DNA from: Tropicimonas marinistellae
GTDB lineage: Bacteria; Pseudomonadota; Alphaproteobacteria; Rhodobacterales; Rhodobacteraceae
DNA length: 64,000 nt
Direction: 5' to 3'
NCBI RefSeq assembly: GCF_001509585.1
Contig: NZ_LNCI01000007.1
Location: forward strand, 248,001 to 312,000
Below are positions 1-64,000 of this stretch, piece after piece. Numbering within the stretch: the stretch's first letter is position 1; the number at the start of each line of letters is the position of its first letter. The notes beneath the pieces are model-generated. The model saw only the letters and a program-made list of their open reading frames with translations. It made no database searches and had not been told where the DNA came from. The position numbers and the translations under genes were made by a program.

Positions 1-705
1 GAAGAGCGACTGCCACCACTCGCCAAAGGCGATGGCCGCGTCACCGTTAAGCACGCCGTCGGCCGACTGGTAGTCATCACGGTTCACGATGTCGCCGCCA
101 AAGCTTTGCAGGAACGGGCTGAAGGCATAGGGATACCATTCGCCGGTCCAGGCCGTGCCGAGATCGAGCGGGTAGTCGAAGTCGCCCGAGGCCTTGATCG
201 TCTCCAGCGCAGCGTTGAACTCCTCCAAGGACCACGGCTCTTCCAGCGTCGGCACGCGGATACCGTATTTGTCCAGCGTCGACTGTCTGGTCATGATCGC
301 CACGGCGGCATCCCACAAGCCGACCGAGTAGATCTCGCCGTCCCAACGGCCAACGGTGGACGGTAGGAAGTTCGACACTAGCGTTTCGTCGACTTGCAAC
401 GGCTGCAGATACCCGGACCAGGCCCAGTTGGGCATGACGGGTCCGTCAATATCGAGAATATCGGGCAGGTTGCCGGCCAACGCCGCGGCCACGACCGAGT
501 CATTATAGGCGATCTGCGGGAAGCTCTCGACAACGACCGTCCAGTCGCCCTGCGCGTTGTTGAAGTCTTCGATGGCACCGTTGAGCACGGCGGCCTCCTC
601 CTCATTGCCTGCGCCGTGGTACCAGAGTGCCAGTTCGGTCTGCGCGAGGGCCGCGCCAGAGACCGCTGCATAAGCAACAATTGCTCCAGAAATGGTGAGT
701 TTCAT
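1..705 (-). CDS. ABC transporter substrate-binding protein, sugar type (partial)
   Basis: Periplasmic solute-binding protein of the extracellular solute-binding family 1 type, which delivers a sugar or sugar derivative to an ABC permease. Only the N-terminal 235 codons are in the window and the gene runs off the left edge. It starts with a signal peptide (residues 1-22, cleavage after ALA). The mature start LALWYHGAGNEEEAAVL is typical of MalE/UgpB-like proteins. GGAGGAG lies just upstream of the ATG. It is 23 nt downstream of the LacI gene on the same strand, so it is probably co-transcribed with it. The permease genes are expected beyond the window edge. The ligand cannot be told from this part. 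Confidence 0.85.
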   Translation of the reverse strand, partial: MKLTISGAIVAYAAVSGAALAQTELALWYHGAGNEEEAAVLNGAIEDFNNAQGDWTVVVESFPQIAYNDSVVAAALAGNLPDILDIDGPVMPNWAWSGYLQPLQVDETLVSNFLPSTVGRWDGEIYSVGLWDAAVAIMTRQSTLDKYGIRVPTLEEPWSLEEFNAALETIKASGDFDYPLDLGTAWTGEWYPYAFSPFLQSFGGDIVNRDDYQSADGVLNGDAAIAFGEWWQSLF

Positions 706-728
706 TCGGTATCTCCTCCCGGTTGAAT

Positions 729-1787
729 TTAGTTCGTATCGTCAGCGTCGATCGGCAGCACGGAGCTGCGCCAGAAGACCGGCCCGTAGACCAAAGTGGG
801 GTCTTCGGGTACGGCATCGTCATTTGAGAGCATTGAGAGCAGGCGTCGCGCTGCTGCCTCGCCCAGGGCGAGATAGGGAAGCTCAGCCGTCGTAAGCGGC
901 GGATAGAGCGACTCGGAAATCAGACGGTAATTGTCGAAACCCGCTATGGACATCTGGCCGGGAACTTCGATGCCCCGTGATCTCAGGATCCCGTAGGTTT
1001 GCATCGCAAGTTTGTCATTGCCGCAGCACAGCACGGTCGGCGGATTGGCCAGCGATAGCATATGGTCGATAGCCTGTTCGAGTTCCGCCGTCTCGCCTTC
1101 GCGCCACTCGGCCTCTGCGGTTCGTACGAGGTCCGGATCGAAAGGCAGCCCGGCAGCTTCGAGCGCGTCCCGGTAGCCGGAACGCCTTAGTTTGTCGGCC
1201 AGCAACTCCACCGGCAGGGCCAAATAGCCGATACGCCGATGACCAGCGCGGATGATATCCGCGACGAGGTCGCGCTGGCCGGCCCGGTCGTCTGGCAGGA
1301 CGGCGGGCGTTCCGGCGTCGTCGAAACAGTTTGCCAAGACCAGTTTCTGGCCGGTCGGGATCGGAGGCAAATCGACCTTCTGATGATGTTTCGCAACATA
1401 GATCAGCCCCTCCACCCTATACTGAAGGAATGTCCGGATCAGGCCGGAAACCGCATCCGCCCGCCCGCCGGTATCCGCGATCATCAGCGTCTTTCCGGAG
1501 CTTGCCATCACCTGCTGAATGCCCTGAAGGATCGGTAGGTCGGGCAGGCCGCCCGGCTTGCCATCCGCCTCGGCGCCGGAAATCGCCCCTGTGATCAGCC
1601 CGACTATCCCGGACTTGTTCGAGCGCATCATCCGCGCGGCAACCGAGGGAACATACCCCAACTCGGCCATTGCCGCCTCGATCTTCTCGCGGGTTTTCAC
1701 GTTAACCGGCGCATCGCCGTTCAGAACTCGGGAGACCGTCTTGGCAGAGACGCCGGCCGATTTGGCGACATCGTGAATCGTAGCCAT
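729..1787 (-). CDS. LacI-family transcriptional repressor
   Basis: DNA-binding repressor of 352 residues. The N-terminal LacI helix-turn-helix (residues 2-21, TIHDVAKSAGVSAKTVSRVL) is followed by the hinge around residue 50 and a periplasmic-binding-protein-like ligand domain ending at about residue 340. The ATG at 1787 is chosen because it begins at the canonical MATIHDVA and has GGGAGG upstream; an upstream in-frame extension to 1901 has no family support. Two tandem palindromes (1817-1846) sit in front of this gene, and a near copy (4060-4089) precedes the dehydrogenase gene. This suggests it controls itself plus the binding protein, and also the two oxidoreductases. Effector unknown, probably a sugar or sugar acid. 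Confidence 0.92.
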   Translation of the reverse strand: MATIHDVAKSAGVSAKTVSRVLNGDAPVNVKTREKIEAAMAELGYVPSVAARMMRSNKSGIVGLITGAISGAEADGKPGGLPDLPILQGIQQVMASSGKTLMIADTGGRADAVSGLIRTFLQYRVEGLIYVAKHHQKVDLPPIPTGQKLVLANCFDDAGTPAVLPDDRAGQRDLVADIIRAGHRRIGYLALPVELLADKLRRSGYRDALEAAGLPFDPDLVRTAEAEWREGETAELEQAIDHMLSLANPPTVLCCGNDKLAMQTYGILRSRGIEVPGQMSIAGFDNYRLISESLYPPLTTAELPYLALGEAAARRLLSMLSNDDAVPEDPTLVYGPVFWRSSVLPIDADDTN

Positions 1788-1816
1788 TTCGGCACCTCCC
1801 CATGAACGATTCGCCA

Positions 1817-1846
1817 ATGTCATCGATGACATGACACCGTTGTCAT
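1817..1846. promoter_or_regulatory. Tandem LacI-type operators upstream of the repressor gene
   Basis: Two 16-bp sites overlap by 2 bp: ATGTCATCGATGACAT at 1817-1832, a perfect palindrome with central CG, and ATGACACCGTTGTCAT at 1831-1846, imperfect. Central-CG palindromes of 14-18 bp are the usual LacI-family operator form. The pair lies 30-59 nt upstream of the LacI start. The same arrangement with the same 14-bp offset recurs at 4060-4089. Confidence 0.75.
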
Positions 1847-1911
1847 AACGTAAGGTCGGCCAGCGTGTCAATCTTCCTGATGACTGCTTGAAACGGTGCA
1901 ATCGACTTGAG

Positions 1912-1947
1912 ACGAAAAAAGCCAGCGACAGGGGTTACTGGCTTTCG
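1912..1947 (-). terminator. Rho-independent terminator after the Gfo/Idh gene
   Basis: An 8-bp perfect stem (1918-1925 with 1938-1945, AAAGCCAG/CTGGCTTT) has a 12-nt loop and, read on the minus strand, runs into a short T tract. It lies 30-60 nt past the stop of the oxidoreductase gene. It separates the dehydrogenase unit from the LacI unit, so the latter needs its own promoter. Confidence 0.6.
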
Positions 1948-1975
1948 TTTTCAAACTCTTGGCCCAGAGGAAGCA

Positions 1976-2947
1976 TCAGGCTCTCTTGGCGAATCTCCGT
2001 CCCGCCAATAGATCCTCGATGATGCGAGCCGTATCGATCGATTGCGATAGAGGCATGGCGGGACTCTCCGTCAGGCCGGCATCCAGACAGCGTTGGACCT
2101 CGACAACTTCGTGCGCATAGCCGTTCCCGTCCGGCTCCAGGTCAAGAATCTCGCTGGTGCCCTCGGCCACGATCTCGATCCGGGTGGGGCGATAGAGCGG
2201 CGGCGATATCCGGATATGCCCCTTGCTGCCGAACACTTCGGACACCACCGGCATGTCACCGGCAAAGCCACAGGAAAGCTGCCCAAGCGTGCCGGAAGCG
2301 AAGCGGACATTGAGCAACGAGAGTATGTCCACGCCTGTTTCGCCGCGACACATCTCGGCCTCTGCCCTGACAATATCGCCCATGAGGTACTGGGCCACCG
2401 CCAACGGATAAACCCCAAGATCCAGCATAGCACCGCCGCCAAGCGCGGGATTGAACAGGTTGGGCCAATTCAGAGGGTCCCTCCAGACGACTGCGTTGGC
2501 CCGGATCAGGAACGGCTCCCCGATGCGGCCCTCGGCAATGACCGCCTTCGCCTGCTTCAGAGCAGGGAGGAAGCGGGTCCACATGGCCTCCATCAGGAAC
2601 AGCCCCTTTCCACGGGCCGTCTCGACGCAAAGCTGCGTATCGGCCGACGAACTGGTCATCGGCTTCTCACAGAGAACGTGCTTTCCCGCTTCGAGGCAGG
2701 CCAGGACATTCTCAGGATGCAAGGCGTTCGGGGTGGCGACATAGACAACGTCCACATCGGAATCGGCCTGGAGCGCTTCATAGCTCCCGTAGGCACGTTG
2801 GACTCCCCATTTCTGCGCAAAGTCCTCGGCCTTCGTCAGGTCGCGCGATGCAACGGCAAGGCGTTCGGCGCCGGGCACCTGCGCAAGCGCCTCCGCCATC
2901 GAACCGGCGATATTGCCGGTTGCCAGTATCCCCCACCGCCAGTTCAT
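1976..2947 (-). CDS. Gfo/Idh/MocA-family oxidoreductase
   Basis: NAD(P)-dependent oxidoreductase acting on a sugar, inositol or related polyol, 323 residues, cytosolic. The N-terminal Rossmann fold begins at once with GILATGNIAGS. The family EKPM motif, whose Lys is catalytic, is near residue 95, and a C-terminal GFO_IDH_MocA domain follows (LGGGAMLDLGVYPL). It overlaps the stop of the dehydrogenase gene by 4 nt (ATGA), so the two are translationally coupled. With a D-2-hydroxyacid dehydrogenase and a sugar-type binding protein nearby, a role in sugar-acid breakdown is likely. The substrate is not determinable from sequence. Confidence 0.88.
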   Translation of the reverse strand: MNWRWGILATGNIAGSMAEALAQVPGAERLAVASRDLTKAEDFAQKWGVQRAYGSYEALQADSDVDVVYVATPNALHPENVLACLEAGKHVLCEKPMTSSSADTQLCVETARGKGLFLMEAMWTRFLPALKQAKAVIAEGRIGEPFLIRANAVVWRDPLNWPNLFNPALGGGAMLDLGVYPLAVAQYLMGDIVRAEAEMCRGETGVDILSLLNVRFASGTLGQLSCGFAGDMPVVSEVFGSKGHIRISPPLYRPTRIEIVAEGTSEILDLEPDGNGYAHEVVEVQRCLDAGLTESPAMPLSQSIDTARIIEDLLAGRRFAKRA

Positions 2948-3972
2948 TCGAGCATCTTCAACGGTTTGACCGCTGCCGCGAGACTTGCCACGTGGGCGGG
3001 GTTTGCGGGTTTCAGCTTCCGCTCAGGGCGTCCTTCCAGGATGGCACGAACATCATCCACGATCATGTCGCCGATCGGCTGCCGCCCACCCGGTACCGCC
3101 GCCGCACGATGCGGCGAAAGGATCACGTTGCGAAGATCGCGGATCGGATCGTCGAGAAGGATCGGTTCATCGGGAAAGACGTCGGTGGCAAACCGGATCT
3201 GCCCTGTCTTCGCAGCGGCAACCATCGCCGGAAAGTCCACGCAATGGGCGCGGCTGATGAGTACAACGAGCGTCCCGGCCCGGATTTTTCCAACCAGTTC
3301 GGCCGAGATCATCGCCTCGTTCTCCGCCGTCGGCGACGCCGCAATGACCACGACGCGGTTTTGTGTCATGACCTCTTCGAGTGCAACCAGCGGTACGCCG
3401 GCTTCGTTTTCGGAAAGCCAAGGGTCATACGCTTGGACGACAGGCGCGAACGAGGCAAGCAACCTGTGCGTTTCCCGCGCGATTGCACCGTAGCCGACGA
3501 ACCCGACCTTCTGGCCGTAGAGCGTGAAATCCGTGAGTGGGTTATCAGCGAGCCAGTTTTCCGACCGCCGGCGGAAATTTTCATGTTCGGACACCAGCCC
3601 GCGTGCGCCGGCGACAATCATACCGAGCGCCATTTCGGCGACCGAGTACATGAAGCCGGGCATGCAGGAGAGGACCTCGATCCCACGGTCGAAGCAGGCG
3701 GTGTAGTCGAGGCCGGCCTGAAATGCGCCGGACACCTCGATTGTGGCTTTCAGGTTCGGGGCGGTGGTGATCAGCTCGGACGTCAGCTCGGGCTTGCTCG
3801 CCACAAGAAAGGTCGCACCCGGCAAGGCCTTCTCCAGCTTCCTGCGATCCATCCGCCAGTTCTGTCCACCAACGATCTCGCACATCTGGCCGAGTTCGTC
3901 ATAGGAAGTAGGGCTGAACAGCTCTTCGACCTGTCGAAAATGCTGGTCGAGTATGAGACGAGGTTTCGGCAT
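2944..3972 (-). CDS. D-isomer-specific 2-hydroxyacid dehydrogenase
   Basis: NAD(P)-dependent dehydrogenase interconverting a 2-hydroxyacid and its 2-keto acid, 342 residues. The nucleotide-binding motif VGFVGYGAIA is at about residues 157-167. The catalytic triad can be read as Arg241 (VLISRA), Glu269 (FPDEP) and His288 (LSPHRAA). The ATG at 3972 follows GGAGGAG; the frame stays open upstream to 4227 but crosses the operator region, so the longer form is unlikely. It is the first gene of a two-gene unit with the Gfo/Idh oxidoreductase. Two tandem LacI-type operators lie 88-117 nt upstream. The specific acid is unknown. Confidence 0.88.
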   Translation of the reverse strand: MPKPRLILDQHFRQVEELFSPTSYDELGQMCEIVGGQNWRMDRRKLEKALPGATFLVASKPELTSELITTAPNLKATIEVSGAFQAGLDYTACFDRGIEVLSCMPGFMYSVAEMALGMIVAGARGLVSEHENFRRRSENWLADNPLTDFTLYGQKVGFVGYGAIARETHRLLASFAPVVQAYDPWLSENEAGVPLVALEEVMTQNRVVVIAASPTAENEAMISAELVGKIRAGTLVVLISRAHCVDFPAMVAAAKTGQIRFATDVFPDEPILLDDPIRDLRNVILSPHRAAAVPGGRQPIGDMIVDDVRAILEGRPERKLKPANPAHVASLAAAVKPLKMLE

Positions 3973-4347
3973 GATACTCCTCCAATCCGAGCAGAAGCGA
4001 CCTGTCAGTACGCTGTTCGGGCCAGCATCGGCCGCTGCTCGACGATCGCCGACTCGGCCATGACACCGATGACATGTTATCGATGTCATCCCCCGATTCA
4101 CTAAATAAGTCAATCCGCCGCTGAGATTCGGGCCGGTCAGGGCGAAGCGAAGAGTAGAGCTGACCGTCGCCGGGGGAAGAAATTGATGCGCTTTGCTCCT
4201 CCGTCGGAATGGCGAAGAAACCGCCATGCTTTTTGCCGGGAGGCCGGTTTGGGAACAGCGCTTGTTCGAGTTTCACCATCATGTTCGGTTCAACTGCTGG
4301 CGAAATCACGGCTGCCGCGACACAACGTTCCGACACCGCACCGCCTC
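3973..4347. other. Intergenic region holding the second operator pair
   Basis: This 375-nt spacer lies between the dehydrogenase start and the stop of the AraC-type regulator. Apart from the operators at 4060-4089 I see no gene or stable hairpin. It should carry the promoter of the dehydrogenase unit. Confidence 0.6.
4060..4089. promoter_or_regulatory. Tandem LacI-type operators upstream of the dehydrogenase unit
   Basis: ATGACACCGATGACAT (4060-4075) and ATGTTATCGATGTCAT (4074-4089) overlap by 2 bp, exactly as the pair at 1817-1846 does. Over the 30-bp composite the two loci match at 24 positions read directly and at 25 when one is reverse-complemented. This is strong internal evidence that one repressor recognises both. 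Confidence 0.75.
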
Positions 4348-5235
4348 TCACATCTGCCGCACGGATTTGCGAAATCCAGCAGGTGTGATCCCCACGTGGT
4401 TGAGAAAAACACGGTGGAATGCCGGAACATCGCCATAGCCGACCGCCGCCGAAATCTTGGCAACACTGTCATTGGAATCCGCCAAGAGGGATTTGGCCTG
4501 CTCAATGCGTTGTTTCTGCATGTAGGTCGTCAGGCTGAGACCCGTGGCATCCGTGAACCGTCGTTGCAGGCTTCGCGGGGACAAACCCACCAGAGCGGCC
4601 AGATCTGGAACTGGCAGCCGGGTCTGAATGCCTTTCTCCAGGATCTGTTGCGCGCGCAAAACCATGGCGTCGCCGTGGTTTGTGATCGGATTGAAGCGTT
4701 GGAAGCGTCTCTGGTCCCGTCGCCCGGGATCGACAACGAAGTGGCGGGCGGTTGCAAGCATGGCGTCGTGCCCGGACAGTCGTTCGATCACGATGAGTGC
4801 GAGGTCGATCCAGGCCATCAAGCCGCCGGCCGTCACGAGATCGGTGTATTCGATCACCAACCTGTCTGTATCGACATTCAGGTCCGGCCATTGCTTGCGG
4901 ATCTCGGATCCAATTCCCCAGTGAGTCGTCACCGCCCGGCCAGCGTCGAGTTGCGCCGCAGCAATCCACGTAACGCCGACGCAGGCGGAACAAACAAGAA
5001 CACCGTCTCTGGCGCAGCTTCGAAGCCACTCGGGTATCCATGGCGCGGTTCCCGGATCCGGCTGGTGCGCAGCGGGCGGAAGGATGATCGCTCCCGCTGA
5101 ATCAGCCTTCTCTGCTTCCTGCGCAACCAGGGTCGGTGATAAACCGGCAAAGCTCAGCATGTCGGAGAGGCCCAAAACGGACGATTGCATCGCGCCGGGA
5201 TAGGCCAGGATGACGGGTGAGGATCGTTTGGGCAC
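4348..5235 (-). CDS. AraC/GlxA-family transcriptional regulator
   Basis: Regulator of 295 residues. The N-terminal DJ-1/PfpI (GATase1-like) domain covers about residues 8-170 and contains VCSACVGVTWIAAAQL around the nucleophile-elbow position. The C-terminal AraC double helix-turn-helix covers about 200-290 (LVGLSPRSLQRRF, then AKISAAVGYGDVPAFHRVF). GlxA-type regulators often control catabolism of small nitrogen compounds. The start is a GTG at 5235 with no clear Shine-Dalgarno; a slightly longer form from a nearby ATT codon cannot be excluded. It is divergent from the MBL hydrolase at 5333, its most likely target. Confidence 0.88.
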   Translation of the reverse strand: MPKRSSPVILAYPGAMQSSVLGLSDMLSFAGLSPTLVAQEAEKADSAGAIILPPAAHQPDPGTAPWIPEWLRSCARDGVLVCSACVGVTWIAAAQLDAGRAVTTHWGIGSEIRKQWPDLNVDTDRLVIEYTDLVTAGGLMAWIDLALIVIERLSGHDAMLATARHFVVDPGRRDQRRFQRFNPITNHGDAMVLRAQQILEKGIQTRLPVPDLAALVGLSPRSLQRRFTDATGLSLTTYMQKQRIEQAKSLLADSNDSVAKISAAVGYGDVPAFHRVFLNHVGITPAGFRKSVRQM

Positions 5236-5332
5236 GATATTGGCGTATTCTGCAAATTTATTGTCTTCTGCGACAATAGCTGCGGCGCTGGACCTTTGCC
5301 ATATCCACTCCTGAAGTCACGAGGAGAACGAC

Positions 5333-6139
5333 ATGCCCGCACCTATCCGGCACCTAGAATTCGGCGCGTTCGAGTTGACCATCCTGAACGACGGTCACTT
5401 CGACCTGCCCACCGGCTACTTCACCAACATTCCGCAGGACGTTGCGGACGCCCTCGCTGATACGATCACAATCGGCGCCAATCTCTGGTTCATTCGGAGC
5501 GGAGACAGGAGAATCCTCGTCGATACCGGATCCGCAGACGCCCTGAAGCAGATGTTCCCGGACACGGGCCTGGCATGGGGCGACATTAAGAAAGAAAACC
5601 CCACCGATATTGTTCTGACCCACATGCACGCCGACCATTTGGGCGGGCTGGCCGATGCACGGGCGTTTCCCGGTTGCAGAATCCACGTCGCTCGGACCGA
5701 GTGGGAATTCTGGACACAGGACGGTCTCGCAGACGCCGTGCCGGAAGACATCCGCGCCATGGTCCAGATGATTCAACAGGTCGCAAGCGGCTTCGCAGAC
5801 CGCGTCGTGCTCCACGACGGCGAAAGTGAGATCGCACCCGACGTTGTCCTGCTGGATCTGCCGGGCCACACACCGGGACATTCGGGTCTGCGCCTGCAGT
5901 CCGGGGAAGAGACCCTTCTGATAATCGGAGACGCCATCGTATCGGAGGACCTGCAATTCGCTCAGCCAGAGGTGTCCTATGCGTTGGACAGCAACAAGGA
6001 CCAGGCCGTGACTACCCGGCGCGCCCTGCTGCAAGATTGCGTGGAAAAAAACTGCACCATTGCGGCGACCCATTTTGCTTTTCCCGGTGTCGGAAAGGTT
6101 GTTGCCGAGGGCGCGGAGTTTCGTTTCGTCCCCATGTGA
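5333..6139 (+). CDS. MBL-fold metallo-hydrolase
   Basis: Metallo-beta-lactamase-fold hydrolase of 268 residues, cytosolic (no signal peptide). The dinuclear metal motif HMHADHLGG is at residues 97-105, the later ligands are in PGHTPGHSG and IIGDA, and a last His is in ATHFAFPG. The sequence resembles the quorum-quenching lactonase / AttM-like branch and generic MBL hydrolases, and I cannot separate these. AGGAG precedes the ATG. It is divergently transcribed from the AraC/GlxA regulator with about 100 nt between starts, so regulation by that protein is likely. Confidence 0.85.
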   Translation: MPAPIRHLEFGAFELTILNDGHFDLPTGYFTNIPQDVADALADTITIGANLWFIRSGDRRILVDTGSADALKQMFPDTGLAWGDIKKENPTDIVLTHMHADHLGGLADARAFPGCRIHVARTEWEFWTQDGLADAVPEDIRAMVQMIQQVASGFADRVVLHDGESEIAPDVVLLDLPGHTPGHSGLRLQSGEETLLIIGDAIVSEDLQFAQPEVSYALDSNKDQAVTTRRALLQDCVEKNCTIAATHFAFPGVGKVVAEGAEFRFVPM

Positions 6140-6480
6140 CATCGCTCCAGTGGTCGAACCGACCTGTCGACATCCACAGCCGCAGGCGGCGTCCGAACCG
6201 GAGTTCAGCCGACGAATGACCGCGTAGCTCGCGCGCGCGACCGTATCGATGCCAATTGGATCTCGGGCGGAGCCAACTGCGGTTGAGCGGTGGTAAGCTC
6301 GTGTGCGCCTTGCGATAGACCGTGTGCCGACATCCGGGGCGCGGACTCGGATTCCATGCTCAACATTGCCCTTATGCCTGACCTGATGCAAACTTGCCTG
6401 CGGATGAGGGATGTCTGTTTCACCGCTGGATCTGTTGGCAAACGGAACAGAGCGCCGCCATGCTTTGGGAGGAGTATGTC
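6140..6480. other. Intergenic region
   Basis: A 341-nt spacer between two plus-strand genes. The overlapping minus-strand frames have no recognisable protein features. It presumably holds the promoter of the membrane protein gene; I see no clear operator or terminator. Confidence 0.5.
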
Positions 6481-7299
6481 ATGACATCCGAGACCACAGG
6501 GTCCACACCGCCGGACAACCCGACGCCGCCACAGTCGACCATGCCCGAGGTCAACGAGGTGACGGCGGAGGATATCAGGGAGTCGCTGAAGGCCGGTTTT
6601 TCGGACTTTCTGGCCCGCCCTGTCATGAGCGGCTTCTTCGGCCTGTTCTATGCGGTATTCGGAATCCTGCTCGTCTGGTGCCTCGTCTGGCTCGGCAAGA
6701 TCTGGATGATCATTCCCGCCGTGATCGCCTTTCCACTGGTCGCCCCCTTCGCCGCCGCCGGGCTCTACGAAATGTCCCGCCGGTTGCAGACGGGGGAAAG
6801 CTTCGGTTGGCCGGACATTCTCACCGTCATGGCCAATCAACGCAAGCGCGAGATGGGCTGGATGGCCTTTGTCACGCTGTTCATCCTGTGGGTATGGTTT
6901 TACCAGTTCCGGACCGTGCTGGTAATCACCCTGCAGCACTCGTCCTTCTCTGATCTCGATGGCTTCGTGAACACCGTTTTCTTCACACCGCAGGGCTGGA
7001 CCTTCCTATTGATCGGCACCTGCGTCGGCGCCTTCCTGTCGGCGGTCCTGTTCTCGGCAACCGTCGTCGCCATGCCGATGCTGCTCGACCGGGAGATGGA
7101 TTTCATCTCCGCCATGATCACCTCCATCCGCGTGGTGAAGGAGAACCCGGTGGTCATGCTCACCTGGGCGGCAATCATCACGGTCACCATGCTGTTGTCG
7201 CTGGTTCCGGCATTTCTCGGCCTGATCTTCACCCTGCCGATCCTTGGCCACACCACGTGGCATCTCTATCAGCGGGCCGTAGCACCGGCGGAGGGGTGA
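6481..7299 (+). CDS. DUF2189-like integral membrane protein
   Basis: Inner-membrane protein of 272 residues. An N-terminal polar segment rich in Pro and Thr (about 35 residues) precedes a predicted six-helix hydrophobic body: helices around residues 45-95 (two to three), 125-145, 175-200 and 215-260. The motif after the polar segment (IRESLKAGFSDFLARP) fits DUF2189. Function is not established. GGGAGGAG precedes the ATG at 6481; the open frame upstream to 6394 lacks this signal. It is convergent with the RraA-like gene and appears to be a single-gene unit. Confidence 0.8.
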   Translation: MTSETTGSTPPDNPTPPQSTMPEVNEVTAEDIRESLKAGFSDFLARPVMSGFFGLFYAVFGILLVWCLVWLGKIWMIIPAVIAFPLVAPFAAAGLYEMSRRLQTGESFGWPDILTVMANQRKREMGWMAFVTLFILWVWFYQFRTVLVITLQHSSFSDLDGFVNTVFFTPQGWTFLLIGTCVGAFLSAVLFSATVVAMPMLLDREMDFISAMITSIRVVKENPVVMLTWAAIITVTMLLSLVPAFLGLIFTLPILGHTTWHLYQRAVAPAEG

Positions 7300-7373
7300 T
7301 TCATCCCGCCATCTCCATTTCTAAGTCGGTGCATTTTTCATTCGTAGCGACCGACGGTCCGTCGGCGGACGGC

Positions 7374-8069
7374 CTATGTTCTCCTGCGTTCGAACTCGCG
7401 CCAAGCCTGCTCGAAGGCGGCGAAGTCGAACCCCTCGCGAGCTGCTGCATCCAGAACAATCCGCTCATTGGCCTGAGTCGTCCTGATCGCGGAGCCAAGC
7501 ACATGGGCAACATCGTCGGGGATAACCACGGCACCATGCCGATCGGCATGGACCAGATTGCCGGGAAGAACCCTCAACCCGAAGACGTCGACCGGGCAGT
7601 CGATGTCGGTGATATGGACAAAGGCATGGCTCGGACCGACGGACCCGGCCACGACAGGGAAACCGTCGGGCAGATCTCCCAGGTCGCGCATGACTCCATT
7701 GGTGAGGGCGCCGGACAGGCCGAACCCCTTGTGCACCGTTGTGTTGAGTTCCCCCCAATAGGCGCCGACACAATCGGGGTAATCGATATCCTCGATGACA
7801 CAGACAGCCGGTAGAACCGCGTCCGCCATGTAGCTGTAATAGGCCATCCGACGCGCCCGAATGGTCTCGGGGGGCTCGGAAGGGGGCGCCTTTGCGGAAA
7901 TCTTCGCGGTTCGCGCATATCCGACGATCGGAGCGCCTTCAGCGGACGAGCACAGCATCGTCCCACGGGTAAACGCGTCGAAGCCGCGCATTCCCTGGGC
8001 GACCTCGATCGCGTTGCAGACAGTCGGTGTGTCGACGGAACGCAGCAGTTCCAGCAGGGTCTTGTCCAT
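7374..8069 (-). CDS. RraA-like protein (HMG/CHA aldolase family)
   Basis: Member of the RraA / 4-hydroxy-4-methyl-2-oxoglutarate aldolase family, 231 residues. Catabolic members cleave 2-oxo-4-hydroxy acids to pyruvate using a divalent metal; others bind RNase E. Family features are present: TNGVMRDLGDLPD (conserved Arg-Asp pair) and VLPGNLVHADRHGAVVIP near the C terminus. The ATG at 8069 follows GGAGGCCTG and overlaps the stop of the hydrolase gene (TGATG). It is the last gene of the long minus-strand operon, which suggests a terminal retro-aldol step giving a central metabolite. That role is inferred from context. Confidence 0.82.
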   Translation of the reverse strand: MDKTLLELLRSVDTPTVCNAIEVAQGMRGFDAFTRGTMLCSSAEGAPIVGYARTAKISAKAPPSEPPETIRARRMAYYSYMADAVLPAVCVIEDIDYPDCVGAYWGELNTTVHKGFGLSGALTNGVMRDLGDLPDGFPVVAGSVGPSHAFVHITDIDCPVDVFGLRVLPGNLVHADRHGAVVIPDDVAHVLGSAIRTTQANERIVLDAAAREGFDFAAFEQAWREFERRRT

Positions 8070-8761
8070 CAGGCCTCCAGCCACGCGGCAATCGCCGCGT
8101 TCGTTTCATCCGGTTTCTCGAGTGTTGTCAGATGCCCTGCGCCGGGCACGACCACGAGGTGGCTTCCGGCGATCAGGTTCCGCATCAGTTCATGACGCTC
8201 CACGGGGCAGAGCCTGTCCTCCCCGCCGCACAGGATAAGCGCCTGGCCAGCGTAGCCACGCAGGGTTTCGCGCTGGTCGGGTCGGTCTCGCAGAGCCAAA
8301 GATTGGTTTACGAAGACCTCGGGTCCAAGTCCGAGTGCCATTTCCATGCACAGCTCAAGAATGCGATCCCGATCAGGCCCCTGCGCCAGGTAGTTCGGCT
8401 TCATCTCGTCGCGCATGACGCTTCGCAGGTGGCCGTGGCGGACGCGTGCGATCTGTTCCAGCCGGCGCTCTCGGAATGCGTCCTGCTCCGCCAGCGGGTT
8501 GGTGTCGAGAAGGGCGAGACGATCCACGCGGTTCGGCGCCTGCCGGACGATCTCCATCGCGAGGATACCCCCCATCGAGAGACCCGCCAATGCAAAGCGT
8601 GGTGGGGCGTGTTTCAACACGCCACGCGCCAGTTGCGCCATACTGGCCGCGTTCCCGATCGGAAAGCTCACCAGCGGAACGCGTCCGGAGAATGCCGCAA
8701 ACTGCGGCCCGAAGAGCCGCGCATCGCACATCATGCCGGGAAGAAGGACGAGCGGCGTCAT
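8069..8761 (-). CDS. Alpha/beta hydrolase
   Basis: Alpha/beta-hydrolase-fold enzyme of 230 residues, hydrolysing an ester, lactone, thioester or C-C bond. The nucleophile elbow is GLSMGG, the acidic residue lies in ILCGGEDRLCP, and the catalytic His is in VPGAGHLTTLEKP. The start at 8761 overlaps the preceding stop by 4 nt (ATGA); an N-terminal extension in the same frame has the Arg-rich look of out-of-frame sequence and is rejected. It sits between a MetE-C-like protein and an RraA-like aldolase, so it may open a ring or cleave an activated acid before aldol cleavage. Confidence 0.86.
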   Translation of the reverse strand: MTPLVLLPGMMCDARLFGPQFAAFSGRVPLVSFPIGNAASMAQLARGVLKHAPPRFALAGLSMGGILAMEIVRQAPNRVDRLALLDTNPLAEQDAFRERRLEQIARVRHGHLRSVMRDEMKPNYLAQGPDRDRILELCMEMALGLGPEVFVNQSLALRDRPDQRETLRGYAGQALILCGGEDRLCPVERHELMRNLIAGSHLVVVPGAGHLTTLEKPDETNAAIAAWLEA

Positions 8762-9891
8762 GCCTGTGCCGATGCGAGGGCCGCCCCCTCCGCGAGCGCG
8801 GCAAGCTTGGCATAGGCGACGTCCGGATCGACGGCTCCGAAGCCTGCGAAGGTGCCGAAGCCGCAATCGGAGCCGGCGATCACACGTTCTGCACCGACGA
8901 TGTCAATGAACCTTGCGAGCCGCTGCGCCACGAGGTCCGGATGCTCAACGAAGTTGGTGGTCGTATCGACAACGCCCGGGACCAGCACCTTATCCTCCGG
9001 GATTTCGGACTTCCGGTCACGGAACACCGTCCATTCATGCCCATGGCGCGGGTTTGACGTTTCGAAGAGCACATACCGCGCCTTTGCCGACATCAGTGTC
9101 GAAAAAACCTTGTCCATCGGAATATCACAGCAATGCGGGCCCTCGTAGTTGCCCCAGCAGATGTGGATGCGGACCTTCTCCTCGGGTACATCGGCGAGTG
9201 CATGGTTGAGCGCCTCGACATGTGCCGCCGCGACCTTGAGGAATTCCTCGTCGCTCAGATCCGTGAAGAGCATATGACGCGACAGGGCAAGGTCGGGGCA
9301 GTCCAGTTGCAGGTCGAGTCCTGCTGCAACAATGGTCTCGTATTCCGCCTTCATCGCGTCGGCAAGCGCGGCAAGATACGCCTCCCGGCTCGGATAGTGG
9401 TCGTTCTGCAGGAAGAGGGAAATCACCCCCGGCGAAGCCGCGTTCATGAAACCCCGCTCGGCCCCATGCTCGGCCATCGCCGCCTTCAGGTTGGCAATGT
9501 CCTTCTCCAGTTCGCCTTGGCCCTTGGAGCGCACCTCGCCGGTGCACATCGGGCGCGCATATTGCGGCGTACCGCCCTCTTCGGCGATACGTTTGAGGAA
9601 ACCCGGGAACATCTTCAGGTCGGCCGGCGCATTTCGCGGGGAATCGCCCGAGAACCCGGTGTAGCGGTCCTTTACATAGGTCGCGTAGGAAATCTTGGAT
9701 GTCTCGCCGTCGCTGACGATGTCAATTCCTGCCTCGCGTTGCCGGCGCACCGTCTCCGAAACGGCCATGCGCATGCAGGCGTCAAAGCCTTCGGAGTCAT
9801 AGGGCTCCTCCCGCTCCCGGGCAAAAATGAAATCCACGACCGCCTGGCTGCGCGGCAGGCTGCCGACATGCGTGGTTGCAATACGGGTCAT
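8758..9891 (-). CDS. MetE C-terminal-domain-like zinc protein (COG0620)
   Basis: TIM-barrel protein of 377 residues corresponding only to the catalytic C-terminal half of cobalamin-independent methionine synthase (full MetE is about 750). The Zn-ligand pattern is preserved: HIC in RIHICWGNYEGPHC, a downstream Glu, and the final Cys in IAGSDCGFGTF. The family includes methionine synthases, epoxyalkane:CoM transferases and many uncharacterised thiol- or methyl-transfer enzymes. The ATG at 9891 follows GGAGGAGAGA; a GTG one codon upstream is possible. Its place inside a catabolic operon argues against a housekeeping methionine role. Substrate unknown. Confidence 0.85.
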   Translation of the reverse strand: MTRIATTHVGSLPRSQAVVDFIFAREREEPYDSEGFDACMRMAVSETVRRQREAGIDIVSDGETSKISYATYVKDRYTGFSGDSPRNAPADLKMFPGFLKRIAEEGGTPQYARPMCTGEVRSKGQGELEKDIANLKAAMAEHGAERGFMNAASPGVISLFLQNDHYPSREAYLAALADAMKAEYETIVAAGLDLQLDCPDLALSRHMLFTDLSDEEFLKVAAAHVEALNHALADVPEEKVRIHICWGNYEGPHCCDIPMDKVFSTLMSAKARYVLFETSNPRHGHEWTVFRDRKSEIPEDKVLVPGVVDTTTNFVEHPDLVAQRLARFIDIVGAERVIAGSDCGFGTFAGFGAVDPDVAYAKLAALAEGAALASAQA

Positions 9892-9941
9892 CACTCTCTC
9901 CTCCGTTGGGTCGCCCGGCCGCTGATGGGACGGAAGGTCCC

Positions 9942-9976
9942 GCGCGCTGGCGGGGCTCGATGCCCCGCCGGCGCGC
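9942..9976 (-). other. Strong intra-operon hairpin between bicupin and MetE-like genes
   Basis: A 15-bp stem with one mismatch (9942-9956 pairs with 9962-9976) encloses a 5-nt loop in the 94-nt spacer. It is very GC-rich, and on the minus strand it is not followed by a T tract. It looks more like a processing, stability or attenuation element than a terminator. Confidence 0.55.
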
Positions 9977-9985
9977 CTCTCCTCC

Positions 9986-10945
9986 TTATCCGGCCCAGGT
10001 CGCCCCGGCGGGATCGTCTGTCGCGGTGACGCGATAGAGGCTGGCTTCGCCGGTCATCGACGGAGCCAGCGCATGCGTTTCGCCCGGATTGAGAAGCGCC
10101 GTGTCTCCCGGGGCCAGGACCGTCTCGCCACGCTCCCACCGCAGTTTCCAATGGCCCCGCACCGGCATCAGAACCGTGTGCTTGTCATGGCTGTGCATCT
10201 CGTCGGGAATAGAGCCCCGGGTCAGGAAATCGACCGCGAAACCGGGGCGGTCCTTGAGAAGTGCATCCATGCCGATCACTTTGGCCGGCTTCTTCGCGGC
10301 CAACGCCATAAGGTCCCAATAGCGGGCCACATAGTCCCGGATCACGCCCTCGACCGGCACTTCCGGATAGGCCTTCAACTCTTCCTCCGAAAGCAGCGGC
10401 ATCGGCCTCACGCCCTCGGGAAGGCTCTCTCCCTTCTTGGTATCGTAAAGCCGACCCGTCTCCGCCAGAACCAGCCCGTGATCGGCGGCATCCTCGATCA
10501 CCTGAGGCGCCCATGTCACCCCGCCGCCGGCATCGTCACCGCCGAGCACGGCCATGATCATCCCGTAATCGGTGCCGATATTCTCGAAGCCCCGGAAGAT
10601 GCCGGTTGGAATGTTGAAGATATCCCCCTCCTCGGCGACAAACTCACCCGCCGTGCCGTAGCGGCCCCAGAAGAACCGCCAGCGCCCCTTGAGCACGAAG
10701 AACACCTCGGCGGTTGTGTGCGAATGCAGCGAGTTTCGGCATTTCGGCGGCTGGCCCGCTGCACCGATATTAAAGCCAGGCGTCTCGGTGATGTGGACAT
10801 GCTGGTCGGCGCTCTCCGAAACGCCGCCGCCGATAATGGTGAAGTTTTCCTTTTGGTCCGAGCCAGGCGTATGAGCGTCGATGAAGGCCGTCTTGCAGGG
10901 TTTGAGTTCGCCGTAGCGGACGATGCGGTTTTCGATGGATGTCAT
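9986..10945 (-). CDS. Bicupin-domain protein
   Basis: Two-domain cupin of 319 residues, cytosolic. Cupin 1 (about residues 65-140) carries a metal-ligand-like HSHTTAEVFFVLKG segment. Cupin 2 (about 235-310) carries EMHSHDKHTVLMPVRG and PGETHALAP. Both histidine clusters look intact, so a metal-dependent dioxygenase, isomerase or hydrolase is plausible; gentisate-dioxygenase-like and quercetinase-like proteins share this layout. The start at 10945 has a weak Shine-Dalgarno and lies 164 nt from the preceding gene, the widest gap in this operon. It could be a tailoring enzyme for the operon's substrate. Confidence 0.78.
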   Translation of the reverse strand: MTSIENRIVRYGELKPCKTAFIDAHTPGSDQKENFTIIGGGVSESADQHVHITETPGFNIGAAGQPPKCRNSLHSHTTAEVFFVLKGRWRFFWGRYGTAGEFVAEEGDIFNIPTGIFRGFENIGTDYGMIMAVLGGDDAGGGVTWAPQVIEDAADHGLVLAETGRLYDTKKGESLPEGVRPMPLLSEEELKAYPEVPVEGVIRDYVARYWDLMALAAKKPAKVIGMDALLKDRPGFAVDFLTRGSIPDEMHSHDKHTVLMPVRGHWKLRWERGETVLAPGDTALLNPGETHALAPSMTGEASLYRVTATDDPAGATWAG

Positions 10946-11109
10946 TCTATTGGTCCAATGAAATCAGAATAGCCGGAAGGTGTAGCGCGTCGTCGGCGCC
11001 GCCCCGGTGGGCGCAGGTTCAATCGACGCGCGCGCAGGCTTGCGCGATGCGCGTGAAAGCGCCGTGCCGCTTCGCTCCCGTCGAGTGATGTCCTTCTCCC
11101 GCGCACCGC

Positions 11110-12099
11110 TCAGTACTCGCCGGTTTGCAGCAGGATCTGCTTCCAGATGGAGGTTTCATCGAAGAGCGTCCATTCTCGGCGCAACTTCGGCTCTGCCGTG
11201 CCGAGCAAACCGAATTCGGCATGGGAGATGCCGAGCACATAGACATCCGCCCCTGTCGGCGTGCCGAAGACGCCCCAGCCGTCGTGTTTGCCGTGAAGGC
11301 TCCAGCGGATCGCCGCGCGTGGCGGCATCATCGGGTCGTGCCGACCAATCTGGTGATGGATCGCGAAGGTCGCGTTGGGAAAGGAAGCCCGGAGCCCCAT
11401 CCAGAAGCGATCCACCGCCGAGAAGGAATGGCCCGTCACGCCACCCGGATACTCGGCCTGTACGGCGCGGTCGTACTCGGCCTCGATCACGCGCATGTCC
11501 GCACCCATGATCCGGGTCAGGATGTCGGCATAACGAACGCCCCATTCGTTGTCGTTTCCGCGCCCCGCGTAGGGTCCGACGATGTCGGTCGACGGGGTCA
11601 GTGGCTTCACGCAGGCCTCCGGCCCGCCCTCGTTCTCTATCAGACCGGCGGCATACTTCTTCGGGGCCCATCCCATCTGGCGCACTATCGCGCCCTGGTC
11701 GCGGATCAGCCATTCATCATTGATGGCATTGTCGATCGCATGGCAGTCGGCAAGTATGCGGTAGGTGAGCTTGGTCCCCGTGGCCTTTCCGTAAACGCCA
11801 TCGCCCAGATGTGTCGCCGTCGAGAGCAAACGGTGCGATGACAGCATGCCCACATCGGGTGTTCCGGACCAGATCACGTCCTCGCCCAGAAGGGTGCGGT
11901 CAGGGAACTCGGCCAGCGTCGCCATGGTTGCGCCGATAACGTTCTCGTTGCCCACCACCACCGAGGCCGGAGACCGCACAACGATCTCGGGCGCATAGTA
12001 ATCGTGCAACGTGGCGATGCCGCGGTCTTCCCAGATCTCCTTGGTGATGCCGATGATATAGTCGGGGAAATCCCGGAACTTGGGGTCGAAGCCTTTCAT
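11110..12099 (-). CDS. SnoaL-like (NTF2-fold) protein, double domain, divergent copy
   Basis: Protein of 329 residues with two tandem SnoaL/NTF2-like cone domains (about 20-150 and 185-325). It is the most divergent of the five relatives here; it keeps features such as GTKLTYRILADCHAIDNAINDEW and SLHGKHDGWGVF. The domains usually isomerise, cyclise or hydrolyse small hydrophobic molecules in a pocket. The start at 12099 overlaps the LacI stop by 4 nt with GAAGG about 9 nt upstream; an ATG three codons earlier is the alternative but sits directly against the Shine-Dalgarno. Actual reaction unknown. Confidence 0.72.
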   Translation of the reverse strand: MKGFDPKFRDFPDYIIGITKEIWEDRGIATLHDYYAPEIVVRSPASVVVGNENVIGATMATLAEFPDRTLLGEDVIWSGTPDVGMLSSHRLLSTATHLGDGVYGKATGTKLTYRILADCHAIDNAINDEWLIRDQGAIVRQMGWAPKKYAAGLIENEGGPEACVKPLTPSTDIVGPYAGRGNDNEWGVRYADILTRIMGADMRVIEAEYDRAVQAEYPGGVTGHSFSAVDRFWMGLRASFPNATFAIHHQIGRHDPMMPPRAAIRWSLHGKHDGWGVFGTPTGADVYVLGISHAEFGLLGTAEPKLRREWTLFDETSIWKQILLQTGEY

Positions 12100-13124
12100 G
12101 TCGTCCATCCTTCGGGCACACGGGCCGATGCGCGCACAATCAGGGGCGCCTCTATGGTCACATGCCGGGGTCTTGCGGTTTCAGGGGAGTCGATGCTTTC
12201 AAGCAGCGCCTTCACGGTTTCCTCGACCATGAGGTTGGCCCGTTGCCGAACGGTCGTGAGCCGATAGGCCAGCCAACCGGCGGTCGGGACATCGTCATAG
12301 CCGACGACCGAGACATCGCCGGGCACCGAAAGGCCAAGTTCGTAGCGCAGCACATCCATTACGATCAATGCCATGTGGTCGTTTGCCACGAAGACGGCGT
12401 CCGGGCGCTGCTCGGCCGGGCGGTCGAACATCTGGCGCGCTGCAGCGAATGTACGATCGGTGCTGAAATCGCCGACTTCACGGCTGTGGATCTCGCGCCC
12501 CGCCTCCGAGAGCGCTTCCCGGAAGCCCGCCTCGCGGTCACGCTGGGTCGAGGCCCCCTCCCAGCCGGCGATGTACCCTATGCGTTCGTGCCCGCCAGCG
12601 ACGAGGAACTCGCCAATCAGCCGCGCGCCCGCGCGGTTGTCCGACGTTACGGCGCTGGTGCCTTCCAGGTCTTGATAGCGGTTGAACAGCACCACTGGCA
12701 CGCCAGCCGCCTGGCAGCGCGAGGTGAGATCTGACGACAGCGCCACCGAGGCCATGATAATCCCGTCGACCTGGTAGTCGAGGATCTCCTCGACCACCGA
12801 ATTGATGTTCCCAGCTTTCTGAGATGCCATGAAGACCAGAACGTGGTACCCCGCCGCCTGCAGTGCGTTGGACAACTTCTCCAGTGCCTCCGGGTAGAAC
12901 TGGTTATCCAGATAGGCCACGACGAGCCCGATCATGCGCGAGCGACCGGAAACCATGGCACGGGCAAGGACGTTCGGCCGGTACCCAAGCTCGCTGGCGG
13001 CCTTCCGTACCTTTTCGACGGTCTTGGGAGAGGCCGAGGCGCCTGGCGTAAACACGCGACTAACCGCCGACTGGCTAACGCCAGCCCGCTCCGCAACCAT
13101 TTGTGCCGTGACCCGTTCCGCCAT
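12096..13124 (-). CDS. LacI-family transcriptional repressor (internal to operon)
   Basis: Repressor of 342 residues. The LacI helix-turn-helix is at about residues 6-26 (TAQMVAERAGVSQSAVSRVF), followed by a hinge and a periplasmic-binding-type effector domain (IGLVVAYLDNQFYPEALEKL). It is encoded inside the long operon: the ATG overlaps the SDR stop (TGATG), and its own stop overlaps the next start (ATGA). A repressor lying within the operon it presumably controls gives negative feedback. The likely operator is the 18-bp palindrome at 22384-22401 between the two divergent units. The inducer is probably the transported compound or an early product. Confidence 0.92.
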   Translation of the reverse strand: MAERVTAQMVAERAGVSQSAVSRVFTPGASASPKTVEKVRKAASELGYRPNVLARAMVSGRSRMIGLVVAYLDNQFYPEALEKLSNALQAAGYHVLVFMASQKAGNINSVVEEILDYQVDGIIMASVALSSDLTSRCQAAGVPVVLFNRYQDLEGTSAVTSDNRAGARLIGEFLVAGGHERIGYIAGWEGASTQRDREAGFREALSEAGREIHSREVGDFSTDRTFAAARQMFDRPAEQRPDAVFVANDHMALIVMDVLRYELGLSVPGDVSVVGYDDVPTAGWLAYRLTTVRQRANLMVEETVKALLESIDSPETARPRHVTIEAPLIVRASARVPEGWTT

Positions 13125-13888
13125 CAGTCCGCCGTCCAGCCCCCGTCGATCATCAGCGCCGAGCCGGTCACCAGCGCCGAGGCGTCCGAGGCCAGGTAGA
13201 CCACCCCACCCATCACGTCCTCGATCTCTCCCACGCGGCCGAGCTTGATCTTGTCCTCGATCCAGGCCCGGCGCTCCGGGATGGCCAGGGTCTGTGCGCC
13301 CAGCGGCGTGCGGATGAACGTTGGGCAGATCGTGTTGATCCGTATTCCCAACGGCCCCCATTCGATCGCCATTGCCTTCACCATGCCCTCCAGCCCGTGC
13401 TTGGAGGCTGCATAGACCGACCGGTCAATCCCGCCCACGTGACCCATTTGGCTTGAGATGTGAATAATCGACCCTTTTCTACCCGCTGCCCTCATTGCCC
13501 GCGCTGATTCCACTGAGAGGAAATGCGCGGCGCGCAGATTGATGCCCATGACCGCATCGTAATCCTCGGCTGTACTCTCAAGGGCTGCTGAGTGTCGGGC
13601 CAGACCGGCGGAATTGACGACAACGTCGAACGCAGCTCGCGCTTGGAACTCGACCGCGATCGCATCGGTGTTCGCAATATCGAGGGTGAGCGGTTCAACC
13701 GAGAACCCGGCGGCCGCCATCTCGGCCACGGCGTCGTTCAGGCGCGCCGCGCCGCGCGCTGCACAGACGACGTGCGCGCCAGCCTCGGCCAGCGCCACGG
13801 CACAGCCAAGTCCGATACCCGACGAGGCGCCGGTCACCAGCGCTGTCCGGCCATCGAGACGGAACGACGGTGTCCGCGGCAGCGCCAT
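13124..13888 (-). CDS. Short-chain dehydrogenase/reductase
   Basis: Classical SDR of 254 residues, NAD(P)-dependent alcohol/ketone oxidoreductase. The cofactor motif TGASSGIG is near residues 19-26 and NSAG near 93; the catalytic Ser is in IIHISSQMG and YAASK carries the Tyr-Lys pair. The C terminus ends with the usual VTGSALMIDGGW. The start is set by [20 protein letters not shown] and overlaps the SnoaL-like stop. It lies next to a HisD-family alcohol dehydrogenase, so two successive oxidations of a polyol-like substrate are plausible. The stereochemistry and substrate cannot be read from sequence. Confidence 0.9.
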   Translation of the reverse strand: MALPRTPSFRLDGRTALVTGASSGIGLGCAVALAEAGAHVVCAARGAARLNDAVAEMAAAGFSVEPLTLDIANTDAIAVEFQARAAFDVVVNSAGLARHSAALESTAEDYDAVMGINLRAAHFLSVESARAMRAAGRKGSIIHISSQMGHVGGIDRSVYAASKHGLEGMVKAMAIEWGPLGIRINTICPTFIRTPLGAQTLAIPERRAWIEDKIKLGRVGEIEDVMGGVVYLASDASALVTGSALMIDGGWTAD

Positions 13889-14940
13889 CAGGCTTCGCCC
13901 ACCGGGAATGGAATGGAGCCCGGCACGCGCGCCTTGTTGAACTCGCGCAGGCGATGGAAAACGTCGACGCCAAGCTGGCGGTACGCGTCGAGGATATCGA
14001 CCATCACCCAATTCTCTCGGATCTTGCCGTTCTCCAACCGCCAAAAGTCGAGACTCCGCATGGTGATCCGCTGCCCCGCCGGCGCAATGCCCATCCAACC
14101 GTCATGGGTGACGGTTTGGATCATGTTCGGCCAGCCGGTCACGGCGGCGTAGTCGCCATCGCCGAAAAAGTGATAGGTGATGTCGTCTACGTACTGTCCA
14201 CGGTCCGGCATGCCATTCAGGAAAGGGATCTGGTGCCAGTTGCGGAACCCGGCGATGCCGCGCCCCGTGCCGATACCCGAGGGCCCGTACCAGTTCATCC
14301 GCTCGTGCCAGAACCGGTTCATCTCCATCACGTCCGGCCCGCCCTGCGAGGGATGCTTCTTGAGATGGTTCAGCATGTCGATGATATGCAGCTGGCTGGC
14401 GCGGGACTTCCCTTCGTCCCACGGGCCCGGAACGATCCCGTCGAGCGTTGCTGGCCCCGGCACGTGCCATTCCCGCCCGAGGCTCGGCGCCATCGGCCAG
14501 GCGTTTGCCTGCATCATCATCTCCGGAATGTCCCAGAGCGACTGGATCTCGACAACCATGCCGTCAACCACCCGGTAGAACTCGTGGAACCGCATGTGAA
14601 CCTGATGGCCGGTCGGCGGGATATCGATCCACGGCGCGACAAAAACCCCGGTGTAGTAGCCACCGCAGCCCACCCAGTCGGCGCCGAACTCATCCGGCCC
14701 GGCCACAACGATGTAGTCGCGGCGCTCGAGGTCGGGCAGCGAGGCGAACAGAGGCGCATAGCAGGTGTCGTAAAGCGCCTCCGGACCTGTCACGTCGCCG
14801 AAAGGGTGGCACATGTGCACGAGGGCATCCGGAGCCAGAACCGTGTCAAGAGCAGCCCGGACTCCGGCCTCACCGAAGTCGTACATCGCCGCCCGGAGCG
14901 GGGCGAGTACGGCCTTGTTGGCGGTGTGGACGTCGCTCAT
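13888..14940 (-). CDS. SnoaL-like (NTF2-fold) protein, double domain
   Basis: Protein of 350 residues with two SnoaL-like domains: N-terminal about 10-165 ([31 protein letters not shown]) and C-terminal about 205-335. The latter carries the signature shared with its neighbours, [17 protein letters not shown] followed by YRQLGVDVF. It has no signal peptide, so it is cytosolic. ATG 14940 overlaps the HisD-like stop by 4 nt. Close relatives are encoded at 16839-17930 and 22425-23441, a single-domain relative at 16318-16842 and a divergent one at 11110-12099. Such an expansion within one operon implies several isomerase or cyclase-like steps, or hetero-oligomers. Confidence 0.82.
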
Positions 14941-16265
14941 TCCGCCGCCTCGCGGTACGGTGCGCCTTCGCCGTAGGGAACATTGATTCCGCCGTAGCGA
15001 CGGACTCGGATGTTGCATTGCTCGGCATGGCCCACAAAGCCCTCCAACATGCACAGGCGTGAGCCGTATTCGCCGATCAGCGTCGCAGCCTCGTCGGTCG
15101 TTACCTTCTGGTAGCTGTGGGTTTTCAAGAACTTACCAACCCAAAGCCCACCGGTGTAACGGCCCGCCTTCTTGGTCGGCAGAGTGTGATTGGTGCCGAT
15201 CACCTTGTCACCATTGGCAACGTTTGTGCGCGGGCCGAGGAAAAGCGCGCCGTAACTGGTCATGTTTTCAAGGAACCAATCGTCACGATCCGTCATGACC
15301 TGCACGTGCTCGGAGGCGATGTCATTGGCCACCTCCAGCATTTCCTCGTGGCTCTCACAGAGGATTACCTCTCCGTAGTCGTTCCAGCTCACCGACGCAG
15401 TGGTGGCAGTCGGCAGGATTTTCAGGATCCTGCTGATCTCCGACAGGGTTTCCTCGGCCAGCTTTCGGGAGGTCGTGACGAGCACCGCGGGAGAATTGTA
15501 CCCGTGCTCGGCCTGACCGAGGAGATCGGTGGCGCAGAGCTCCGCGTCCACCGTTTCGTCCGCGATGACCATTGTCTCGGTCGGGCCGGCGAAGAGGTCG
15601 ATCCCCACCCGGCCAAAAAGCTGTCGTTTGGCCTCAGCCACGAAGGCATTACCCGGGCCCACAAGCATGTGCACAGGTTCGATCGTCTCTGTACCGATCG
15701 CCATCGCGCCGATCGCCTGTATGCCGCCGAGCACGTAGATCTCGTGCGCGCCGCCCAGGTGCATTGCCGCGATCACGCCGGGGTTCGGTTTGCCCTGGAA
15801 GGGCGGCGTGCAGGCGACGATCCGGGGCACCCCGGCCACCGCCGCAGTGGCAACCGACATGTGGGCCGAGGCGACCATCGGGAACTTGCCAGCAGGCACA
15901 TAGCAACCCACCGATTGAACGGGAATGTTCTTGTGCCCCAGTATGACACCCGGAAGAGTTTCCAACTCGACGTCGAGCATCGAGTCCCGCTGGGCCTGTG
16001 CGAAGTTCTTCACTTGCTCCTGGGCAAACCTGATGTCGGCGAGTTCCCGTTCGGACAGCTGGCCGATCAGCGCGTCAATCTCCGCCTGGGTGAGGCGGAA
16101 GGAAGCCGGACTGTAGCCATCGAACTTATTGCTGAGTTCGCGTACTGCCGCATCGCCACGCGTCTCGATGTCCTTCAGGGTTGCTTCGACCACGGCGCGG
16201 GTCTTCGCATCATCTTCTGCGCGCTCGGCTTCGGGCTTGCCACGCTTGAGATACTCGATCGTCAT
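14937..16265 (-). CDS. HisD-family dehydrogenase, sulfopropanediol 3-dehydrogenase-like
   Basis: Zn- and NAD-dependent alcohol dehydrogenase of the histidinol dehydrogenase family, 442 residues. Conserved features: [12 protein letters not shown] (Gln and His ligands), SEHVQV (catalytic Glu-His), [13 protein letters not shown], and LEGFVGHAE with the last His ligand. From memory it is closer to HpsN, which oxidises 2,3-dihydroxypropane-1-sulfonate, than to biosynthetic HisD (starts [14 protein letters not shown], ends with [13 protein letters not shown]). No histidine gene is nearby and the operon is catabolic, so a polyol or hydroxy-alkyl substrate is likely. GAGG lies ahead of ATG 16265. Sulfonate specificity is not proven: no sulfolactate lyase or TRAP sulfonate transporter is present. 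Confidence 0.82.
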
Positions 16266-16317
16266 GTTACATCCTCGATTAATCGGGGCGGCCTGTTTGA
16301 GGCTCCCCGGATATTCA

Positions 16318-16842
16318 CTACGACCGTGGCGGCGTGCGTTCGCCTCGGTCGTAGGCCTCCCAGCCTTCGCCGTTGAAGACGTCGACGCCGAGTTGGGCGA
16401 GCACATGCGGAAAATCCACCGTTACCCAGTTGTCCACGATCTTGCCGTCAACGACCTTCCAGAAGTCCATGTAGCGGATCTCGACTCGCTTACCGGTCGG
16501 CGCCACGCCCATGAATGTGCCGGAGTGCGTGGCCTCTTGCCGGCCGAAGGCGGCCGCCCATTCGCCCATGTAGAGGCGCGCTTCGTCGATGCACGACTTC
16601 TCGGAAAAGGCCGCTTGGAAGGGCCGTTGCCAGTTGTCCTGGAACTCCTTGAGCCCGCGCTTGGTGCCGCAGCCGGCATTGCCCAACCAGCGGAAATTCT
16701 CAGCGAAGAACTCGCCGATGTCGGCAATGCGGTGGTCGTTGAGCCCATCCACCATGGATTCGATCACCGCGCGGGTCTCCTCGGTCTTGCTCATGTCCGT
16801 ATCGCGGCTCAAAACGGCCTGCTCGGGGCGGGAACCTTTCAT
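16318..16842 (-). CDS. SnoaL-like (NTF2-fold) protein, single domain
   Basis: Protein of 174 residues, one SnoaL-like domain that aligns with the C-terminal half of the longer paralogues. The shared motif is [16 protein letters not shown] followed by QLGVDVF near the C terminus. ATG 16842 overlaps the preceding stop (ATGA) and has GGAGG upstream; a second ATG at 16794 is less well placed. As a free single domain it could pair with a double-domain paralogue or act alone as a cyclase or isomerase. It is followed by 52 nt and then the HisD-family gene. Confidence 0.8.
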
Positions 16843-17930
16843 GCGGCCTCCTTCGTGTCGGTCAATGCTGCCATCCGCGCGAACACGTCGACGCCGAGTT
16901 GTCGGTAGAGGTCGAGCATGTCGACCATTACCCAGCATTCGCGCACGCGACCGTTCTCGATACGCCAGAAATCGAGGCTGCGCCGAGTGATCCGGCGCCC
17001 GGTTGGGGCGAGGCCGAGAAAGCCGTCGCCCGAATGAAGTGCCGTTGCCGAAGGCCAGCCGGTGAATGCAACGAAATTCCGGTCGCCGAAAAAAACACTT
17101 TCGTCGAGATGGCGGGTGTTCTCTGACAGGCCCTCCCGGAATTGACGGAAGATGCGGTTCGCGATGGCGTCATGTCCGCGCGCGGTGCCGAGCCCGGTCG
17201 GCCCGTACCAGAGGGCATGATCGTGCCAGTATCCGGTGAGCCCGTGGCCCGGCGACACGGCGGTGCCCTGCTTCAGATCGTGCAGCATGTCCCAGACCCG
17301 TCGAACGGAAGCATCAGCCAGCGCTGCGTCGAAAGGCGCGGTGATCACGCCCATGCCATCCACAGGGCCCGGGCACATCCATTCCACGCCCAGTTGCGGC
17401 GCCATCGGCCAGGCACCGGCCTGAAGCATGACCTGGGGGATATCCCAGAGGCCTTCCATCTCGACCACGCGGCCACCCTCGATGCGAAGGTATTCCTGAT
17501 ACCGCATGAAAACCGCCGCGCCAGCGGCCGGAATCCCGAGCCAACTCTGCACCAGTGTCCCGACGAGATTGCCTCCCAGCCCGACCCAGTTTCCGCTCTT
17601 TCCTTCGCCCCAACGCGGCCCAGCCATGACAATGAAGTCCCGGCGTTCCATGTCGGGCATGGCCCGCAGAAGCGGCGCATAGACCCGTTCCCAGAGGTCT
17701 TCGGGCCCGGCCACGTCCTGAAACGGGTGGCCAAGCCGGATCTTCGCGTCGGGCGCGAAAAGCGCGAAGATTGCCTGCTGGAGCCGTACCGCGTCACAGG
17801 CCATGAATGCCGCCCGCAGCTGCGCAATCAAGGCCTTGTTGGCGTCATGGATCGACGACCGAGCGTCCGCCGCTGCGCGTTGCGACAATCCTTCGGGAGT
17901 CATCGCAGGGTTCACGGAACTGTCGCTCAC
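16839..17930 (-). CDS. SnoaL-like (NTF2-fold) protein, double domain
   Basis: Protein of 363 residues if started at the GTG at 17930, which overlaps the permease stop by 4 nt (GTGA) and gives an N terminus (MSDSSVN) like that of the paralogue at 14940. An internal ATG at 17903 is the alternative. The N-terminal SnoaL domain contains GHPFQDVAGPEDLWERVYAP and the C-terminal domain RSLDFWRIENGRVRECW with YRQLGVDVF. The family resemblance to 13888-14940 is high along the whole length, so the two probably arose by duplication. It is the first enzyme-type gene after the transporter genes. Function unknown. Confidence 0.8.
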   Translation of the reverse strand: MSDSSVNPAMTPEGLSQRAAADARSSIHDANKALIAQLRAAFMACDAVRLQQAIFALFAPDAKIRLGHPFQDVAGPEDLWERVYAPLLRAMPDMERRDFIVMAGPRWGEGKSGNWVGLGGNLVGTLVQSWLGIPAAGAAVFMRYQEYLRIEGGRVVEMEGLWDIPQVMLQAGAWPMAPQLGVEWMCPGPVDGMGVITAPFDAALADASVRRVWDMLHDLKQGTAVSPGHGLTGYWHDHALWYGPTGLGTARGHDAIANRIFRQFREGLSENTRHLDESVFFGDRNFVAFTGWPSATALHSGDGFLGLAPTGRRITRRSLDFWRIENGRVRECWVMVDMLDLYRQLGVDVFARMAALTDTKEAA

Positions 17931-18808
17931 CCCTTCACCGCTCCCGCGGTCAGGCCGCTGACGATCTGGCGCTGGAAGAAGATGATCAACACAATCAGCG
18001 GCACCGTGGCCGAGACAACCGCAGCAACAGCGAACATCACGTTGCCCTGCACCTGTGTGGAGCCCAGGAAACTGGCGATCTTGGGGATCATGGTCTCGTT
18101 CTCCTGGCTGAGCAGCATCCGAGTGACGGTGAAGTCGTTGTAGGCCAGCAGAAAGCTGAAAAGGCCGGTGGTGATCACACCGGGCCACATCACCGGAATG
18201 ATGACATGGCGGAAGGCCTGGAACCGCGTGCAGCCATCGACCATGGCGCTTTCATCCAGATCCTTGGGGATGTTCAGAAAGAAGGAGTGCAGCATCCACA
18301 GCGTGAATGGCTGGTTGATCGCCACCAGGACGATGATCGTCGTCGGCAGAATCCCCCAAATGTTCCATTCGAAGAACGGCAGCAGGTAGCCCGAGACAAG
18401 TGTGATATGCGGCATTGCTCGGAAAACGAGCGCCGCCATCAGAAGCCAGAAGGCGTATTTGTAGCCTGATCGCGCCAGTGCGTAGCCACCGAGCGTGCCG
18501 AAGGTCAGCGAGATCGTGACCGTGAAAAAGACGACGATGGAAGTGTTCAAAACGGCCCGCCAGAATTCCTCCTGCACCCAGGCGCCGTAGTAGCCAGCAG
18601 TGGTGAAGGCGCTGCCGGTCTCGGCAATCGTGTTGGTGCCGATGAGCGCGTTCGTCCAGTCCGCCTTCGAGAAGAAGTCGCCCTGCACCTTGAACGATCC
18701 CCAGGCCGTCCAGAGGAAGGGAAAGGAGGCGATGATCACCCAAATGATCACGAATGCCACCGAAAGGATCGTAAGCGGGGTGATCCGGGATTGTGCCTTG
18801 GTCGCCAT
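17927..18808 (-). CDS. Carbohydrate-type ABC transporter permease (MalG/UgpE-like)
   Basis: Inner-membrane permease of 293 residues with about six transmembrane segments. The cytoplasmic EAA loop that docks the ATPase is DESAMVDGCTRFQAFRHVIIPVMWPG at about residues 190-215. It ends in the typical QRQIVSGLTAGAVKG tail of MalG-like proteins. AGGGGAAG precedes the ATG. It forms a heterodimer with the permease at 18819-19850, with the binding protein at 19916-21157 and the ATPase at 21256-22308. The substrate is presumably the compound degraded by the downstream enzymes. Confidence 0.9.
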   Translation of the reverse strand: MATKAQSRITPLTILSVAFVIIWVIIASFPFLWTAWGSFKVQGDFFSKADWTNALIGTNTIAETGSAFTTAGYYGAWVQEEFWRAVLNTSIVVFFTVTISLTFGTLGGYALARSGYKYAFWLLMAALVFRAMPHITLVSGYLLPFFEWNIWGILPTTIIVLVAINQPFTLWMLHSFFLNIPKDLDESAMVDGCTRFQAFRHVIIPVMWPGVITTGLFSFLLAYNDFTVTRMLLSQENETMIPKIASFLGSTQVQGNVMFAVAAVVSATVPLIVLIIFFQRQIVSGLTAGAVKG

Positions 18809-18818
18809 GATCTTCCCC

Positions 18819-19850
18819 TCAGACGGATTTGCGGTTGAAGTCGCGCCACGTGCGGATCAGCACCGGCGTCAGCAGGAATGCCACCCCAATGATCGTCAGC
18901 AGGGAAGTCGCACCAGCGGAGCCGTAGAGTGGGTTCCCGGCCGCAATGAGGTCGTTGTAGATGATCCAACTGAGAGAGCGCGCATGCGCCTCGGCCTGGA
19001 AGGAGATGATCGGCTCGAAGACCCTGAAATTGTCCATCAGCTGGATCAGCGTGATGAAAACAACCAGCGGCATGAGGTGCGGTACAACCACGTGGATCAT
19101 GCGCTGCCACTTTGTGGCGCCGTCGATCATCGCCGCTTCCATCGTGTCATGCGGCACGGTCTGAAGCCCGGCGTAGAAGACGATGAAACTAAACGGGAGC
19201 GATGACCAAATGCCGTATACGATCAGCATCACCCAGTTGAGCGAGGTGGTGGCCTTGAGACTGAGGCTCGGATCGTTGAAGAGTCTTTGCAGCAAGGCGC
19301 CGATGACGCCATCCGCATCCACCATCCAGAACAGGATGAGCGCGCCGACTAGCGGCGTCACGATCATGGGCAGGAGCGAGATGAAGATCGTCGGTCCCTT
19401 GAACAGCCGAGGCAGGTTGTTCACCCCGACCGCGATGGCAAGGCCCAGGACAATCACGAATGGTGTCACCACGAAAGTGTAGGTCAGTGTGAATGCGAGC
19501 GCCCAGTAGAACGGCAGGTTGAGCAGTTCGTTGAAGAAGTCACCGAGACTCTCGGTCGTCCGCCAAGCCTCGCCGATTTCGGAGAACGCCAGATGCGCGC
19601 GGTTGGTATAGGTGCCAAGCCCGTTGAAACGCCCCAACGGCTGCTCGGATCGGAGCGCTGCAGTGGCCTCGGTGTCTATCGTAGTCGTCTCATCGCAGCC
19701 AAAGGGGCCACAGCTTTCGGTGACGACAAGCACTTGCTCGTGCTCGATATAGAGCGACTGAACGGCAACCGAGACGATAGGCAGTGCGATGAAAAGCACC
19801 ATCGCGGATAGCGTCGGCAGGATAAACCAGAAGAAGGTACGGTGTTTCAT
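18819..19850 (-). CDS. Carbohydrate-type ABC transporter permease (MalF/UgpA-like)
   Basis: Inner-membrane permease of 343 residues. A first transmembrane helix (about 7-30) is followed by a sizeable periplasmic segment (about 35-105) containing CGPFGCDETTTID, whose two Cys could form a disulfide. The main helical domain then carries the EAA loop EAAMIDGATKWQRMIHVVVPHLMP. The periplasmic insertion between helices 1 and 2 is reminiscent of MalF's P2 loop but shorter. It lies 10 nt upstream of the partner permease. Confidence 0.9.
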   Translation of the reverse strand: MKHRTFFWFILPTLSAMVLFIALPIVSVAVQSLYIEHEQVLVVTESCGPFGCDETTTIDTEATAALRSEQPLGRFNGLGTYTNRAHLAFSEIGEAWRTTESLGDFFNELLNLPFYWALAFTLTYTFVVTPFVIVLGLAIAVGVNNLPRLFKGPTIFISLLPMIVTPLVGALILFWMVDADGVIGALLQRLFNDPSLSLKATTSLNWVMLIVYGIWSSLPFSFIVFYAGLQTVPHDTMEAAMIDGATKWQRMIHVVVPHLMPLVVFITLIQLMDNFRVFEPIISFQAEAHARSLSWIIYNDLIAAGNPLYGSAGATSLLTIIGVAFLLTPVLIRTWRDFNRKSV

Positions 19851-19881
19851 CGCTCAGGGTCTCGGATCTGGGATCGAGGTG

Positions 19882-19908
19882 CCGGGGGCCTGCGATGCAA
19901 GCCCCCGG
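19882..19908 (-). other. Intercistronic hairpin after the binding-protein gene
   Basis: A perfect 8-bp GC stem (CCGGGGGC 19882-19889 with GCCCCCGG 19901-19908) has an 11-nt loop. It sits 8 nt after the binding-protein stop and 32 nt before the permease start. Such elements commonly protect the upstream mRNA, so that more binding protein than permease is made. No T tract is present. Confidence 0.6.
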
Positions 19909-19915
19909 GAGGGCT

Positions 19916-21157
19916 TTACTGAAGGAATCCGGCTTCCTTTGCCGAGGTGACGTAGGCCGCTTCAATGTCCGCCAACGTCTGTTCTGCCGTTTCGTCTCCC
20001 TTGAGGAAGTCGGCCAGTTCGGCGCTCGCCGCGTTGTGCATCAGATTGATGTAGGGGATCATCGGGTAAATCTTCGCCCCTCCTTGAGCCGTCGCTGCGA
20101 CGCCTTCCGCTGCGGGACCAGGCTTGAAACCCTCGATCAGCCAGATCGCGTCATCGTTGTGTTCTGCAACCATGTCAGCGGTGAGCGCCCCTGCCAAAGC
20201 TGCAAAGGTCGCCTCGGCCTCCTCATCCGAAATGTTCTGAGCGATGGTGATACCGTCCCACCACAAGGTCGCCGCTGGGATGGAACCGCCGGCCACTGTC
20301 GGCGCGGAGGCGAGTACCGTCGACCCGGTCACCTCCGGGCTGGAGCCCTGATCGTCGAGAATGTCGCCGCCACGCGAGCCCCACATGATCCCAAGCGCGG
20401 CCTGACCGGCTTCCCAGAGGCCCTGGGTTTCGTTCGACGCATGGCTCAGGTAATCGGGGTGGGCATACTCGGTCAGAGACTTGATCGAGTTGAGTGCTGC
20501 AACACCGGTTTCGTTGTTGACGTTCGGGTCGGCGGTGCCGGGTTTGAATAGCTCGCCACCATGCGCGAAATAGAACAGGTTGAACAGCTCGCCCATGTTC
20601 CACCCGCTCGCATTCATCACGATCGGGTGCTCCATGATTCCAGCGGCGCGGATTTTCTCGGCGGCCGCTACAACCTCCTCGACGGTCGCCGGAATGCCGT
20701 CGACACCGGCTTGTTCGAGGATATCGGAGCGCGCGTAGAGGTGCTGCGAATTGGCCATGAACGCGACGGCCATCACCTTGCCATCGACCGTGATGAGTTG
20801 GTTGGGCTTCAGGCTTGCGCCGTATTTCTCGATCAGATCGTCAAGCGGGCGCACAAGCCCGTCATTCATCTGTTGTGTGAGCGTCGAGTTCGCAACGATG
20901 ACAGACGTGTATTGTGCGGGGTTCGGCGTCTGGGCTTGATTCATCATGTCGCGCGTGTCGTCGCGCAGTGTGATGGTGAACTCGTTCGCCGCGCCGCCAC
21001 AGTTCGCCTCGGCGGTCGCCGTGACCGCCTGGATCGCCGGAAAGTCGCTGCCAAGGACGCGGATCGACTGGCCTTCCGGGCCACATTCCGCGGCAAAGGC
21101 GGCTGAACCCATCAACCCGACAAGCGCGCCCGCGATGGTGGCATTCTTCAGAAGCAT
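19916..21157 (-). CDS. ABC transporter substrate-binding protein, carbohydrate type
   Basis: Periplasmic binding protein of 413 residues. The signal peptide covers about residues 1-22 (MLLKNATIAGALVGLMG, then SAAFA before AECGPEG). The mature protein belongs to the extracellular solute-binding family 1 (NSTLTQQMNDGLVRPLDDLIEKYG, then a GWNMGELFNLFYFAHGGELF segment lining the cleft). ATG 21157 follows AGGGAGAA; the open frame upstream is not signal-peptide-like. Three cysteines occur early in the mature chain. It is the receptor for the uptake system feeding the SnoaL/HisD operon. Confidence 0.9.
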   Translation of the reverse strand: MLLKNATIAGALVGLMGSAAFAAECGPEGQSIRVLGSDFPAIQAVTATAEANCGGAANEFTITLRDDTRDMMNQAQTPNPAQYTSVIVANSTLTQQMNDGLVRPLDDLIEKYGASLKPNQLITVDGKVMAVAFMANSQHLYARSDILEQAGVDGIPATVEEVVAAAEKIRAAGIMEHPIVMNASGWNMGELFNLFYFAHGGELFKPGTADPNVNNETGVAALNSIKSLTEYAHPDYLSHASNETQGLWEAGQAALGIMWGSRGGDILDDQGSSPEVTGSTVLASAPTVAGGSIPAATLWWDGITIAQNISDEEAEATFAALAGALTADMVAEHNDDAIWLIEGFKPGPAAEGVAATAQGGAKIYPMIPYINLMHNAASAELADFLKGDETAEQTLADIEAAYVTSAKEAGFLQ

Positions 21158-21255
21158 ATCATTCTCCCTGTTTCTTTCTGATCGAGGATGCGCCTTGCAA
21201 TCGCGCATCCAGGTTGTTCCTCCGGCCGGCCTTGCGCCGGAGGTATCTCGCGATC

Positions 21256-22308
21256 TCACGCCTCAATTCTCTGTCCGGTTTCGCCGTCGAACAGATGGCA
21301 GATCTCTTTCGGAACGGAGAGCGACACCTGATCATCGATCTCGGCCCGGAAATCCTTGGGCCCGCGCACAGCGACCAGTTCGCGACCGATCCGGACCGTT
21401 ACCATCGTGGCATCGCCCAGAAGTTCCAGCGTGTAGATCGGCGCCGTGATTTCGTGGTGATCGGCATCGCCAAGCCCGGCGTCTTCTGCTCGAAAACCCA
21501 AGATCACTTTGCCGTCGGGCGCGTTGAATCCCGCGATCTCCACATGTTCGGCGTGGAATGTGCCGCCCTTGAGTTCGCCATCCATCAGGTTCATCGCCGG
21601 ATTGCCGATGAAGCTGGCAACAAAAGTGTTGGCGGGGGTGTCATAGATGTCGGTCGGCGTGCCGACCTGCTGCACCACGCCCTTTTTCATGACCACCACG
21701 CGGTCGGCCAGCGTCATCGCTTCGATCTGGTCATGGGTCACGTAGACGGTGGTGACCTGCAACTCGTGGCTCAGGTTCTTGATCTGGGCGCGCGTCGACA
21801 CTCGCAACTTGGCATCGAGGTTGGAGAGCGGTTCGTCCATAAGGAACACATTCGGCTCCCGCACGATGGCACGAGCAAGTGCCACACGTTGACGTTGACC
21901 GCCGGAGAGTTCGGCAGGCTTGCGATGCAGGAAGTCATCCAGCTCGACCATCGCCGAGGCGCGCCGCACCTTCTCGTCGTGACTTTTGGGATCAATTCCG
22001 CGCACCTTCAGAGGAAAGCGGATATTGTCGTAGACGTTCATGTTCGGGTAGAGCGCGTAACTCTGGAACACCATGGCCACGTCACGGTCCTTGGGTTCGA
22101 GCTCGTTGACCCGTTTACCATCGACCAGAATGTCGCCCTCGGTCGGATCCTCCAGCCCGGCAATCATTCGCATTGTTGTGGTCTTGCCGCAGCCCGATGG
22201 GCCTAGCAGAACCAGGAACTCCCGGTCCGGAATTGTCAGGTCGAAGTTGTCGACGCCGACAAAGCTGCCCCAGCGTTTTGATATGTTTCGAAGCTGGATC
22301 TCGGCCAT
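21256..22308 (-). CDS. ABC transporter ATPase (MsmK/UgpC-like)
   Basis: Cytoplasmic ATPase of 350 residues. Walker A GPSGCGKTT is at about 36-44, followed by the Q-loop (VFQSYALYPNMNV), the signature LSGGQRQRVALARA, and Walker B with the D-loop (VFLMDEPLSNLDAKLR). A C-terminal TOBE/MalK-like domain covers about 240-340. GGGGAG precedes the ATG. It is the first gene of the long minus-strand operon, starting 116 nt from the divergent SnoaL-like gene across the palindrome at 22384. Of the transporter genes, only the ATPase precedes the binding-protein gene. Confidence 0.92.
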   Translation of the reverse strand: MAEIQLRNISKRWGSFVGVDNFDLTIPDREFLVLLGPSGCGKTTTMRMIAGLEDPTEGDILVDGKRVNELEPKDRDVAMVFQSYALYPNMNVYDNIRFPLKVRGIDPKSHDEKVRRASAMVELDDFLHRKPAELSGGQRQRVALARAIVREPNVFLMDEPLSNLDAKLRVSTRAQIKNLSHELQVTTVYVTHDQIEAMTLADRVVVMKKGVVQQVGTPTDIYDTPANTFVASFIGNPAMNLMDGELKGGTFHAEHVEIAGFNAPDGKVILGFRAEDAGLGDADHHEITAPIYTLELLGDATMVTVRIGRELVAVRGPKDFRAEIDDQVSLSVPKEICHLFDGETGQRIEA

Positions 22309-22383
22309 GCGGCAATCTCCCCGTGCGCTCTTGCATACGCTTTCAACAAGGGTAGACGCGCTTGCGACAATCTGGCAAGAATT

Positions 22384-22401
22384 TTTGCATACCTATGCAA
22401 A
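22384..22401. promoter_or_regulatory. Perfect palindrome between divergent units (candidate LacI operator)
   Basis: TTTGCATACCTATGCAAA is an 8-bp inverted repeat around CC, 23 nt upstream of the plus-strand SnoaL-like start and 75 nt upstream of the ATPase start. A half-site TTGCATA recurs at 22331-22337. A single site could control both promoters. The LacI-type protein at 12096-13124 is the obvious candidate ligand, although the centre is CC rather than CG. Confidence 0.65.
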
Positions 22402-22424
22402 TATTCCTCGAGGAGATCCGTCAG

Positions 22425-23441
22425 ATGGCTGATTTTAAGAAGGAAAAAGGTGTAGTTCGTGCGTTCCACGCTGCGCTGGATACGGCCGAGAGCGCCGCAG
22501 TCACCGGAATCATCGCGAGTTTCACAGGCCCGCGAATCCTTTGGCGCGGGTACCATCCATTCGGCGAATTGCATGGGGCGGAGGCGATATCAGAGCGATT
22601 CTGGAAGCCACTAAAGAGCAGCCTGACCCGCCTGCAGCGGCGCGACGACATCTTCTTTGCCGGCCGCAACGAAATCGATGGTTTCCAAAGCGTCTGGGTC
22701 GTCTCCATGGGGCATCTCATGGGGCTGTTTGATGCTCCGTGGCTGGGCATCCCATCGACCGGCAAGATGGCATTCCTGCGCTATTGCAGCTTCCACCGGA
22801 TCGAGGACGGCAAGATCGCTGAAACGGCAATGTACTTCGACATCCCGCACCTGATGATGCAGGCCGGGCTCCAGCCCTTTCCGCCGCAAACCGCTGCACA
22901 TCTGGTCCAGCCCGGACCGATGACTCATGACGGGCTGCTCTTTGACTCGCAGCCGGTGTCGGAGGGCAAGGCCACGCTTGCGGCGATAAATGCAATGATC
23001 TCGGATCTGGGGCAGTGGGACTTGGACCTTCCACTTGAGGAGGAACTGGCGCGAACTTGGCACGACGACATGATCTGGTGGGGTCCGGCCGGGATCGGGT
23101 CCACTTACACGATCGAGCGATACGCCAGGCAGCATTCTGAACCGTTTCGGGCCGGGTTCACCGAGCGTTCGAAAACCCGCCACGTCGCGCGACTGGCCGA
23201 GGGCCACTATGGCGGGTTCTTTGGATGGCCCAACTTCACCGCCCGTCCTACGGGTGGTTTCATGGGGATGCCGGCCACCGCAAAGCCCGGGGAGTTCCGC
23301 GTGATCGACATCTATCGTCGCGCCGGGGACAAGCTTGCCGAGAACTGGATTTTCATCGACCTTCTGCACTTCTGGAAGCAGCAAGGTCTTGATGTACTCG
23401 CTCGAATGGGCACTCAGAACGGCCGAGTCGATCATTCGTAA
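22425..23441 (+). CDS. SnoaL-like (NTF2-fold) protein, double domain, divergent gene
   Basis: Protein of 338 residues with two SnoaL-like domains. The N-terminal one has YHPFGELHGAEAISERFW and FDIPHLMMQAGL; the C-terminal one has WWGPAGIGSTYTIERYARQ and ends with LAENWIFIDLLHFWKQQGLDVL. These match the equivalents in the minus-strand paralogues. ATG 22425 follows CGAGGAG; the upstream TTG-started extension crosses the palindrome and is rejected. It is the only gene of the set transcribed rightwards, which suggests a need for separate or earlier expression, although the shared operator region implies co-regulation. Confidence 0.82.
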   Translation: MADFKKEKGVVRAFHAALDTAESAAVTGIIASFTGPRILWRGYHPFGELHGAEAISERFWKPLKSSLTRLQRRDDIFFAGRNEIDGFQSVWVVSMGHLMGLFDAPWLGIPSTGKMAFLRYCSFHRIEDGKIAETAMYFDIPHLMMQAGLQPFPPQTAAHLVQPGPMTHDGLLFDSQPVSEGKATLAAINAMISDLGQWDLDLPLEEELARTWHDDMIWWGPAGIGSTYTIERYARQHSEPFRAGFTERSKTRHVARLAEGHYGGFFGWPNFTARPTGGFMGMPATAKPGEFRVIDIYRRAGDKLAENWIFIDLLHFWKQQGLDVLARMGTQNGRVDHS

Positions 23442-24436
23442 GACGCGTTGTTCAGCCCCATTTCAATGGGCGGATCGATCTACGACTTATCCCGCACGGA
23501 AAATCCGGCGCCAGACGCTGGCGACGAGATGAAGAAGAACACCACTACAAAGATCAACACGGTGTAGAAACCGGCAGCATCTGCTCGCGCGAAAGCCGCC
23601 TGAGCGCCGCCAGTTGGTAGCCGAAACAACACGGGCGTGATCACGGGCGGGTGGCGACGTCCGCCTCTTTTCTGTCGGGCCGAGTTGGTGGCCCGCTCTG
23701 TGGGCGGTTTGTCCAACGATCACCCGGCACTGAGAAACGTAAACCGTGCCATAACCTTTTCCGTCGGAGGAATGCGTGAGGTCACATCCGGTCATCGCAG
23801 AAATGACTCTGCAAGACCTGATCAAGCCTTTCCACTGGCATCAGCCGCACGTTGCGCGACGTGGAGTGGATCATCGGGCCGATCGGCGCGCGGTCGCGTT
23901 CACCCAGGAATCGCGGCCCGGCAAAAAAGCGTCGACCTGAAAATTCAAACTGAAACACCACCCAACGACCGCGGTGCAGGTGATTTTGACCGCTGTTCGC
24001 GGCGGACTCTCGCTCCAGACGTAGGGTTGGAAACGTGTCTTGATGTTCGGTTCACCGACCCTTCGGCTCGCGGTCTGAAGCAACCCCGGCGCATGTTCGG
24101 CGAAGGTCTTGGCGAACGATCCAAGCGATTCGGGAAATCGTGGCACATGTTCTCCCCTCTCAGACAGCGAGTGACGTTCTACCGGCTCTGCTGAAATCTG
24201 CGAGATAACGATGCATTGAGGGATATTTTCGACCATCCCTCCCGCCGCACGCGAATGAAACTGTCGCGATCGTTCGGGTGTATCCGGACCAGCCGTCCTG
24301 TTTCCGCAGACCAGCCTCGCCATCGGACTGCGCCGCGACCGGATTCCGGTTGGCCGTGACGGGCATGTTGCGCGCGCGGCGTCGTCATGCGGACGAGTGG
24401 ATTTCGGGTTTGAACCACGGTGCCGATGGCCCGGGC
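23442..24436. other. Gene-poor region between SnoaL-like and TetR genes
   Basis: About 1 kb without a convincing gene. A 78-codon minus-strand frame (23480-23716) ends in a hydrophobic stretch (FYTVLIFVVVFFF), and a 150-codon minus-strand frame covers 23871-24323. Neither has a good ribosome site, family motif or neighbour support. It may be decayed sequence at a module boundary. Confidence 0.5.
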
Positions 24437-25066
24437 CTAGTGCGCAGCGTTCCGGGTCTCGATGAGGGCGAAAACCGGCGCGCTTTCAGCAACGACCTTT
24501 GCGCGGACAGCTGAGGCGTCAAGCTCCGGACTCCGCATGAATTCGAGGAAATTCAGGTTCACATTGTTGAACAGCAAACGACCGAAGGGTTCGGTTTCGA
24601 CACCTGCACGCAGCAGGTCACGTTTCTGCATCTGTGCAAGGAACATGCAGAACTGATCACTAAGCTGTTGATCTATATCGATATAGCGGCGGCTGAACTC
24701 TGCCTCTGGGTCGAGCATCGTCCGGGCCACTGCCATCCTCCACATCTCGCGTGACGTGTACTGGAACGATAGGGTGAAATAGACCTTTGCAATTGCCGCG
24801 AAGGCCGTTTGCAGGCACCTGTGCTCGGCCCCAATCACATCGTCCACCGCTGCAATCACCGTTTCCGTTTCTGCCACCACGGTTGCCAGCAGCATATCCG
24901 CCTTGGAACCGAAGTAATTGTAGAAGGTCGTCACCGACAGTTCCGCCGCCTCGGCGATGTCCTCGATCCGAGTCGCCTCGTAGCCTTGCTCTCGAAACAT
25001 CAGCGCCGCACAATCAATGATCCTTTTTTGTGCAGCTGCCTTTTTTCTTTGCCGAAGTCCCGCCAT
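24437..25066 (-). CDS. TetR-family transcriptional regulator
   Basis: Regulator of 209 residues. The N-terminal TetR helix-turn-helix covers about residues 13-60 (KRIIDCAALMFREQGYEATRIEDIAEAAELSVTTFYNYFGSKADML, in two parts around GYEATR and TTFYNYF). A helical ligand-binding domain follows. GAGGCGG precedes ATG 25066. It is divergent from the polyamine-type transporter operon (107 nt between starts). A 7-bp inverted repeat, CAAAATA-N12-TATTTTG (25094-25119), in that spacer fits a TetR operator. It probably represses the operon until a guanidino or amine ligand appears. Confidence 0.9.
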   Translation of the reverse strand: MAGLRQRKKAAAQKRIIDCAALMFREQGYEATRIEDIAEAAELSVTTFYNYFGSKADMLLATVVAETETVIAAVDDVIGAEHRCLQTAFAAIAKVYFTLSFQYTSREMWRMAVARTMLDPEAEFSRRYIDIDQQLSDQFCMFLAQMQKRDLLRAGVETEPFGRLLFNNVNLNFLEFMRSPELDASAVRAKVVAESAPVFALIETRNAAH

Positions 25067-25093
25067 CCCGCCTCAAAAAAACTTTAGTGACTA

Positions 25094-25119
25094 CAAAATA
25101 GTATTGATTTCATATTTTG
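25094..25119. promoter_or_regulatory. Inverted repeat, candidate TetR operator
   Basis: CAAAATA (25094-25100) and TATTTTG (25113-25119) are perfect inverted copies 12 nt apart, in the AT-rich spacer between the divergent TetR and binding-protein genes. Position and symmetry suit a TetR dimer acting on both promoters. Confidence 0.5.
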
Positions 25120-25173
25120 CCGCGTCAAGCTGATTGGCATCTGAACAATGACAAACTGAAGACAGGGAACACC

Positions 25174-26232
25174 ATGCCGACACAACTCTTCGCTCCTCTC
25201 GGTGCCGCCGCGGCGCTGCTGCTTTCGACGACCAGCCTGCAGGCCGCTGGCGAGCTCAATGCCTTGATCTGGTGCGACCACGCGGATCCGGCACTTTTGG
25301 CCCCGTTCGAGGAGGCCCATGATGTGCGCGTAAACGTCAAGGAATATGAAGGCACCGCCGCCGGCGTCACCATTCTGGAGCAATCGCGCCCCGGGGATTG
25401 GGATGTGCTCGTGGTCGATGCGGTTGACGTCGGGCGCGTTGCCGCGGCGGGTTTCCTGGCGCCGCTGCCCGAAGGCACGGTCGACACCTCTTCCTACTTC
25501 CCCGACCTCGTGATGGAAGATCACAACAGCGTCGATGGCGTGACATACGCCGTGACCGAGAAGTTCGGCTACAACACGCTCGCCTACAATAAGGCCGCCG
25601 TCGATCCGGCCGACATGGAGAGCCTTGGCGCGCTGTGGTCCGGCAAGTATGACGGCAAAATCGCCATCTACGACTACTACCTGCCGGTACTCGGCCTCGT
25701 GGGGCTGCAAGCGGGCATCGACACCGCCGGTCTTGATACCGCGGCGCTGGAAACCATCAAGGAACCGCTGATGGCTCTGAAAGCGGCCTCCCGACAGGTC
25801 TCTGACGTTGTCGCCAGCCAGACCGCGCTGGCCACCGGCGAGGTGGACATTCTGATCGGCGGAGGTGAGTGGCTGACCGCGGTGCTGAATGCCGAAAACG
25901 CCGATCTCGACTGGACGATCCCGGCCGAGGGCGGGCTCCTTTGGGCGCAATCGATCGGCGTCGTCGCCGGCACCGAGCGAGAGGAACTGGCGCAGGAATT
26001 TATCCGCTACATCACCTCGCCCGACGGACAGGCGCGGCTCGCCACCTCCTCGTGCTACTGGGGCATGCCCGCCAATGCCGCCGCGGCCGATGTGCTGAGC
26101 GACGACGAGAAGGCCATTCTTCGCTGGGACGATCAGGCAGATTACCTCGCTCGCGCGCAACTCTACCCGGTACCAGACGCCGAGACCGACGCGGCGATGC
26201 AGGATCTCTGGACCGAGATGCTTCAGAACTGA
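25174..26232 (+). CDS. Spermidine/putrescine-type ABC substrate-binding protein
   Basis: Periplasmic binding protein of 352 residues, PotD/PotF class. The signal peptide covers about 1-25 (cleavage after SLQA). The mature chain begins ELNALIWCDHADPALLAPFEEAHDV, as in polyamine-binding proteins. ATG 25174 is chosen because the signal peptide starts here; the upstream frame has none. It heads an operon with two permeases, an ATPase, an MBL hydrolase and a guanidinobutyrase-like enzyme, so a guanidino acid such as 4-guanidinobutyrate, or a polyamine, is the likely ligand. Confidence 0.88.
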   Translation: MPTQLFAPLGAAAALLLSTTSLQAAGELNALIWCDHADPALLAPFEEAHDVRVNVKEYEGTAAGVTILEQSRPGDWDVLVVDAVDVGRVAAAGFLAPLPEGTVDTSSYFPDLVMEDHNSVDGVTYAVTEKFGYNTLAYNKAAVDPADMESLGALWSGKYDGKIAIYDYYLPVLGLVGLQAGIDTAGLDTAALETIKEPLMALKAASRQVSDVVASQTALATGEVDILIGGGEWLTAVLNAENADLDWTIPAEGGLLWAQSIGVVAGTEREELAQEFIRYITSPDGQARLATSSCYWGMPANAAAADVLSDDEKAILRWDDQADYLARAQLYPVPDAETDAAMQDLWTEMLQN

Positions 26233-26239
26233 ACCGGAA

Positions 26240-27094
26240 ATGAGCCTCGAACGACAGGAAAAGCGGCATGGGGCGGCACTCGTCGCCCCGGCCCTTCTTT
26301 GGGCAGTCGCCTTCTTCGTGCTGCCGTTTGCCGCCATGGTGGCGATGAGCACGGCGAAGATGGTCGGGCGGGAGATCGTGCCCGGCCCGGACTTCGGCAA
26401 TTACATCCGCATCTTCACTGAGCCGCCGCTTACGCGCGCGATCTTCGTCTCGCTGGAGATTACCGCCATCGTCACGATCCTGTCGGTCCTGCTCGCCTGG
26501 CCGCTGGCCTGGATCATCGCGACCCGCGTGCCGGCGAAATGGCAGCGGCTGGCGCTTCTGCTGGCCGTCCTGCCGTTCTGGACCTCCTATGTCGTGCGCT
26601 CCTATTCCTGGGCGCTGGTGCTGGGGGAAAAGGGCATCGTAATGAACACACTGGTCGGCCTGCATATCCTGTCCGAACCGGTCCAGATCATGGCCACCCG
26701 TACAGCGACCGTGATCGGCTTCACCCATTTCTTTGTCATGCTGCTGACGCTGACGATCTATTCCAACCTCGTGCAACTCTCGCCCAATTACGCCCGCGCT
26801 GCAGAGGATCTCGGCGCATCGCGCTGGCAGGTGATCCGCCTCGTCATCCTGCCGTTGACCCTGCCGGGCGTGGTGACCGGGGCCTTTCTCACCTTCGTGC
26901 TCTGCATCGGCGATTACATCACGCCACAGATCCTCGGTGGAAATAACGAACTCACCCTGCCCCAGCTCATCATGCTCCAGCTCGGCCGGCGCGGCGATTA
27001 CCCGATGGCCTCGGCGCTGTCGGTGGTGCTGATGGCAATGGTCACGCTGGCCTATGCCGGCTGCGCCCGCTGGCTGAAGATGGACCGCGTCTGA
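26240..27094 (+). CDS. ABC transporter permease (PotB-like)
   Basis: Inner-membrane permease of 284 residues with about six helices. The N terminus is LVAPALLWAVAFFVLPFAAM and the EAA loop is AAEDLGASRWQVIRLVILPLTLPG at about 185-208. It follows the binding-protein gene by 7 nt and overlaps the next permease by 1 nt (TGATG). It pairs with the PotC-like permease in the polyamine-type importer. Confidence 0.9.
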   Translation: MSLERQEKRHGAALVAPALLWAVAFFVLPFAAMVAMSTAKMVGREIVPGPDFGNYIRIFTEPPLTRAIFVSLEITAIVTILSVLLAWPLAWIIATRVPAKWQRLALLLAVLPFWTSYVVRSYSWALVLGEKGIVMNTLVGLHILSEPVQIMATRTATVIGFTHFFVMLLTLTIYSNLVQLSPNYARAAEDLGASRWQVIRLVILPLTLPGVVTGAFLTFVLCIGDYITPQILGGNNELTLPQLIMLQLGRRGDYPMASALSVVLMAMVTLAYAGCARWLKMDRV

Positions 27095-27879
27095 TGCGCC
27101 CGCGTCTCGGCTCCCCCCTCGCCTGGATCTATCTGGCAGCGATGTTCACCTTCATCCTGCTGCCGGTGATCACGCTCGTCGTCTTTTCCTTCCAGGACGG
27201 CCGTCTGCCGGTGCCGCCCTTCAAGGGCGCGACGCTCGACTGGTACGCCAAGGTGCTCTCGGACCGCGCGATGATGGAAGCGCTCGGCAATTCGCTGCTG
27301 GTCGCCGCGCTCTCCGCCTTCGTCTCGCTGCTGCTGGGCTTTCTCGCCGCCTCCGGCCTTGCCCGCGTGCTGCTTCCGGGCTCAGTGCTGATGCGCGGGC
27401 TGCTCATCGCGCCGATGACGGTGAGCTACCTGATCATCGCGCTTGGCCTTCTGCAGATGTTCAACCAGATTGGCCTGCGGCCCTCGCTACTGGCCACCGG
27501 CATCGGCCATGTGGTGATCAACCTGCCGCTCTGCTTCGCGATCATCTATGCCGCCATCGGCGCCCATCAGCGCAACGCCCTGCGCGCCGCGCGCGATCTC
27601 GGCGCCGCCGAATGGCAGGTCCTGCTCTATGTCGCAGCCCCGATGCTCGCGCCCTCGCTGGCCGCCGCCTACTTCCTCGCCTTCACCTTCAGCTGGGACG
27701 AATTCATCATCGCCTTCCTGCTGACCCGCTTCGACGTGACGCTCCCGGTGGAGATCTGGTCCATGCTGCGCTCCGGCCTCTCGCCCGAGACCAATGCCGT
27801 GGGCTCGCTGGTCTTCCTGGTCTCCGTCCTGATCGTCGTCACGCTCGAACTATCTATCTTCCGAAAGGCCCGCAAATGA
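27094..27879 (+). CDS. ABC transporter permease (PotC-like)
   Basis: Inner-membrane permease of 261 residues. The EAA loop AARDLGAAEWQVLLYVAAPMLAPS and the typical TFSWDEFIIAFLLT segment mark PotC/PotI-type proteins. Its start overlaps the preceding stop by 1 nt and its stop overlaps the ATPase start by 4 nt. Codons here and in the following genes are very rich in C/G at third positions compared with the 30.7-32 kb region. Confidence 0.9.
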   Translation: MRPRLGSPLAWIYLAAMFTFILLPVITLVVFSFQDGRLPVPPFKGATLDWYAKVLSDRAMMEALGNSLLVAALSAFVSLLLGFLAASGLARVLLPGSVLMRGLLIAPMTVSYLIIALGLLQMFNQIGLRPSLLATGIGHVVINLPLCFAIIYAAIGAHQRNALRAARDLGAAEWQVLLYVAAPMLAPSLAAAYFLAFTFSWDEFIIAFLLTRFDVTLPVEIWSMLRSGLSPETNAVGSLVFLVSVLIVVTLELSIFRKARK

Positions 27880-28901
27880 CTGCCGATGTCCGAATCTGGT
27901 CCGTCGAGCACCGCTTCGGCGATTTCACCGCGCTGCACACGGTCGACCTCCAAATCGCCGCCGGGGAGTTCATCGTCCTGCTCGGCCCCTCGGGCTGTGG
28001 CAAGACCACGCTTCTCTCAATTGTCGGCGGTTTCCTCTCGCCAAGCGAAGGCCGGGTGCTGATCGGCGGCGAGGACATGACGTTGGTGGCGCCCAAGGAC
28101 CGCCCGACAACGACAATGTTCCAGGATTACGCGCTCTTCCCGCATATGTCGCTGGAGGCCAATGTCGGCTTCGGCCTACGCATGCGCGGCGTGGGGCGCC
28201 GGGAGCGGCGGGAGAAGGCGCTGGAAATGCTCGACATGGTCGGGTTGGCCGACAAGGCGGCCCGCCGCCCGCATGAGCTTTCCGGCGGCCAGCGGCAGCG
28301 CGTGGCGCTCGCCCGCGCGCTCGCCGTCTCGCCCGATGTGCTGCTGCTCGACGAACCCCTCGGTGCGCTCGATCTCAAGCTCCGCCGGCAGATGCAGCTT
28401 GAGCTCAAGGAAATCCAGCGCCGTGTCGGCACCACCTTCATCCATGTCACCCATGACCAGGAGGAGGCGATGGCCGTGGCCGACCGCATCGTGGTGATGA
28501 ATCACGGCCGGATCGAGCAATGCGGCACGCCGGAGGAGGTCTATCTCAGCCCGCGCACGCTCTTTGCCGCGGGTTTCATGGGCGAGATGAACCGCCTGCC
28601 CGTCACGCCCGAGGGCTCTGGCCTCGCTTCCCCCCTCGGCCCGCTGGCGCTCGCGCCGCAGACCGGCGCGCTCTGCCTGCGCCCGGAGGATATCGGCCTT
28701 GAGGGAGATTTCTCCCTCGGCCGCGCACGGCTCTCCGAGGCCGCCTTTTTCGGCTCCCATCACCGCTGCCACTTCACCCCGCTCGCCGCGCCGGAGCTGC
28801 GCCTCATCGCCCATCTGCCGCAGGGCGCGCATCCCGAAATCGGCGCCGAGGTCGAGCTTTTCGCCCGCAACCCCATCATCCTCCCCGAGGCCGCCGCATG
28901 A
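27876..28901 (+). CDS. ABC transporter ATPase (PotA-like)
   Basis: ATPase of 341 residues energising the polyamine-type importer. Walker A GPSGCGKTT, the Q-loop FQDYALFPHM, the signature LSGGQRQRVALARA, Walker B LLLDEPLGALD and the switch His in VTHDQEEA are all intact. A C-terminal TOBE-like domain follows (LCLRPEDIGLEG). ATG 27876 overlaps the permease stop (ATGA); the much longer open frame upstream overlaps the permease gene and is a shadow. Its stop overlaps the MBL gene by 4 nt. Confidence 0.92.
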   Translation: MTADVRIWSVEHRFGDFTALHTVDLQIAAGEFIVLLGPSGCGKTTLLSIVGGFLSPSEGRVLIGGEDMTLVAPKDRPTTTMFQDYALFPHMSLEANVGFGLRMRGVGRRERREKALEMLDMVGLADKAARRPHELSGGQRQRVALARALAVSPDVLLLDEPLGALDLKLRRQMQLELKEIQRRVGTTFIHVTHDQEEAMAVADRIVVMNHGRIEQCGTPEEVYLSPRTLFAAGFMGEMNRLPVTPEGSGLASPLGPLALAPQTGALCLRPEDIGLEGDFSLGRARLSEAAFFGSHHRCHFTPLAAPELRLIAHLPQGAHPEIGAEVELFARNPIILPEAAA

Positions 28902-29626
28902 GCCGCATCCCGCCCAAGGACTGGTACCGCCTGCGCCATGTCGGCGACGGGCTCACCTGGATCGACGAGCCGCATATCCAGGAATTCTACCGCTGCAATA
29001 TCTGGCATGTGCGCGGTCGCGACCGGGATATGATGGTCGATAGCGGCATGGGCGTGGTCTCGCTGCGCGAATGGGTGCCGCTGGTCTCCGAACGCCCGCT
29101 CGACGCGGTGGCCAGCCACACCCATTTCGACCATATCGGCTGCCACCACGAATTCCCCGACCGGCTCTGCCACCGATGCGAGGCCGAGATCCTGGCCCGG
29201 CCCACCCGCGCCAACACGCTGGCCGACCCTTACGTGACCGACGAGATCTTCGACGCGCTGCCGGATGTGCCCTATTCCTCCACCCGCTATGCGGTGAAGG
29301 GCGCGCCGGCCACCCGCATCCTCGAAGACGGCGATGCGATCGACCTTGGCGACCGCCGTTTCGAGGTGATCCACACGCCCGGCCATTCCCCGGGCGGCAT
29401 CGCGCTCTGGGAGGCCGCGACCGGCATCCTGATCGCGGGCGATATCGTCTATGACGGGCCGCTGATCGAAGACACCTACCATGCGGATGCCGCCGACTAT
29501 ATCCGCTCCATGCAGCGACTGGCTCGCCTGCCGGTCCGCATCGTGCATGGCGGCCATTTCCCCTCCTTCTCCGGCCAAAGACTGACCGAGATCATTACCG
29601 GCTGGCTCCGGGAAAAGGGCCTCTGA
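28898..29626 (+). CDS. MBL-fold metallo-hydrolase
   Basis: Metallo-beta-lactamase-fold hydrolase of 242 residues. The metal motif is SHTHFDHIG, with later ligands in IHTPGHSPGG, IAGDIVYDGP and VHGGHFPSF. No signal peptide. It is translationally coupled to the ATPase gene (ATGA) and followed 27 nt later by the ureohydrolase gene. Its position between importer and guanidino hydrolase suggests it acts on the imported compound or its product, perhaps a lactam or ester, but no precedent I know assigns this role. Confidence 0.85.
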   Translation: MSRIPPKDWYRLRHVGDGLTWIDEPHIQEFYRCNIWHVRGRDRDMMVDSGMGVVSLREWVPLVSERPLDAVASHTHFDHIGCHHEFPDRLCHRCEAEILARPTRANTLADPYVTDEIFDALPDVPYSSTRYAVKGAPATRILEDGDAIDLGDRRFEVIHTPGHSPGGIALWEAATGILIAGDIVYDGPLIEDTYHADAADYIRSMQRLARLPVRIVHGGHFPSFSGQRLTEIITGWLREKGL

Positions 29627-29653
29627 GCCCGACCGACACGAAAGGATCGCCTC

Positions 29654-30643
29654 ATGAGCGACAGCAAATTCAACCAGCCGCTCAGCGGCAATGCCATGCC
29701 CCGCACCGGCGGGCCGGCCACCATGATGCGCCTGCCGAGCCAGGAGACGGCAGAGGGGCTCGATGTCTGCTTCCTTGGCATCCCGATGGATATCGGCACC
29801 TCGAACCGCCCCGGCACCCGGCTCGGCCCGCGCCAGATCCGCGACGAGAGCCGCATGATCCGCCCCTATAACATGGCCACCGGCGCCGCCCCGTTCGAAC
29901 ATCTACAAGTGGCCGATATCGGCGACGTGCCGATCAATCTCTTCGACCTGAAGAAATCGGTCGAGATCATCGCCGGCCACTACCGCGAGGTCCTCTCCCA
30001 CGGCGCGCTGCCGCTCACGCTGGGCGGCGATCACACGCTCACCTGGCCGATCCTGCGCGCGATGGCGGAAAAACACGGGCCCGTGGCGCTGATCCATGTC
30101 GATGCCCATTCCGACACCAATGAGGAAATGTTCGGCGAAACCGCCGCCCATGGCTGCCCCTTCCGACGCGCCTGGGAGGAGGGGTGCCTGCTGAACGACA
30201 AGGTCTTCCAGATCGGCCTGCGCGGCACGGGCTACGCCGCCTATGATTTCGACTGGGGCCGCTCCCAGGGCTGGACCGTGATCCAGGCCGAGGAGTGCTG
30301 GCACAAATCGCTCGCCCCGCTCATGGCCGAGATCCACAAGAAGATCGGCGATGCCCCGGTCTATCTCTCCTACGATATCGACAGCCTCGACCCGGCCTTC
30401 GCGCCGGGCACCGGCACCGTCGAGGTGGGCGGGCTGACGACGATGCAGGGGCTTGAGATCATCCGCGGCTGCGCCGGGCTCAACCTGGTCGGCGGCGACC
30501 TCGTCGAGGTCTCCCCGCCCTATGATCCCACCGGAAATACTGCCGTTATCGCGGCGAATTTCCTTTACGAGATGCTTTGTGCATGTATTTCCGCGCGCAC
30601 ACGCGCGGCAGCGGTGGCGACAGGAGTTGCGCCTTCCGAGTGA
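29654..30643 (+). CDS. Ureohydrolase, guanidinobutyrase-like
   Basis: Mn-dependent ureohydrolase (arginase/agmatinase superfamily), 329 residues, hydrolysing a guanidino group to urea and an amine. Metal motifs: GGDHT (124-128), HVDAHSD (148-154), DIDSLDP (241-247). From memory it resembles Pseudomonas 4-guanidinobutyrase GbuA more than agmatinase (start FNQPLSGNAMPR, MIRPYNMATGAAPF, and VEVSPPYD with TGNT later). The product would be 4-aminobutyrate. GAAAGGA precedes the ATG. After about residue 309 the tail (ISARTRAAAVATGVAPSE) does not look like the family's ending and lies on a small hairpin (30591-30608), perhaps a recombination scar. Confidence 0.87.
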   Translation: MSDSKFNQPLSGNAMPRTGGPATMMRLPSQETAEGLDVCFLGIPMDIGTSNRPGTRLGPRQIRDESRMIRPYNMATGAAPFEHLQVADIGDVPINLFDLKKSVEIIAGHYREVLSHGALPLTLGGDHTLTWPILRAMAEKHGPVALIHVDAHSDTNEEMFGETAAHGCPFRRAWEEGCLLNDKVFQIGLRGTGYAAYDFDWGRSQGWTVIQAEECWHKSLAPLMAEIHKKIGDAPVYLSYDIDSLDPAFAPGTGTVEVGGLTTMQGLEIIRGCAGLNLVGGDLVEVSPPYDPTGNTAVIAANFLYEMLCACISARTRAAAVATGVAPSE

Positions 30644-32116
30644 CCGGTTGTCGGTGAGCATTGTCAGAAATGGCGGCCGTGCTTGATGGTCGATCGAGCG
30701 CTCGGCACCGTGCGGTGTATCCCAATCATGTCTGGTCCCGCGACAACGTTCATGTCCCGACCTTGGAAAAAGGGGGCTCTGGCCGATGCTGACCCGAGAC
30801 GAGCACAGCCGGGACGGATTGGCGATCAAGTCTAATCGCAAACTGAATGCGAATCTCGTGTTGGATCTACCGCAGGGTCGCCAACGTGGAGACGGCCATT
30901 GCGCCATACTTTTTCATGGGCTCTTGACGATTCGCTTTCGCCAAATTGATCTATGTCAGTTCGACGGCCATTCAACAGACTGTTTCGGAGACTGCGCTAG
31001 ACCACACCCATAAGGGATGCTAATGTTCTATTAGTTGATGTGATTTAATGAGTTCGCTGAGTTGTAAGGCGTCCAATTTTTGAAGCGCAAGTCGGTGTGG
31101 GGCGTTTGACAGGGTTTTGGGTTGAACGCGGCGGGTGTGCACGAAAAACTAGGGGGTCGCAAAATGCGACCCCCGATTTGGACTTTGATGCGTGTGTCCG
31201 CTGGAACTAGGACGTATTGGTGTTCAGGTTCCCTTTTGGAGTGAGTGTGTGTAGTCGTGTGTGTGTGTGTAACGAGTAATGCCAGTCAATTAAGGCATTG
31301 AAGTGGAAGAATCGGAGCCGGATTGTGGCAGTCCGGTTTGCAGAATTGCCTCGAGCCCGCACTTCGTAAGAACTAAATGCACTCACAGATTTCTTGCCAG
31401 CAACAAAGCTGTTCGATTGTTCGGCGCGTTCTATTGGTGATCAATTGACGGCGACGTCGCGCGACTTCTACGTGGCCGTTGGGTTCCGGTGAAGAACACC
31501 ACCTCCACCGGTACAACGGAAAGACCGAAAAAGGCGGTTCAATCGGCAACCTGCCCTCGCAAACGATGCTGGCGGGGCGCACGGGCTTTTCTTCCTGCAC
31601 CTCTTCAACCAGCGCGGGCGACGAGATGCTCCGTGTCTCGGCTCTAGATGCTCGCAAGCACGACATTCGCACAGCGTCTTTCCACCGGCGCACAGTTGGA
31701 AGCATCACGTCACCCTCTGCTCCCCAAAGGTTCGAACGATGCCGTTTAGGTCGTCGTCCCAGGGCGTTTCCGTGGCGGATGCTGATGGTTGCCGCTTCCC
31801 TGCGACGGTCAGGATGAGTACTGGCATCATGCAGACAGTTCCGGAGCCGCGCGGAACTCATCGACCCCCACATGCCTCCCGAAGAAAAAATATTCAATGA
31901 TATTAATGATCTACTCGGGAACTGGCCCCGCAGATTAATCAACGCGCAGTCTTGGAACGCCGTGGCGCTACGATTAAACTGTATCCGGAATGGAAACGGG
32001 TTTGGTTGATGGCGTCTTGATCACGGATATGGAATGCCGGTTCTCGTGGCCACACCACCCCAACTGATGCGATCCGGTCGCTCGCTGATCGAGGAACTCA
32101 AACAGGTCAGGACGAA
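30644..32116. other. Gene-poor region with hairpin and GT-rich tract
   Basis: About 1.5 kb with no convincing gene. It has lower GC than its neighbours, a perfect hairpin at 31152-31174 and a GT-repeat tract at 31241-31271 (runs of GTGTGT). A 189-codon minus-strand frame at 31373-31942 is Arg-rich, lacks family motifs and a good ribosome site, and is probably spurious. This looks like a boundary between gene modules. Confidence 0.55.
31152..31174 (-). terminator. Perfect 10-bp hairpin, terminator-like on the minus strand
   Basis: GGGGGTCGCA and TGCGACCCCC form a perfect 10-bp stem with a 3-nt AAA loop. Reading the minus strand, it is followed by TAGTTTTT, as in a Rho-independent terminator. 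No minus-strand gene with clear support ends here, so it may be a relic or serve an unrecognised transcript. Confidence 0.4.
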
Positions 32117-32920
32117 ATGCGCAACGGCGTTGATCATGAGTTAGTGAACGGCTTCGTACGGGAGAATTTCGGCGTTCAAGGGACGCTCCGGCTGCATCGG
32201 GCCGCCCTCGGAGGGGACCTGCTTGCCGCGCCCCTCAACGTGATGCTCGCACCGATCTTCCTTTGTTCCCGACTGACCGCCCTGTTGCTGGCTGCCGTCG
32301 GGCTTCGCCGTTCCAGTCGTTGGCTCCTGAGCCAGCCGATCTTTCTCCACTCGGCGGTCGCGCGCGCTGTGGAGAAGAGGATCGAGACCGATTTGCTAGC
32401 ACCGAGTTCCCCGCATTGCGCAGCGTTGAGCGACCGCCAGAGGCGGCTGTTGCGCGACTATACCAGTGTCCGGACGTCCGTGGCGGAGATCTTCACGACA
32501 GTGGTTGTCCTCACACTCGGGTACTTCCTGTTCCGGAATCCGACGCCTGGAATCCTCTCGCTGACACCGTTCGTCTCCGACTACATGACGCAGTCTTCGG
32601 CCGTAGCGGGTTTTCCGCTCGGCCAGAGCCTTGGGCATCTGTGGTACGCGGTCTTCCCGCCGGAACGTTCCGCGAGCTATGTACTCATGGTTGGCGTGGG
32701 GCTTGCGTTGGTTGCCTCGTTTGTCACGACCTTCGCCGGAATCATCGCCGACCCCGTTCAGGCGAGCCTTGGCATCCATCGAAAGCGCCTGGCGCGCTTG
32801 TTGGAAGATCTCGCCGCCAACGATGCGGCAGGGCCGGTGCTGGCACGCGAACACGCCATTGCGCGGGTCGCAGACGTCACCGACGCGGTGGTGAGCCTTT
32901 TCCGGATGATACGCCCATGA
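32117..32920 (+). CDS. Membrane protein of unknown function (DUF6635-like)
   Basis: Predicted inner-membrane protein of 267 residues. The N-terminal segment (VNGFVRENFGVQGTLRLHRAALGGDLL) is followed by a hydrophobic helix pair (about 38-65), a polar linker, a helix around 122-142 and a strong C-proximal helix around 185-215. I recall similar proteins in Rhodobacterales annotated as a domain of unknown function, probably DUF6635, but am unsure of the number. It is 49 nt upstream of the HAD phosphatase gene on the same strand, so the pair may be co-expressed. Confidence 0.72.
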   Translation: MRNGVDHELVNGFVRENFGVQGTLRLHRAALGGDLLAAPLNVMLAPIFLCSRLTALLLAAVGLRRSSRWLLSQPIFLHSAVARAVEKRIETDLLAPSSPHCAALSDRQRRLLRDYTSVRTSVAEIFTTVVVLTLGYFLFRNPTPGILSLTPFVSDYMTQSSAVAGFPLGQSLGHLWYAVFPPERSASYVLMVGVGLALVASFVTTFAGIIADPVQASLGIHRKRLARLLEDLAANDAAGPVLAREHAIARVADVTDAVVSLFRMIRP

Positions 32921-32969
32921 GGTTGCGAGACATCGGAAAAGAGGCGCAGGGGGGCGCATCGGATTCGAC

Positions 32970-33740
32970 ATGATTGGCGGCGTCTTGCTCGACATTTCCG
33001 GGGTTCTCTACCAGGGTGAGAGGCCCATAGCCGGTGCCGTCGACGCCGTGGAGCGACTTCGGGAATCGGGAATCCCAATCCGGTTTCTGACCAACTCGAC
33101 CCGACGACCAAAGCGTACCATCGTGAGAAAACTGAATGTGCTCGGTTTTGACGCCGGCGACGACGAGGTGCTGACGCCTGCGGCGGCGGCCTGCACCTGG
33201 CTGAATGCGCACGGCTTCAGCCCGCACCTTTTGGTTCACCCCGACCTTGAGGAGGATTTCTCAGATTGCGTCGGCGCGGCGTCCAAGGCCATCGTTATCG
33301 GAGATGCTGCCGAGTACTTCAGCTACGAACGGCTGAACGCTGCCTTCCGGGAATTGGTGGCCGGCGCGCCCCTGCTCGCATTGGCAGCAAACAGGGTCTT
33401 CCGTGACACGGATGGTGAGCTGAGCCTTGATGCCGGCGCCTTCGTGCGTGCGCTGGAATATTCCAGCGGGACAGAAGCCCTCATTCTCGGAAAGCCCGAA
33501 CGGTCGTTTTTCCGGGCAGGAACCGACAGCCTCGGTTGCGCGCCGTCTGACGTGGCAATGGTGGGAGACGACGCGGAAAGCGACGTGGCAGGCGCCCTGT
33601 CAGCCGGCATTGGCATGGGTATCCTCGTGCAAACCGGGAAATACCGAGAGGGAGACGAGAACCGGTTTGGTCCGGCACCGACCTCCGTCGCAACGGACAT
33701 CGCCGAAGCCGTGGATACTATTATTGCAGCCAGCCGCTAG
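32970..33740 (+). CDS. HAD-IIA phosphatase, LHPP-like
   Basis: HAD-superfamily hydrolase, subfamily IIA, 256 residues. It closely follows the LHPP family (phospholysine/phosphohistidine inorganic pyrophosphate phosphatase): motif I reads GVLLDISGVLY, with Ser in place of the usual second Asp, as in LHPP. Motif II is FLTNSTRRP, a Lys lies in ILGKPERSFF, and the acidic motif IV is MVGDDAESDVAGA. The cap domain covers about 85-175. LHPP-type enzymes dephosphorylate pyrophosphate or phospho-amino-acid-type substrates in vitro; the bacterial role is unclear. It overlaps nothing and follows the membrane protein gene. Confidence 0.85.
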   Translation: MIGGVLLDISGVLYQGERPIAGAVDAVERLRESGIPIRFLTNSTRRPKRTIVRKLNVLGFDAGDDEVLTPAAAACTWLNAHGFSPHLLVHPDLEEDFSDCVGAASKAIVIGDAAEYFSYERLNAAFRELVAGAPLLALAANRVFRDTDGELSLDAGAFVRALEYSSGTEALILGKPERSFFRAGTDSLGCAPSDVAMVGDDAESDVAGALSAGIGMGILVQTGKYREGDENRFGPAPTSVATDIAEAVDTIIAASR

Positions 33741-34606
33741 TCGCCGACCGTCGCGATGCGATCGACGATCGTTCCCATGCTTGAGGTTTCTCTCAATGCA
33801 AGCATGGCTCGACACCGGGATTGTGGGCCGCGACGCGATCCGGGAGAGCGCGGTTTGGCGGGGACTCGCTGTGGACTCGGAGTAGGCCTAGCCCCCCCGC
33901 AAGCCACCGCCAGGCCCTGCACCCGTCGGGATGAGCGGCGCGGCAGTCGTCCCAACCGTCGTCAGCCGCACACTGCTCAACAGGAACGTGCTTCGGCCAG
34001 TGCGGCTTGCGGCTGGCATGTCGAACGCCGGATAGGCCAACCCGTGTCGGCGCATGCCGATAGGCAGCACTGTGGCTTGCATTGCGCGCCATGGTCCCCG
34101 AGCTGTGTTGGGTCGCGAGCATTTCCCAAACGACGGTCGATGGGCACGAGATCATGGATCCCCTCGGATCGGTACGTGCCCTTCGTCGCGCGTCATGACT
34201 TCGTCGTAACAGCAATCGCCATGGAGCGACCGAACCGGGTCTCCGCAAGATGCAGTGTCGCGGTAGAGTAGTGCCGTCGGCTGAAGCCTGCCCGGCACCC
34301 GAAGTCCCGGTCGCGCGACCAACCGATTGTGGCGCGCAGTGTACGATTCCGGGCGCTGCGCCGCAAATTTACGTAGCGGGAGGTACAAACTGGCGGCACG
34401 GTCATCATTCGAACAAGATCCTCTGAAACTCCATAAAAACAAGGCCTGCGCCGGTCGCAGGAGGCGCCATCCCGAGCGCGAACGAATTGCAGCCGGTAAC
34501 GGCACCGAGAACGATTGCTTCGAAAGAGAGAGCCCATGGCCAGAACGTCTTTCCCGTGCATGCAGTCTCTACGGTACAGGTGGTCGCCCAGAACGGAGCC
34601 GCTGCC
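33741..34606. other. Intergenic region without recognisable gene
   Basis: About 0.87 kb between the HAD phosphatase and the chosen GMC start. Short frames on both strands are Arg/Pro-rich and unconvincing. The GMC reading frame is open back to 34487, so part of this stretch could be N-terminal coding sequence. Confidence 0.45.
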
Positions 34607-36214
34607 ATGAACGCGGCCGACGGGACCCTCGGCTGGACTACAGTGGCCGCAGTGACGAGCGCGCATCCTGCCACTCTAAGCAGTCTGACGGACGGCGCTT
34701 CCAACTTTGACGTTGTTATCGTCGGCACCGGAATGGGTGGTAGCGCCGTCGCCTTTCGCCTGGCCGGGCAAGGTTGCCGCGTGCTCATGCTGGAGCGCGG
34801 CCAGCCGCCACTCCAGGTCGCCACAGCCGAGAACAACACCTTCCTCTACAGCGCTCAACCGTTGGGTCACGAATTCCGCATAGTCGGCGGAAAATCGAAG
34901 TACTACGGCGCGGCGCTCTATCGCTTCCGTGAAAGCGACTTCAAGGAACGAGCCGTCGAAAACGGTATCTCGCCGGCGTGGCCGATCCGATACGACGACC
35001 TGGAGTCGTACTATTGCGAGGCCGAAGAGATCTACCGCGTCCATGGCGCGTCCACGGGAGACCCAACCGAGCCCTGGCGCTCCCGGCCGTACCCGCACGA
35101 CCGGCTACCGCACGACCCGTTGGTTGCCCGGATTGCGGCGCGGCTCCAAGCCAATGGGGTCCCGACCGCGGCAATCCCTCGCGGGATAGACTACGGCCCC
35201 GGCGGGAGCTGTGTGCTCTGCGGCCAATGCGATGCCCATTACTGCGTGCGCGACGCCAAGATGGACGCTGATACCGCCACCCTGCGTCCCGCACTCGCGG
35301 CAGGCAACGTGAAACTGCTCTACGGAGCGGAGTGCCTGAAGGTGCTGGTTGATCCCTCCGGCCGGCGCGCCGAGGGCGTGCTGGTTCGCCATGACGGGCA
35401 GGAGAAACGCATCTTGGCTGGCCAGGTGGTGGTGAGCGCGGGCTTCCCGCACAGTGCGCTGCTGTTGCGACGCTCCCGCATGTCGATCCACCCCGAGGGC
35501 GTGGGCAATGCCTCGGGTTGGCTGGGCCGTGGCGTGGCCGCCCATTCGACGGGCACGCTCTTTCCAGTCGTGGGGTTGCGACCGCTTGGGGCGCGGCACA
35601 CCAAGACGTTTGCCATCAATGCCTGGGCGGATGCCGGGCCCGACTGGCCGCATCCGCTCGGCGTCGCCCAGATTGCGGGTCAGACACCGTTCTGGCTCTT
35701 GACGTCGAAGGCCAAGCGCCCGTTGGTCAGGGCCATTGGCGAGCGTAGCCTGCATGTCTTCCACATGGGCGAGGCACTGCCGACGAAAGAAACCGGTTGG
35801 TCATTCGACGGCGACGAGTTGGGCAACCTTACGCCGCCCGTCCATCGTCCGGAGGCATACGGTCGCTTGCGCCATCTTGTCCGCGCGTGCTTCCGCGAGC
35901 TGGGCTACCCGGTGATCGCACCGCGCCGCCCGGTGGAGTTCTGGCACGAGACCGGCGGCGCGATCATGGGCGCGGATCCCGAGACATCCGTCACCGATGC
36001 GCAGGGCCGCGTGCACGGGGTGGAGAACCTCCATGTCGCCGACGCCACCGTATTGCCCTCCGCAAGCTCGGTGAACACGGGGCTGACCATCGTGGCATTG
36101 TCCCTGCGGACCGCAGACGCGGTCCTCGAGGCGGCCGGTGCCCAAGCTCCGGCAGCGCGGCACAGATTGCGTTCAGCACCACAGGATCGGGCGACCGCGG
36201 ATATCCCGTGCTGA
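34607..36214 (+). CDS. GMC-family FAD oxidoreductase
   Basis: Glucose-methanol-choline-type flavoprotein of about 535 residues. The FAD-binding motif VVIVGTGMGGSAVAFRLAG is near residue 35, a GSCVLCGQCDAHYC segment with four Cys near residue 205, and the C-terminal GMC_oxred_C motif has HETGGAIMG and the substrate-base region NLHVADATVLPSASSVNTGL. The Cys cluster resembles that of membrane-associated GMC dehydrogenases/cholesterol-oxidase-like proteins. Start uncertain: ATG 34607 has GGAG 9-12 nt upstream, and the frame extends to 34487. The substrate is an alcohol or sugar. The next gene encodes an outer-membrane porin, hinting at sugar oxidation. Confidence 0.82.
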   Translation: MNAADGTLGWTTVAAVTSAHPATLSSLTDGASNFDVVIVGTGMGGSAVAFRLAGQGCRVLMLERGQPPLQVATAENNTFLYSAQPLGHEFRIVGGKSKYYGAALYRFRESDFKERAVENGISPAWPIRYDDLESYYCEAEEIYRVHGASTGDPTEPWRSRPYPHDRLPHDPLVARIAARLQANGVPTAAIPRGIDYGPGGSCVLCGQCDAHYCVRDAKMDADTATLRPALAAGNVKLLYGAECLKVLVDPSGRRAEGVLVRHDGQEKRILAGQVVVSAGFPHSALLLRRSRMSIHPEGVGNASGWLGRGVAAHSTGTLFPVVGLRPLGARHTKTFAINAWADAGPDWPHPLGVAQIAGQTPFWLLTSKAKRPLVRAIGERSLHVFHMGEALPTKETGWSFDGDELGNLTPPVHRPEAYGRLRHLVRACFRELGYPVIAPRRPVEFWHETGGAIMGADPETSVTDAQGRVHGVENLHVADATVLPSASSVNTGLTIVALSLRTADAVLEAAGAQAPAARHRLRSAPQDRATADIPC

Positions 36215-36547
36215 CGCAGATACTCCATGCCGGCAGTTTAAGAGCCAAGGTCGCCGGGCCACCGTCATGACCGGAAACTGGGAACCGTAGGCCGCCCGAC
36301 TTTAGCATTCGGACTACGGTTGCCCCGGGTTACTCTGCCACGGAAAAACCTGGCTGAAATGGTGGCGGAAGCCGCTTGCAGCGCATCGCGGCCGTTTTCG
36401 CGGATGTGTGCAAGATCCGAAAGCCTTGCATGGCACCCTGCAAGGTGTTGACAGTGTTGGGGCGGCCCGCGGCAAATGTCGAGGTCACGCTGACCTGCCT
36501 CAACGATGTGCTATGGTAGCATTTCAAGGCCGGGAAAGGGGGTAGGG
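36215..36547. promoter_or_regulatory. Upstream region of the porin gene with two inverted repeats
   Basis: A 333-nt spacer holds CCTTGCA-N8-TGCAAGG (36424-36445), a TTGACA (36448-36453) that could be a -35 element, and AGGTCA-CGC-TGACCT (36482-36496). The two inverted repeats flank the TTGACA and are reasonable operator candidates. The -10 is not obvious. Confidence 0.4.
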
Positions 36548-37852
36548 ATGAAACCCGTGGTTCTGGCATATTGCGCCATTTTCCTCGTCGCCGCATTGAG
36601 TTCAGGTCCGGCAACCGCCCAATCCGGTGACTTGAAGCCAAGTGGGCCGCAGAGCAACGGAACCAAAGCGGGTTACTCCCAGGCCGGCGTGCTGGAAGGG
36701 CCGAGTGGTGTTCTGAACGAGCTGGCTCAGGATGATTCCGTTCGCGCTGGCCTGCTCTCGCCCCGCGGAACGCTTGCCTTCTTTGACCCCTGGTACGCAT
36801 GGAAGAAGCGCTTGAACGCGAACGTCGGACTGCAGTTGGGCTTTAGTTTCCAGACGCTCTACCAATCGGCCGACGAGACCCTGACCGGTATCTCCGAGGC
36901 GGCTGCAACACGCGGTCAGATCCAAGGCGCGTGGACCTTTCTGAACCGCGGCGGCACGAACACGGGCAAGCTGACCTTCCGCGTCCGGAACCGTCAGGCC
37001 TGGGACCAGAACCTGCCGCCCTCGCAACTCGCCTATCAATTCGGGAGTATCGTCAATTCCGGAACCGGGTTCGGTGCATCCGGTTGGGAACTGAACGAAC
37101 TTGCCTGGCGCCAGTCGATGTTCGACGACAAGTTCCGTTTCGTCGTTGGGAATATCAGCGCGATCTCCTGGTACAACAACACCGCCCTTTCGTCCTCGCT
37201 GACCGGGTTTCAGAACACCGCCATGCAGTCGAGCCTCGCCAAACCGGGTCCCGGTCGTGGCCTCGGCTTCGGTGTAGGGTTTGAAGTCACTCCCAAGGTT
37301 GCAATGGTTGCCAGTGTCCATGACGCGAACTCAACCGCGAGCCAGAACCCGTTGGAGACGATTGAGCAGCAAGAGTACTTCTATTCCACCGAGCTTCGTT
37401 ATCTGCCATCCGGCATCCGGGAGCAGATGTGGAACTCGTTCAGACTCCAAGTCTGGTACCAGGATGCTCTGGAGGAGAAGGGCCTGAAGGCATCGAGCGG
37501 TGTCGCTATCCAGGCGGGCTACCTGTTCGACGACACGTGGTATCCGTTTGCCCTCGGCGGTTGGTCCGATGGGAACGCTTCGATCTTTAGGGAAGATTTC
37601 GTTGCCGGGTTGGGCGTGAAGATCCACACCCGCAACCGCCCTTCGGACGACATGTTTGGGATTGCTGCCGGGTGGGGCAACCCGTCCGTCGACGCGCTCC
37701 AAGATCAGTACACGGCCGAGGCTTTCTACCGGCTTCAGCTTCTAGCCTCTTTCGCGATCACCCCATCGGTCCAGATTGTCCGCCATCCCGCCGCGAACCC
37801 GGACACCGATCAGGTTGTTCTGTGGGGTCTCAGAACGCGGATCCAGTTCTGA
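36548..37852 (+). CDS. OprB-type carbohydrate-selective porin
   Basis: Outer-membrane beta-barrel of 434 residues. The signal peptide covers about residues 1-25 (cleavage after ATAQ). The mature chain has many amphipathic strands and ends in Phe (LWGLRTRIQF), as outer-membrane barrels do. The C-terminal pattern ITPSVQIVRHPAANPDTDQVVLWGLR is typical of OprB. ATG 36548 gives the signal peptide; an upstream in-frame Met is not needed. It probably admits sugars or sugar acids across the outer membrane. It is in tandem with an exported unknown protein 89 nt downstream. Confidence 0.83.
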   Translation: MKPVVLAYCAIFLVAALSSGPATAQSGDLKPSGPQSNGTKAGYSQAGVLEGPSGVLNELAQDDSVRAGLLSPRGTLAFFDPWYAWKKRLNANVGLQLGFSFQTLYQSADETLTGISEAAATRGQIQGAWTFLNRGGTNTGKLTFRVRNRQAWDQNLPPSQLAYQFGSIVNSGTGFGASGWELNELAWRQSMFDDKFRFVVGNISAISWYNNTALSSSLTGFQNTAMQSSLAKPGPGRGLGFGVGFEVTPKVAMVASVHDANSTASQNPLETIEQQEYFYSTELRYLPSGIREQMWNSFRLQVWYQDALEEKGLKASSGVAIQAGYLFDDTWYPFALGGWSDGNASIFREDFVAGLGVKIHTRNRPSDDMFGIAAGWGNPSVDALQDQYTAEAFYRLQLLASFAITPSVQIVRHPAANPDTDQVVLWGLRTRIQF

Positions 37853-37941
37853 GCGCCCAACAAAACGATTTTCGTGCCGACCGTCGCGGTCGTTTCTCGA
37901 CCGCAGCCAATGCGAATACAATACAGCAAGGAGAAACTCAA

Positions 37942-38643
37942 ATGCCGTTCACTTCTCACCGCGCGGCCGTGAAAAGACCCATGGTATTCGGCCTCGTCCT
38001 CGGCAGCATGGCATTCTGTGTCCCGGCTTGGGCGGAACAAGAACTTGAACCGGTCTCCCTCAGCGACATTCGCGACATGAGGTTTTGTGAGTTCGTCCTG
38101 ATTTTCGACGATCACGTCACGATCTACAACACGTCGGCCTCAAACGGTTGTCCGGAAGAAAAATGGCAAGCAATGGACACAGCGGCCATTGCCTCCGAAC
38201 ACGGTGCAAAAGCAGCCGAGCTCAACGGCCCAAAATTCTGGACGATGGACGCGCAGACAATAAGCCTGGGCGCGACAAAGACATTCGGTGGAATTGAGGC
38301 CCGCTATGGCGCGACTCTGCCGCTCTCGGCGCTCGGCGGCGACACCGGGTCCGCGCCCTATACGCCCTATACCAGCGCAAAAAACCAGACGATGACATTC
38401 AAGGCGGGTAGCCCGGTTTATGAATTGGTCGATCCAGACGGTAATACCTACATCCTCAACGCTTACGGATCGGATGTCGAAGGGGGCGACCCCGCCAATC
38501 TCGTCAACCAGCTTTCTCCTGCCGAGGGCTGGACATTCCAGGCGCGCACCCTGGCCGAAGACCTTTCGATCGAGGGAAGTTCGGACACGCCAGTCGATAT
38601 GGTCGGGGACGACATGCACCAGTATTACACGCGGATGGAATAG
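37942..38643 (+). CDS. Exported protein of unknown family
   Basis: Protein of 233 residues with a signal peptide (about 1-31, ending FCVPAWA before EQELEPVSL), so periplasmic or outer-membrane-associated. The mature part has two Cys in the first 40 residues (MRFCEFVLIF, SNGCPEE), which could form a disulfide, then a beta-rich body containing PVYELVDPDGNTYILNAYG and ending DDMHQYYTRME. I recognise no family. AAGGAG precedes the ATG. It directly follows the porin gene, so it may act with it. The C-terminal half resembles a ligand-binding beta-sandwich only in general character. Confidence 0.7.
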   Translation: MPFTSHRAAVKRPMVFGLVLGSMAFCVPAWAEQELEPVSLSDIRDMRFCEFVLIFDDHVTIYNTSASNGCPEEKWQAMDTAAIASEHGAKAAELNGPKFWTMDAQTISLGATKTFGGIEARYGATLPLSALGGDTGSAPYTPYTSAKNQTMTFKAGSPVYELVDPDGNTYILNAYGSDVEGGDPANLVNQLSPAEGWTFQARTLAEDLSIEGSSDTPVDMVGDDMHQYYTRME

Positions 38644-38766
38644 GCCACTCGGCCGAGAAACGCGCGAACAGCGCCTTACCAATAGGCAACCATGAGCTAT
38701 CTTGTGGGGTCTTGGAACGCCGCTGAACTCGTATCTCTGTCAGGCCCACCAGATCACCGGAGGGCC

Positions 38767-41745
38767 TCATGCAACCTCGTCGGATATTACAACCTCGATG
38801 ATCTCGATAGAGGTCACCTTCAGCCCAAGCTCGCGAAGGGAGAGGCTTTCATCATCTGCACCGGGAGCGCGTCCGGCGCCCGTTGCAAACCCTTCGAGCT
38901 CAGCCAATTCCGCCGCGACTAGTTCGGATTCATACTCATCGCGCGTCAGGTGGATTTCGAGTGTGTCTGTACCAGTACCTCCGTGATAGGCATCCCGCTT
39001 GGTGCCGGTCTCGCCAAACACGAAAACCAATTGATCGTCCCCTGCGTTGCCAAAGACCGAGTCGCTTCCTTCTTGACCGTCTAGGATATCGTTGCCGTCC
39101 GAGCCGCGCAGGGTATCCGCTCCATCACCACCCCGAAGGGTGTCGGCGCCCCTTCCTCCCTTGAGACTGTCATCTCCGCCGTTCCCGAAGATGAGATCTG
39201 CGTGTCTGGCTCCGAAGATCGTATCATCGCCTTGCCCTCCACGAAGCGTGTCGTCGTCCTTGCCTCCGTAGATTGTATCGTTGCCCTGGCCACCCTGCAG
39301 AGTGTCACGGCCTTCGCCACCGCGAAGCGTATCGCGTTTTGCGCCCCCGTAGAGGGAGTCGTCTCCCAAGAGCCCGCGCAACACATCTGCGCCGCCGCCG
39401 CCCCAGAGAGTGTTGCCCAGCGCGCTTCCCGTTAGATCGTCATCGAACTCCGAACCGCGCAGGTTTTCGATCGACTTGAGTGTATCACCCTCGGCATGCC
39501 CACCACTTCCGGTCCCGGCTTCAAGATCCACCACAACGGCCCGCTCGGAACGTGTGTATTCGGCGCTGTCGATACCCGTCCCGCCGAAAATACCATCCTT
39601 GCCGCGGCCGCCGTCCAGGCGGTCGTTTCCCGCGCCCCCCATCAGATCATCAGCACCGCCGCGCCCCAGGATTATATCATCTCCGGCGAGGCCGCTTATC
39701 CTGTCCGCACCGGCCGTCCCTTTCAGAGTGTCGTCGCCGGGCGTGCCTTTCTGAACGTTGATCGTCGCTTTCGTGACGGTCACCGTCACCTTGCCTTCGT
39801 CGCGGCCACCATTGGCCGCAACCTCGTAGGTGAACTCGTCCGTGCCAAAGAACCCGGCGTTCGGCACATAGGTCACCGTTCCATTGACATTGATGGACAC
39901 TTTGCCGTTGCTGCCCTGCGAAACGGTTGCCACGCTTAACGGGTCTTCATCCGGATCGTCGTCATTCGCCAGGACGTCGACATTCACGGCCACATCCTGG
40001 CGAGTGGTGATGGTATCATCCGCTGCAATCGGATCGGAATTCCCCAACTCGGCAAGACTAATCCGCGTGATTTTGCCGTCGATCAGATAGGCGAAGTACA
40101 TATGGCCGTCGGGTCCCAGCTTGAGATGGACCGGTCCCGGTCCATCCAGTTGCGCAAGGAACTCCAAGTCGCGGCTGTCGTTTGCTTTGATTGCATAGAG
40201 CTCGCCTTGGGCCATGTCCGTGAAAATGTAGCGGCCCTGCAATCCTGACGGGAATCGGTCGGATCGAATGACATCGTTGGCCCCGATAAGGAGTTGCAAC
40301 TGGTACCCAGGGTCAACCACGCGATGCGAAAACGCCTTGAAAGCGGGTGTAACTGTCGCATCACCCGACGCGACTGCGGAATAGAACGCCTTGGCCTCGT
40401 CCAGGTCTTCGTAGTCGCGCGTCGGAAGCGACGCGCCGCCATCGCCGCCCTCGTAGAACGGCCAGCCGAAATTCGCCCCGGCGGCACCTGTGTTGATTTC
40501 TTCGTATGCGCCCCAGCCGACGTCGGAGATCAATAGTTGGCCTTCACCGGCAAACCCCATCGTGAACGGATTTCGCAATCCAAGCTGATAGACCTTCGCC
40601 GCATTCTGCGTGAGGTCCCCGCCGGCATCATCGACGAATGGGTTATCGGTCAGGCCAAGCCCCGTGATCGGATCGATGCGCAGGATCTTCCCTGCAAGCG
40701 CGTGGACACTCTGCACGCTGAGTGCACGAACGTCGGCCGCATTGAAGGATGTTCCGTCGCCAGTCGAGAGGTAGAGCGCGCCGTCCGGCCCAAATTCGAG
40801 CGAGCCACCCGCGTGGGAGAGCGAATCCACCTTGATGTAGTCCTGAACATACTCGCCGGTGTCCGGATCGACGTCCGACGGCGGCGTATCGAAATCCGAC
40901 GTGGAGTTGACCGCACCGCCGCCGGAAATATCGTCCAGAGACTGGCCGGCGCCCCCGATCAGGATCACCTCGGAGCCCGGCACAACCGTCCGATAGTCGT
41001 TGTCTGCATCAAGGGTGTGACGCGTCAGATAGGCAAACCTGTTGCCCTCCCCGTCCGGCGCGGCATTGCCGCTTTTCCCGTCGGTGTCGGGCGGATCGAC
41101 GGTGTAGTACGTGTACAGATACGGATTGGTCGCCAGATCGGGGTGGAGCGCGATATCCATGAGTCCCCGGTCCGCGCGCTGGTTCACCTGATCCATGATA
41201 TCGAGGACGTCGCCGAGATCGTCGCCGCTTGCCAAGTCGAACAGGCGCACTTTCCCGTTCTTTTCGGCGACATAGATGACATCCGGATCGAGCGGCGAGA
41301 ATTCGAACGCAATCGGCTTTGTGAGGCCATCGACGGTCGTCGTTTCGGAAAACGCGTAGTCGGATTCAAGTGGCGGGTCGGTGGGCTCGGTAACGGGATT
41401 CTCGTCATCGAGGATGTCGATTTGCGCAGTTCTCGGGAACAGGAATGTCCCGCTGTTCAGGTCAACCAAGGAGAAGGAAAAGGACTCCGTATTCTCGGAG
41501 ACATCGTCGTCCAGGATTTCGACAGGCACGACGATCCTGCTAACACCGGCCTCCATGGTCACGGTTCCATAGTCCGGCGTGAAATCGTCTTCATCTGCTG
41601 CATCGGCGAAGCTGAGCAGATTCGCCTCGTAGACGATGTCGACGGGCTTCGAAAGATCGACGGTCCGCACGATCGGAACCAGCACTTCGCCGGCCGTTTC
41701 ACTAATCCCAATTGAAAATGTCTCTAGTGCGATATTCCCCGACAT
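38767..41745 (-). CDS. Secreted Calx-beta / sorbosone-dehydrogenase / RTX fusion protein
   Basis: Very acidic protein of 992 residues. Order: Calx-beta-like domain (about 1-115); glucose/sorbosone-dehydrogenase beta-propeller (about 130-570: HPDLATNPYLYTYYTV, LRNPFTMGF, ISDVGWGAYEEINTG, then GANFGWPFYEGG); cadherin-like/VCBS domain (about 573-662); some 18 RTX Ca-binding nonapeptides (667-905, GGxGxDxL type); and a C-terminal region ending in DEVA, as in type I secretion signals. There is no N-terminal signal peptide, which fits type I export. The propeller would oxidise aldoses if PQQ is bound. No exporter genes lie nearby. Confidence 0.86.
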   Translation of the reverse strand: MSGNIALETFSIGISETAGEVLVPIVRTVDLSKPVDIVYEANLLSFADAADEDDFTPDYGTVTMEAGVSRIVVPVEILDDDVSENTESFSFSLVDLNSGTFLFPRTAQIDILDDENPVTEPTDPPLESDYAFSETTTVDGLTKPIAFEFSPLDPDVIYVAEKNGKVRLFDLASGDDLGDVLDIMDQVNQRADRGLMDIALHPDLATNPYLYTYYTVDPPDTDGKSGNAAPDGEGNRFAYLTRHTLDADNDYRTVVPGSEVILIGGAGQSLDDISGGGAVNSTSDFDTPPSDVDPDTGEYVQDYIKVDSLSHAGGSLEFGPDGALYLSTGDGTSFNAADVRALSVQSVHALAGKILRIDPITGLGLTDNPFVDDAGGDLTQNAAKVYQLGLRNPFTMGFAGEGQLLISDVGWGAYEEINTGAAGANFGWPFYEGGDGGASLPTRDYEDLDEAKAFYSAVASGDATVTPAFKAFSHRVVDPGYQLQLLIGANDVIRSDRFPSGLQGRYIFTDMAQGELYAIKANDSRDLEFLAQLDGPGPVHLKLGPDGHMYFAYLIDGKITRISLAELGNSDPIAADDTITTRQDVAVNVDVLANDDDPDEDPLSVATVSQGSNGKVSINVNGTVTYVPNAGFFGTDEFTYEVAANGGRDEGKVTVTVTKATINVQKGTPGDDTLKGTAGADRISGLAGDDIILGRGGADDLMGGAGNDRLDGGRGKDGIFGGTGIDSAEYTRSERAVVVDLEAGTGSGGHAEGDTLKSIENLRGSEFDDDLTGSALGNTLWGGGGADVLRGLLGDDSLYGGAKRDTLRGGEGRDTLQGGQGNDTIYGGKDDDTLRGGQGDDTIFGARHADLIFGNGGDDSLKGGRGADTLRGGDGADTLRGSDGNDILDGQEGSDSVFGNAGDDQLVFVFGETGTKRDAYHGGTGTDTLEIHLTRDEYESELVAAELAELEGFATGAGRAPGADDESLSLRELGLKVTSIEIIEVVISDEVA
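39030..39747 (-). repeat. RTX nonapeptide-encoding repeats
   Basis: In-frame 27-bp-period repeats within the fusion gene encode GGxGxDxLx units. They drift from one another at the DNA level but are regular in protein. They form Ca-loaded beta-rolls after secretion. Confidence 0.85.
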
Positions 41746-42157
41746 CTTTTCCCAATTTCCTCACAAGAATCTCGGTACGGGGAGCATTCAAACATAGTAA
41801 TGTGAGTTTTCAAAATCTCAGCGGCGGCGGATTCCGTGGGTTATCGGTAGAAGTGATCACGCGTCATTCACAGCAACGGTTTAGATCGAAGGAACCAGGT
41901 CCTCCGCGATGGCCAGGGAACGACAAGCGAGCGCCAATGATGCTGCCTTGCGATGTCAGAGTTGGATATCCGTCAAGTCGCGCTAGCTGGCGCGTAGCGG
42001 TGCATTCGCTCACGCCCTGAGTCTGCTATGGGGATCGCAATTTCACGCCGTGCTGGGATCGACGCATGCCGGGGTACGATGCTGAATTGGCGGGCGATCA
42101 TCTTGTTGGGAGGGATGCACGATCCAAAAAAGTACGACGTTGACTATGCCACCGGTC
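41746..42157. other. Intergenic region upstream of the RTX gene
   Basis: 412 nt between the stop of the racemase-like gene and the start of the RTX fusion gene, both on the minus strand. It should hold the RTX promoter. I see no gene, clear terminator or strong palindrome here. Confidence 0.5.
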
Positions 42158-42910
42158 TCACTCCGTGGCCGGCGTGGAGAGCAGGCGGCCAAAGCCGACG
42201 ATCGGTTTGTTGTGGCCGGAGACGCGCAAGCTATCCCATAGAAGGCACTGAATACTGCTCATGCAGGGTTTGCCGAGTTCATTCTCCAGCGCCTCAAGAA
42301 CTTCCATCGCGCGTATGGCGGTGCATGAGATGAAGAGCGCGTCCGCATCGGGATGGTCGGCATTCAAGGCCAGGGACGTCAAGCTTTCGAGCGAGACGAA
42401 TGGCATATCCGCATCGCTTTCGATCCCAAGATGGGTTTGCTTGACCACGTCCACCCCATGTTCGGCAAGAAAGCCGGCCATCATCTTGCCCACTGGCTCG
42501 GGGTACGGCGTGAACAACGCAATGCGCTGACGTTCAAGATGCGCAAAAGCGTTCAGGGCAGCGGTGGCCGGGGTCGTGACCGGTATCCCGGGGCGACCGG
42601 CCCGGATTTGCTTCGCGACAGTCTCGAAGCCGAGAGCGACGGTGGCCGAGGTGCAACTGTAGGCAATGACATCAAGCGGCATCTCCGGCAGAAGTCGCGC
42701 CGCGCATTCCGCCAACTGCGGACCCATTTTTCGCAGGTTATCCTCGGTCAGCGGATTGACGGTCAGGACGCGTGTCGTGTGATAGCTGACATCCTGTCCG
42801 ACGAGTGCGGCGCGAAAACCATTCTCCGTTGTCATGTCAGTGGAGAGAACGATCAATCCAATGCGGATACCCGCACCGCCGTTGTCAAAGAAGATCTCAC
42901 CTAGCGCCAT
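42158..42910 (-). CDS. Asp/Glu racemase-superfamily protein (maleate isomerase / EutA-like)
   Basis: Protein of 250 residues in the Asp/Glu/hydantoin racemase, maleate cis-trans isomerase and arylmalonate decarboxylase group. The two catalytic Cys are in IAYSCTSA (Cys86) and LFISCTAI (Cys196). It works by two-base Cys chemistry on a carboxylate such as maleate, a hydantoin or an amino acid. EutA of ectoine clusters belongs to the same group. It overlaps the flavoprotein gene by 14 nt and is therefore coupled to it. It would isomerise an acid released in the pathway. Confidence 0.82.
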   Translation of the reverse strand: MALGEIFFDNGGAGIRIGLIVLSTDMTTENGFRAALVGQDVSYHTTRVLTVNPLTEDNLRKMGPQLAECAARLLPEMPLDVIAYSCTSATVALGFETVAKQIRAGRPGIPVTTPATAALNAFAHLERQRIALFTPYPEPVGKMMAGFLAEHGVDVVKQTHLGIESDADMPFVSLESLTSLALNADHPDADALFISCTAIRAMEVLEALENELGKPCMSSIQCLLWDSLRVSGHNKPIVGFGRLLSTPATE

Positions 42911-44984
42911 AATCGTAGTCCTCGATCCAGGTCATCTCGCGCCGGAACGGAACGGCGTCGCGGTCAGTCTCCTCATCCAGCAATCGGGCGAACCTGTGGC
43001 CGGCGTAGACCGCCGCGGCGATCGTGCCCGGCGCATAGGCGTCGCCGATCAGGTCTACCGATTTGATACCGGCCTGCGCCCACTCCTCCTTCCGGGCCTT
43101 GAGGTCTCGAAAAAGTTGGTCCTTTGGCAGGCGTGCGGTCACCGGCAGGATCGCGTCGCAGACAATCTCAGTCTCCCTACCGGTAAAGACGCACTCCAAT
43201 ACCGCCTTACCTGCATCTGCAGCGATCAGCGCGGTGTTCACATGCACGGCGTCGCAACATTCGATCACTGCCTTCTGGATCCGGTGCTGGTCCAGCGTGG
43301 CGACTGACCATGAAGAGACAATGCCGGCTGGCGTGACGTAAGTTACTTTCCGCCCTTCGTTGGCGAGTTGTTCGGCCAGCAGGCTGCCAAGGTAGTAGTG
43401 GTCGTCATCGTAGATCAGAACGTGACCGTCGATCCGCTTGCCATCGAGGATATCATCCGGGGTCAGACATGGGAGCATATCGAGCCCCGGCACCGGATGC
43501 TGGTGATATCGCGCGATCCCGTCCCGGCGCCATTCCGACCCGGTGGCGACAACAACGCGCTCGAAGCCGAATTCAAGCACTGCCTCGGCATCCAGTGGGC
43601 TTTCGAGATAGATGTCCGCGTTGGCCCGCGGCTTCAGAAGCAACTCCCGGTGCTCCTGTACACGCGCCCAGGCGTTGAGCCCCGGCAGGCGTGCCTCGCG
43701 TGCCACCCTCCCACCCGACTCGCCACGCGCTTCCGCGATCGTTACGCTATAGCCGCGTTGCGTGAGATGATTGGCGCATTCAAGCCCGGCCGGGCCACTA
43801 CCGACGACGAGCACGCCGCTCTCGGATCCCGCCGGTGCCGCCCGCTCCGGATGCCAGCCCTTGCGCCATTCCTCCCCTTGCGTGGGGTTCTGGGTACAGC
43901 GGATCGGAACCGACAGTTCGTCATGGGCCACACAGATATTGCAGCCAATGCACTCCCTGATCTCGTCCAGCCGCCCTTCCTCGATCTTCTTCGGCAGGAA
44001 CGGGTCGGCAATGGACGGTCGTGCGGCACCAATGAAGTCGAGAATACCGCGACGAACCTGGCTCACCATCGTATCCGGCGAGGTGAAGCGGCCGACACCG
44101 ACAACCGGTTTCGTGGTCAGCTTCTTTATCCGGTGGACGAATGGTTCCTCCACAGCTTCCGGCGAGAACCGCGACGTCTGGCTGTCGTTCGACCAATCCG
44201 AGAGCGTCACGTCCCACAGGTCCGGCAACTCGGCCAGCATACCGATGGCATCCTCTGCCTCGTTCTTCTCCAGCCCCTTCGCGCCGACCAGCTCGTCGAG
44301 GCTGATCCGCACCGCCAGCGCGGTTCGGCCGGCAATGACATCGGCGGTGTCGTCCAGCACTTCGCGCAGGAGCCGCACCCGGTTCACCAGACTACCGCCG
44401 TATTCATCGCTCCGGTGGTTCCAGCGCTTTGATAGGAAGTGGAACAGAACTGACAGGTTGTGTGCCGAATAGACGTAAATCACGTCAAATCCGGCATTTA
44501 CCGCCCGCTCCGCAGCATTGCGGTGCCAGCGGCGGAATTCGGCGATGTCGTCCTTGTCCATCGCACGGCATTGCACCGGGTCCCGGTTGCCGGTTTGAAC
44601 GGGCAGATGGCTCGGCGAGAGCGGGATTTCACGGGTATAGAGGCTGGCCATTGCGTAGGAATTGTAGGTGAGTTCAACACCTGCCAAGGCGCCATTGGCC
44701 TGCACCTTCTGCGCCATGAGTTCCAGCGCTGGCATGTCCCGGTCATCCCAGAGCCGCATCTCCACGAGGGGTGAACTGTCGGCGGTGGGATGGATCTCGC
44801 ATTGCTCCGTATTGACAACGGCCCAACCGCCCTCCGCCTTGATCCCGCGCATCTCCGCCATGGCCGAGGCGTGCAGATAGCCCAACCCGTTGCAATGCGG
44901 CACCTGATAGAAACGGTTGCGGGCTGTCCGTGGGCCGATCTTCACTGGTTCGAAGAGAATGTCGTAGCGGGGGTCGCGGGGCAT
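42897..44984 (-). CDS. TMADH/DMADH-like Fe-S flavoprotein (N-demethylating dehydrogenase)
   Basis: Flavoprotein of 695 residues of the trimethylamine dehydrogenase / old-yellow-enzyme family. The N-terminal TIM barrel carries FMN; Cys31 in NRFYQVPHC corresponds to the Cys that binds 6-S-cysteinyl FMN in TMADH. The [4Fe-4S] cluster is Cys345, 348, 351 and 363 (CIGCNIC, later IRCTQN). A C-terminal FAD/NAD-type domain begins near residue 390 (VLVVGSGPAGLEC). The TMADH substrate Tyr60 is Gln here (NTEQC), as in dimethylamine dehydrogenase, while Trp264 is kept and the position near 355 is Asp. A secondary or tertiary N-methyl amino compound is the likely substrate. Confidence 0.88.
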   Translation of the reverse strand: MPRDPRYDILFEPVKIGPRTARNRFYQVPHCNGLGYLHASAMAEMRGIKAEGGWAVVNTEQCEIHPTADSSPLVEMRLWDDRDMPALELMAQKVQANGALAGVELTYNSYAMASLYTREIPLSPSHLPVQTGNRDPVQCRAMDKDDIAEFRRWHRNAAERAVNAGFDVIYVYSAHNLSVLFHFLSKRWNHRSDEYGGSLVNRVRLLREVLDDTADVIAGRTALAVRISLDELVGAKGLEKNEAEDAIGMLAELPDLWDVTLSDWSNDSQTSRFSPEAVEEPFVHRIKKLTTKPVVGVGRFTSPDTMVSQVRRGILDFIGAARPSIADPFLPKKIEEGRLDEIRECIGCNICVAHDELSVPIRCTQNPTQGEEWRKGWHPERAAPAGSESGVLVVGSGPAGLECANHLTQRGYSVTIAEARGESGGRVAREARLPGLNAWARVQEHRELLLKPRANADIYLESPLDAEAVLEFGFERVVVATGSEWRRDGIARYHQHPVPGLDMLPCLTPDDILDGKRIDGHVLIYDDDHYYLGSLLAEQLANEGRKVTYVTPAGIVSSWSVATLDQHRIQKAVIECCDAVHVNTALIAADAGKAVLECVFTGRETEIVCDAILPVTARLPKDQLFRDLKARKEEWAQAGIKSVDLIGDAYAPGTIAAAVYAGHRFARLLDEETDRDAVPFRREMTWIEDYDYGAR

Positions 44985-45004
44985 TGGGCCGTCCTGTCCG
45001 TGGG

Positions 45005-45958
45005 TTAGCGGATCCAGGCGGTCCAGGCATCGCGATGCGCCTCGACCCACTCGGCGGCGACGTCCTCAATCGCCTCTCCACCGTTCTCGATCCGGTCGGT
45101 CGCCTCGGCGACGTCGCTGGTGGAGACCGACATGAGGTGCAGGTAGCGCGCAGCGTCCGGGGCCTTGGCCTGGAACGCCGCACTGCCCAGCTTCCAGACG
45201 TAACCTGCCGAGTACCCGCAATCGAACACCTCGTCCGGGTTTGGCCCATGGGCCGGATCATCGTAACAGGCGTCAGCGTTTGGCGGCAGTTGGACGAACT
45301 CGCCCTCGATCTTTTCGAAGTACCAATGCGGAATGTAGCCCCAGCCGATGATAGGCTCCTGCTTGTCGACCGCGGCCTTGATCGTGGCAATCAGGGTCAC
45401 CGGGGAGCCCGAATTCATCGCCTCGAAGTCGATCCCGAGCGCGTCCATGCGGGTTTGGGCATCCGTCTCCCAATCGGCCGGAGCGTCCACATAGCGGCCG
45501 CGCGGCTCGGTCTCGATCGTTGCCAGCGCCTGCACGCAGTCGGGCTCCTTGAGTGCGGTCCAGTCCGGCAGGCCCGGGCAAAGCTCTGCGACATAGGACG
45601 GATACCACCAGCCTTCGAGCACCTGCACGCCCGTGGAACCGAAATTAAGCACGTTGCCAGCGGAAACCGCATCGTTCAGCGCCGGCCAACTCGACGTATC
45701 CCAGATCGCGGTGCTCACATCTACGTCGCCGGTTTCCAGCGCCGGGATTTGAGCGGTGTAGTCCACGCGGACAAACTCGACGTTGTATCCGATCTCCGCA
45801 AGGATCGTACCAAATGAATAGGCGATGAAGTCTGCGTCCGAACTGTCAATGAGAATGACCCGGATGGGCTCTGCTGTCTCCACCGCCAGGGCCGGACAGG
45901 CTACCACCGATGATCCGACAGCGGCCATTACGAGAAGGGCTTTGATATTCGTCTGCAC
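45005..45958 (-). CDS. Glycine betaine/choline-type ABC substrate-binding protein
   Basis: Periplasmic binding protein of 317 residues, OpuAC/ProX fold. The signal peptide covers about 1-25 (cleavage after PALA). Aromatic and Trp-rich cleft segments such as VLEGWWYPSYV and IIGWGYIPHWYFEKIEG fit the aromatic cage that binds quaternary or methylated amines. It is 20 nt upstream of the flavoprotein gene in the leftward operon. The matching ProV and ProW genes are on the opposite strand at 49920-52942, so one importer is split between divergent operons. Confidence 0.87.
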   Translation of the reverse strand: MQTNIKALLVMAAVGSSVVACPALAVETAEPIRVILIDSSDADFIAYSFGTILAEIGYNVEFVRVDYTAQIPALETGDVDVSTAIWDTSSWPALNDAVSAGNVLNFGSTGVQVLEGWWYPSYVAELCPGLPDWTALKEPDCVQALATIETEPRGRYVDAPADWETDAQTRMDALGIDFEAMNSGSPVTLIATIKAAVDKQEPIIGWGYIPHWYFEKIEGEFVQLPPNADACYDDPAHGPNPDEVFDCGYSAGYVWKLGSAAFQAKAPDAARYLHLMSVSTSDVAEATDRIENGGEAIEDVAAEWVEAHRDAWTAWIR

Positions 45959-46123
45959 GGGGCGTCTCCTAGAGTTTGAACGGCTTGGCGCATGTCGCGG
46001 AACGAACGCACAAAGGACCGATGTTCGATCTCAGCCTAAGAAGACACCCCTCGTTACATGGAAAACCATCTCATTGATTGGAACTTTAGTTTATATTTTT
46101 CCAAAATTAGTTTGCCCAATTTC

Positions 46124-47047
46124 CTAGCCAAACTGGTGTTTCTGCTGCGCGCGCATGCAGATTGACTGGGTGATCGTGGCGAAACGTTCCAAGGCGGGCG
46201 CCGCCTGCCCTCCGGCCTTCGTGATCAGGGCATGTTCGGACACGTAAGCGGTATCGCCGGCATTGATCTCAAACAACTCTCCAGCGTCCACCCAGGGTTG
46301 CGCATAATGCTCCGGCAGATAACCGATGTACCCCCCCGAGAGCAGCAGCACGAGCATGCCTTCCATCTTGTTGACGGTCGCCTCCTCCTGAACCACGCCG
46401 AGCCGGCTGCGGTCGAATTCGCTATTGTATTGGCGGAGAACCGTGCGGAACGAGGACAGATCGGCCTTGGCGATCACCTTGCGAGGCGCTTGATACAACG
46501 GGTGGCCGATCCCGCAGTAGAGACGGATCGGTTCGCGCAGGAGCGGAGTGAACTTCAGCCCGGAAATATTGCGTATGAACGGCCCCAGTGCCGCGTGTAA
46601 CCGCCCTTCGATGACGAAATGCTCCAGTTCCTGCCGCGTCGAAACGATCAGTTCAAGCTCGACCTCATTCTCGGTGCGGTTGAATTCGCGCAACGCGTCG
46701 CTGATCGGGAAGTCCGGGTGGCCCACAAGAGCATCGACCATGCCAATCGATAGTCGCCCGGCCAGTATGCTCTTAGCGCTGGTCAGGGTGCCGGCGAAAT
46801 CGTCCAGCGTTTTCAGCAAACCCTTGGTCTCTTCGTAGACGATACGGCCGCGGTCGGTCAGCTTGAATCCGCCGCGTCCGCGTTCGCACAGACGTATCCC
46901 AAGTCGGCTCTCCAGATTGGAGATGTGAACGGAAATCGTGGACGTCGAAATGTTCAGGTAGGTTTCGGCCGCTGCAAACCCTTTGGCCTCGGCGACTACG
47001 ACAAAAATGCGCAACAGGCGGAGGTCAACATCGGAAACGCGCTTCAT
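46124..47047 (-). CDS. LysR-family transcriptional regulator
   Basis: LysR-type regulator of 307 residues. The N-terminal winged helix-turn-helix (DLRLLRIFVVVAEAKGFAAAETYL, ISTSTISVHISNLE) is followed by an effector-binding domain from about residue 95 (GRLSIGMVDALVGHP). It sits between the leftward binding-protein/flavoprotein genes and the rightward hydrolase genes, divergent from the latter by 160 nt. The position suggests it activates both flanking operons in response to the amine substrate or an intermediate. Confidence 0.92.
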   Translation of the reverse strand: MKRVSDVDLRLLRIFVVVAEAKGFAAAETYLNISTSTISVHISNLESRLGIRLCERGRGGFKLTDRGRIVYEETKGLLKTLDDFAGTLTSAKSILAGRLSIGMVDALVGHPDFPISDALREFNRTENEVELELIVSTRQELEHFVIEGRLHAALGPFIRNISGLKFTPLLREPIRLYCGIGHPLYQAPRKVIAKADLSSFRTVLRQYNSEFDRSRLGVVQEEATVNKMEGMLVLLLSGGYIGYLPEHYAQPWVDAGELFEINAGDTAYVSEHALITKAGGQAAPALERFATITQSICMRAQQKHQFG

Positions 47048-47207
47048 ACTTTGATACTGCCTGTGATTTTGAGATTTTGATTTGGTAATAGTTCAAGTAA
47101 ATTTCCACACTTTGCAATATGTCAGGTGTTGCGACGTTTCTAGCTTGGGTATGTCGACCGCCCCCACCTGCGGCCGGTTCCTTCCTGTTTCCCTGGAGAC
47201 GTACCCC

Positions 47208-48473
47208 ATGCCATTGGACCACGACCGTGAGATTTTCGGCGTCGCCGACCACACTCTTCATGTGACATTCCAGCCAACCACTCGGACATCAAGGTCCGGC
47301 TTCGACCTGCCGATGATCGTGCACGACCGGCTCGCATTCTCGCCGGAGGAATACGTCAGGCGCTACGACATTGTGCAGGCGGCGATGGCGGAACTGGACC
47401 TGGACGCGCTGCTGATCCGAGGACCGGAGAACATCACCTATTTCACTGGTTACGAAACGCCCGGATACTACAAGTACCACTGCGTCATCGTGCCGAAACA
47501 GGGAGAGCCCGTCTTCCTCGTGCGGGACTTTGAGTGGATCAACACGCCGGAATTTGCCTGGAGCACGAAACTCGCCAAGGTCTTTGACTGGGATCATCCA
47601 CCGAGTGTCACGGCAAACGTTCTGCGCCAGCTTGGTCTCAATTCAAACTGCCGGATCGGGGTGGAGAAGCAGACATTCTTCTACACGGTGGACGAGCACG
47701 AGACACTATTGGTGGCGTGCCCGGAAAACACCTTTGTCGACGCCACCCAGATCATGTGGAACGCCCGAATGATCAAGTCGGCCGAAGAGGTTGCCGTGAT
47801 GCGGCGCTCCGCCCGTCTTGTCGACCTGGCAATGCAGGCAGGCTGGGAGGCAACGCACCCCGGCGCCAGCGGCGACGAAATCAACGCCGTGGTCAACAAG
47901 ACACTGTTCGAGAACGGCGGAGAATACATGGGTTTGCCACCCTTCGTGCTTGCTGGCGAGCGGTCCTGTTTGCCCCACCAAACAGGCGGCGCCAACATAT
48001 TGGCTGCAAACGACGTGATGTACTTCGAGATTTCTGCGTCTCAGCGGCGCTACACCGCCGCGCTCATGCGTACGATTTTCGTTGGACAACCCAAGGACGA
48101 GTGGCTGCGTGCGGCAGAGGCTTGCATCGAAGCGGTCGAAGCGGCGCTGGACACGATCAAGCCCGGCGCCACACCTCATGAGGCCGACACGGCTGCGCGG
48201 GCCGTCACCGAGAAGGCTGGCCTCGGCGACCTTCACCGAAACCGGCTGGGATATTCCATCGGGGTCAGCTACCCGCCGGATTGGGGGGAAGGCGAGATCA
48301 TCTCGCTTCGTCAGGAGGAACACCGCCCCCTGCAACCCGGCATGACATTCCACATGCCGCCGCTATGCCTTAAGTACCGGGAGTTCGGCATTGGGTTTTC
48401 GGAATCCATCGTCGTGACGGAGAATGGTTGCGAGCGGCTCTCGAAGCTCGGTCGTGAGATCATCATCAAGTAG
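47208..48473 (+). CDS. M24 (creatinase/DoeA-like) hydrolase lacking metal ligands
   Basis: Pita-bread-fold hydrolase of 421 residues. A creatinase N-domain (about 45-185, LLIRGPENITYFTGYE) is followed by an M24 catalytic domain (about 195-415). The metal-binding Asp positions of aminopeptidase P are replaced (FEISASQRRYTAALMRT), as in metal-free creatinase and ectoine hydrolase DoeA/EutD. The segment YSIGVSYPPDWGEGE is also DoeA-like. It probably cleaves an amidine, cyclic amide or C-N bond. ATG 47208 follows TGGAGA; an upstream open frame is not supported. Its stop overlaps the next start by 1 nt. Confidence 0.84.
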   Translation: MPLDHDREIFGVADHTLHVTFQPTTRTSRSGFDLPMIVHDRLAFSPEEYVRRYDIVQAAMAELDLDALLIRGPENITYFTGYETPGYYKYHCVIVPKQGEPVFLVRDFEWINTPEFAWSTKLAKVFDWDHPPSVTANVLRQLGLNSNCRIGVEKQTFFYTVDEHETLLVACPENTFVDATQIMWNARMIKSAEEVAVMRRSARLVDLAMQAGWEATHPGASGDEINAVVNKTLFENGGEYMGLPPFVLAGERSCLPHQTGGANILAANDVMYFEISASQRRYTAALMRTIFVGQPKDEWLRAAEACIEAVEAALDTIKPGATPHEADTAARAVTEKAGLGDLHRNRLGYSIGVSYPPDWGEGEIISLRQEEHRPLQPGMTFHMPPLCLKYREFGIGFSESIVVTENGCERLSKLGREIIIK

Positions 48474-49726
48474 TGGCACCGGCGACCCGACCCAAACCCC
48501 TTGTCTGCGGCCCTCGGCTGTTGGCAGATCTGGAGGCACTTTCGCGGTTCGGTCGGCGCGCGACAGACCACGGTATCGATCGTCCCGCCTACTCGCCAAG
48601 CTATCGCGCGGCCCTTGACTGGCTGCGCTCCCGCATGGAGGAGGCGGGGCTCACGGTTCGCATGGATGCGGCCGGCAATCTGATCGGCCGGCTTGGGCGA
48701 AGCTCCGGGCCGGCTGTGGTTTGCGGCTCGCATATCGATACTGTCCCAGGCGGCGGCGCGCTCGACGGGGCGCTCGGCGTAGTCGCGGGGCTGGAAGTGG
48801 CTCGACAACTCACCGACCTGGTGCCCGGCCTGACGAGAGCCTACGAAGTCGTGGCTTTTGCTGACGAGGAAGGCGCCTACCTGAGCGAAATTGGCGTGCG
48901 AGCGATGGTGGGCGATGTGTCGCCCGATGAGGTCCGGTCCGCATGCGGGCCTGACGGACCACTGGCGGATGTGCTGTCTCGGTTCGGCCTGAATGCGGCC
49001 GATCTTTCCCTGGCCGCCCGCCCGCCAAGCGACTTCGCGGCCTATTTGGAACTCCATATCGAGCAAGGGCCGGTGTTGCAGACGCTCGGAAAGCGAATCG
49101 GAATCGTGACCGAGATCGTGGGGCTTCTGACCGGCGACCTGACGTTTTTCGGGGAGGCCAACCACGCCGGCACCACGCCTTTGCCTATGAGAAAAGACGC
49201 GTTTCGGGCTGCGGCCGAGACGGTGTCGGCCGCCTTCGCCGCCGTCGAGACGGAGTTTCCGGCCGAAACCCGGCTGACGTTCGGCAATATCCAACTCGCG
49301 CCCGGTGCCGCCAATGTTGTGCCCGCAACAGCGAAACTCACCTACGAAATCCGTGCGGGTGATGAAGCTTTGATCGACGCGCTGCATTCCCGCGTGCTCG
49401 CGCTTGCCGGACGGGCGGCACAACGTTGTCGGGTTGAGGTGGCAGACAGGACGCTCGCCAGAGACGCGGCTGCGCCCATGGCCCCGGAGATGATCGCAAC
49501 CCTAGAATCCGTGGCGTCTGCACGCGGCGTCGAGACCGTACGAATGCCGTCGGGTGCCGGCCACGATGCGCAGGTAATGGCCGGTGTTTGCCCGACCGGT
49601 ATGATCTTCGTGCCCAGTATCGATGGTGTGAGTCACAATCCGTCCGAACGGACCGACGTCGACGACATCCTCCTAGGCGCGTCGCTGCTGTGCCATGCGG
49701 TCTTCGATGTGCTCGGTTGCAGGTAG
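48473..49726 (+). CDS. M20-family amidohydrolase (hydantoinase/carbamoylase type)
   Basis: Zn-dependent amidohydrolase of 417 residues, Zn-peptidase M20 family, hydantoinase/carbamoylase branch (N-carbamoyl-L-amino acid hydrolase, allantoate or ureidoglycolate amidohydrolase types). Metal ligands: GSHIDTVPGGGALDGALG, FADEEGAY, LELHIEQGPVL and the late His in PSGAGHDAQVM. The dimerisation domain lies around residues 205-320. GTG start at 48473 overlaps the preceding TAG by 1 nt, so it is coupled to the M24 gene. It likely hydrolyses an N-carbamoyl or N-acyl amino acid made by the M24 enzyme. Confidence 0.87.
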   Translation: MAPATRPKPLVCGPRLLADLEALSRFGRRATDHGIDRPAYSPSYRAALDWLRSRMEEAGLTVRMDAAGNLIGRLGRSSGPAVVCGSHIDTVPGGGALDGALGVVAGLEVARQLTDLVPGLTRAYEVVAFADEEGAYLSEIGVRAMVGDVSPDEVRSACGPDGPLADVLSRFGLNAADLSLAARPPSDFAAYLELHIEQGPVLQTLGKRIGIVTEIVGLLTGDLTFFGEANHAGTTPLPMRKDAFRAAAETVSAAFAAVETEFPAETRLTFGNIQLAPGAANVVPATAKLTYEIRAGDEALIDALHSRVLALAGRAAQRCRVEVADRTLARDAAAPMAPEMIATLESVASARGVETVRMPSGAGHDAQVMAGVCPTGMIFVPSIDGVSHNPSERTDVDDILLGASLLCHAVFDVLGCR

Positions 49727-49809
49727 CGCGCTGGCCGGTTGCGCTCATTTGCCCGTTTCCCGGGATCTCGCAGTAAAATGGCCTACTTCTTGAGCAGACT
49801 TAATTTGTC

Positions 49810-49824
49810 CATACCCAAAGTATG
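49810..49824. promoter_or_regulatory. Small inverted repeat upstream of the ProV gene
   Basis: CATAC-CCAAA-GTATG lies in the AT-rich 193-nt spacer ahead of the ATPase gene. The half CAAAGTATG recurs, in reverse complement, at the LysR start (47045-47053). It may be a regulator site; this is weak evidence. Confidence 0.25.
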
Positions 49825-49919
49825 ATGCACAGATTTCTATATTTTTAAAACTATACACTCCTTCGACACTCCCAATACCGATTGGAGCGAGCGGCAGATT
49901 TACTTCAGGAGCACGAGCG

Positions 49920-50939
49920 ATGGAGGCCCAGGAGAAACCATCCATACTTGAATGCATGGATATTTGGAAGGTCTTCGGCAACAACGCCCAGTCCTTGCTA
50001 TCTGAACTTGGCCCCAATCCCGATGACAATGCTTTTGCCCGACATAAACTTATTGCGGGCGTGCGTGGCGTGAGCCTCAAAGTACGAAAAGGCGAGATTT
50101 TCGTTATCATGGGACTTTCCGGCTCGGGAAAGTCCACGCTGGTCCGCTGCATGACAGGCCTGCACGCCCTGACTGCGGGCCATATGCTGATCGACGGGCT
50201 GGATCTGGCGCAGCTTTCTGACGCGGATCTGGTGCATCTACGGCGACGCAAAATTTCCATGGTGTTTCAGGATTTCGCACTGCTGCCGCACCTGACGGTT
50301 CTGGGCAATGTCGCGTTTCCGCTCCGCGTGCAAGGAATCGGCCGGCAGGCGCGTGAGGACACGGCGCTGAGGATGATTGAACTCGTCGGACTGAAGGGCC
50401 GAGAGAGCTACTATCCCGACGAACTCTCCGGTGGTCAGCAGCAACGTGTGGGCATCGCACGAAGCCTGACCACACAGCCCGACGTCTGGTTCCTCGACGA
50501 ACCTTTTTCCGCGCTGGACCCACTGATACGGCGGGATATGCAAACGGAGTTCCTTCGCCTGCAGAGCATGCTGACGAAGACGATCGTCTTCATTACGCAC
50601 GATTTCGACGAAGCGGTTCGGCTTGCGGATCGAATGGCCGTCATGAAAGACGGCCGGATCGTACAGATCGGCCGCCCGGAGGATCTGATCCTATCTCCGG
50701 CCGACGAGTATATCGAGAACTTCACCCGGAACATCCCGAAGAACAAGGTATTGCGCGTCCGCTCGATCATGGACGCGCGAACCGCTCCCAACAATGACGT
50801 GGCGCTACCTGCAGAAGCGTGCCTGTGCGACGTCGCAGAACGGGTCATCACGGGAAAAGGCCACCACCCGGTCGTGGACGCCGAAGGCACTGTTGTTGGT
50901 GCGCTCCACCGCAGCGACCTTGCGCAGTATCTGGTGTAG
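49920..50939 (+). CDS. Glycine betaine-type ABC ATPase (ProV/OpuAA-like)
   Basis: ATPase of 339 residues of the quaternary-amine uptake class. A ProV-specific N-terminal extension (ECMDIWKVFGNNAQSLL) comes before Walker A GLSGSGKST. The signature is LSGGQQQRVGIARSL, Walker B VWFLDEPFSALDPLIRRDMQ and the switch THDFDEA. A shortened C-terminal CBS-like region (about 285-339) ends HPVVDAEGTVVGALHRSDLAQYLV. It is followed 5 nt later by the double permease gene. Together with the binding protein at 45005 it forms a betaine-type importer. Confidence 0.92.
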   Translation: MEAQEKPSILECMDIWKVFGNNAQSLLSELGPNPDDNAFARHKLIAGVRGVSLKVRKGEIFVIMGLSGSGKSTLVRCMTGLHALTAGHMLIDGLDLAQLSDADLVHLRRRKISMVFQDFALLPHLTVLGNVAFPLRVQGIGRQAREDTALRMIELVGLKGRESYYPDELSGGQQQRVGIARSLTTQPDVWFLDEPFSALDPLIRRDMQTEFLRLQSMLTKTIVFITHDFDEAVRLADRMAVMKDGRIVQIGRPEDLILSPADEYIENFTRNIPKNKVLRVRSIMDARTAPNNDVALPAEACLCDVAERVITGKGHHPVVDAEGTVVGALHRSDLAQYLV

Positions 50940-50944
50940 CGACG

Positions 50945-52942
50945 ATGAGCCTTGCCGACACACTCCCATCGCCTCGCCCAAGCCTGCGCAGCGCCGTATT
51001 GCTCGCCGTCGCCCTTCTCGCCGTTTCCCTTTCGTTTCTGAGCCGTGAGAATCCGTTGGTCGTTTTCCCCCGCGCCTGGGAGGTGGACCTTGCAACACCG
51101 CTCGGCGAGACGATGACGTTTCTGGCGCGCGATTTCCGGATCGGGCCCGTGCAATTCTCCACCGTGACGCGCGCCATCGGCTGGCTGATCTCGCAGCCGT
51201 TCGAACTGCTCGCGGGCGTGATGGCCGAAGGCTTCAGCCACTACCGCATTGACGCGCCGACAATCTACGTCCCACCTCTACCCTGGCTTGGAATCACCAG
51301 CGTCTTCTGCCTGACAGCCTGGTGGTTCGGCTCGGTTCCGCTGGCCCTGTGGACCGGCGGATGCTTTTTCGCCTTCGCAGTCTTTGGATTATGGGAATCG
51401 GCGATGCTGACCCTCGCCTCTGTGCTGATTGCCGTGATCGTCGGCAGCATCGGCGGCATTGGGCTCGGCATCCTTGGCTATCGCAGTCGGCGTTTCAACG
51501 CGGCGCTTCAACCGGTTTACGACATTCTGCAGACGCTGCCGCTTTTTTCCTATCTCGTGCCGATGATCCTCTTCTTCGGTTTCGGGCCGGTCGCCGCGCT
51601 GATGGCAACCATCGTTTTCGCACTACCACCAATGGCCCGTGTGACCACGGAAGCGTTGCGCTCCCTGCCCCGCAGCGTCTCAGAATTCGGGACGATTGCT
51701 GGCTGCAGCCCGTTTCAACTCACCTGGCTGGTTCGCATACCGGCGGCGCGGCAAAAACTGCTGTTGGGGGTCAACCAGGTGATCATGCTGTCGCTCGCAG
51801 TTGTGATCGTCGCCTCACTGATCGGGGCCGGCGGGCTCGGCGGCGACGTACTCAGCGCGCTAAAGTCCATGCGGATCGGCGATGCTGTCGCCGCGGGGCT
51901 GGCCATCACGCTGATTGCCATCACTATAGACCGGCTCTCCTACGCTGTGGCCATGCAGCGGCGCGAACACGGACGGGCGGACCTGCCCTGGCACCGCCGG
52001 CGTGCGTTCGGCTTGAGTTGCACTGCACTGGTCGTCGCCAGTATTGCGATTTCGCCGTTGGCACCAGCCGTGCACACTTGGCCGGAGGCACTAACCGTGT
52101 CTCTCGGCCGCTATGGCAATGGCGTCGTGCAATGGATCGGCACACATTTCGATGCTCAGATCTCATGGCTACGCGACACGGCGCTCATCGTCTTTCTCAA
52201 ACCCACCAAGACGTTTTTCCTTTCAGTGCCCTGGGCAGGTTTCGTGCTCGTCGTGGCAACACTCGGCTGGATACTCGGCGGCTGGCGATTGGCCTTGCTG
52301 GGCGCGACTGTGTTCCTGGCTATCGCGGTGCTGGGCTATTGGAAAAAGGCAATGATCTCGCTTTACCTCGTCGCGCTTTCGGTCGGCTCGGCGATGTTCA
52401 TCGGCACAATGCTGGGCGTCTGGGCAGGCCTCAGTAACCGGGCGGCGCGGGTCTTGATCGCCGTGGTGGATGTGCTGCAGACCTTGCCGACGTTCGTCTA
52501 CCTGATCCCGGTCGTGATGCTTTTCAGCATCGGCGACGTTCCCGCCTTCCTGGCAATCGTGCTCTACGCGATCGCACCTGCCATCCGCTACACCTGCGCC
52601 GGCGTTCGCGGCGTCCCGCAGGCATTGATCGAGGGCGCACGGATGTCCGGTTGCGATAACCGCCAGCTCGTTACCCATGTGAAGATCCCGCTCGCCTTGC
52701 CGACAATTCTTCTGGGGCTCAACCAGGTGATCATGATGGCGTTCGGAATGCTGGTGATCACCGCGCTCGTGGGTAGCCGCGGACTCGAGGAAGTGACGCT
52801 TGTCGCAGTCGCCCGAGTCGCTCCGGGGGACGGGCTACTCGCTGGCCTCGCCATCGCCGGCATGGCGATTGTCTGCGACCGCTACGTCAAGGCGCTGAAC
52901 CGAGTGATCGCCTATCACCTCGGCCTCTCCGTGCCGCGTTGA
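50945..52942 (+). CDS. Double-length betaine-type ABC permease (tandem ProW)
   Basis: Inner-membrane permease of 665 residues, about twice the usual ProW length. Two BPD_transp_1 modules are fused: module 1 (about 150-340) has the EAA-like loop EFGTIAGCSPFQLTWLVRIPAARQ, and module 2 (about 460-650) has LIEGARMSGCDNRQLVTHVKIPLALP. Each is followed by the same LLGVNQVIM/LLGLNQVIM segment. A single chain could thus replace the homodimer. ATG 50945 is 5 nt after the ATPase stop; the longer frame overlaps it and is rejected. Confidence 0.9.
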   Translation: MSLADTLPSPRPSLRSAVLLAVALLAVSLSFLSRENPLVVFPRAWEVDLATPLGETMTFLARDFRIGPVQFSTVTRAIGWLISQPFELLAGVMAEGFSHYRIDAPTIYVPPLPWLGITSVFCLTAWWFGSVPLALWTGGCFFAFAVFGLWESAMLTLASVLIAVIVGSIGGIGLGILGYRSRRFNAALQPVYDILQTLPLFSYLVPMILFFGFGPVAALMATIVFALPPMARVTTEALRSLPRSVSEFGTIAGCSPFQLTWLVRIPAARQKLLLGVNQVIMLSLAVVIVASLIGAGGLGGDVLSALKSMRIGDAVAAGLAITLIAITIDRLSYAVAMQRREHGRADLPWHRRRAFGLSCTALVVASIAISPLAPAVHTWPEALTVSLGRYGNGVVQWIGTHFDAQISWLRDTALIVFLKPTKTFFLSVPWAGFVLVVATLGWILGGWRLALLGATVFLAIAVLGYWKKAMISLYLVALSVGSAMFIGTMLGVWAGLSNRAARVLIAVVDVLQTLPTFVYLIPVVMLFSIGDVPAFLAIVLYAIAPAIRYTCAGVRGVPQALIEGARMSGCDNRQLVTHVKIPLALPTILLGLNQVIMMAFGMLVITALVGSRGLEEVTLVAVARVAPGDGLLAGLAIAGMAIVCDRYVKALNRVIAYHLGLSVPR

Positions 52943-52962
52943 CCAAGCTCCGGAAGCCGCAC

Positions 52963-53982
52963 ATGAGAGTGTTCTTCGATCCCGCACAACGCCTGCACGC
53001 ACCGGTCGCGGAGCTCTATGGCGGCCAGTTGATTGACCCTTTTGAATCGCCGCAACGCGCGGATCGGATTCTGGATGCGGTGAGCCATCTCGGAACCGCC
53101 TCCGAGCCGCGCGACTTCGGTCGAGAGGCACTGACACGCGTTCACGCGCCCGACTTCGTCGCCTTTCTCGAAGAATGCTGGGAGGCGTGGGCCGCCGAGG
53201 GCTTTGCCGGTGATGCAATGACCGCGGCCATGCCACCGGATCGCCGGGAGGCGCATTGCCCCAGCCATATCGAGGGTCGACTGGGGTACTTCGCCTTCTC
53301 CGGCGAATCCGCCATTACATCGACGACATTCAAAGCCGCTCGCGCGAGTGCCAATACCGCCCTCGCAGCGGCCGAGGCCGTCGCGCAGGGGGCGAAATCC
53401 GCGTTCGCCCTTTGCCGTCCTCCGGGGCATCACTGCATGCACGCGCAGTTCGGCGGATATTGCTATCTCAACAATGCCGCCCTGGCGGCCCAGGCGATGC
53501 GCGATTCCGGTGCCGCTCAGGTGGCGATCCTCGACATCGACTTTCACCATGGGAACGGCACCCAAGACATCTTCTACGACCGTGCGGACGTTCTGTTTTG
53601 CTCGATCCATGGCGACCCGGACAGAGCCTACCCTTTCTATCTGGGGTATTCGGAGGAGGTCGGGCGGGGAGCGGGCCATGGATTCAACCACAACTTCCCG
53701 CTTCCTGAAGCAACGGCGTTCGCTGCATGGCTGGAGGCTTTCGAAGCGGCGGCCGGTCATATCTCACGGTTTGGCGCCGAGGCGCTCGTAGTCTCGCTCG
53801 GGGTGGATATCTACGAGAGCGATCCACAGTCCTTCTTTCGTATTTCGGCTCCGAATCTCTTCGAGATCGGCAGACGGATCGCGCAGTTTTCCATGCCGAC
53901 CGTCTTTGTCATGGAGGGCGGTTACGCGAACGACGAACTCGGCGCGAATGTTGCCAGAGTGTTGACCGGCTTCACCGGATAG
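52963..53982 (+). CDS. Acetylpolyamine amidohydrolase (class II HDAC-like)
   Basis: Zn-dependent deacetylase of 339 residues, close in length and sequence (from memory) to Mycoplana AphA (341). Active-site residues: His156-His157 in RPPGHHCM, Zn ligands Asp193 and His195 in DIDFHHGNGTQDIFY and Asp282 in GVDIYESD, and Tyr321 in MEGGY. It removes acetyl groups from acetylputrescine, acetylcadaverine or acetylspermidine in family members. ATG 52963 begins MRVFFDP like AphA and has GGAAG upstream; a TTG at 52939 overlapping the permease stop is the alternative. It supplies free diamine to the downstream oxidation genes. Confidence 0.9.
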   Translation: MRVFFDPAQRLHAPVAELYGGQLIDPFESPQRADRILDAVSHLGTASEPRDFGREALTRVHAPDFVAFLEECWEAWAAEGFAGDAMTAAMPPDRREAHCPSHIEGRLGYFAFSGESAITSTTFKAARASANTALAAAEAVAQGAKSAFALCRPPGHHCMHAQFGGYCYLNNAALAAQAMRDSGAAQVAILDIDFHHGNGTQDIFYDRADVLFCSIHGDPDRAYPFYLGYSEEVGRGAGHGFNHNFPLPEATAFAAWLEAFEAAAGHISRFGAEALVVSLGVDIYESDPQSFFRISAPNLFEIGRRIAQFSMPTVFVMEGGYANDELGANVARVLTGFTG

Positions 53983-54005
53983 GTCGCCGAGAAGGAAATT
54001 TGCAC

Positions 54006-55508
54006 ATGAACCCATCTATCGAGCGCTACGTCGCCCGCCACGGGATTACCGACGCGACCCGCCAAGCCGTCGCTGCACCGCCACGCATGTTCATCGACGG
54101 GGCACTGACCGAGGGCGCAGCATCCGACACGCAACCGGTATTTGAGCCTTCGACGGGGGCGCGGCTCTCGGAGGTGTTGCTCGGCACGTCGGACGATGTC
54201 GACGCTGCCGTTGCCGCCGCTCGCCGTGCCTTCGACACGGGACCATGGCCACGTATGGCACCAAACGAGCGTCAGAGAATTCTATGGCGCCTCGCTGATC
54301 TCGTCGAATCCCATGCCGATACGCTTGCCGAGATCGAGACACTGGATACCGGCAAAGCCATCGGCCCCTGTCGAGAAGTGGATATCCTCGGCTCTGCAGA
54401 TTTGCTGCGCTACATGGCTGGCTGGGCAACCAAGATCGAAGGAGCCACGCGAGACATCTCGGCCGGCGAATACCTCGCCTACACGGTGAAGGAACCAGTT
54501 GGCGTGGTCGCTGCGATCATCCCGTGGAATTTCCCCTTCAACATCGCGATATGGAAATGCGCAGCGCCCTTGGCGGCGGGCTGTACCATTGTGCTGAAGC
54601 CCGCCGAGGTGACGCCGCTCAGCCTGCAGTATTTCGCGGGGCTCGTGCTGGAGGCGGGTCTGCCGGCGGGGGTACTGAATATCGTCACCGGAAAGGGTGC
54701 CGTTGCTGGCGCCGCTCTGGCAGCGCATCCCGGCGTCGACAAGGTCTCCTTCACCGGTTCCACCGCCGCCGGACGACAGGTCGGTGTTGCGGCCGTGGAG
54801 CATTTCGCGCCCGTCACCCTGGAACTCGGTGGCAAGTCTCCGATGCTGGTTTTCCCCGACGCTAACCTCACCGCACTGGCCGCGGCCGCGCGCGGGAGTA
54901 TTTTCTTCAACTCCGGACAGAACTGCTCCGCTGGATCGCGACTCTACCTTCATCGCGATGTGTACGATGCAGGAGTTGCCTCGATCCGCGAGATGCTATC
55001 GGGTCTGAAGACGTGCGGAGGGCTTGATCCAGACTGCGACGTCGGCCCCCTTGTCACTGCGGAGCACCGCCAATCCGTTCTTCGGTATCTGGATATGGCT
55101 CACACCGACGGGAACGTGTTGCACGGTGGCTCGGCCGGAGACGGACCCGGCTATTTCGTTCAGCCCACTCTGGTAGCCCTAAACGAAAACGCCCACCCAC
55201 TCGTTCAGGAGGAGGTTTTCGGCCCTGTCCTCGTTGTTCTCCCGTTTTCCGACGAGGAAGAAGGTATTCAACTCGCCAACGACAGCCCCTATGCACTTGC
55301 CGCGTCGGTTTGGACGGCAGATGGCGCGCGTGCGCACCGCCTTGCCCGCAGAATCCGAGCCGGGAGTCTGTGGATCAATTGCCACGATGTTGCGGACAAC
55401 GCGATGCCCTTCGGAGGCCAGAAAGCTTCTGGCATTGGTAAGGATCTTGGCCGGGAGCAGCTTGAACATGTTCTACACACCAAGTCGGTGACGATGACCC
55501 TGGTTTGA
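54006..55508 (+). CDS. Aldehyde dehydrogenase (aminobutyraldehyde/betaine-aldehyde type)
   Basis: NAD(P)-dependent aldehyde dehydrogenase of 500 residues. PWNFPFNIAIWK marks the cofactor cleft, the general base Glu is in LELGGKSP, and the nucleophile Cys is in NSGQNCSAGSRLY. The C-terminal motif is MPFGGQKASGIGKDLG. It resembles the PuuC/KauB and betaine aldehyde dehydrogenase groups, which oxidise 4-aminobutyraldehyde and relatives. It follows the amidohydrolase gene by 23 nt. The likely step is 4-aminobutyraldehyde to 4-aminobutyrate after transamination of putrescine. Confidence 0.88.
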   Translation: MNPSIERYVARHGITDATRQAVAAPPRMFIDGALTEGAASDTQPVFEPSTGARLSEVLLGTSDDVDAAVAAARRAFDTGPWPRMAPNERQRILWRLADLVESHADTLAEIETLDTGKAIGPCREVDILGSADLLRYMAGWATKIEGATRDISAGEYLAYTVKEPVGVVAAIIPWNFPFNIAIWKCAAPLAAGCTIVLKPAEVTPLSLQYFAGLVLEAGLPAGVLNIVTGKGAVAGAALAAHPGVDKVSFTGSTAAGRQVGVAAVEHFAPVTLELGGKSPMLVFPDANLTALAAAARGSIFFNSGQNCSAGSRLYLHRDVYDAGVASIREMLSGLKTCGGLDPDCDVGPLVTAEHRQSVLRYLDMAHTDGNVLHGGSAGDGPGYFVQPTLVALNENAHPLVQEEVFGPVLVVLPFSDEEEGIQLANDSPYALAASVWTADGARAHRLARRIRAGSLWINCHDVADNAMPFGGQKASGIGKDLGREQLEHVLHTKSVTMTLV

Positions 55509-55548
55509 CGGCAGCATCGAGGACGTTAAGGTCCGACCACTCGAGAGG

Positions 55549-56046
55549 ATGCCCCCGTCCATGCGCCTGGATGACCGAGATCTACAGATTCTTCGTACCC
55601 TCGCGACAGAGGGACGGATCACGAAAACGGCGCTGGCCGAACGCGTCGGACTCTCTCCCACGCCTTGTTGGGATCGTCTCAAGAAGCTGGAACGCGCGGG
55701 CCTGATAGAAGGCTACGGTGCGAAGATCGACCTGCGGAAACTCGCGCCGCATATCACCGTCTTCGTAGCCGTGGAGATATCCAGCCACACAACCGCGAGT
55801 TTCCGTACCTTCGAGGCGGCAATGCAACGGCATGACGAGGTGGTGGCTTGCTGGGCGCTCGGCGGCGGTTTCGACTATCTCCTGCAGATCGTTGCAAAGG
55901 ACATAGACGCCTATCAGCGATTCATCGATGCGCTGCTGGACGCGCGGATCGGGCTCGAGCGGTACTATACCTACGTGGTGACGAAACCGATCAAGGGTCA
56001 GGGGCCGCCTCCGATTGGCGCGCTCTTGGATATCAAGATTTCCTGA
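55549..56046 (+). CDS. Lrp/AsnC-family transcriptional regulator
   Basis: Regulator of 165 residues. The N-terminal helix-turn-helix (LDDRDLQILRTLATEGRITKTALAERVGLSPTPCWDRLKKLE, in segments around residues 6-55) is followed by the RAM ligand-binding domain (about 70-155). Local Lrp-type regulators such as DoeX and PutR sit in amino-acid or ectoine operons. Start at ATG 55549; another ATG at 55561 (MRLDDRDL) would remove four residues. It probably senses an amino acid intermediate of this operon. Confidence 0.9.
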   Translation: MPPSMRLDDRDLQILRTLATEGRITKTALAERVGLSPTPCWDRLKKLERAGLIEGYGAKIDLRKLAPHITVFVAVEISSHTTASFRTFEAAMQRHDEVVACWALGGGFDYLLQIVAKDIDAYQRFIDALLDARIGLERYYTYVVTKPIKGQGPPPIGALLDIKIS

Positions 56047-56150
56047 TCTTGCTGCCACCAACAGCGGATTCCTCCGCCTGGCGCCCTCCATTCAGTCACA
56101 TCCACGCGCCCGCCGCCGGCATCATTGCCGTGCAACGCCGGAGGATACGG

Positions 56151-57653
56151 ATGTCACTCACCTCACTTTCGCTGCGCCGCGAGATTTCGGACAAGACACT
56201 TGTGCGATCGTTTTCCTATATCGACGGCCGATGGCAGGCTTCGAAATCCGGCGATACGTTCACGGTGACCGACCCTGCGACCGGCGACCCATTGGGCGAC
56301 GTGGCGAGCCTCAGCGCGTCGGAATCCGCCGCCGCCGTCGATGCGGCGCAGGCTGCGTTTTCGGCATGGGCAGGGCGTCTGCCGCAAGAACGTGCAGTGT
56401 TGTTGCGCCAATGGTTCGACCGGATGCGGGATCACCGTGAGGATCTCGCCCGGATCATCGTGTTGGAACAGGGCAAGCCGTTATCCGAGGCGCGGGGCGA
56501 AATCGACTACGCCGCTTCTTTTGTTGAGTATTACGCCGAAGAAGCTAAACGTCCCAATGTCGAGGGGATTACCAGCCATCTCCCGGAGGCAGAAGTCGAG
56601 CTGTGGTTGGAACCGGCGGGTGTGGCGGCCCTGATCACGCCCTGGAACTTCCCATCCGCCATGCTCACACGCAAGGCCGCCGCAGCTATGGCGGCCGGTT
56701 GCACTGTCGTTGCGCACCCTTCATCCGAGACACCCTTCAGCGCGCTGGCGTTGGCGGAACTGACGGAACGCGCGGGCATTCCACCCGGCGTGTTCAACGT
56801 GGTTACGGGACGCGCCGCCACGATCGTTCCACCCTGGACCGATGACCCGCGCGTTCGAGCCTTGTCGTTCACCGGCTCGACTGAAATCGGTCGGATGCTG
56901 TATCGCCATTCGGCAGAGACCGTGAAGAAGTTGGTAATGGAATTGGGCGGACATGCACCTGCAATCGTGTTTGCAGATGCCGACCTCGGTTCCGCGGTGG
57001 CCGAATCCATCAAGGCGAAATTCGCCACCTCCGGTCAAGATTGTCTCGGCCTCAATCGGATCTTCGTGGAGCGGTCGATCTACGCTGCATTCTGCCACAA
57101 GTTCACGGAAGCAACCCGTGCACTGAGTGTCGGCCCAGGCATGTCTGATCCTGACATTGGCCCACTTGTTAACGATGCGGCGGTAGCAAAGCAGAGAGCG
57201 CATGTGGCCGATGCCCTGGCCAAGGGCGCCACCCTTGCGTGCGGCGGCCAGCCCCACGCCCTTGGTCCACGCTTCTTCGAACCGACAGTTCTCACGGACG
57301 TGCCCGCCAATGCAGCCATCCTGACCGAGGAGACGTTCGGACCTGTCGCGCCGATCCTGCCCTTCGATACGGAAGGGGAGGCAGTCGCGCGGGCCAATGA
57401 CAGTGAGTACGGCCTGGTTGCCTACCTGCACAGCCGCGATCCGGCGCGCATCTATCGGGTGACGCGCGCGTTGCAGTACGGCATGGTCGCCGTCAATCGG
57501 ACCAAAGTCACCGGCGCGCCGATTCCGTTCGGAGGAACTAAGCAATCCGGGCTCGGACGCGAAGGCGCGCGTCAGGGAATGCAGGACTTCATGGAACTGA
57601 AATACGTCTGCCGCAACTGGGCAGAAGAAAGGATCACGCATGTTGACCAATGA
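56151..57653 (+). CDS. Succinate-semialdehyde dehydrogenase-like aldehyde dehydrogenase
   Basis: NAD(P)-dependent aldehyde dehydrogenase of 500 residues, GabD-like. It has EQGKPLSEARGEIDYAASFVE in the N-terminal half, as in succinate-semialdehyde dehydrogenases, then TPWNFPSAMLTRK, the Glu in MELGGHAP, the Cys in TSGQDCLGLNR, and IPFGGTKQSGLGREG at the end. GGAGGATACGG precedes ATG 56151. The last 14 nt overlap the aminotransferase gene. It would complete conversion of 4-aminobutyrate carbon to succinate. Gln-Asp-Cys-Leu at the nucleophile is slightly unusual. Confidence 0.86.
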   Translation: MSLTSLSLRREISDKTLVRSFSYIDGRWQASKSGDTFTVTDPATGDPLGDVASLSASESAAAVDAAQAAFSAWAGRLPQERAVLLRQWFDRMRDHREDLARIIVLEQGKPLSEARGEIDYAASFVEYYAEEAKRPNVEGITSHLPEAEVELWLEPAGVAALITPWNFPSAMLTRKAAAAMAAGCTVVAHPSSETPFSALALAELTERAGIPPGVFNVVTGRAATIVPPWTDDPRVRALSFTGSTEIGRMLYRHSAETVKKLVMELGGHAPAIVFADADLGSAVAESIKAKFATSGQDCLGLNRIFVERSIYAAFCHKFTEATRALSVGPGMSDPDIGPLVNDAAVAKQRAHVADALAKGATLACGGQPHALGPRFFEPTVLTDVPANAAILTEETFGPVAPILPFDTEGEAVARANDSEYGLVAYLHSRDPARIYRVTRALQYGMVAVNRTKVTGAPIPFGGTKQSGLGREGARQGMQDFMELKYVCRNWAEERITHVDQ

Positions 57654-59013
57654 CCAGCTCGATCACTGGGACCGGGCGTATTTCATGCACCCATCCACCC
57701 ACCTAGCCCAGCATGCCCGCGGTGAAAGCCCCTCCCGCGTGGTCAAGAGCGGGTCAGGCGTCTTCATCGAAGATCGCGACGGCAACCGGCTGCTCGATGC
57801 CTTCGCCGGGCTTTATTGCGTGAATGTCGGCTACGGCCGGTCCGAGATCGCTGACGCAATTTCAGAGCAGGCGCGCGAACTGGCGTATTACCATGCCTAT
57901 GTCGGTCACGGCTCCGAAGCCGCAATCACACTGGCGAGGATGGTTCTTGAGCGGGCCCCCAAGCGGATGTCGAAGGTCTATTTCGGGCTCAGCGGCTCCG
58001 ATGCCAACGAAACCAACGTCAAGCTCATTTGGTACTACAACAACATTCTCGGTCGGCCGGAAAAGAAAAAGATCATCTCACGCTGGCGCGGCTATCATGG
58101 CTCGGGGTTGATGACCGGCTCGCTGACAGGTCTGGAGCTGTTCCACAACGCGTTCGACCTGCCGCTGCCGCAGGTCGTTCATACAGAGGCGCCCTACTAC
58201 TTCCGCCGGTCCGATGCGGCGATGAGCGAAGAAGCCTTCACGGCGCATCTGGCCGCCGAGTTGGAGGCATTGATCGAACACGAAGGGGCCGACACGATTG
58301 CAGCATTCATTGGTGAGCCGGTGCTCGGCACGGGCGGTATCGTGCCGCCACCCGCCGGGTATTGGCAAGCAATCCAGGAGGTGCTGCGTCGGCACGACAT
58401 TCTGCTCGTTGCCGACGAGGTCGTCACCGGTTTCGGAAGGCTCGGCACGATGTTCGGGTCGGACCACTATAGAATTGAACCCGACATCATCACGGTCGCA
58501 AAAGGCCTTACCTCGGCCTATGCGCCGCTATCGGGTTCGATCATTGGCGATCGCATGTGGCGTGTACTCGAACAGGGTACAGACCAAATGGGGCCTATGG
58601 GCCATGGCTGGACCTATTCGGCCCATCCGATCGGCGCGGCGGCGGGGATAGCGAACCTGAAGCTGCTCGACAGTCTCGATCTGGTTTCGAACGCGCGCGA
58701 CACCGGCAGCTACCTGCTTGCCGCGATGCGGGATGCCCTTGAGGACCATCCGTGCGTTGGCGAGATCCGTGGCGAAGGCCTTCTTTGCGCGCTTGAGTTC
58801 GTCAAGGACAGGGACGCCAGGGTTCCATTCGATCCGGCAGACAAGGTCGGGCCAACCATCGCAGCAACGCTGACAGCAGACCACGGGATTGTCGGGCGGG
58901 CAATGCCGCAGGGCGACATTCTGGGGTTCGCGCCGCCGCTCTGTCTTTCCCGGCAGGAGGCAGATCGAATCGTGGATGGAACCCGTCAGGCAGTGTGTTC
59001 CATACTCGATTGA
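57640..59013 (+). CDS. Class III aminotransferase (SpuC-like, putrescine/GABA-pyruvate)
   Basis: PLP-dependent omega-aminotransferase of 457 residues. Typical features: GNRLLDAFAGLYCVNVGYGR, the cofactor region GLSGSDANETNVKLIWYYNN split by a Ser/Gly loop, ADEVVTGFGR and the Schiff-base Lys in ITVAKGLTSAYAP. From memory it resembles Pseudomonas SpuC (putrescine- or 4-aminobutyrate-pyruvate transaminase). It overlaps the upstream dehydrogenase by 14 nt. In this operon it would transaminate putrescine and/or 4-aminobutyrate, feeding both aldehyde dehydrogenases. Confidence 0.88.
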   Translation: MLTNDQLDHWDRAYFMHPSTHLAQHARGESPSRVVKSGSGVFIEDRDGNRLLDAFAGLYCVNVGYGRSEIADAISEQARELAYYHAYVGHGSEAAITLARMVLERAPKRMSKVYFGLSGSDANETNVKLIWYYNNILGRPEKKKIISRWRGYHGSGLMTGSLTGLELFHNAFDLPLPQVVHTEAPYYFRRSDAAMSEEAFTAHLAAELEALIEHEGADTIAAFIGEPVLGTGGIVPPPAGYWQAIQEVLRRHDILLVADEVVTGFGRLGTMFGSDHYRIEPDIITVAKGLTSAYAPLSGSIIGDRMWRVLEQGTDQMGPMGHGWTYSAHPIGAAAGIANLKLLDSLDLVSNARDTGSYLLAAMRDALEDHPCVGEIRGEGLLCALEFVKDRDARVPFDPADKVGPTIAATLTADHGIVGRAMPQGDILGFAPPLCLSRQEADRIVDGTRQAVCSILD

Positions 59014-59172
59014 GCATATCGCGCAGGCGACGCCCACTCGTGGCCTGCGTCACCCGGTTCGCGCGCCAGCCGATCCCAGCACCGGTGCGCGCAATTTCGG
59101 TTGGAGAACGACGAAAGCACTGGGTTTGTGATCTGATTTCCGGGCCACATCGGAAAATCGACAGGCCGTTGT

Positions 59173-59228
59173 GGGATATATTTCATCCCCTTAGATTTAT
59201 TGACATGCTGTTCGACGCGACACATCCT
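59173..59228 (+). promoter_or_regulatory. Candidate promoter and operator of the ribose-type transporter operon
   Basis: TTGACA (59200-59205) with a 17-nt spacer to CATCCT (59223-59228) is a reasonable sigma-70 promoter 71 nt upstream of the binding-protein start. An inverted repeat GGGAT-N7-ATCCC (59173-59189) lies directly upstream and could be a regulator site. Confidence 0.4.
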
Positions 59229-59299
59229 ACCTGCACGCAATCGATCCGGAGGACGCGGTAGGAGGAGAAACCGCCGCGCCCGGCAGGGAGGAAATCAAA

Positions 59300-60334
59300 A
59301 TGAAGACAGCTCTTATGGCGGCGGCAGCCGTGTCTCTTGGTGTGTCCGCGGCTACTGCGCAGCAGGCCGATGCCCCGTGGCCCGAGACCCCGTTCAAATG
59401 CGAACCCGGCGAAACCTACGTGATGAACGTCATGGTGTCGGGTGTCGAGTACTGGTTCCCAGTCTACGAGATGTTCAAACAGGCGGCCCATCAGTTCGGT
59501 TGCGAGACCGACTACACCGGCACGCCCGAGTACGACGTGAACAAGCAGATCGCGAGTTTCGAGCAGGCGCTTGCCAAGCAACCGGCAGGCGTATTGTTGC
59601 ACCCGATGAACCCCGACCCCTTCGTGGAGCCCATCAATCGTGCAATCTCGCAGGGCACGGCGATTGTAACCTTCGCGGCCGACAGCCCGAATTCGAACAG
59701 GACTTCCTACGTCACATCCGACAACACGCGCGAAGGAACGGTTGCGGCCGACAAGATTGCGGAAGCTCTAGGCGGCAAGGGCACCTACGCGGTTTTGGAA
59801 AACCCCGGTCAGGACAATCATGATCTGCGGGTGTCTTCGTTTGTCGCACGAATGGAAGAGAAGTACCCCGATATGGAACTGGTAAGTCGCGCAGTGACCA
59901 ACCAGGATCCCAACAAGGCCTACCAGGCCGTGCTGTCCATGGCGCAAGCCAACCCCGGTCTCGGTGCGGTATTCATGCCCGAAGCCTCCTCGGCCATCGG
60001 AGCGGCGCAGGCCGCACAGGAACTCGGCGGCGAGATCAAGGTCATGACCGTCGACGTAAACGCCAAGATTCTCGACATGATCAAAGCCGGCGAAGTCTTT
60101 GGCGCGATCAACCCCAACCAGGGCACTCAAGGCTACTACGGGTTCCTGTTGCTGTGGCTGGCGGCGCACCCCGAATTGATAGATCCAATGAACGATCATG
60201 CGAGCGCCGGTTTCAACCCGATGGGCATCCCGATCCTCGATAATGGCTATTCGGTGGTAACCCAGGAAAACGCCGAAAACTTCTATTGGGACAAATACCT
60301 CAAGCGTCGCGGCACAAAGGGTATTCAGGGCTGA
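59300..60334 (+). CDS. Ribose-type ABC substrate-binding protein (RbsB-like)
   Basis: Periplasmic binding protein of 344 residues, family 4 (RbsB/PBP1). Signal peptide about 1-21 (cleavage after ATA). It has the VMVSGVEYWFPVYEMFKQAA start and the GVLLHPMNPD and TFAADSPNS ligand-site segments, and ends with KGIQG. GGGAGGAAA precedes the ATG. It is followed by two hairpins and then ATPase and permease genes. The ligand is a sugar, polyol or similar; the DHDLRVSSF-type region does not specify which. Confidence 0.9.
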   Translation: MKTALMAAAAVSLGVSAATAQQADAPWPETPFKCEPGETYVMNVMVSGVEYWFPVYEMFKQAAHQFGCETDYTGTPEYDVNKQIASFEQALAKQPAGVLLHPMNPDPFVEPINRAISQGTAIVTFAADSPNSNRTSYVTSDNTREGTVAADKIAEALGGKGTYAVLENPGQDNHDLRVSSFVARMEEKYPDMELVSRAVTNQDPNKAYQAVLSMAQANPGLGAVFMPEASSAIGAAQAAQELGGEIKVMTVDVNAKILDMIKAGEVFGAINPNQGTQGYYGFLLLWLAAHPELIDPMNDHASAGFNPMGIPILDNGYSVVTQENAENFYWDKYLKRRGTKGIQG

Positions 60335-60343
60335 TCCTCCCCC

Positions 60344-60401
60344 GGCCGGAGCGCCTGCGCTCCGGCCACACCCTGGCGGGCCGGTTCACGGCCGGCCTGC
60401 C
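60344..60401 (+). other. Two tandem intercistronic hairpins
   Basis: Hairpin 1 is a perfect 11-bp stem (60344-60354 with 60357-60367, 2-nt CT between the arms). Hairpin 2 is a 10-bp stem with one mismatch (60375-60384 with 60392-60401). They fill the 99-nt spacer between binding-protein and ATPase genes and probably set the expression ratio by mRNA protection or partial termination. Confidence 0.6.
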
Positions 60402-60433
60402 CCCATCCTTCCGAGAACCATCCGGAGGCACCA

Positions 60434-61963
60434 ATGCCATCGCTTCTCGAACTTGAGAGCATCGCCAAGCGCTTCGGCCCGGTCCGCGCGCTGGAAGATG
60501 TGTCCTTCGATCTCCGTGCGGGCGAAATACATGCACTCGCCGGTGAGAACGGCGCCGGCAAATCCACGACGATGCGTGTTGTCGACGGGATCGTGCAGCC
60601 CGACGCGGGAGAAATCCGAATCGACGGCAAACGCCACCGTATCCGCTCACCGCTTGAGGCGCAGGCGCTCGGTATCGGTTTCGTGCACCAGGAAATTGCA
60701 CTGTGTCCGGATGTGAGCGTGTCCGAGAATATCTTCATGGCGGCCACGGCGGCGAGCCGCGCTCGCTTGATGGATTTCTCCGAACTGGAGCGGAAATCCC
60801 GGGAGGTGCTCGCTGAACTGACCGATGTGGACCCGCGCGCGAAAGTGGGAACGCTCTCGATTTCCAATCAGCAACTCGTCGAGATTGCCAAGGCACTGAC
60901 TCTCGACGCGCGCATCCTGATCCTCGACGAACCAACTTCCGCGCTGACGGAAGCCGAGACAGTCAAGCTCTTCAACATCGTTCACAAGCTGCGCCAAAAG
61001 GGGCTTGGTATCATCCACATAACGCATCGGATGGCGGAGATATTCGGTCACTGCGACCGCGTGACCGTATTCCGAGACGGACGATACGTCGATTGCCTCG
61101 ACGTCGCACAAACGACACCGGAAGACGTGGTCAGCCGCATGGTCGGCCGCAAGATCTCCAACCTCTACCCGCCAAAGTTAGACGGACCAGCAGGCCGCCC
61201 GATCCTCGAGGTTCAAGGCTTGAGCGACGGCATGCTTCTCGACGACGTGTCCTTCTCGCTGCGCGAGGGAGAAATCCTCGGGATCGGCGGGCTGATCGGC
61301 TCGGGTCGCAGCGAACTGGTGAAGACAATCTGCGGGCTCGGCCCGCGTCGCAGCGGCACCGTGACGTTGGAGGGGCGTCGTATTTCCATTTCCAACTACG
61401 CGACCGCGCTTGAATGCGGCATGGTCTATGTTTCCGAAGACCGAAAAGTCGAGGGACTGTTCCTCGACCTGCCGATCCGAGCCAACATATCCGCGCTTCG
61501 CCCCACGCAGGTCTCCACGCCGCTGGGTCTCATCGACCGGGCCGCCGAAGAGGCACAGGCAGATCGGCTGGGCAAGCGCCTTCGGCTCAAGGCGGCCAGC
61601 CTGGGCCAGCCACCGTCGATGCTATCCGGCGGAAACCAGCAGAAGGTCGCCCTGGCTCGAATGCTCTCGGTCGATCCAAAGGTCGTTTTCCTCGACGAAC
61701 CGACGCGCGGTGTGGATGTCGGAGCAAAGTCCGAGATCCACAGCATCCTGCGCGGGCTCGCGCAAGACGGCGTGGGCGTAATCGTGATTTCCTCGGAACT
61801 CCCTGAGTTGATCGGACTCGCCGACCGTATCCTCGTGATGCACGAGGGGCGCCTGACCGGCGAGGTCGGACCCGAGGCAATGACGGAGGAAACGATAATC
61901 ACATTGGCCTCGGGGCTTGGAGCCTCTGCGGCGGCAGGACAATTGGAAGGAATGGCACAATGA
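60434..61963 (+). CDS. Ribose-type ABC ATPase (RbsA-like, two domains)
   Basis: Fused double ATPase of 509 residues. Domain 1 has Walker A GENGAGKST, the signature LSISNQQLVEIAKAL and Walker B ILILDEPTSALT. Domain 2 (from about 260) has a degenerate Walker A (GGLIGSGRSE), as usual for RbsA, with the signature LSGGNQQKVALARML and VFLDEPTRGVDVGAK. GGAGG precedes the ATG. Its stop overlaps the permease start by 4 nt. Confidence 0.93.
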   Translation: MPSLLELESIAKRFGPVRALEDVSFDLRAGEIHALAGENGAGKSTTMRVVDGIVQPDAGEIRIDGKRHRIRSPLEAQALGIGFVHQEIALCPDVSVSENIFMAATAASRARLMDFSELERKSREVLAELTDVDPRAKVGTLSISNQQLVEIAKALTLDARILILDEPTSALTEAETVKLFNIVHKLRQKGLGIIHITHRMAEIFGHCDRVTVFRDGRYVDCLDVAQTTPEDVVSRMVGRKISNLYPPKLDGPAGRPILEVQGLSDGMLLDDVSFSLREGEILGIGGLIGSGRSELVKTICGLGPRRSGTVTLEGRRISISNYATALECGMVYVSEDRKVEGLFLDLPIRANISALRPTQVSTPLGLIDRAAEEAQADRLGKRLRLKAASLGQPPSMLSGGNQQKVALARMLSVDPKVVFLDEPTRGVDVGAKSEIHSILRGLAQDGVGVIVISSELPELIGLADRILVMHEGRLTGEVGPEAMTEETIITLASGLGASAAAGQLEGMAQ

Positions 61964-62976
61964 CCGAGACGAGCCTTGTGCAGGGGGCCGACCACCTGGA
62001 GCCGGTCGGCAGCGGCAACGGTCTTCTGAAGCGGTTGCTGGGTATGCGGGAAATCGGGCTACTGCTGATCATCCTGCTTGTCTGCCTGGTGATGAGCTTC
62101 GCCTCGCCGTATTTCCTGACCTGGAGCAACTTTCGCACGATTTTCCTGAGCTTTTCGGTGGAAGGAATCGTGGTCATCGGAATGACCATGCTGCTGATCG
62201 TCGGCGGGTTGGACCTCTCGGTTGGCTCGGTGATCTGCTTCGCGATGGTCGTAGCAGGAAAGCTGTTCCTCGTCGGGCTCAACCCATGGCTGGCCTCGCT
62301 CGCCGGCGTTGCCTCTGCCGCTGCGATCGGTGCTGCGATGGGAATTTTCGTGGTCCGCGTCGGACTCAGCCACTTTATCGCCTCGCTCGCGGCGATGGTG
62401 ATCGTGCGGGGCGCCTGCCTCCTGGTGACTCAAGGCACGCCGCTGTCGCTCTTCACACTGCCGCCAGAATTCAAATTCGTGGGTCAGGGGAGCCTTTGGG
62501 GGGTCCCGCTTGTCGTGGTGATTTTCATCGTGCTCGCTGTGGTCTTCGACTTCCTGCTGCGGCGGGCGACAATCTTCCGCGCCGTCTTCTACACCGGCTC
62601 CAACGAGCGCGCGGCAGAATACTCCGGCATCCGCACCAAGCGCGTGATCTTCTGGGTCACCGTGCTGTGCTCCACCCTTGCTGGCCTTGCGGGTGTAATC
62701 TTCATGGCACGTTTCGGCAGTGCGACGCCGCAGTTCGGCGTCGGCATGGAGCTCAACGTCATCGCAGCAGCTGTGATCGGCGGCGCTTCACTGAAGGGCG
62801 GCCAGGGCTCGATATTCGGCGCTGTACTCGGGGTTGCGCTACTGTCGCTGGTCACCTCCTCGCTCATCCTGCTCGACGTTTCCGTCTACATGCAGGACAT
62901 GATCAAGGGTTTCATCCTGCTCGCCGCGGTCTCTGTCGACCACCTGATGAGCCAGCGTGCCGCGCGGGAGGGCTGA
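61960..62976 (+). CDS. Ribose-type ABC permease (RbsC-like)
   Basis: Inner-membrane permease of 338 residues with about ten hydrophobic segments. Family motifs: GMTMLLIVGGLDLSVGSV and YTGSNERAAEYSGIRTKRV, then GGASLKGGQGSIFGAVLG. It is coupled to the ATPase gene (ATGA). Only one permease gene is present, consistent with a homodimer. It completes the importer with the genes at 59300 and 60434. Confidence 0.92.
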   Translation: MTETSLVQGADHLEPVGSGNGLLKRLLGMREIGLLLIILLVCLVMSFASPYFLTWSNFRTIFLSFSVEGIVVIGMTMLLIVGGLDLSVGSVICFAMVVAGKLFLVGLNPWLASLAGVASAAAIGAAMGIFVVRVGLSHFIASLAAMVIVRGACLLVTQGTPLSLFTLPPEFKFVGQGSLWGVPLVVVIFIVLAVVFDFLLRRATIFRAVFYTGSNERAAEYSGIRTKRVIFWVTVLCSTLAGLAGVIFMARFGSATPQFGVGMELNVIAAAVIGGASLKGGQGSIFGAVLGVALLSLVTSSLILLDVSVYMQDMIKGFILLAAVSVDHLMSQRAAREG

Positions 62977-62981
62977 GGCGC

Positions 62982-63953
62982 ATGGACATGAAACAGGACA
63001 TTTCACAGATCCGCAGGATCTACACGGCATTGTCGCTGCATTACGTGGACGGTCTCACGCAGGCACAGATCGCCGAGCGAACGGGACAGAGCCACTCGAC
63101 CGTGAACCGGTTGATAAAGCTCGGCCACGAGATGGGTATGGTCGAAATCATCGTCCGCTCGCCCTTCCAGGACCACTTGGCGCTCGAGCGGGAACTGGCC
63201 GAAATATCCGGTCTGCGCGAAGTGGTTATCGAGGCAACGACCTCGGACAACGCCGAGGCTGTGCTGGCGCGTGTCGGCCTCGCCGCCGCCGACCTGCTGA
63301 TCTCCAAGGTGCGCCCGGGCCAGTCCGTCTGCATTTCCGGTGGCAAGGGGGTGACGGCCTGCGCGGCGGGGCTTCGCAATGCCCACCATGTACCCGAGCT
63401 GACCGTTGTGCCCGCCACGGGGTTGGTACAGGGGCGCCACTACACCGACGTGAACCACGTCGCCGCGACCATGGCGCGTGCTTTCGACGGGCGGTCGATC
63501 CAGATGTTGTCGCCCATGTTCGCCGAGACGGAAGCGCAACATGCGATGATCTGCGAGATGCGGACGGTTTCGCGGGTGCTCGAACAGGCGCGCTCGGCCG
63601 ATATCGCCGTGGTCGGAATTGGCGGGTTGCGGCAGAAGGCGACGAGCTATTTCGACCTGCATCGCGACGTGCCGGAGGAGGAAGAGACGCTGTTCGCTTC
63701 CGGCGCCGTGGCCGAATTGCTCGCGCAGGTTTTGAATCGAGATGGTGAGGTGACCGACTTTCCGCGAAACAGGCTGGTCGTGGCAATGTCTCCGCAGGAT
63801 CTGGCGAACGTGCCCACCAGCATCGGTGTCGCCGCCGGGCGGGAGAAATCCGAAGCCATCTGCGCCGTTGTACGCGGCGGCTATATCAACACGCTTGTAA
63901 CCGACGAAATCACTGCTCGCGAGGTTCTCAAGCGATTGCGCGGGGAGGAGTAG
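62982..63953 (+). CDS. SorC-family transcriptional regulator
   Basis: Regulator of 323 residues. The N-terminal helix-turn-helix (about 5-50, LHYVDGLTQAQIAERTGQSHSTVNRLIK) is followed by a SorC/DeoR-type sugar-binding domain (about 60-320: VVPATGLVQGRHYTDVN, SADIAVVGIGGL). SorC-type proteins respond to phosphorylated sugars or polyols and control their own operons. ATG 62982 lies 5 nt after the permease stop; a longer frame overlaps the permease and is a shadow. It likely controls 59300 onwards via the site near 59173. Confidence 0.9.
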   Translation: MDMKQDISQIRRIYTALSLHYVDGLTQAQIAERTGQSHSTVNRLIKLGHEMGMVEIIVRSPFQDHLALERELAEISGLREVVIEATTSDNAEAVLARVGLAAADLLISKVRPGQSVCISGGKGVTACAAGLRNAHHVPELTVVPATGLVQGRHYTDVNHVAATMARAFDGRSIQMLSPMFAETEAQHAMICEMRTVSRVLEQARSADIAVVGIGGLRQKATSYFDLHRDVPEEEETLFASGAVAELLAQVLNRDGEVTDFPRNRLVVAMSPQDLANVPTSIGVAAGREKSEAICAVVRGGYINTLVTDEITAREVLKRLRGEE

Positions 63954-63955
63954 TG

Positions 63956-64000
63956 ATGACCGATACACTCCAGATCGTGCCACCCGAAGCGCGGGCCGCC
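63956..64000 (+). CDS. Start of an unidentified gene (partial)
   Basis: ATG at 63956, 2 nt after the regulator stop, with GGGGAGGAG upstream. The 15 visible codons (MTDTLQIVPPEARAA) are too few to assign a family. It is probably a catabolic enzyme of the ribose-type transporter operon. Confidence 0.6.
   Translation, partial: MTDTLQIVPPEARAA

Follow-up and report, generated by a model that had tools for sequence, protein, structure and literature searches.

A conserved 16-gene block pairing a HisD/HpsN-like dehydrogenase with SnoaL proteins under a predicted LacI-type operator, with a tentative mycosporine-type substrate

Do the genes at 7374-22308 form one functional unit and, if so, what does it degrade? 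In the stretch of 64,000 nucleotides analysed here (the window), 15 consecutive genes lie on the minus strand, from an importer ATPase (21256-22308) to an RraA-like gene (7374-8069). Gene calls and family matches bore out the original prediction of a leftward run of 15 genes and the families it named. Its four SnoaL proteins were also found inside the run (three two-domain, one single-domain), but a fifth had been missed: SE, beyond 7374-22308, is the sixteenth gene. The features are as follows.

22425-23441, plus strand: SE, divergent two-domain SnoaL (ORF 22362-23441, start 22425 from alignment); operator region common with the main operon
22385-22400, no strand: O1, predicted LacI-type operator TTGCATACCTATGCAA, 1 mismatch to the consensus palindrome
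22331-22346, no strand: O2, predicted degenerate second operator, 3 mismatches, 54 bp from O1
21256-22308, minus strand: ABC importer ATPase, MalK/UgpC type (Pfam ABC_tran)
19916-21157, minus strand: solute-binding protein (SBP_bac_1), weak likeness to the sugar binders NagB2, MalE3 and SmoF
18819-19850, minus strand: permease 1 (BPD_transp_1)
17927-18808, minus strand: permease 2 (BPD_transp_1)
16839-17930, minus strand: SA, two-domain SnoaL, GTG start
16318-16842, minus strand: s1, single-domain SnoaL, nearest the C-lobes of SA and SB
14937-16265, minus strand: HisD/HpsN-like zinc dehydrogenase, GKFPM motif at residues 126-130
13888-14940, minus strand: SB, two-domain SnoaL, marker for the synteny search
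13124-13888, minus strand: SDR dehydrogenase, nearest model KduD, under its cut-off
12096-13124, minus strand: LacI-family repressor, presumed binder of O1/O2
11110-12099, minus strand: SD, divergent two-domain SnoaL
9986-10945, minus strand: bicupin, H74, H76, E80 and R118 invariant
8758-9894, minus strand: MetE-C-like protein without N-terminal domain, HxC/E/C residues kept
8069-8761, minus strand: alpha/beta hydrolase, nearest models PcaD and BioH, all far under cut-offs; GLSMGG motif
7374-8069, minus strand: RraA-like aldolase candidate, Arg-Asp motif kept

With starts as judged best, overlaps of 1 or 4 nt occur at 8 of the 14 junctions (permease 2 [PmF]/SA, SA/s1, HisD/SB, SB/SDR, SDR/LacI, LacI/SD, MetE/hydrolase and hydrolase/RraA), and the predicted figure of at least nine junctions overlapping by 1-5 nt was therefore not reached. 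The six remaining junctions are gaps of 98, 65, 10, 52, 164 and 91 nt. A promoter scan gave 3 hits against 3.2 expected, no excess, and terminator-like elements numbered 18 against 12.9 (sd 3.2).

Conservation of the block was assessed in 80 loci picked by one SnoaL gene (SB), 52 of them with full flanks. Synteny of HisD-like and SnoaL genes had been suggested as a check on the block, and the contiguous order HisD-SB-SDR-LacI-SD-CUP was conserved in 53 of these 80 SB-chosen loci; importer and core occurred together in 42 of the 52 full-flank loci. SA was the best match in only 6 of 80 loci, and MetE was recognised in 46 of 80 (36 of 52 among those with full flanks). Certain loci carry importer and SnoaL genes alone, and some genomes have a lone cupin or HisD gene with a similar operator ahead of it. 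The block is a real conserved unit and not a set of chance neighbours. The lone genes and three gaps of 91-164 nt might suggest several unrelated transcription units adjacent by chance, but with the order kept in 53 of 80 loci and the lone genes still bearing a similar operator, this is extremely unlikely.

Two LacI-type palindromes, O1 and the degenerate O2, lie between the main operon and SE. Near-palindromes of the O1 kind were present in 36 of 44 homologous intergenic stretches, a set that includes the window and many close relatives. A consensus search allowing up to 3 mismatches returned 2 matches in the window against 0.06 expected, and 135 forward matches in the 80 SB-positive genomes against 8 for the reversed control (summed columns). 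The predicted operator was found in 56 of 80 loci, with pairs spaced 54-56 bp apart in 33 of 80. At operator sites away from listed SnoaL genes, a gene of the cluster type lay no more than 350 bp off in 8 of 17 stretches; 9 of 20 stretches centred on an operator showed no recognisable cluster gene close by. The search of the window's own genome yielded one site, at the locus, plus two different GC-rich palindromes on contig C1, and hence no extra regulon genes there. The locus has both its own LacI gene and a conserved promoter palindrome, as a LacI-controlled regulon should, and the LacI protein presumably binds O1/O2 as a likely divergent switch between the main operon and SE. We are highly confident that the 16 genes form one regulon under a LacI-type repressor of its own, serving the uptake and breakdown of a small polar carbon compound. 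The conserved synteny and common operator thus uphold the predicted coupled block for an unrecognised catabolic pathway, although the unit is larger (SE and the operator belong to it) and is not always a single transcription unit.

A literature search for this gene set found no matching description, and in a looser search the only mention of SnoaL among the matches listed was a paper on syringate. The gene set looks like an undescribed pathway, and its HisD-type enzyme, from a new subgroup, is accompanied by several SnoaL paralogues.

All five SnoaL proteins exceed the Pfam SnoaL cut-off and, as expected of the fold, a conserved Asp is found near the domain end, which we take to be the catalytic residue. 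D137 and D315 were invariant in 33 sequences of the SB, SA and SE type, and in 36 when SD was included. The fold of each domain and the Pfam SnoaL family are common to SnoaL/IdmH polyketide cyclases and Lsd19/MonB epoxide hydrolases; unlike these, the window has two-domain fusions in a catabolic importer operon.

The best solved relatives of the HisD-type protein were DHPS dehydrogenases, at 394 bits compared to 253.5 for the top histidinol dehydrogenase. The hallmark of histidinol dehydrogenase (HisD), in the portion of PMC11382572 consulted, is a GSAPL motif at the axial zinc site, and we recognised HpsN by the motif GRY[A/S]H with sulfonate-binding His126; the window protein has GKFPM in place of both. 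Homologues were aligned in 104 rows (103 distinct sequences) pre-selected at ≥40% identity, a threshold that excludes true HisD, and within that selection GSAPL occurred in 0 of 103. Both motifs were missing from 102 of the 103; GRYSH was seen only in L124, 46% identical. The superfamily residues (Glu-His pair, Asp of GDK, C-terminal His and Gln ligand) were kept in 104 of 104 rows, placing the protein in the HisD/HpsN superfamily, and the genome encodes another, higher-scoring HisD on contig C7. The top sequence match, HpsN (R)-DHPS 3-dehydrogenase (PDB 8v35), is alike in the Glu-His pair, GDK and C-terminal His but has GRY[A/S]H where the window enzyme has GKFPM; HpsN identity was rejected on this replacement. 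The window gene also differs from HpsN in its setting of ABC importer and SnoaL genes. Judged by sequence, the HisD-type protein represents a separate subgroup and is neither a histidinol nor a DHPS dehydrogenase. Catabolism of a DHPS-like sulfonate, with the HisD-like gene as HpsN, would fit the bit scores; it is very unlikely given that just 1 of 103 distinct homologues has an HpsN motif and that the operon proteins include no sulfonate lyase family.

The N-terminal domain of the bicupin keeps H74, H76 and E80 and lacks the fourth cupin histidine. Arg118 stands there, presumably at the fourth metal-ligand place by our reading of the motif. Foldseek ranked quercetin 2,3-dioxygenase (YxaG, 1y3t) first for the bicupin model, a fold-level match (TM about 0.5, 14% identity) among hits that also included storage vicilins and oxalate decarboxylase. 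The bicupin fold is common to both proteins, whereas identity is ~14% and the window protein has Arg118 presumably at the fourth-ligand position of its N-terminal domain. Fold and motif suggest that the bicupin may be a dioxygenase. The MetE-like protein reached at best 92 bits against NCBIfam methionine synthase models (cut-off 406); HxC, E and C, which we assume to be zinc ligands, were kept in 64 of 64 rows, as in the MetE-C zinc superfamily. The RraA-like protein belongs to its Pfam family (56.7 bits, cut-off 24.5; RD in 61 of 61 rows). It aligned across the Arg-Asp motif with 4-carboxy-4-hydroxy-2-oxoadipate aldolase 3noj (E 1.8e-4), third behind two chains of unproven function, but lies far under the NCBIfam model of that aldolase (LigK/PcmE), at 32.4 against 304.5 bits. 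Aldol cleavage by this protein is conceivable on that alignment.

We tentatively propose that the substrate is a gadusol/mycosporine-type O-methylated cyclohexenone, catabolised to pyruvate and oxaloacetate; such a compound could be an algal sunscreen. With somewhat more reserve, we suggest that the locus may encode an entire bacterial route for mycosporine-like amino acids, borne by both chromosomes and plasmids among marine bacteria and partly present in a haloarchaeon. No direct tie connects the locus to mycosporines. The step order originally predicted was backed by no result; in ours, the ABC importer would take up the substrate, and substrate or product would relieve O1/O2 repression. 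SnoaL proteins would then perform cofactor-free acid-base chemistry: hydrolysis of the C-N bond holding Gly, Ser or Thr in mycosporine-like amino acids, and ring isomerisation or dehydration. The HisD-like zinc enzyme would oxidise the ring CH2OH to COOH, the arrangement HO-CH2-C(XH)-CH2-Z being common to HisD and HpsN substrates and 4-deoxygadusol being spaced alike, its enolate oxygen taking the place of Z. The bicupin might cleave C(OMe)=C(OH) to a methyl ester of 4-carboxy-4-hydroxy-2-oxoadipate, from which the alpha/beta hydrolase would release methanol (alternatively, the MetE-like protein would handle the methyl group), and RraA-like cleavage would give pyruvate and oxaloacetate.

This scheme draws on the HisD zinc and catalytic residues kept with the HpsN motif replaced, the quercetinase-first bicupin, the hydrolase with PcaD/BioH as nearest models and the 3noj alignment, and also on three outside clues: a syringate precedent, a haloarchaeal LigM/DesA-like neighbour and cited Ser/Thr removal from mycosporines. 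A review, in the part consulted, cites bacterial removal of Ser/Thr from mycosporines as activity only (PMC3083659); if the substrate is a mycosporine, the locus would supply enzymes for that turnover. No bacterial mycosporine-use pathway appeared in titles or abstract openings among the matches listed. Syringate catabolism in Pseudomonas sp. NGC7 (PMC12314914, as far as consulted) likewise combines ring cleavage to a methyl ester, an alpha/beta-hydrolase methyl esterase, a putative SnoaL-like isomerase and 4-carboxy-4-hydroxy-2-oxoadipate aldolase. It differs in its LigAB-like dioxygenase and one SnoaL-domain protein versus five here, and its described parts include neither a HisD-type gene nor a sugar-type importer.

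These syringate parallels, as far as that source was consulted, could point to a lignin-type methoxylated aromatic, in which case the bicupin would serve as the ring-cleaving dioxygenase and the lower route would pass through 4-carboxy-4-hydroxy-2-oxoadipate. A LigM/DesA-like O-demethylase, under both family cut-offs, adjoins the haloarchaeal cluster on a Halobellus plasmid, and intradiol dioxygenase and flavin monooxygenase genes (read as hydroxyquinol-type) are convergent with the short locus L066. The LigM link, however, comes from a single plasmid with the family at six places, so its position beside the cluster carries little weight, and we downgraded the demethylase as support. No LigAB-type dioxygenase is present among the operon proteins, such a route needs neither HisD chemistry nor sugar-type import, and the named hosts are mainly marine; we consider it unlikely.

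Threonine and serine genes were reduced to a hint for mycosporines, as just 1 of the 80 family genomes had Kbl no more than 10 kb from a listed SnoaL gene. Tdh/Kbl occurred in 3 of 5 Halomonas genomes, with Tdh and Kbl between SnoaL genes; the two also adjoin SB in L079, and the Ensifer stretch L118 has a Kbl gene running up to its end. L-serine ammonia-lyase was near a SnoaL gene in Vibrio europaeus and was not found in a comparable stretch of Vibrio sp. THAF191d. DmdA (598 bits, cut-off 410), near short loci in six Boseongicola/Silicimonas MAG loci, was set aside: one lineage, with intervening genes.

An oxidative route for a sugar or an O-methylated sugar is possible, and about as likely as the gadusol/mycosporine proposal. 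Conceivably, the SDR would form a lactone for a lactonase to open; SnoaL proteins would carry out dehydration or isomerisation, the HisD-like enzyme would oxidise a primary alcohol, and pyruvate would come from an RraA-like or HpcH aldolase. The sugar-type importer, LacI repressor and KduD as nearest SDR model agree with such a route, as do GarL/HpaI-like aldolases close to divergent loci, a gene for D-mannonate dehydratase in the stretch around one gamma locus (L144) and a fuconolactonase-like amidohydrolase (123/400 bits) in 37 of 148 loci, mostly adjoining SE. No amidohydrolase or lactonase was found in the 64-kb window, however, and the 15 operon proteins include neither a sugar kinase nor a sugar-acid dehydratase family; bicupin, MetE-like protein and esterase-like hydrolase would be left without explanation. 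Against the mycosporine proposal we counted this sugar-lactonase-like amidohydrolase, the patchy MetE, the loci with importer and SnoaL genes alone, the RraA-like score, the fold-level quercetinase match and the operator stretches without a cluster gene. With repressor, operator and binding protein all identified, the substrate question is directly testable.

Among the 198 genomes sampled from the window's family (Rhodobacteraceae), 80 held SB relatives, and loci also came from SAR116 and from other MAG or single-cell records of the open ocean, suggesting that the substrate is probably a common marine compound. Hosts were mainly marine Alphaproteobacteria, plus Halomonas, with reduced versions in Vibrio and one haloarchaeon.

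The original prediction of an unrecognised catabolic pathway at 7374-22308 is well supported, in the form of a conserved regulon of LacI type serving a catabolic pathway not yet described. All 15 minus-strand genes, from the ATPase to the RraA-like gene, are real in the window and belong to the families first assigned to them. Of the 14 junctions, eight are overlaps of 1 or 4 nt when gene starts are chosen from the sequence, so the earlier figure of at least nine was slightly high; the other junctions have gaps of 98, 65, 10, 52, 164 and 91 nt. Among the papers listed from the literature searched, none named the gene set, most subscription papers lying outside its reach. Upstream of the ATPase gene, three further features were located.

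22425-23441, plus strand: SE, an additional two-domain SnoaL gene, divergent from the operon
22385-22400: predicted operator TTGCATACCTATGCAA, between SE and the ATPase gene
22331-22346: poorer copy of the predicted operator, 54 bp from the 22385-22400 site

Because SE adds to those in the operon, the SnoaL proteins of the region number five. SE and the operon proteins SA and SB are related two-domain fusions, N-lobe resembling N-lobe and C-lobe resembling C-lobe; the single-domain s1 is similar to one C-lobe alone, and SD is a two-domain protein distant from the other fusions. The AlphaFold model of SB (mean pLDDT 92.0) resembled single-domain SnoaL-type cyclases in structure comparison. Polyether epoxide hydrolases (269-283 residues) matched it over nearly the whole length with a large rmsd.

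Conserved synteny, a proposed check on the operon, was sought with SB as sole bait; of 139 relatives the best 80 were kept, all of them loci in named genomes and many from close relatives (e.g. Ruegeria). The core HisD-SB-SDR-LacI-SD-CUP (CUP, the bicupin) was contiguous and in the same order in 53 of these 80. Fifty-two loci have roughly 10 kb of sequence on either side, and 42 of them carried all four importer genes and all six core genes; MetE, the hydrolase and the RraA-like gene were recognised in 36, 35 and 40 of the 52 respectively, although the 10-kb flank may stop short of these three. HisD was not recognised in 15 of the 80 loci, several of which consist of importer and SnoaL genes only.

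SB matches were present in 80 of 198 sampled genomes of the family (E 1e-10) and, across the class, in 19 of 289 (E 1e-15). Among 275 genomes sampled from the class of Halomonas smyrnensis, 6 had an SE match (E 1e-15), as did 5 of 81 from its genus (E 1e-20), the centre genome counted in both. Relatives of SB occur on 25 plasmid records, including Ruegeria, Paracoccus, Octadecabacter, Vibrio, Ensifer and the haloarchaeon Halobellus limi. The Vibrio pelagius plasmid record holds an importer and four SnoaL genes; that of Halobellus holds an importer, a MetE-like gene and five SnoaL proteins, of which four have two-domain length and one is short.

At up to three mismatches, 0.06 matches to the predicted operator would be expected in the window. 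Of 44 homologous intergenic stretches, that of the window included, 36 hold near-palindromes of this kind (one, L141, with altered outer bases), and the other eight had none by the same criterion. A fixed-pattern scan found a site in 56 of the 80 loci, and two sites 54-56 bp apart in 33. Scanning 80 SB-positive genomes for the consensus, with two mismatches allowed, yielded 135 forward matches versus 8 for the reversed control pattern, with no match in 12 genomes. Twenty further stretches around listed operator sites were examined, of which three adjoin SnoaL genes already known; in eight of the remaining 17 a cluster-type gene lies no more than 350 bp from a site, lone cupin and lone HisD genes among them, and nine have none within that distance. 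Together these results place SE and the operon in one regulon. Its repressor is presumably the LacI protein encoded inside the operon, which would bind these sites.

In five loci (L097, L098, L100, L101 and L110), short clusters of importer and SB have the operator pattern about 100 bp upstream of the ATPase gene, with no LacI gene recognised within the fetched stretch. Since such clusters keep the pattern, a LacI protein may act on them in trans. Two GC-rich palindromes of TTGCAAYCGGTTGCAA type lie on contig C1 of the window's own genome (10402-10417 and 14689-14704) and are perhaps operators of a different LacI-type regulator.

The HisD-like protein is nearest the DHPS dehydrogenase HpsN (394 bits; best histidinol dehydrogenase, 253.5 bits). 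PMC11382572 gives the axial zinc site motif as GRY[A/S]H in HpsN and GSAPL in HisD, and reports hydroxyl and sulfonate as zinc ligands; the window protein differs from both in having GKFPM at this position. An alignment of 104 rows at 40% identity or more, the window counted twice, gave 103 distinct sequences. GKFPM was exact in 93 and G-[KG]-[FY]-P-[MLI] was present in 102, the exception (L124) having the HpsN-type motif. Every row retains the Glu-His pair, GDK and the C-terminal His. With these residues kept and the axial motif changed, the protein is therefore most likely a working zinc dehydrogenase acting on a different substrate.

Residues were also conserved in the other enzymes. After removal of rows with stops or less than 85% coverage, HxC, E and C were kept in the MetE-like protein (64/64 rows), SMGG in the alpha/beta hydrolase (64/64) and Arg-Asp in the RraA-like protein (61/61). 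The bicupin keeps H74, H76 and E80, with R118 replacing the fourth histidine, invariant across 30 sequences; for its model (pLDDT 91.1) quercetin 2,3-dioxygenase was the top-ranked match, followed closely by vicilins and oxalate decarboxylase.

The substrate pattern of HisD and HpsN is HO-CH2-C(XH)-CH2-Z. 4-Deoxygadusol is a cyclohexenone whose methoxy is flanked by two oxygenated carbons and whose tertiary carbinol bears CH2OH; as a substrate of the HisD-like enzyme it would present Z, here an enolate oxygen, at the same spacing. The CH2OH would be oxidised, the methoxy-enol bond cleaved and methanol removed to give 4-carboxy-4-hydroxy-2-oxoadipate, and aldol cleavage would then yield pyruvate and oxaloacetate, a reaction carried out by LigK/GalC aldolases. 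PMC12314914 describes a similar lower route for syringate, which runs through a methyl-ester intermediate and involves an alpha/beta hydrolase as well as a putative SnoaL-like isomerase. PMC3083659 cites a proposal that shinorine and porphyra-334 lose their hydroxyamino acids through hydrolysis by Vibrio harveyi; it also lists palythine sulfates. This chemistry and these reports are consistent with the gene set. The mycosporine reading was framed before threonine genes turned up, and Kbl then served as a systematic test: it lay within 10 kb of a listed SnoaL gene in only 1 of 80 family genomes. For the substrate, an O-methylated cyclohexenone of gadusol/mycosporine type is the boldest candidate, possible rather than probable, and a sugar derivative is about as likely.

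Other genes were associated with the cluster elsewhere. Of 148 loci, 37 have a fuconolactonase-type amidohydrolase (123 of 400 bits), which usually adjoins SE; it was absent when sought in the window. HpcH/HpaI-like aldolases were seen in four divergent loci, two of them tested against family models. The cluster on the Halobellus plasmid is adjoined by genes for an aldolase/citrate lyase and a LigM/DesA-like O-demethylase, the nearness of the latter being tempered by the presence of its family at six places on the plasmid. In L142 and L143, both from the class of Halomonas, SnoaL genes occur together with a TonB-dependent receptor, and the stretches of L143 and L130 include sulfatase-like genes scoring below family cut-offs.

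An operator-like site in L193 (5066-9508) is surrounded by a SnoaL gene, s1 and a gene for a GMC (choline-dehydrogenase-like) oxidoreductase, with an agmatinase-like gene directly downstream. Amidase-like genes lie within or adjoining SnoaL/importer clusters in L189 (2867-4270) and L140 (8470-9870) and could act on an amide-bearing substrate. L154 and L155 encode a conserved protein of about 200 aa near SB and SDR; at the limits used, the L155 copy matched no family in Pfam or NCBIfam.

The window has another importer cluster, distinct from the first, on its plus strand at 25117-30643, read from sequence as an SBP_bac_8 solute-binding protein, two permease-like proteins and one ATPase-like protein, followed by a metallo-beta-lactamase-fold gene and then an arginase-family gene. 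At 38767-41745 (minus strand) a 992-residue protein carries glucose/sorbosone dehydrogenase, Ig-like, cadherin-like, Calx-beta and RTX repeat domains.
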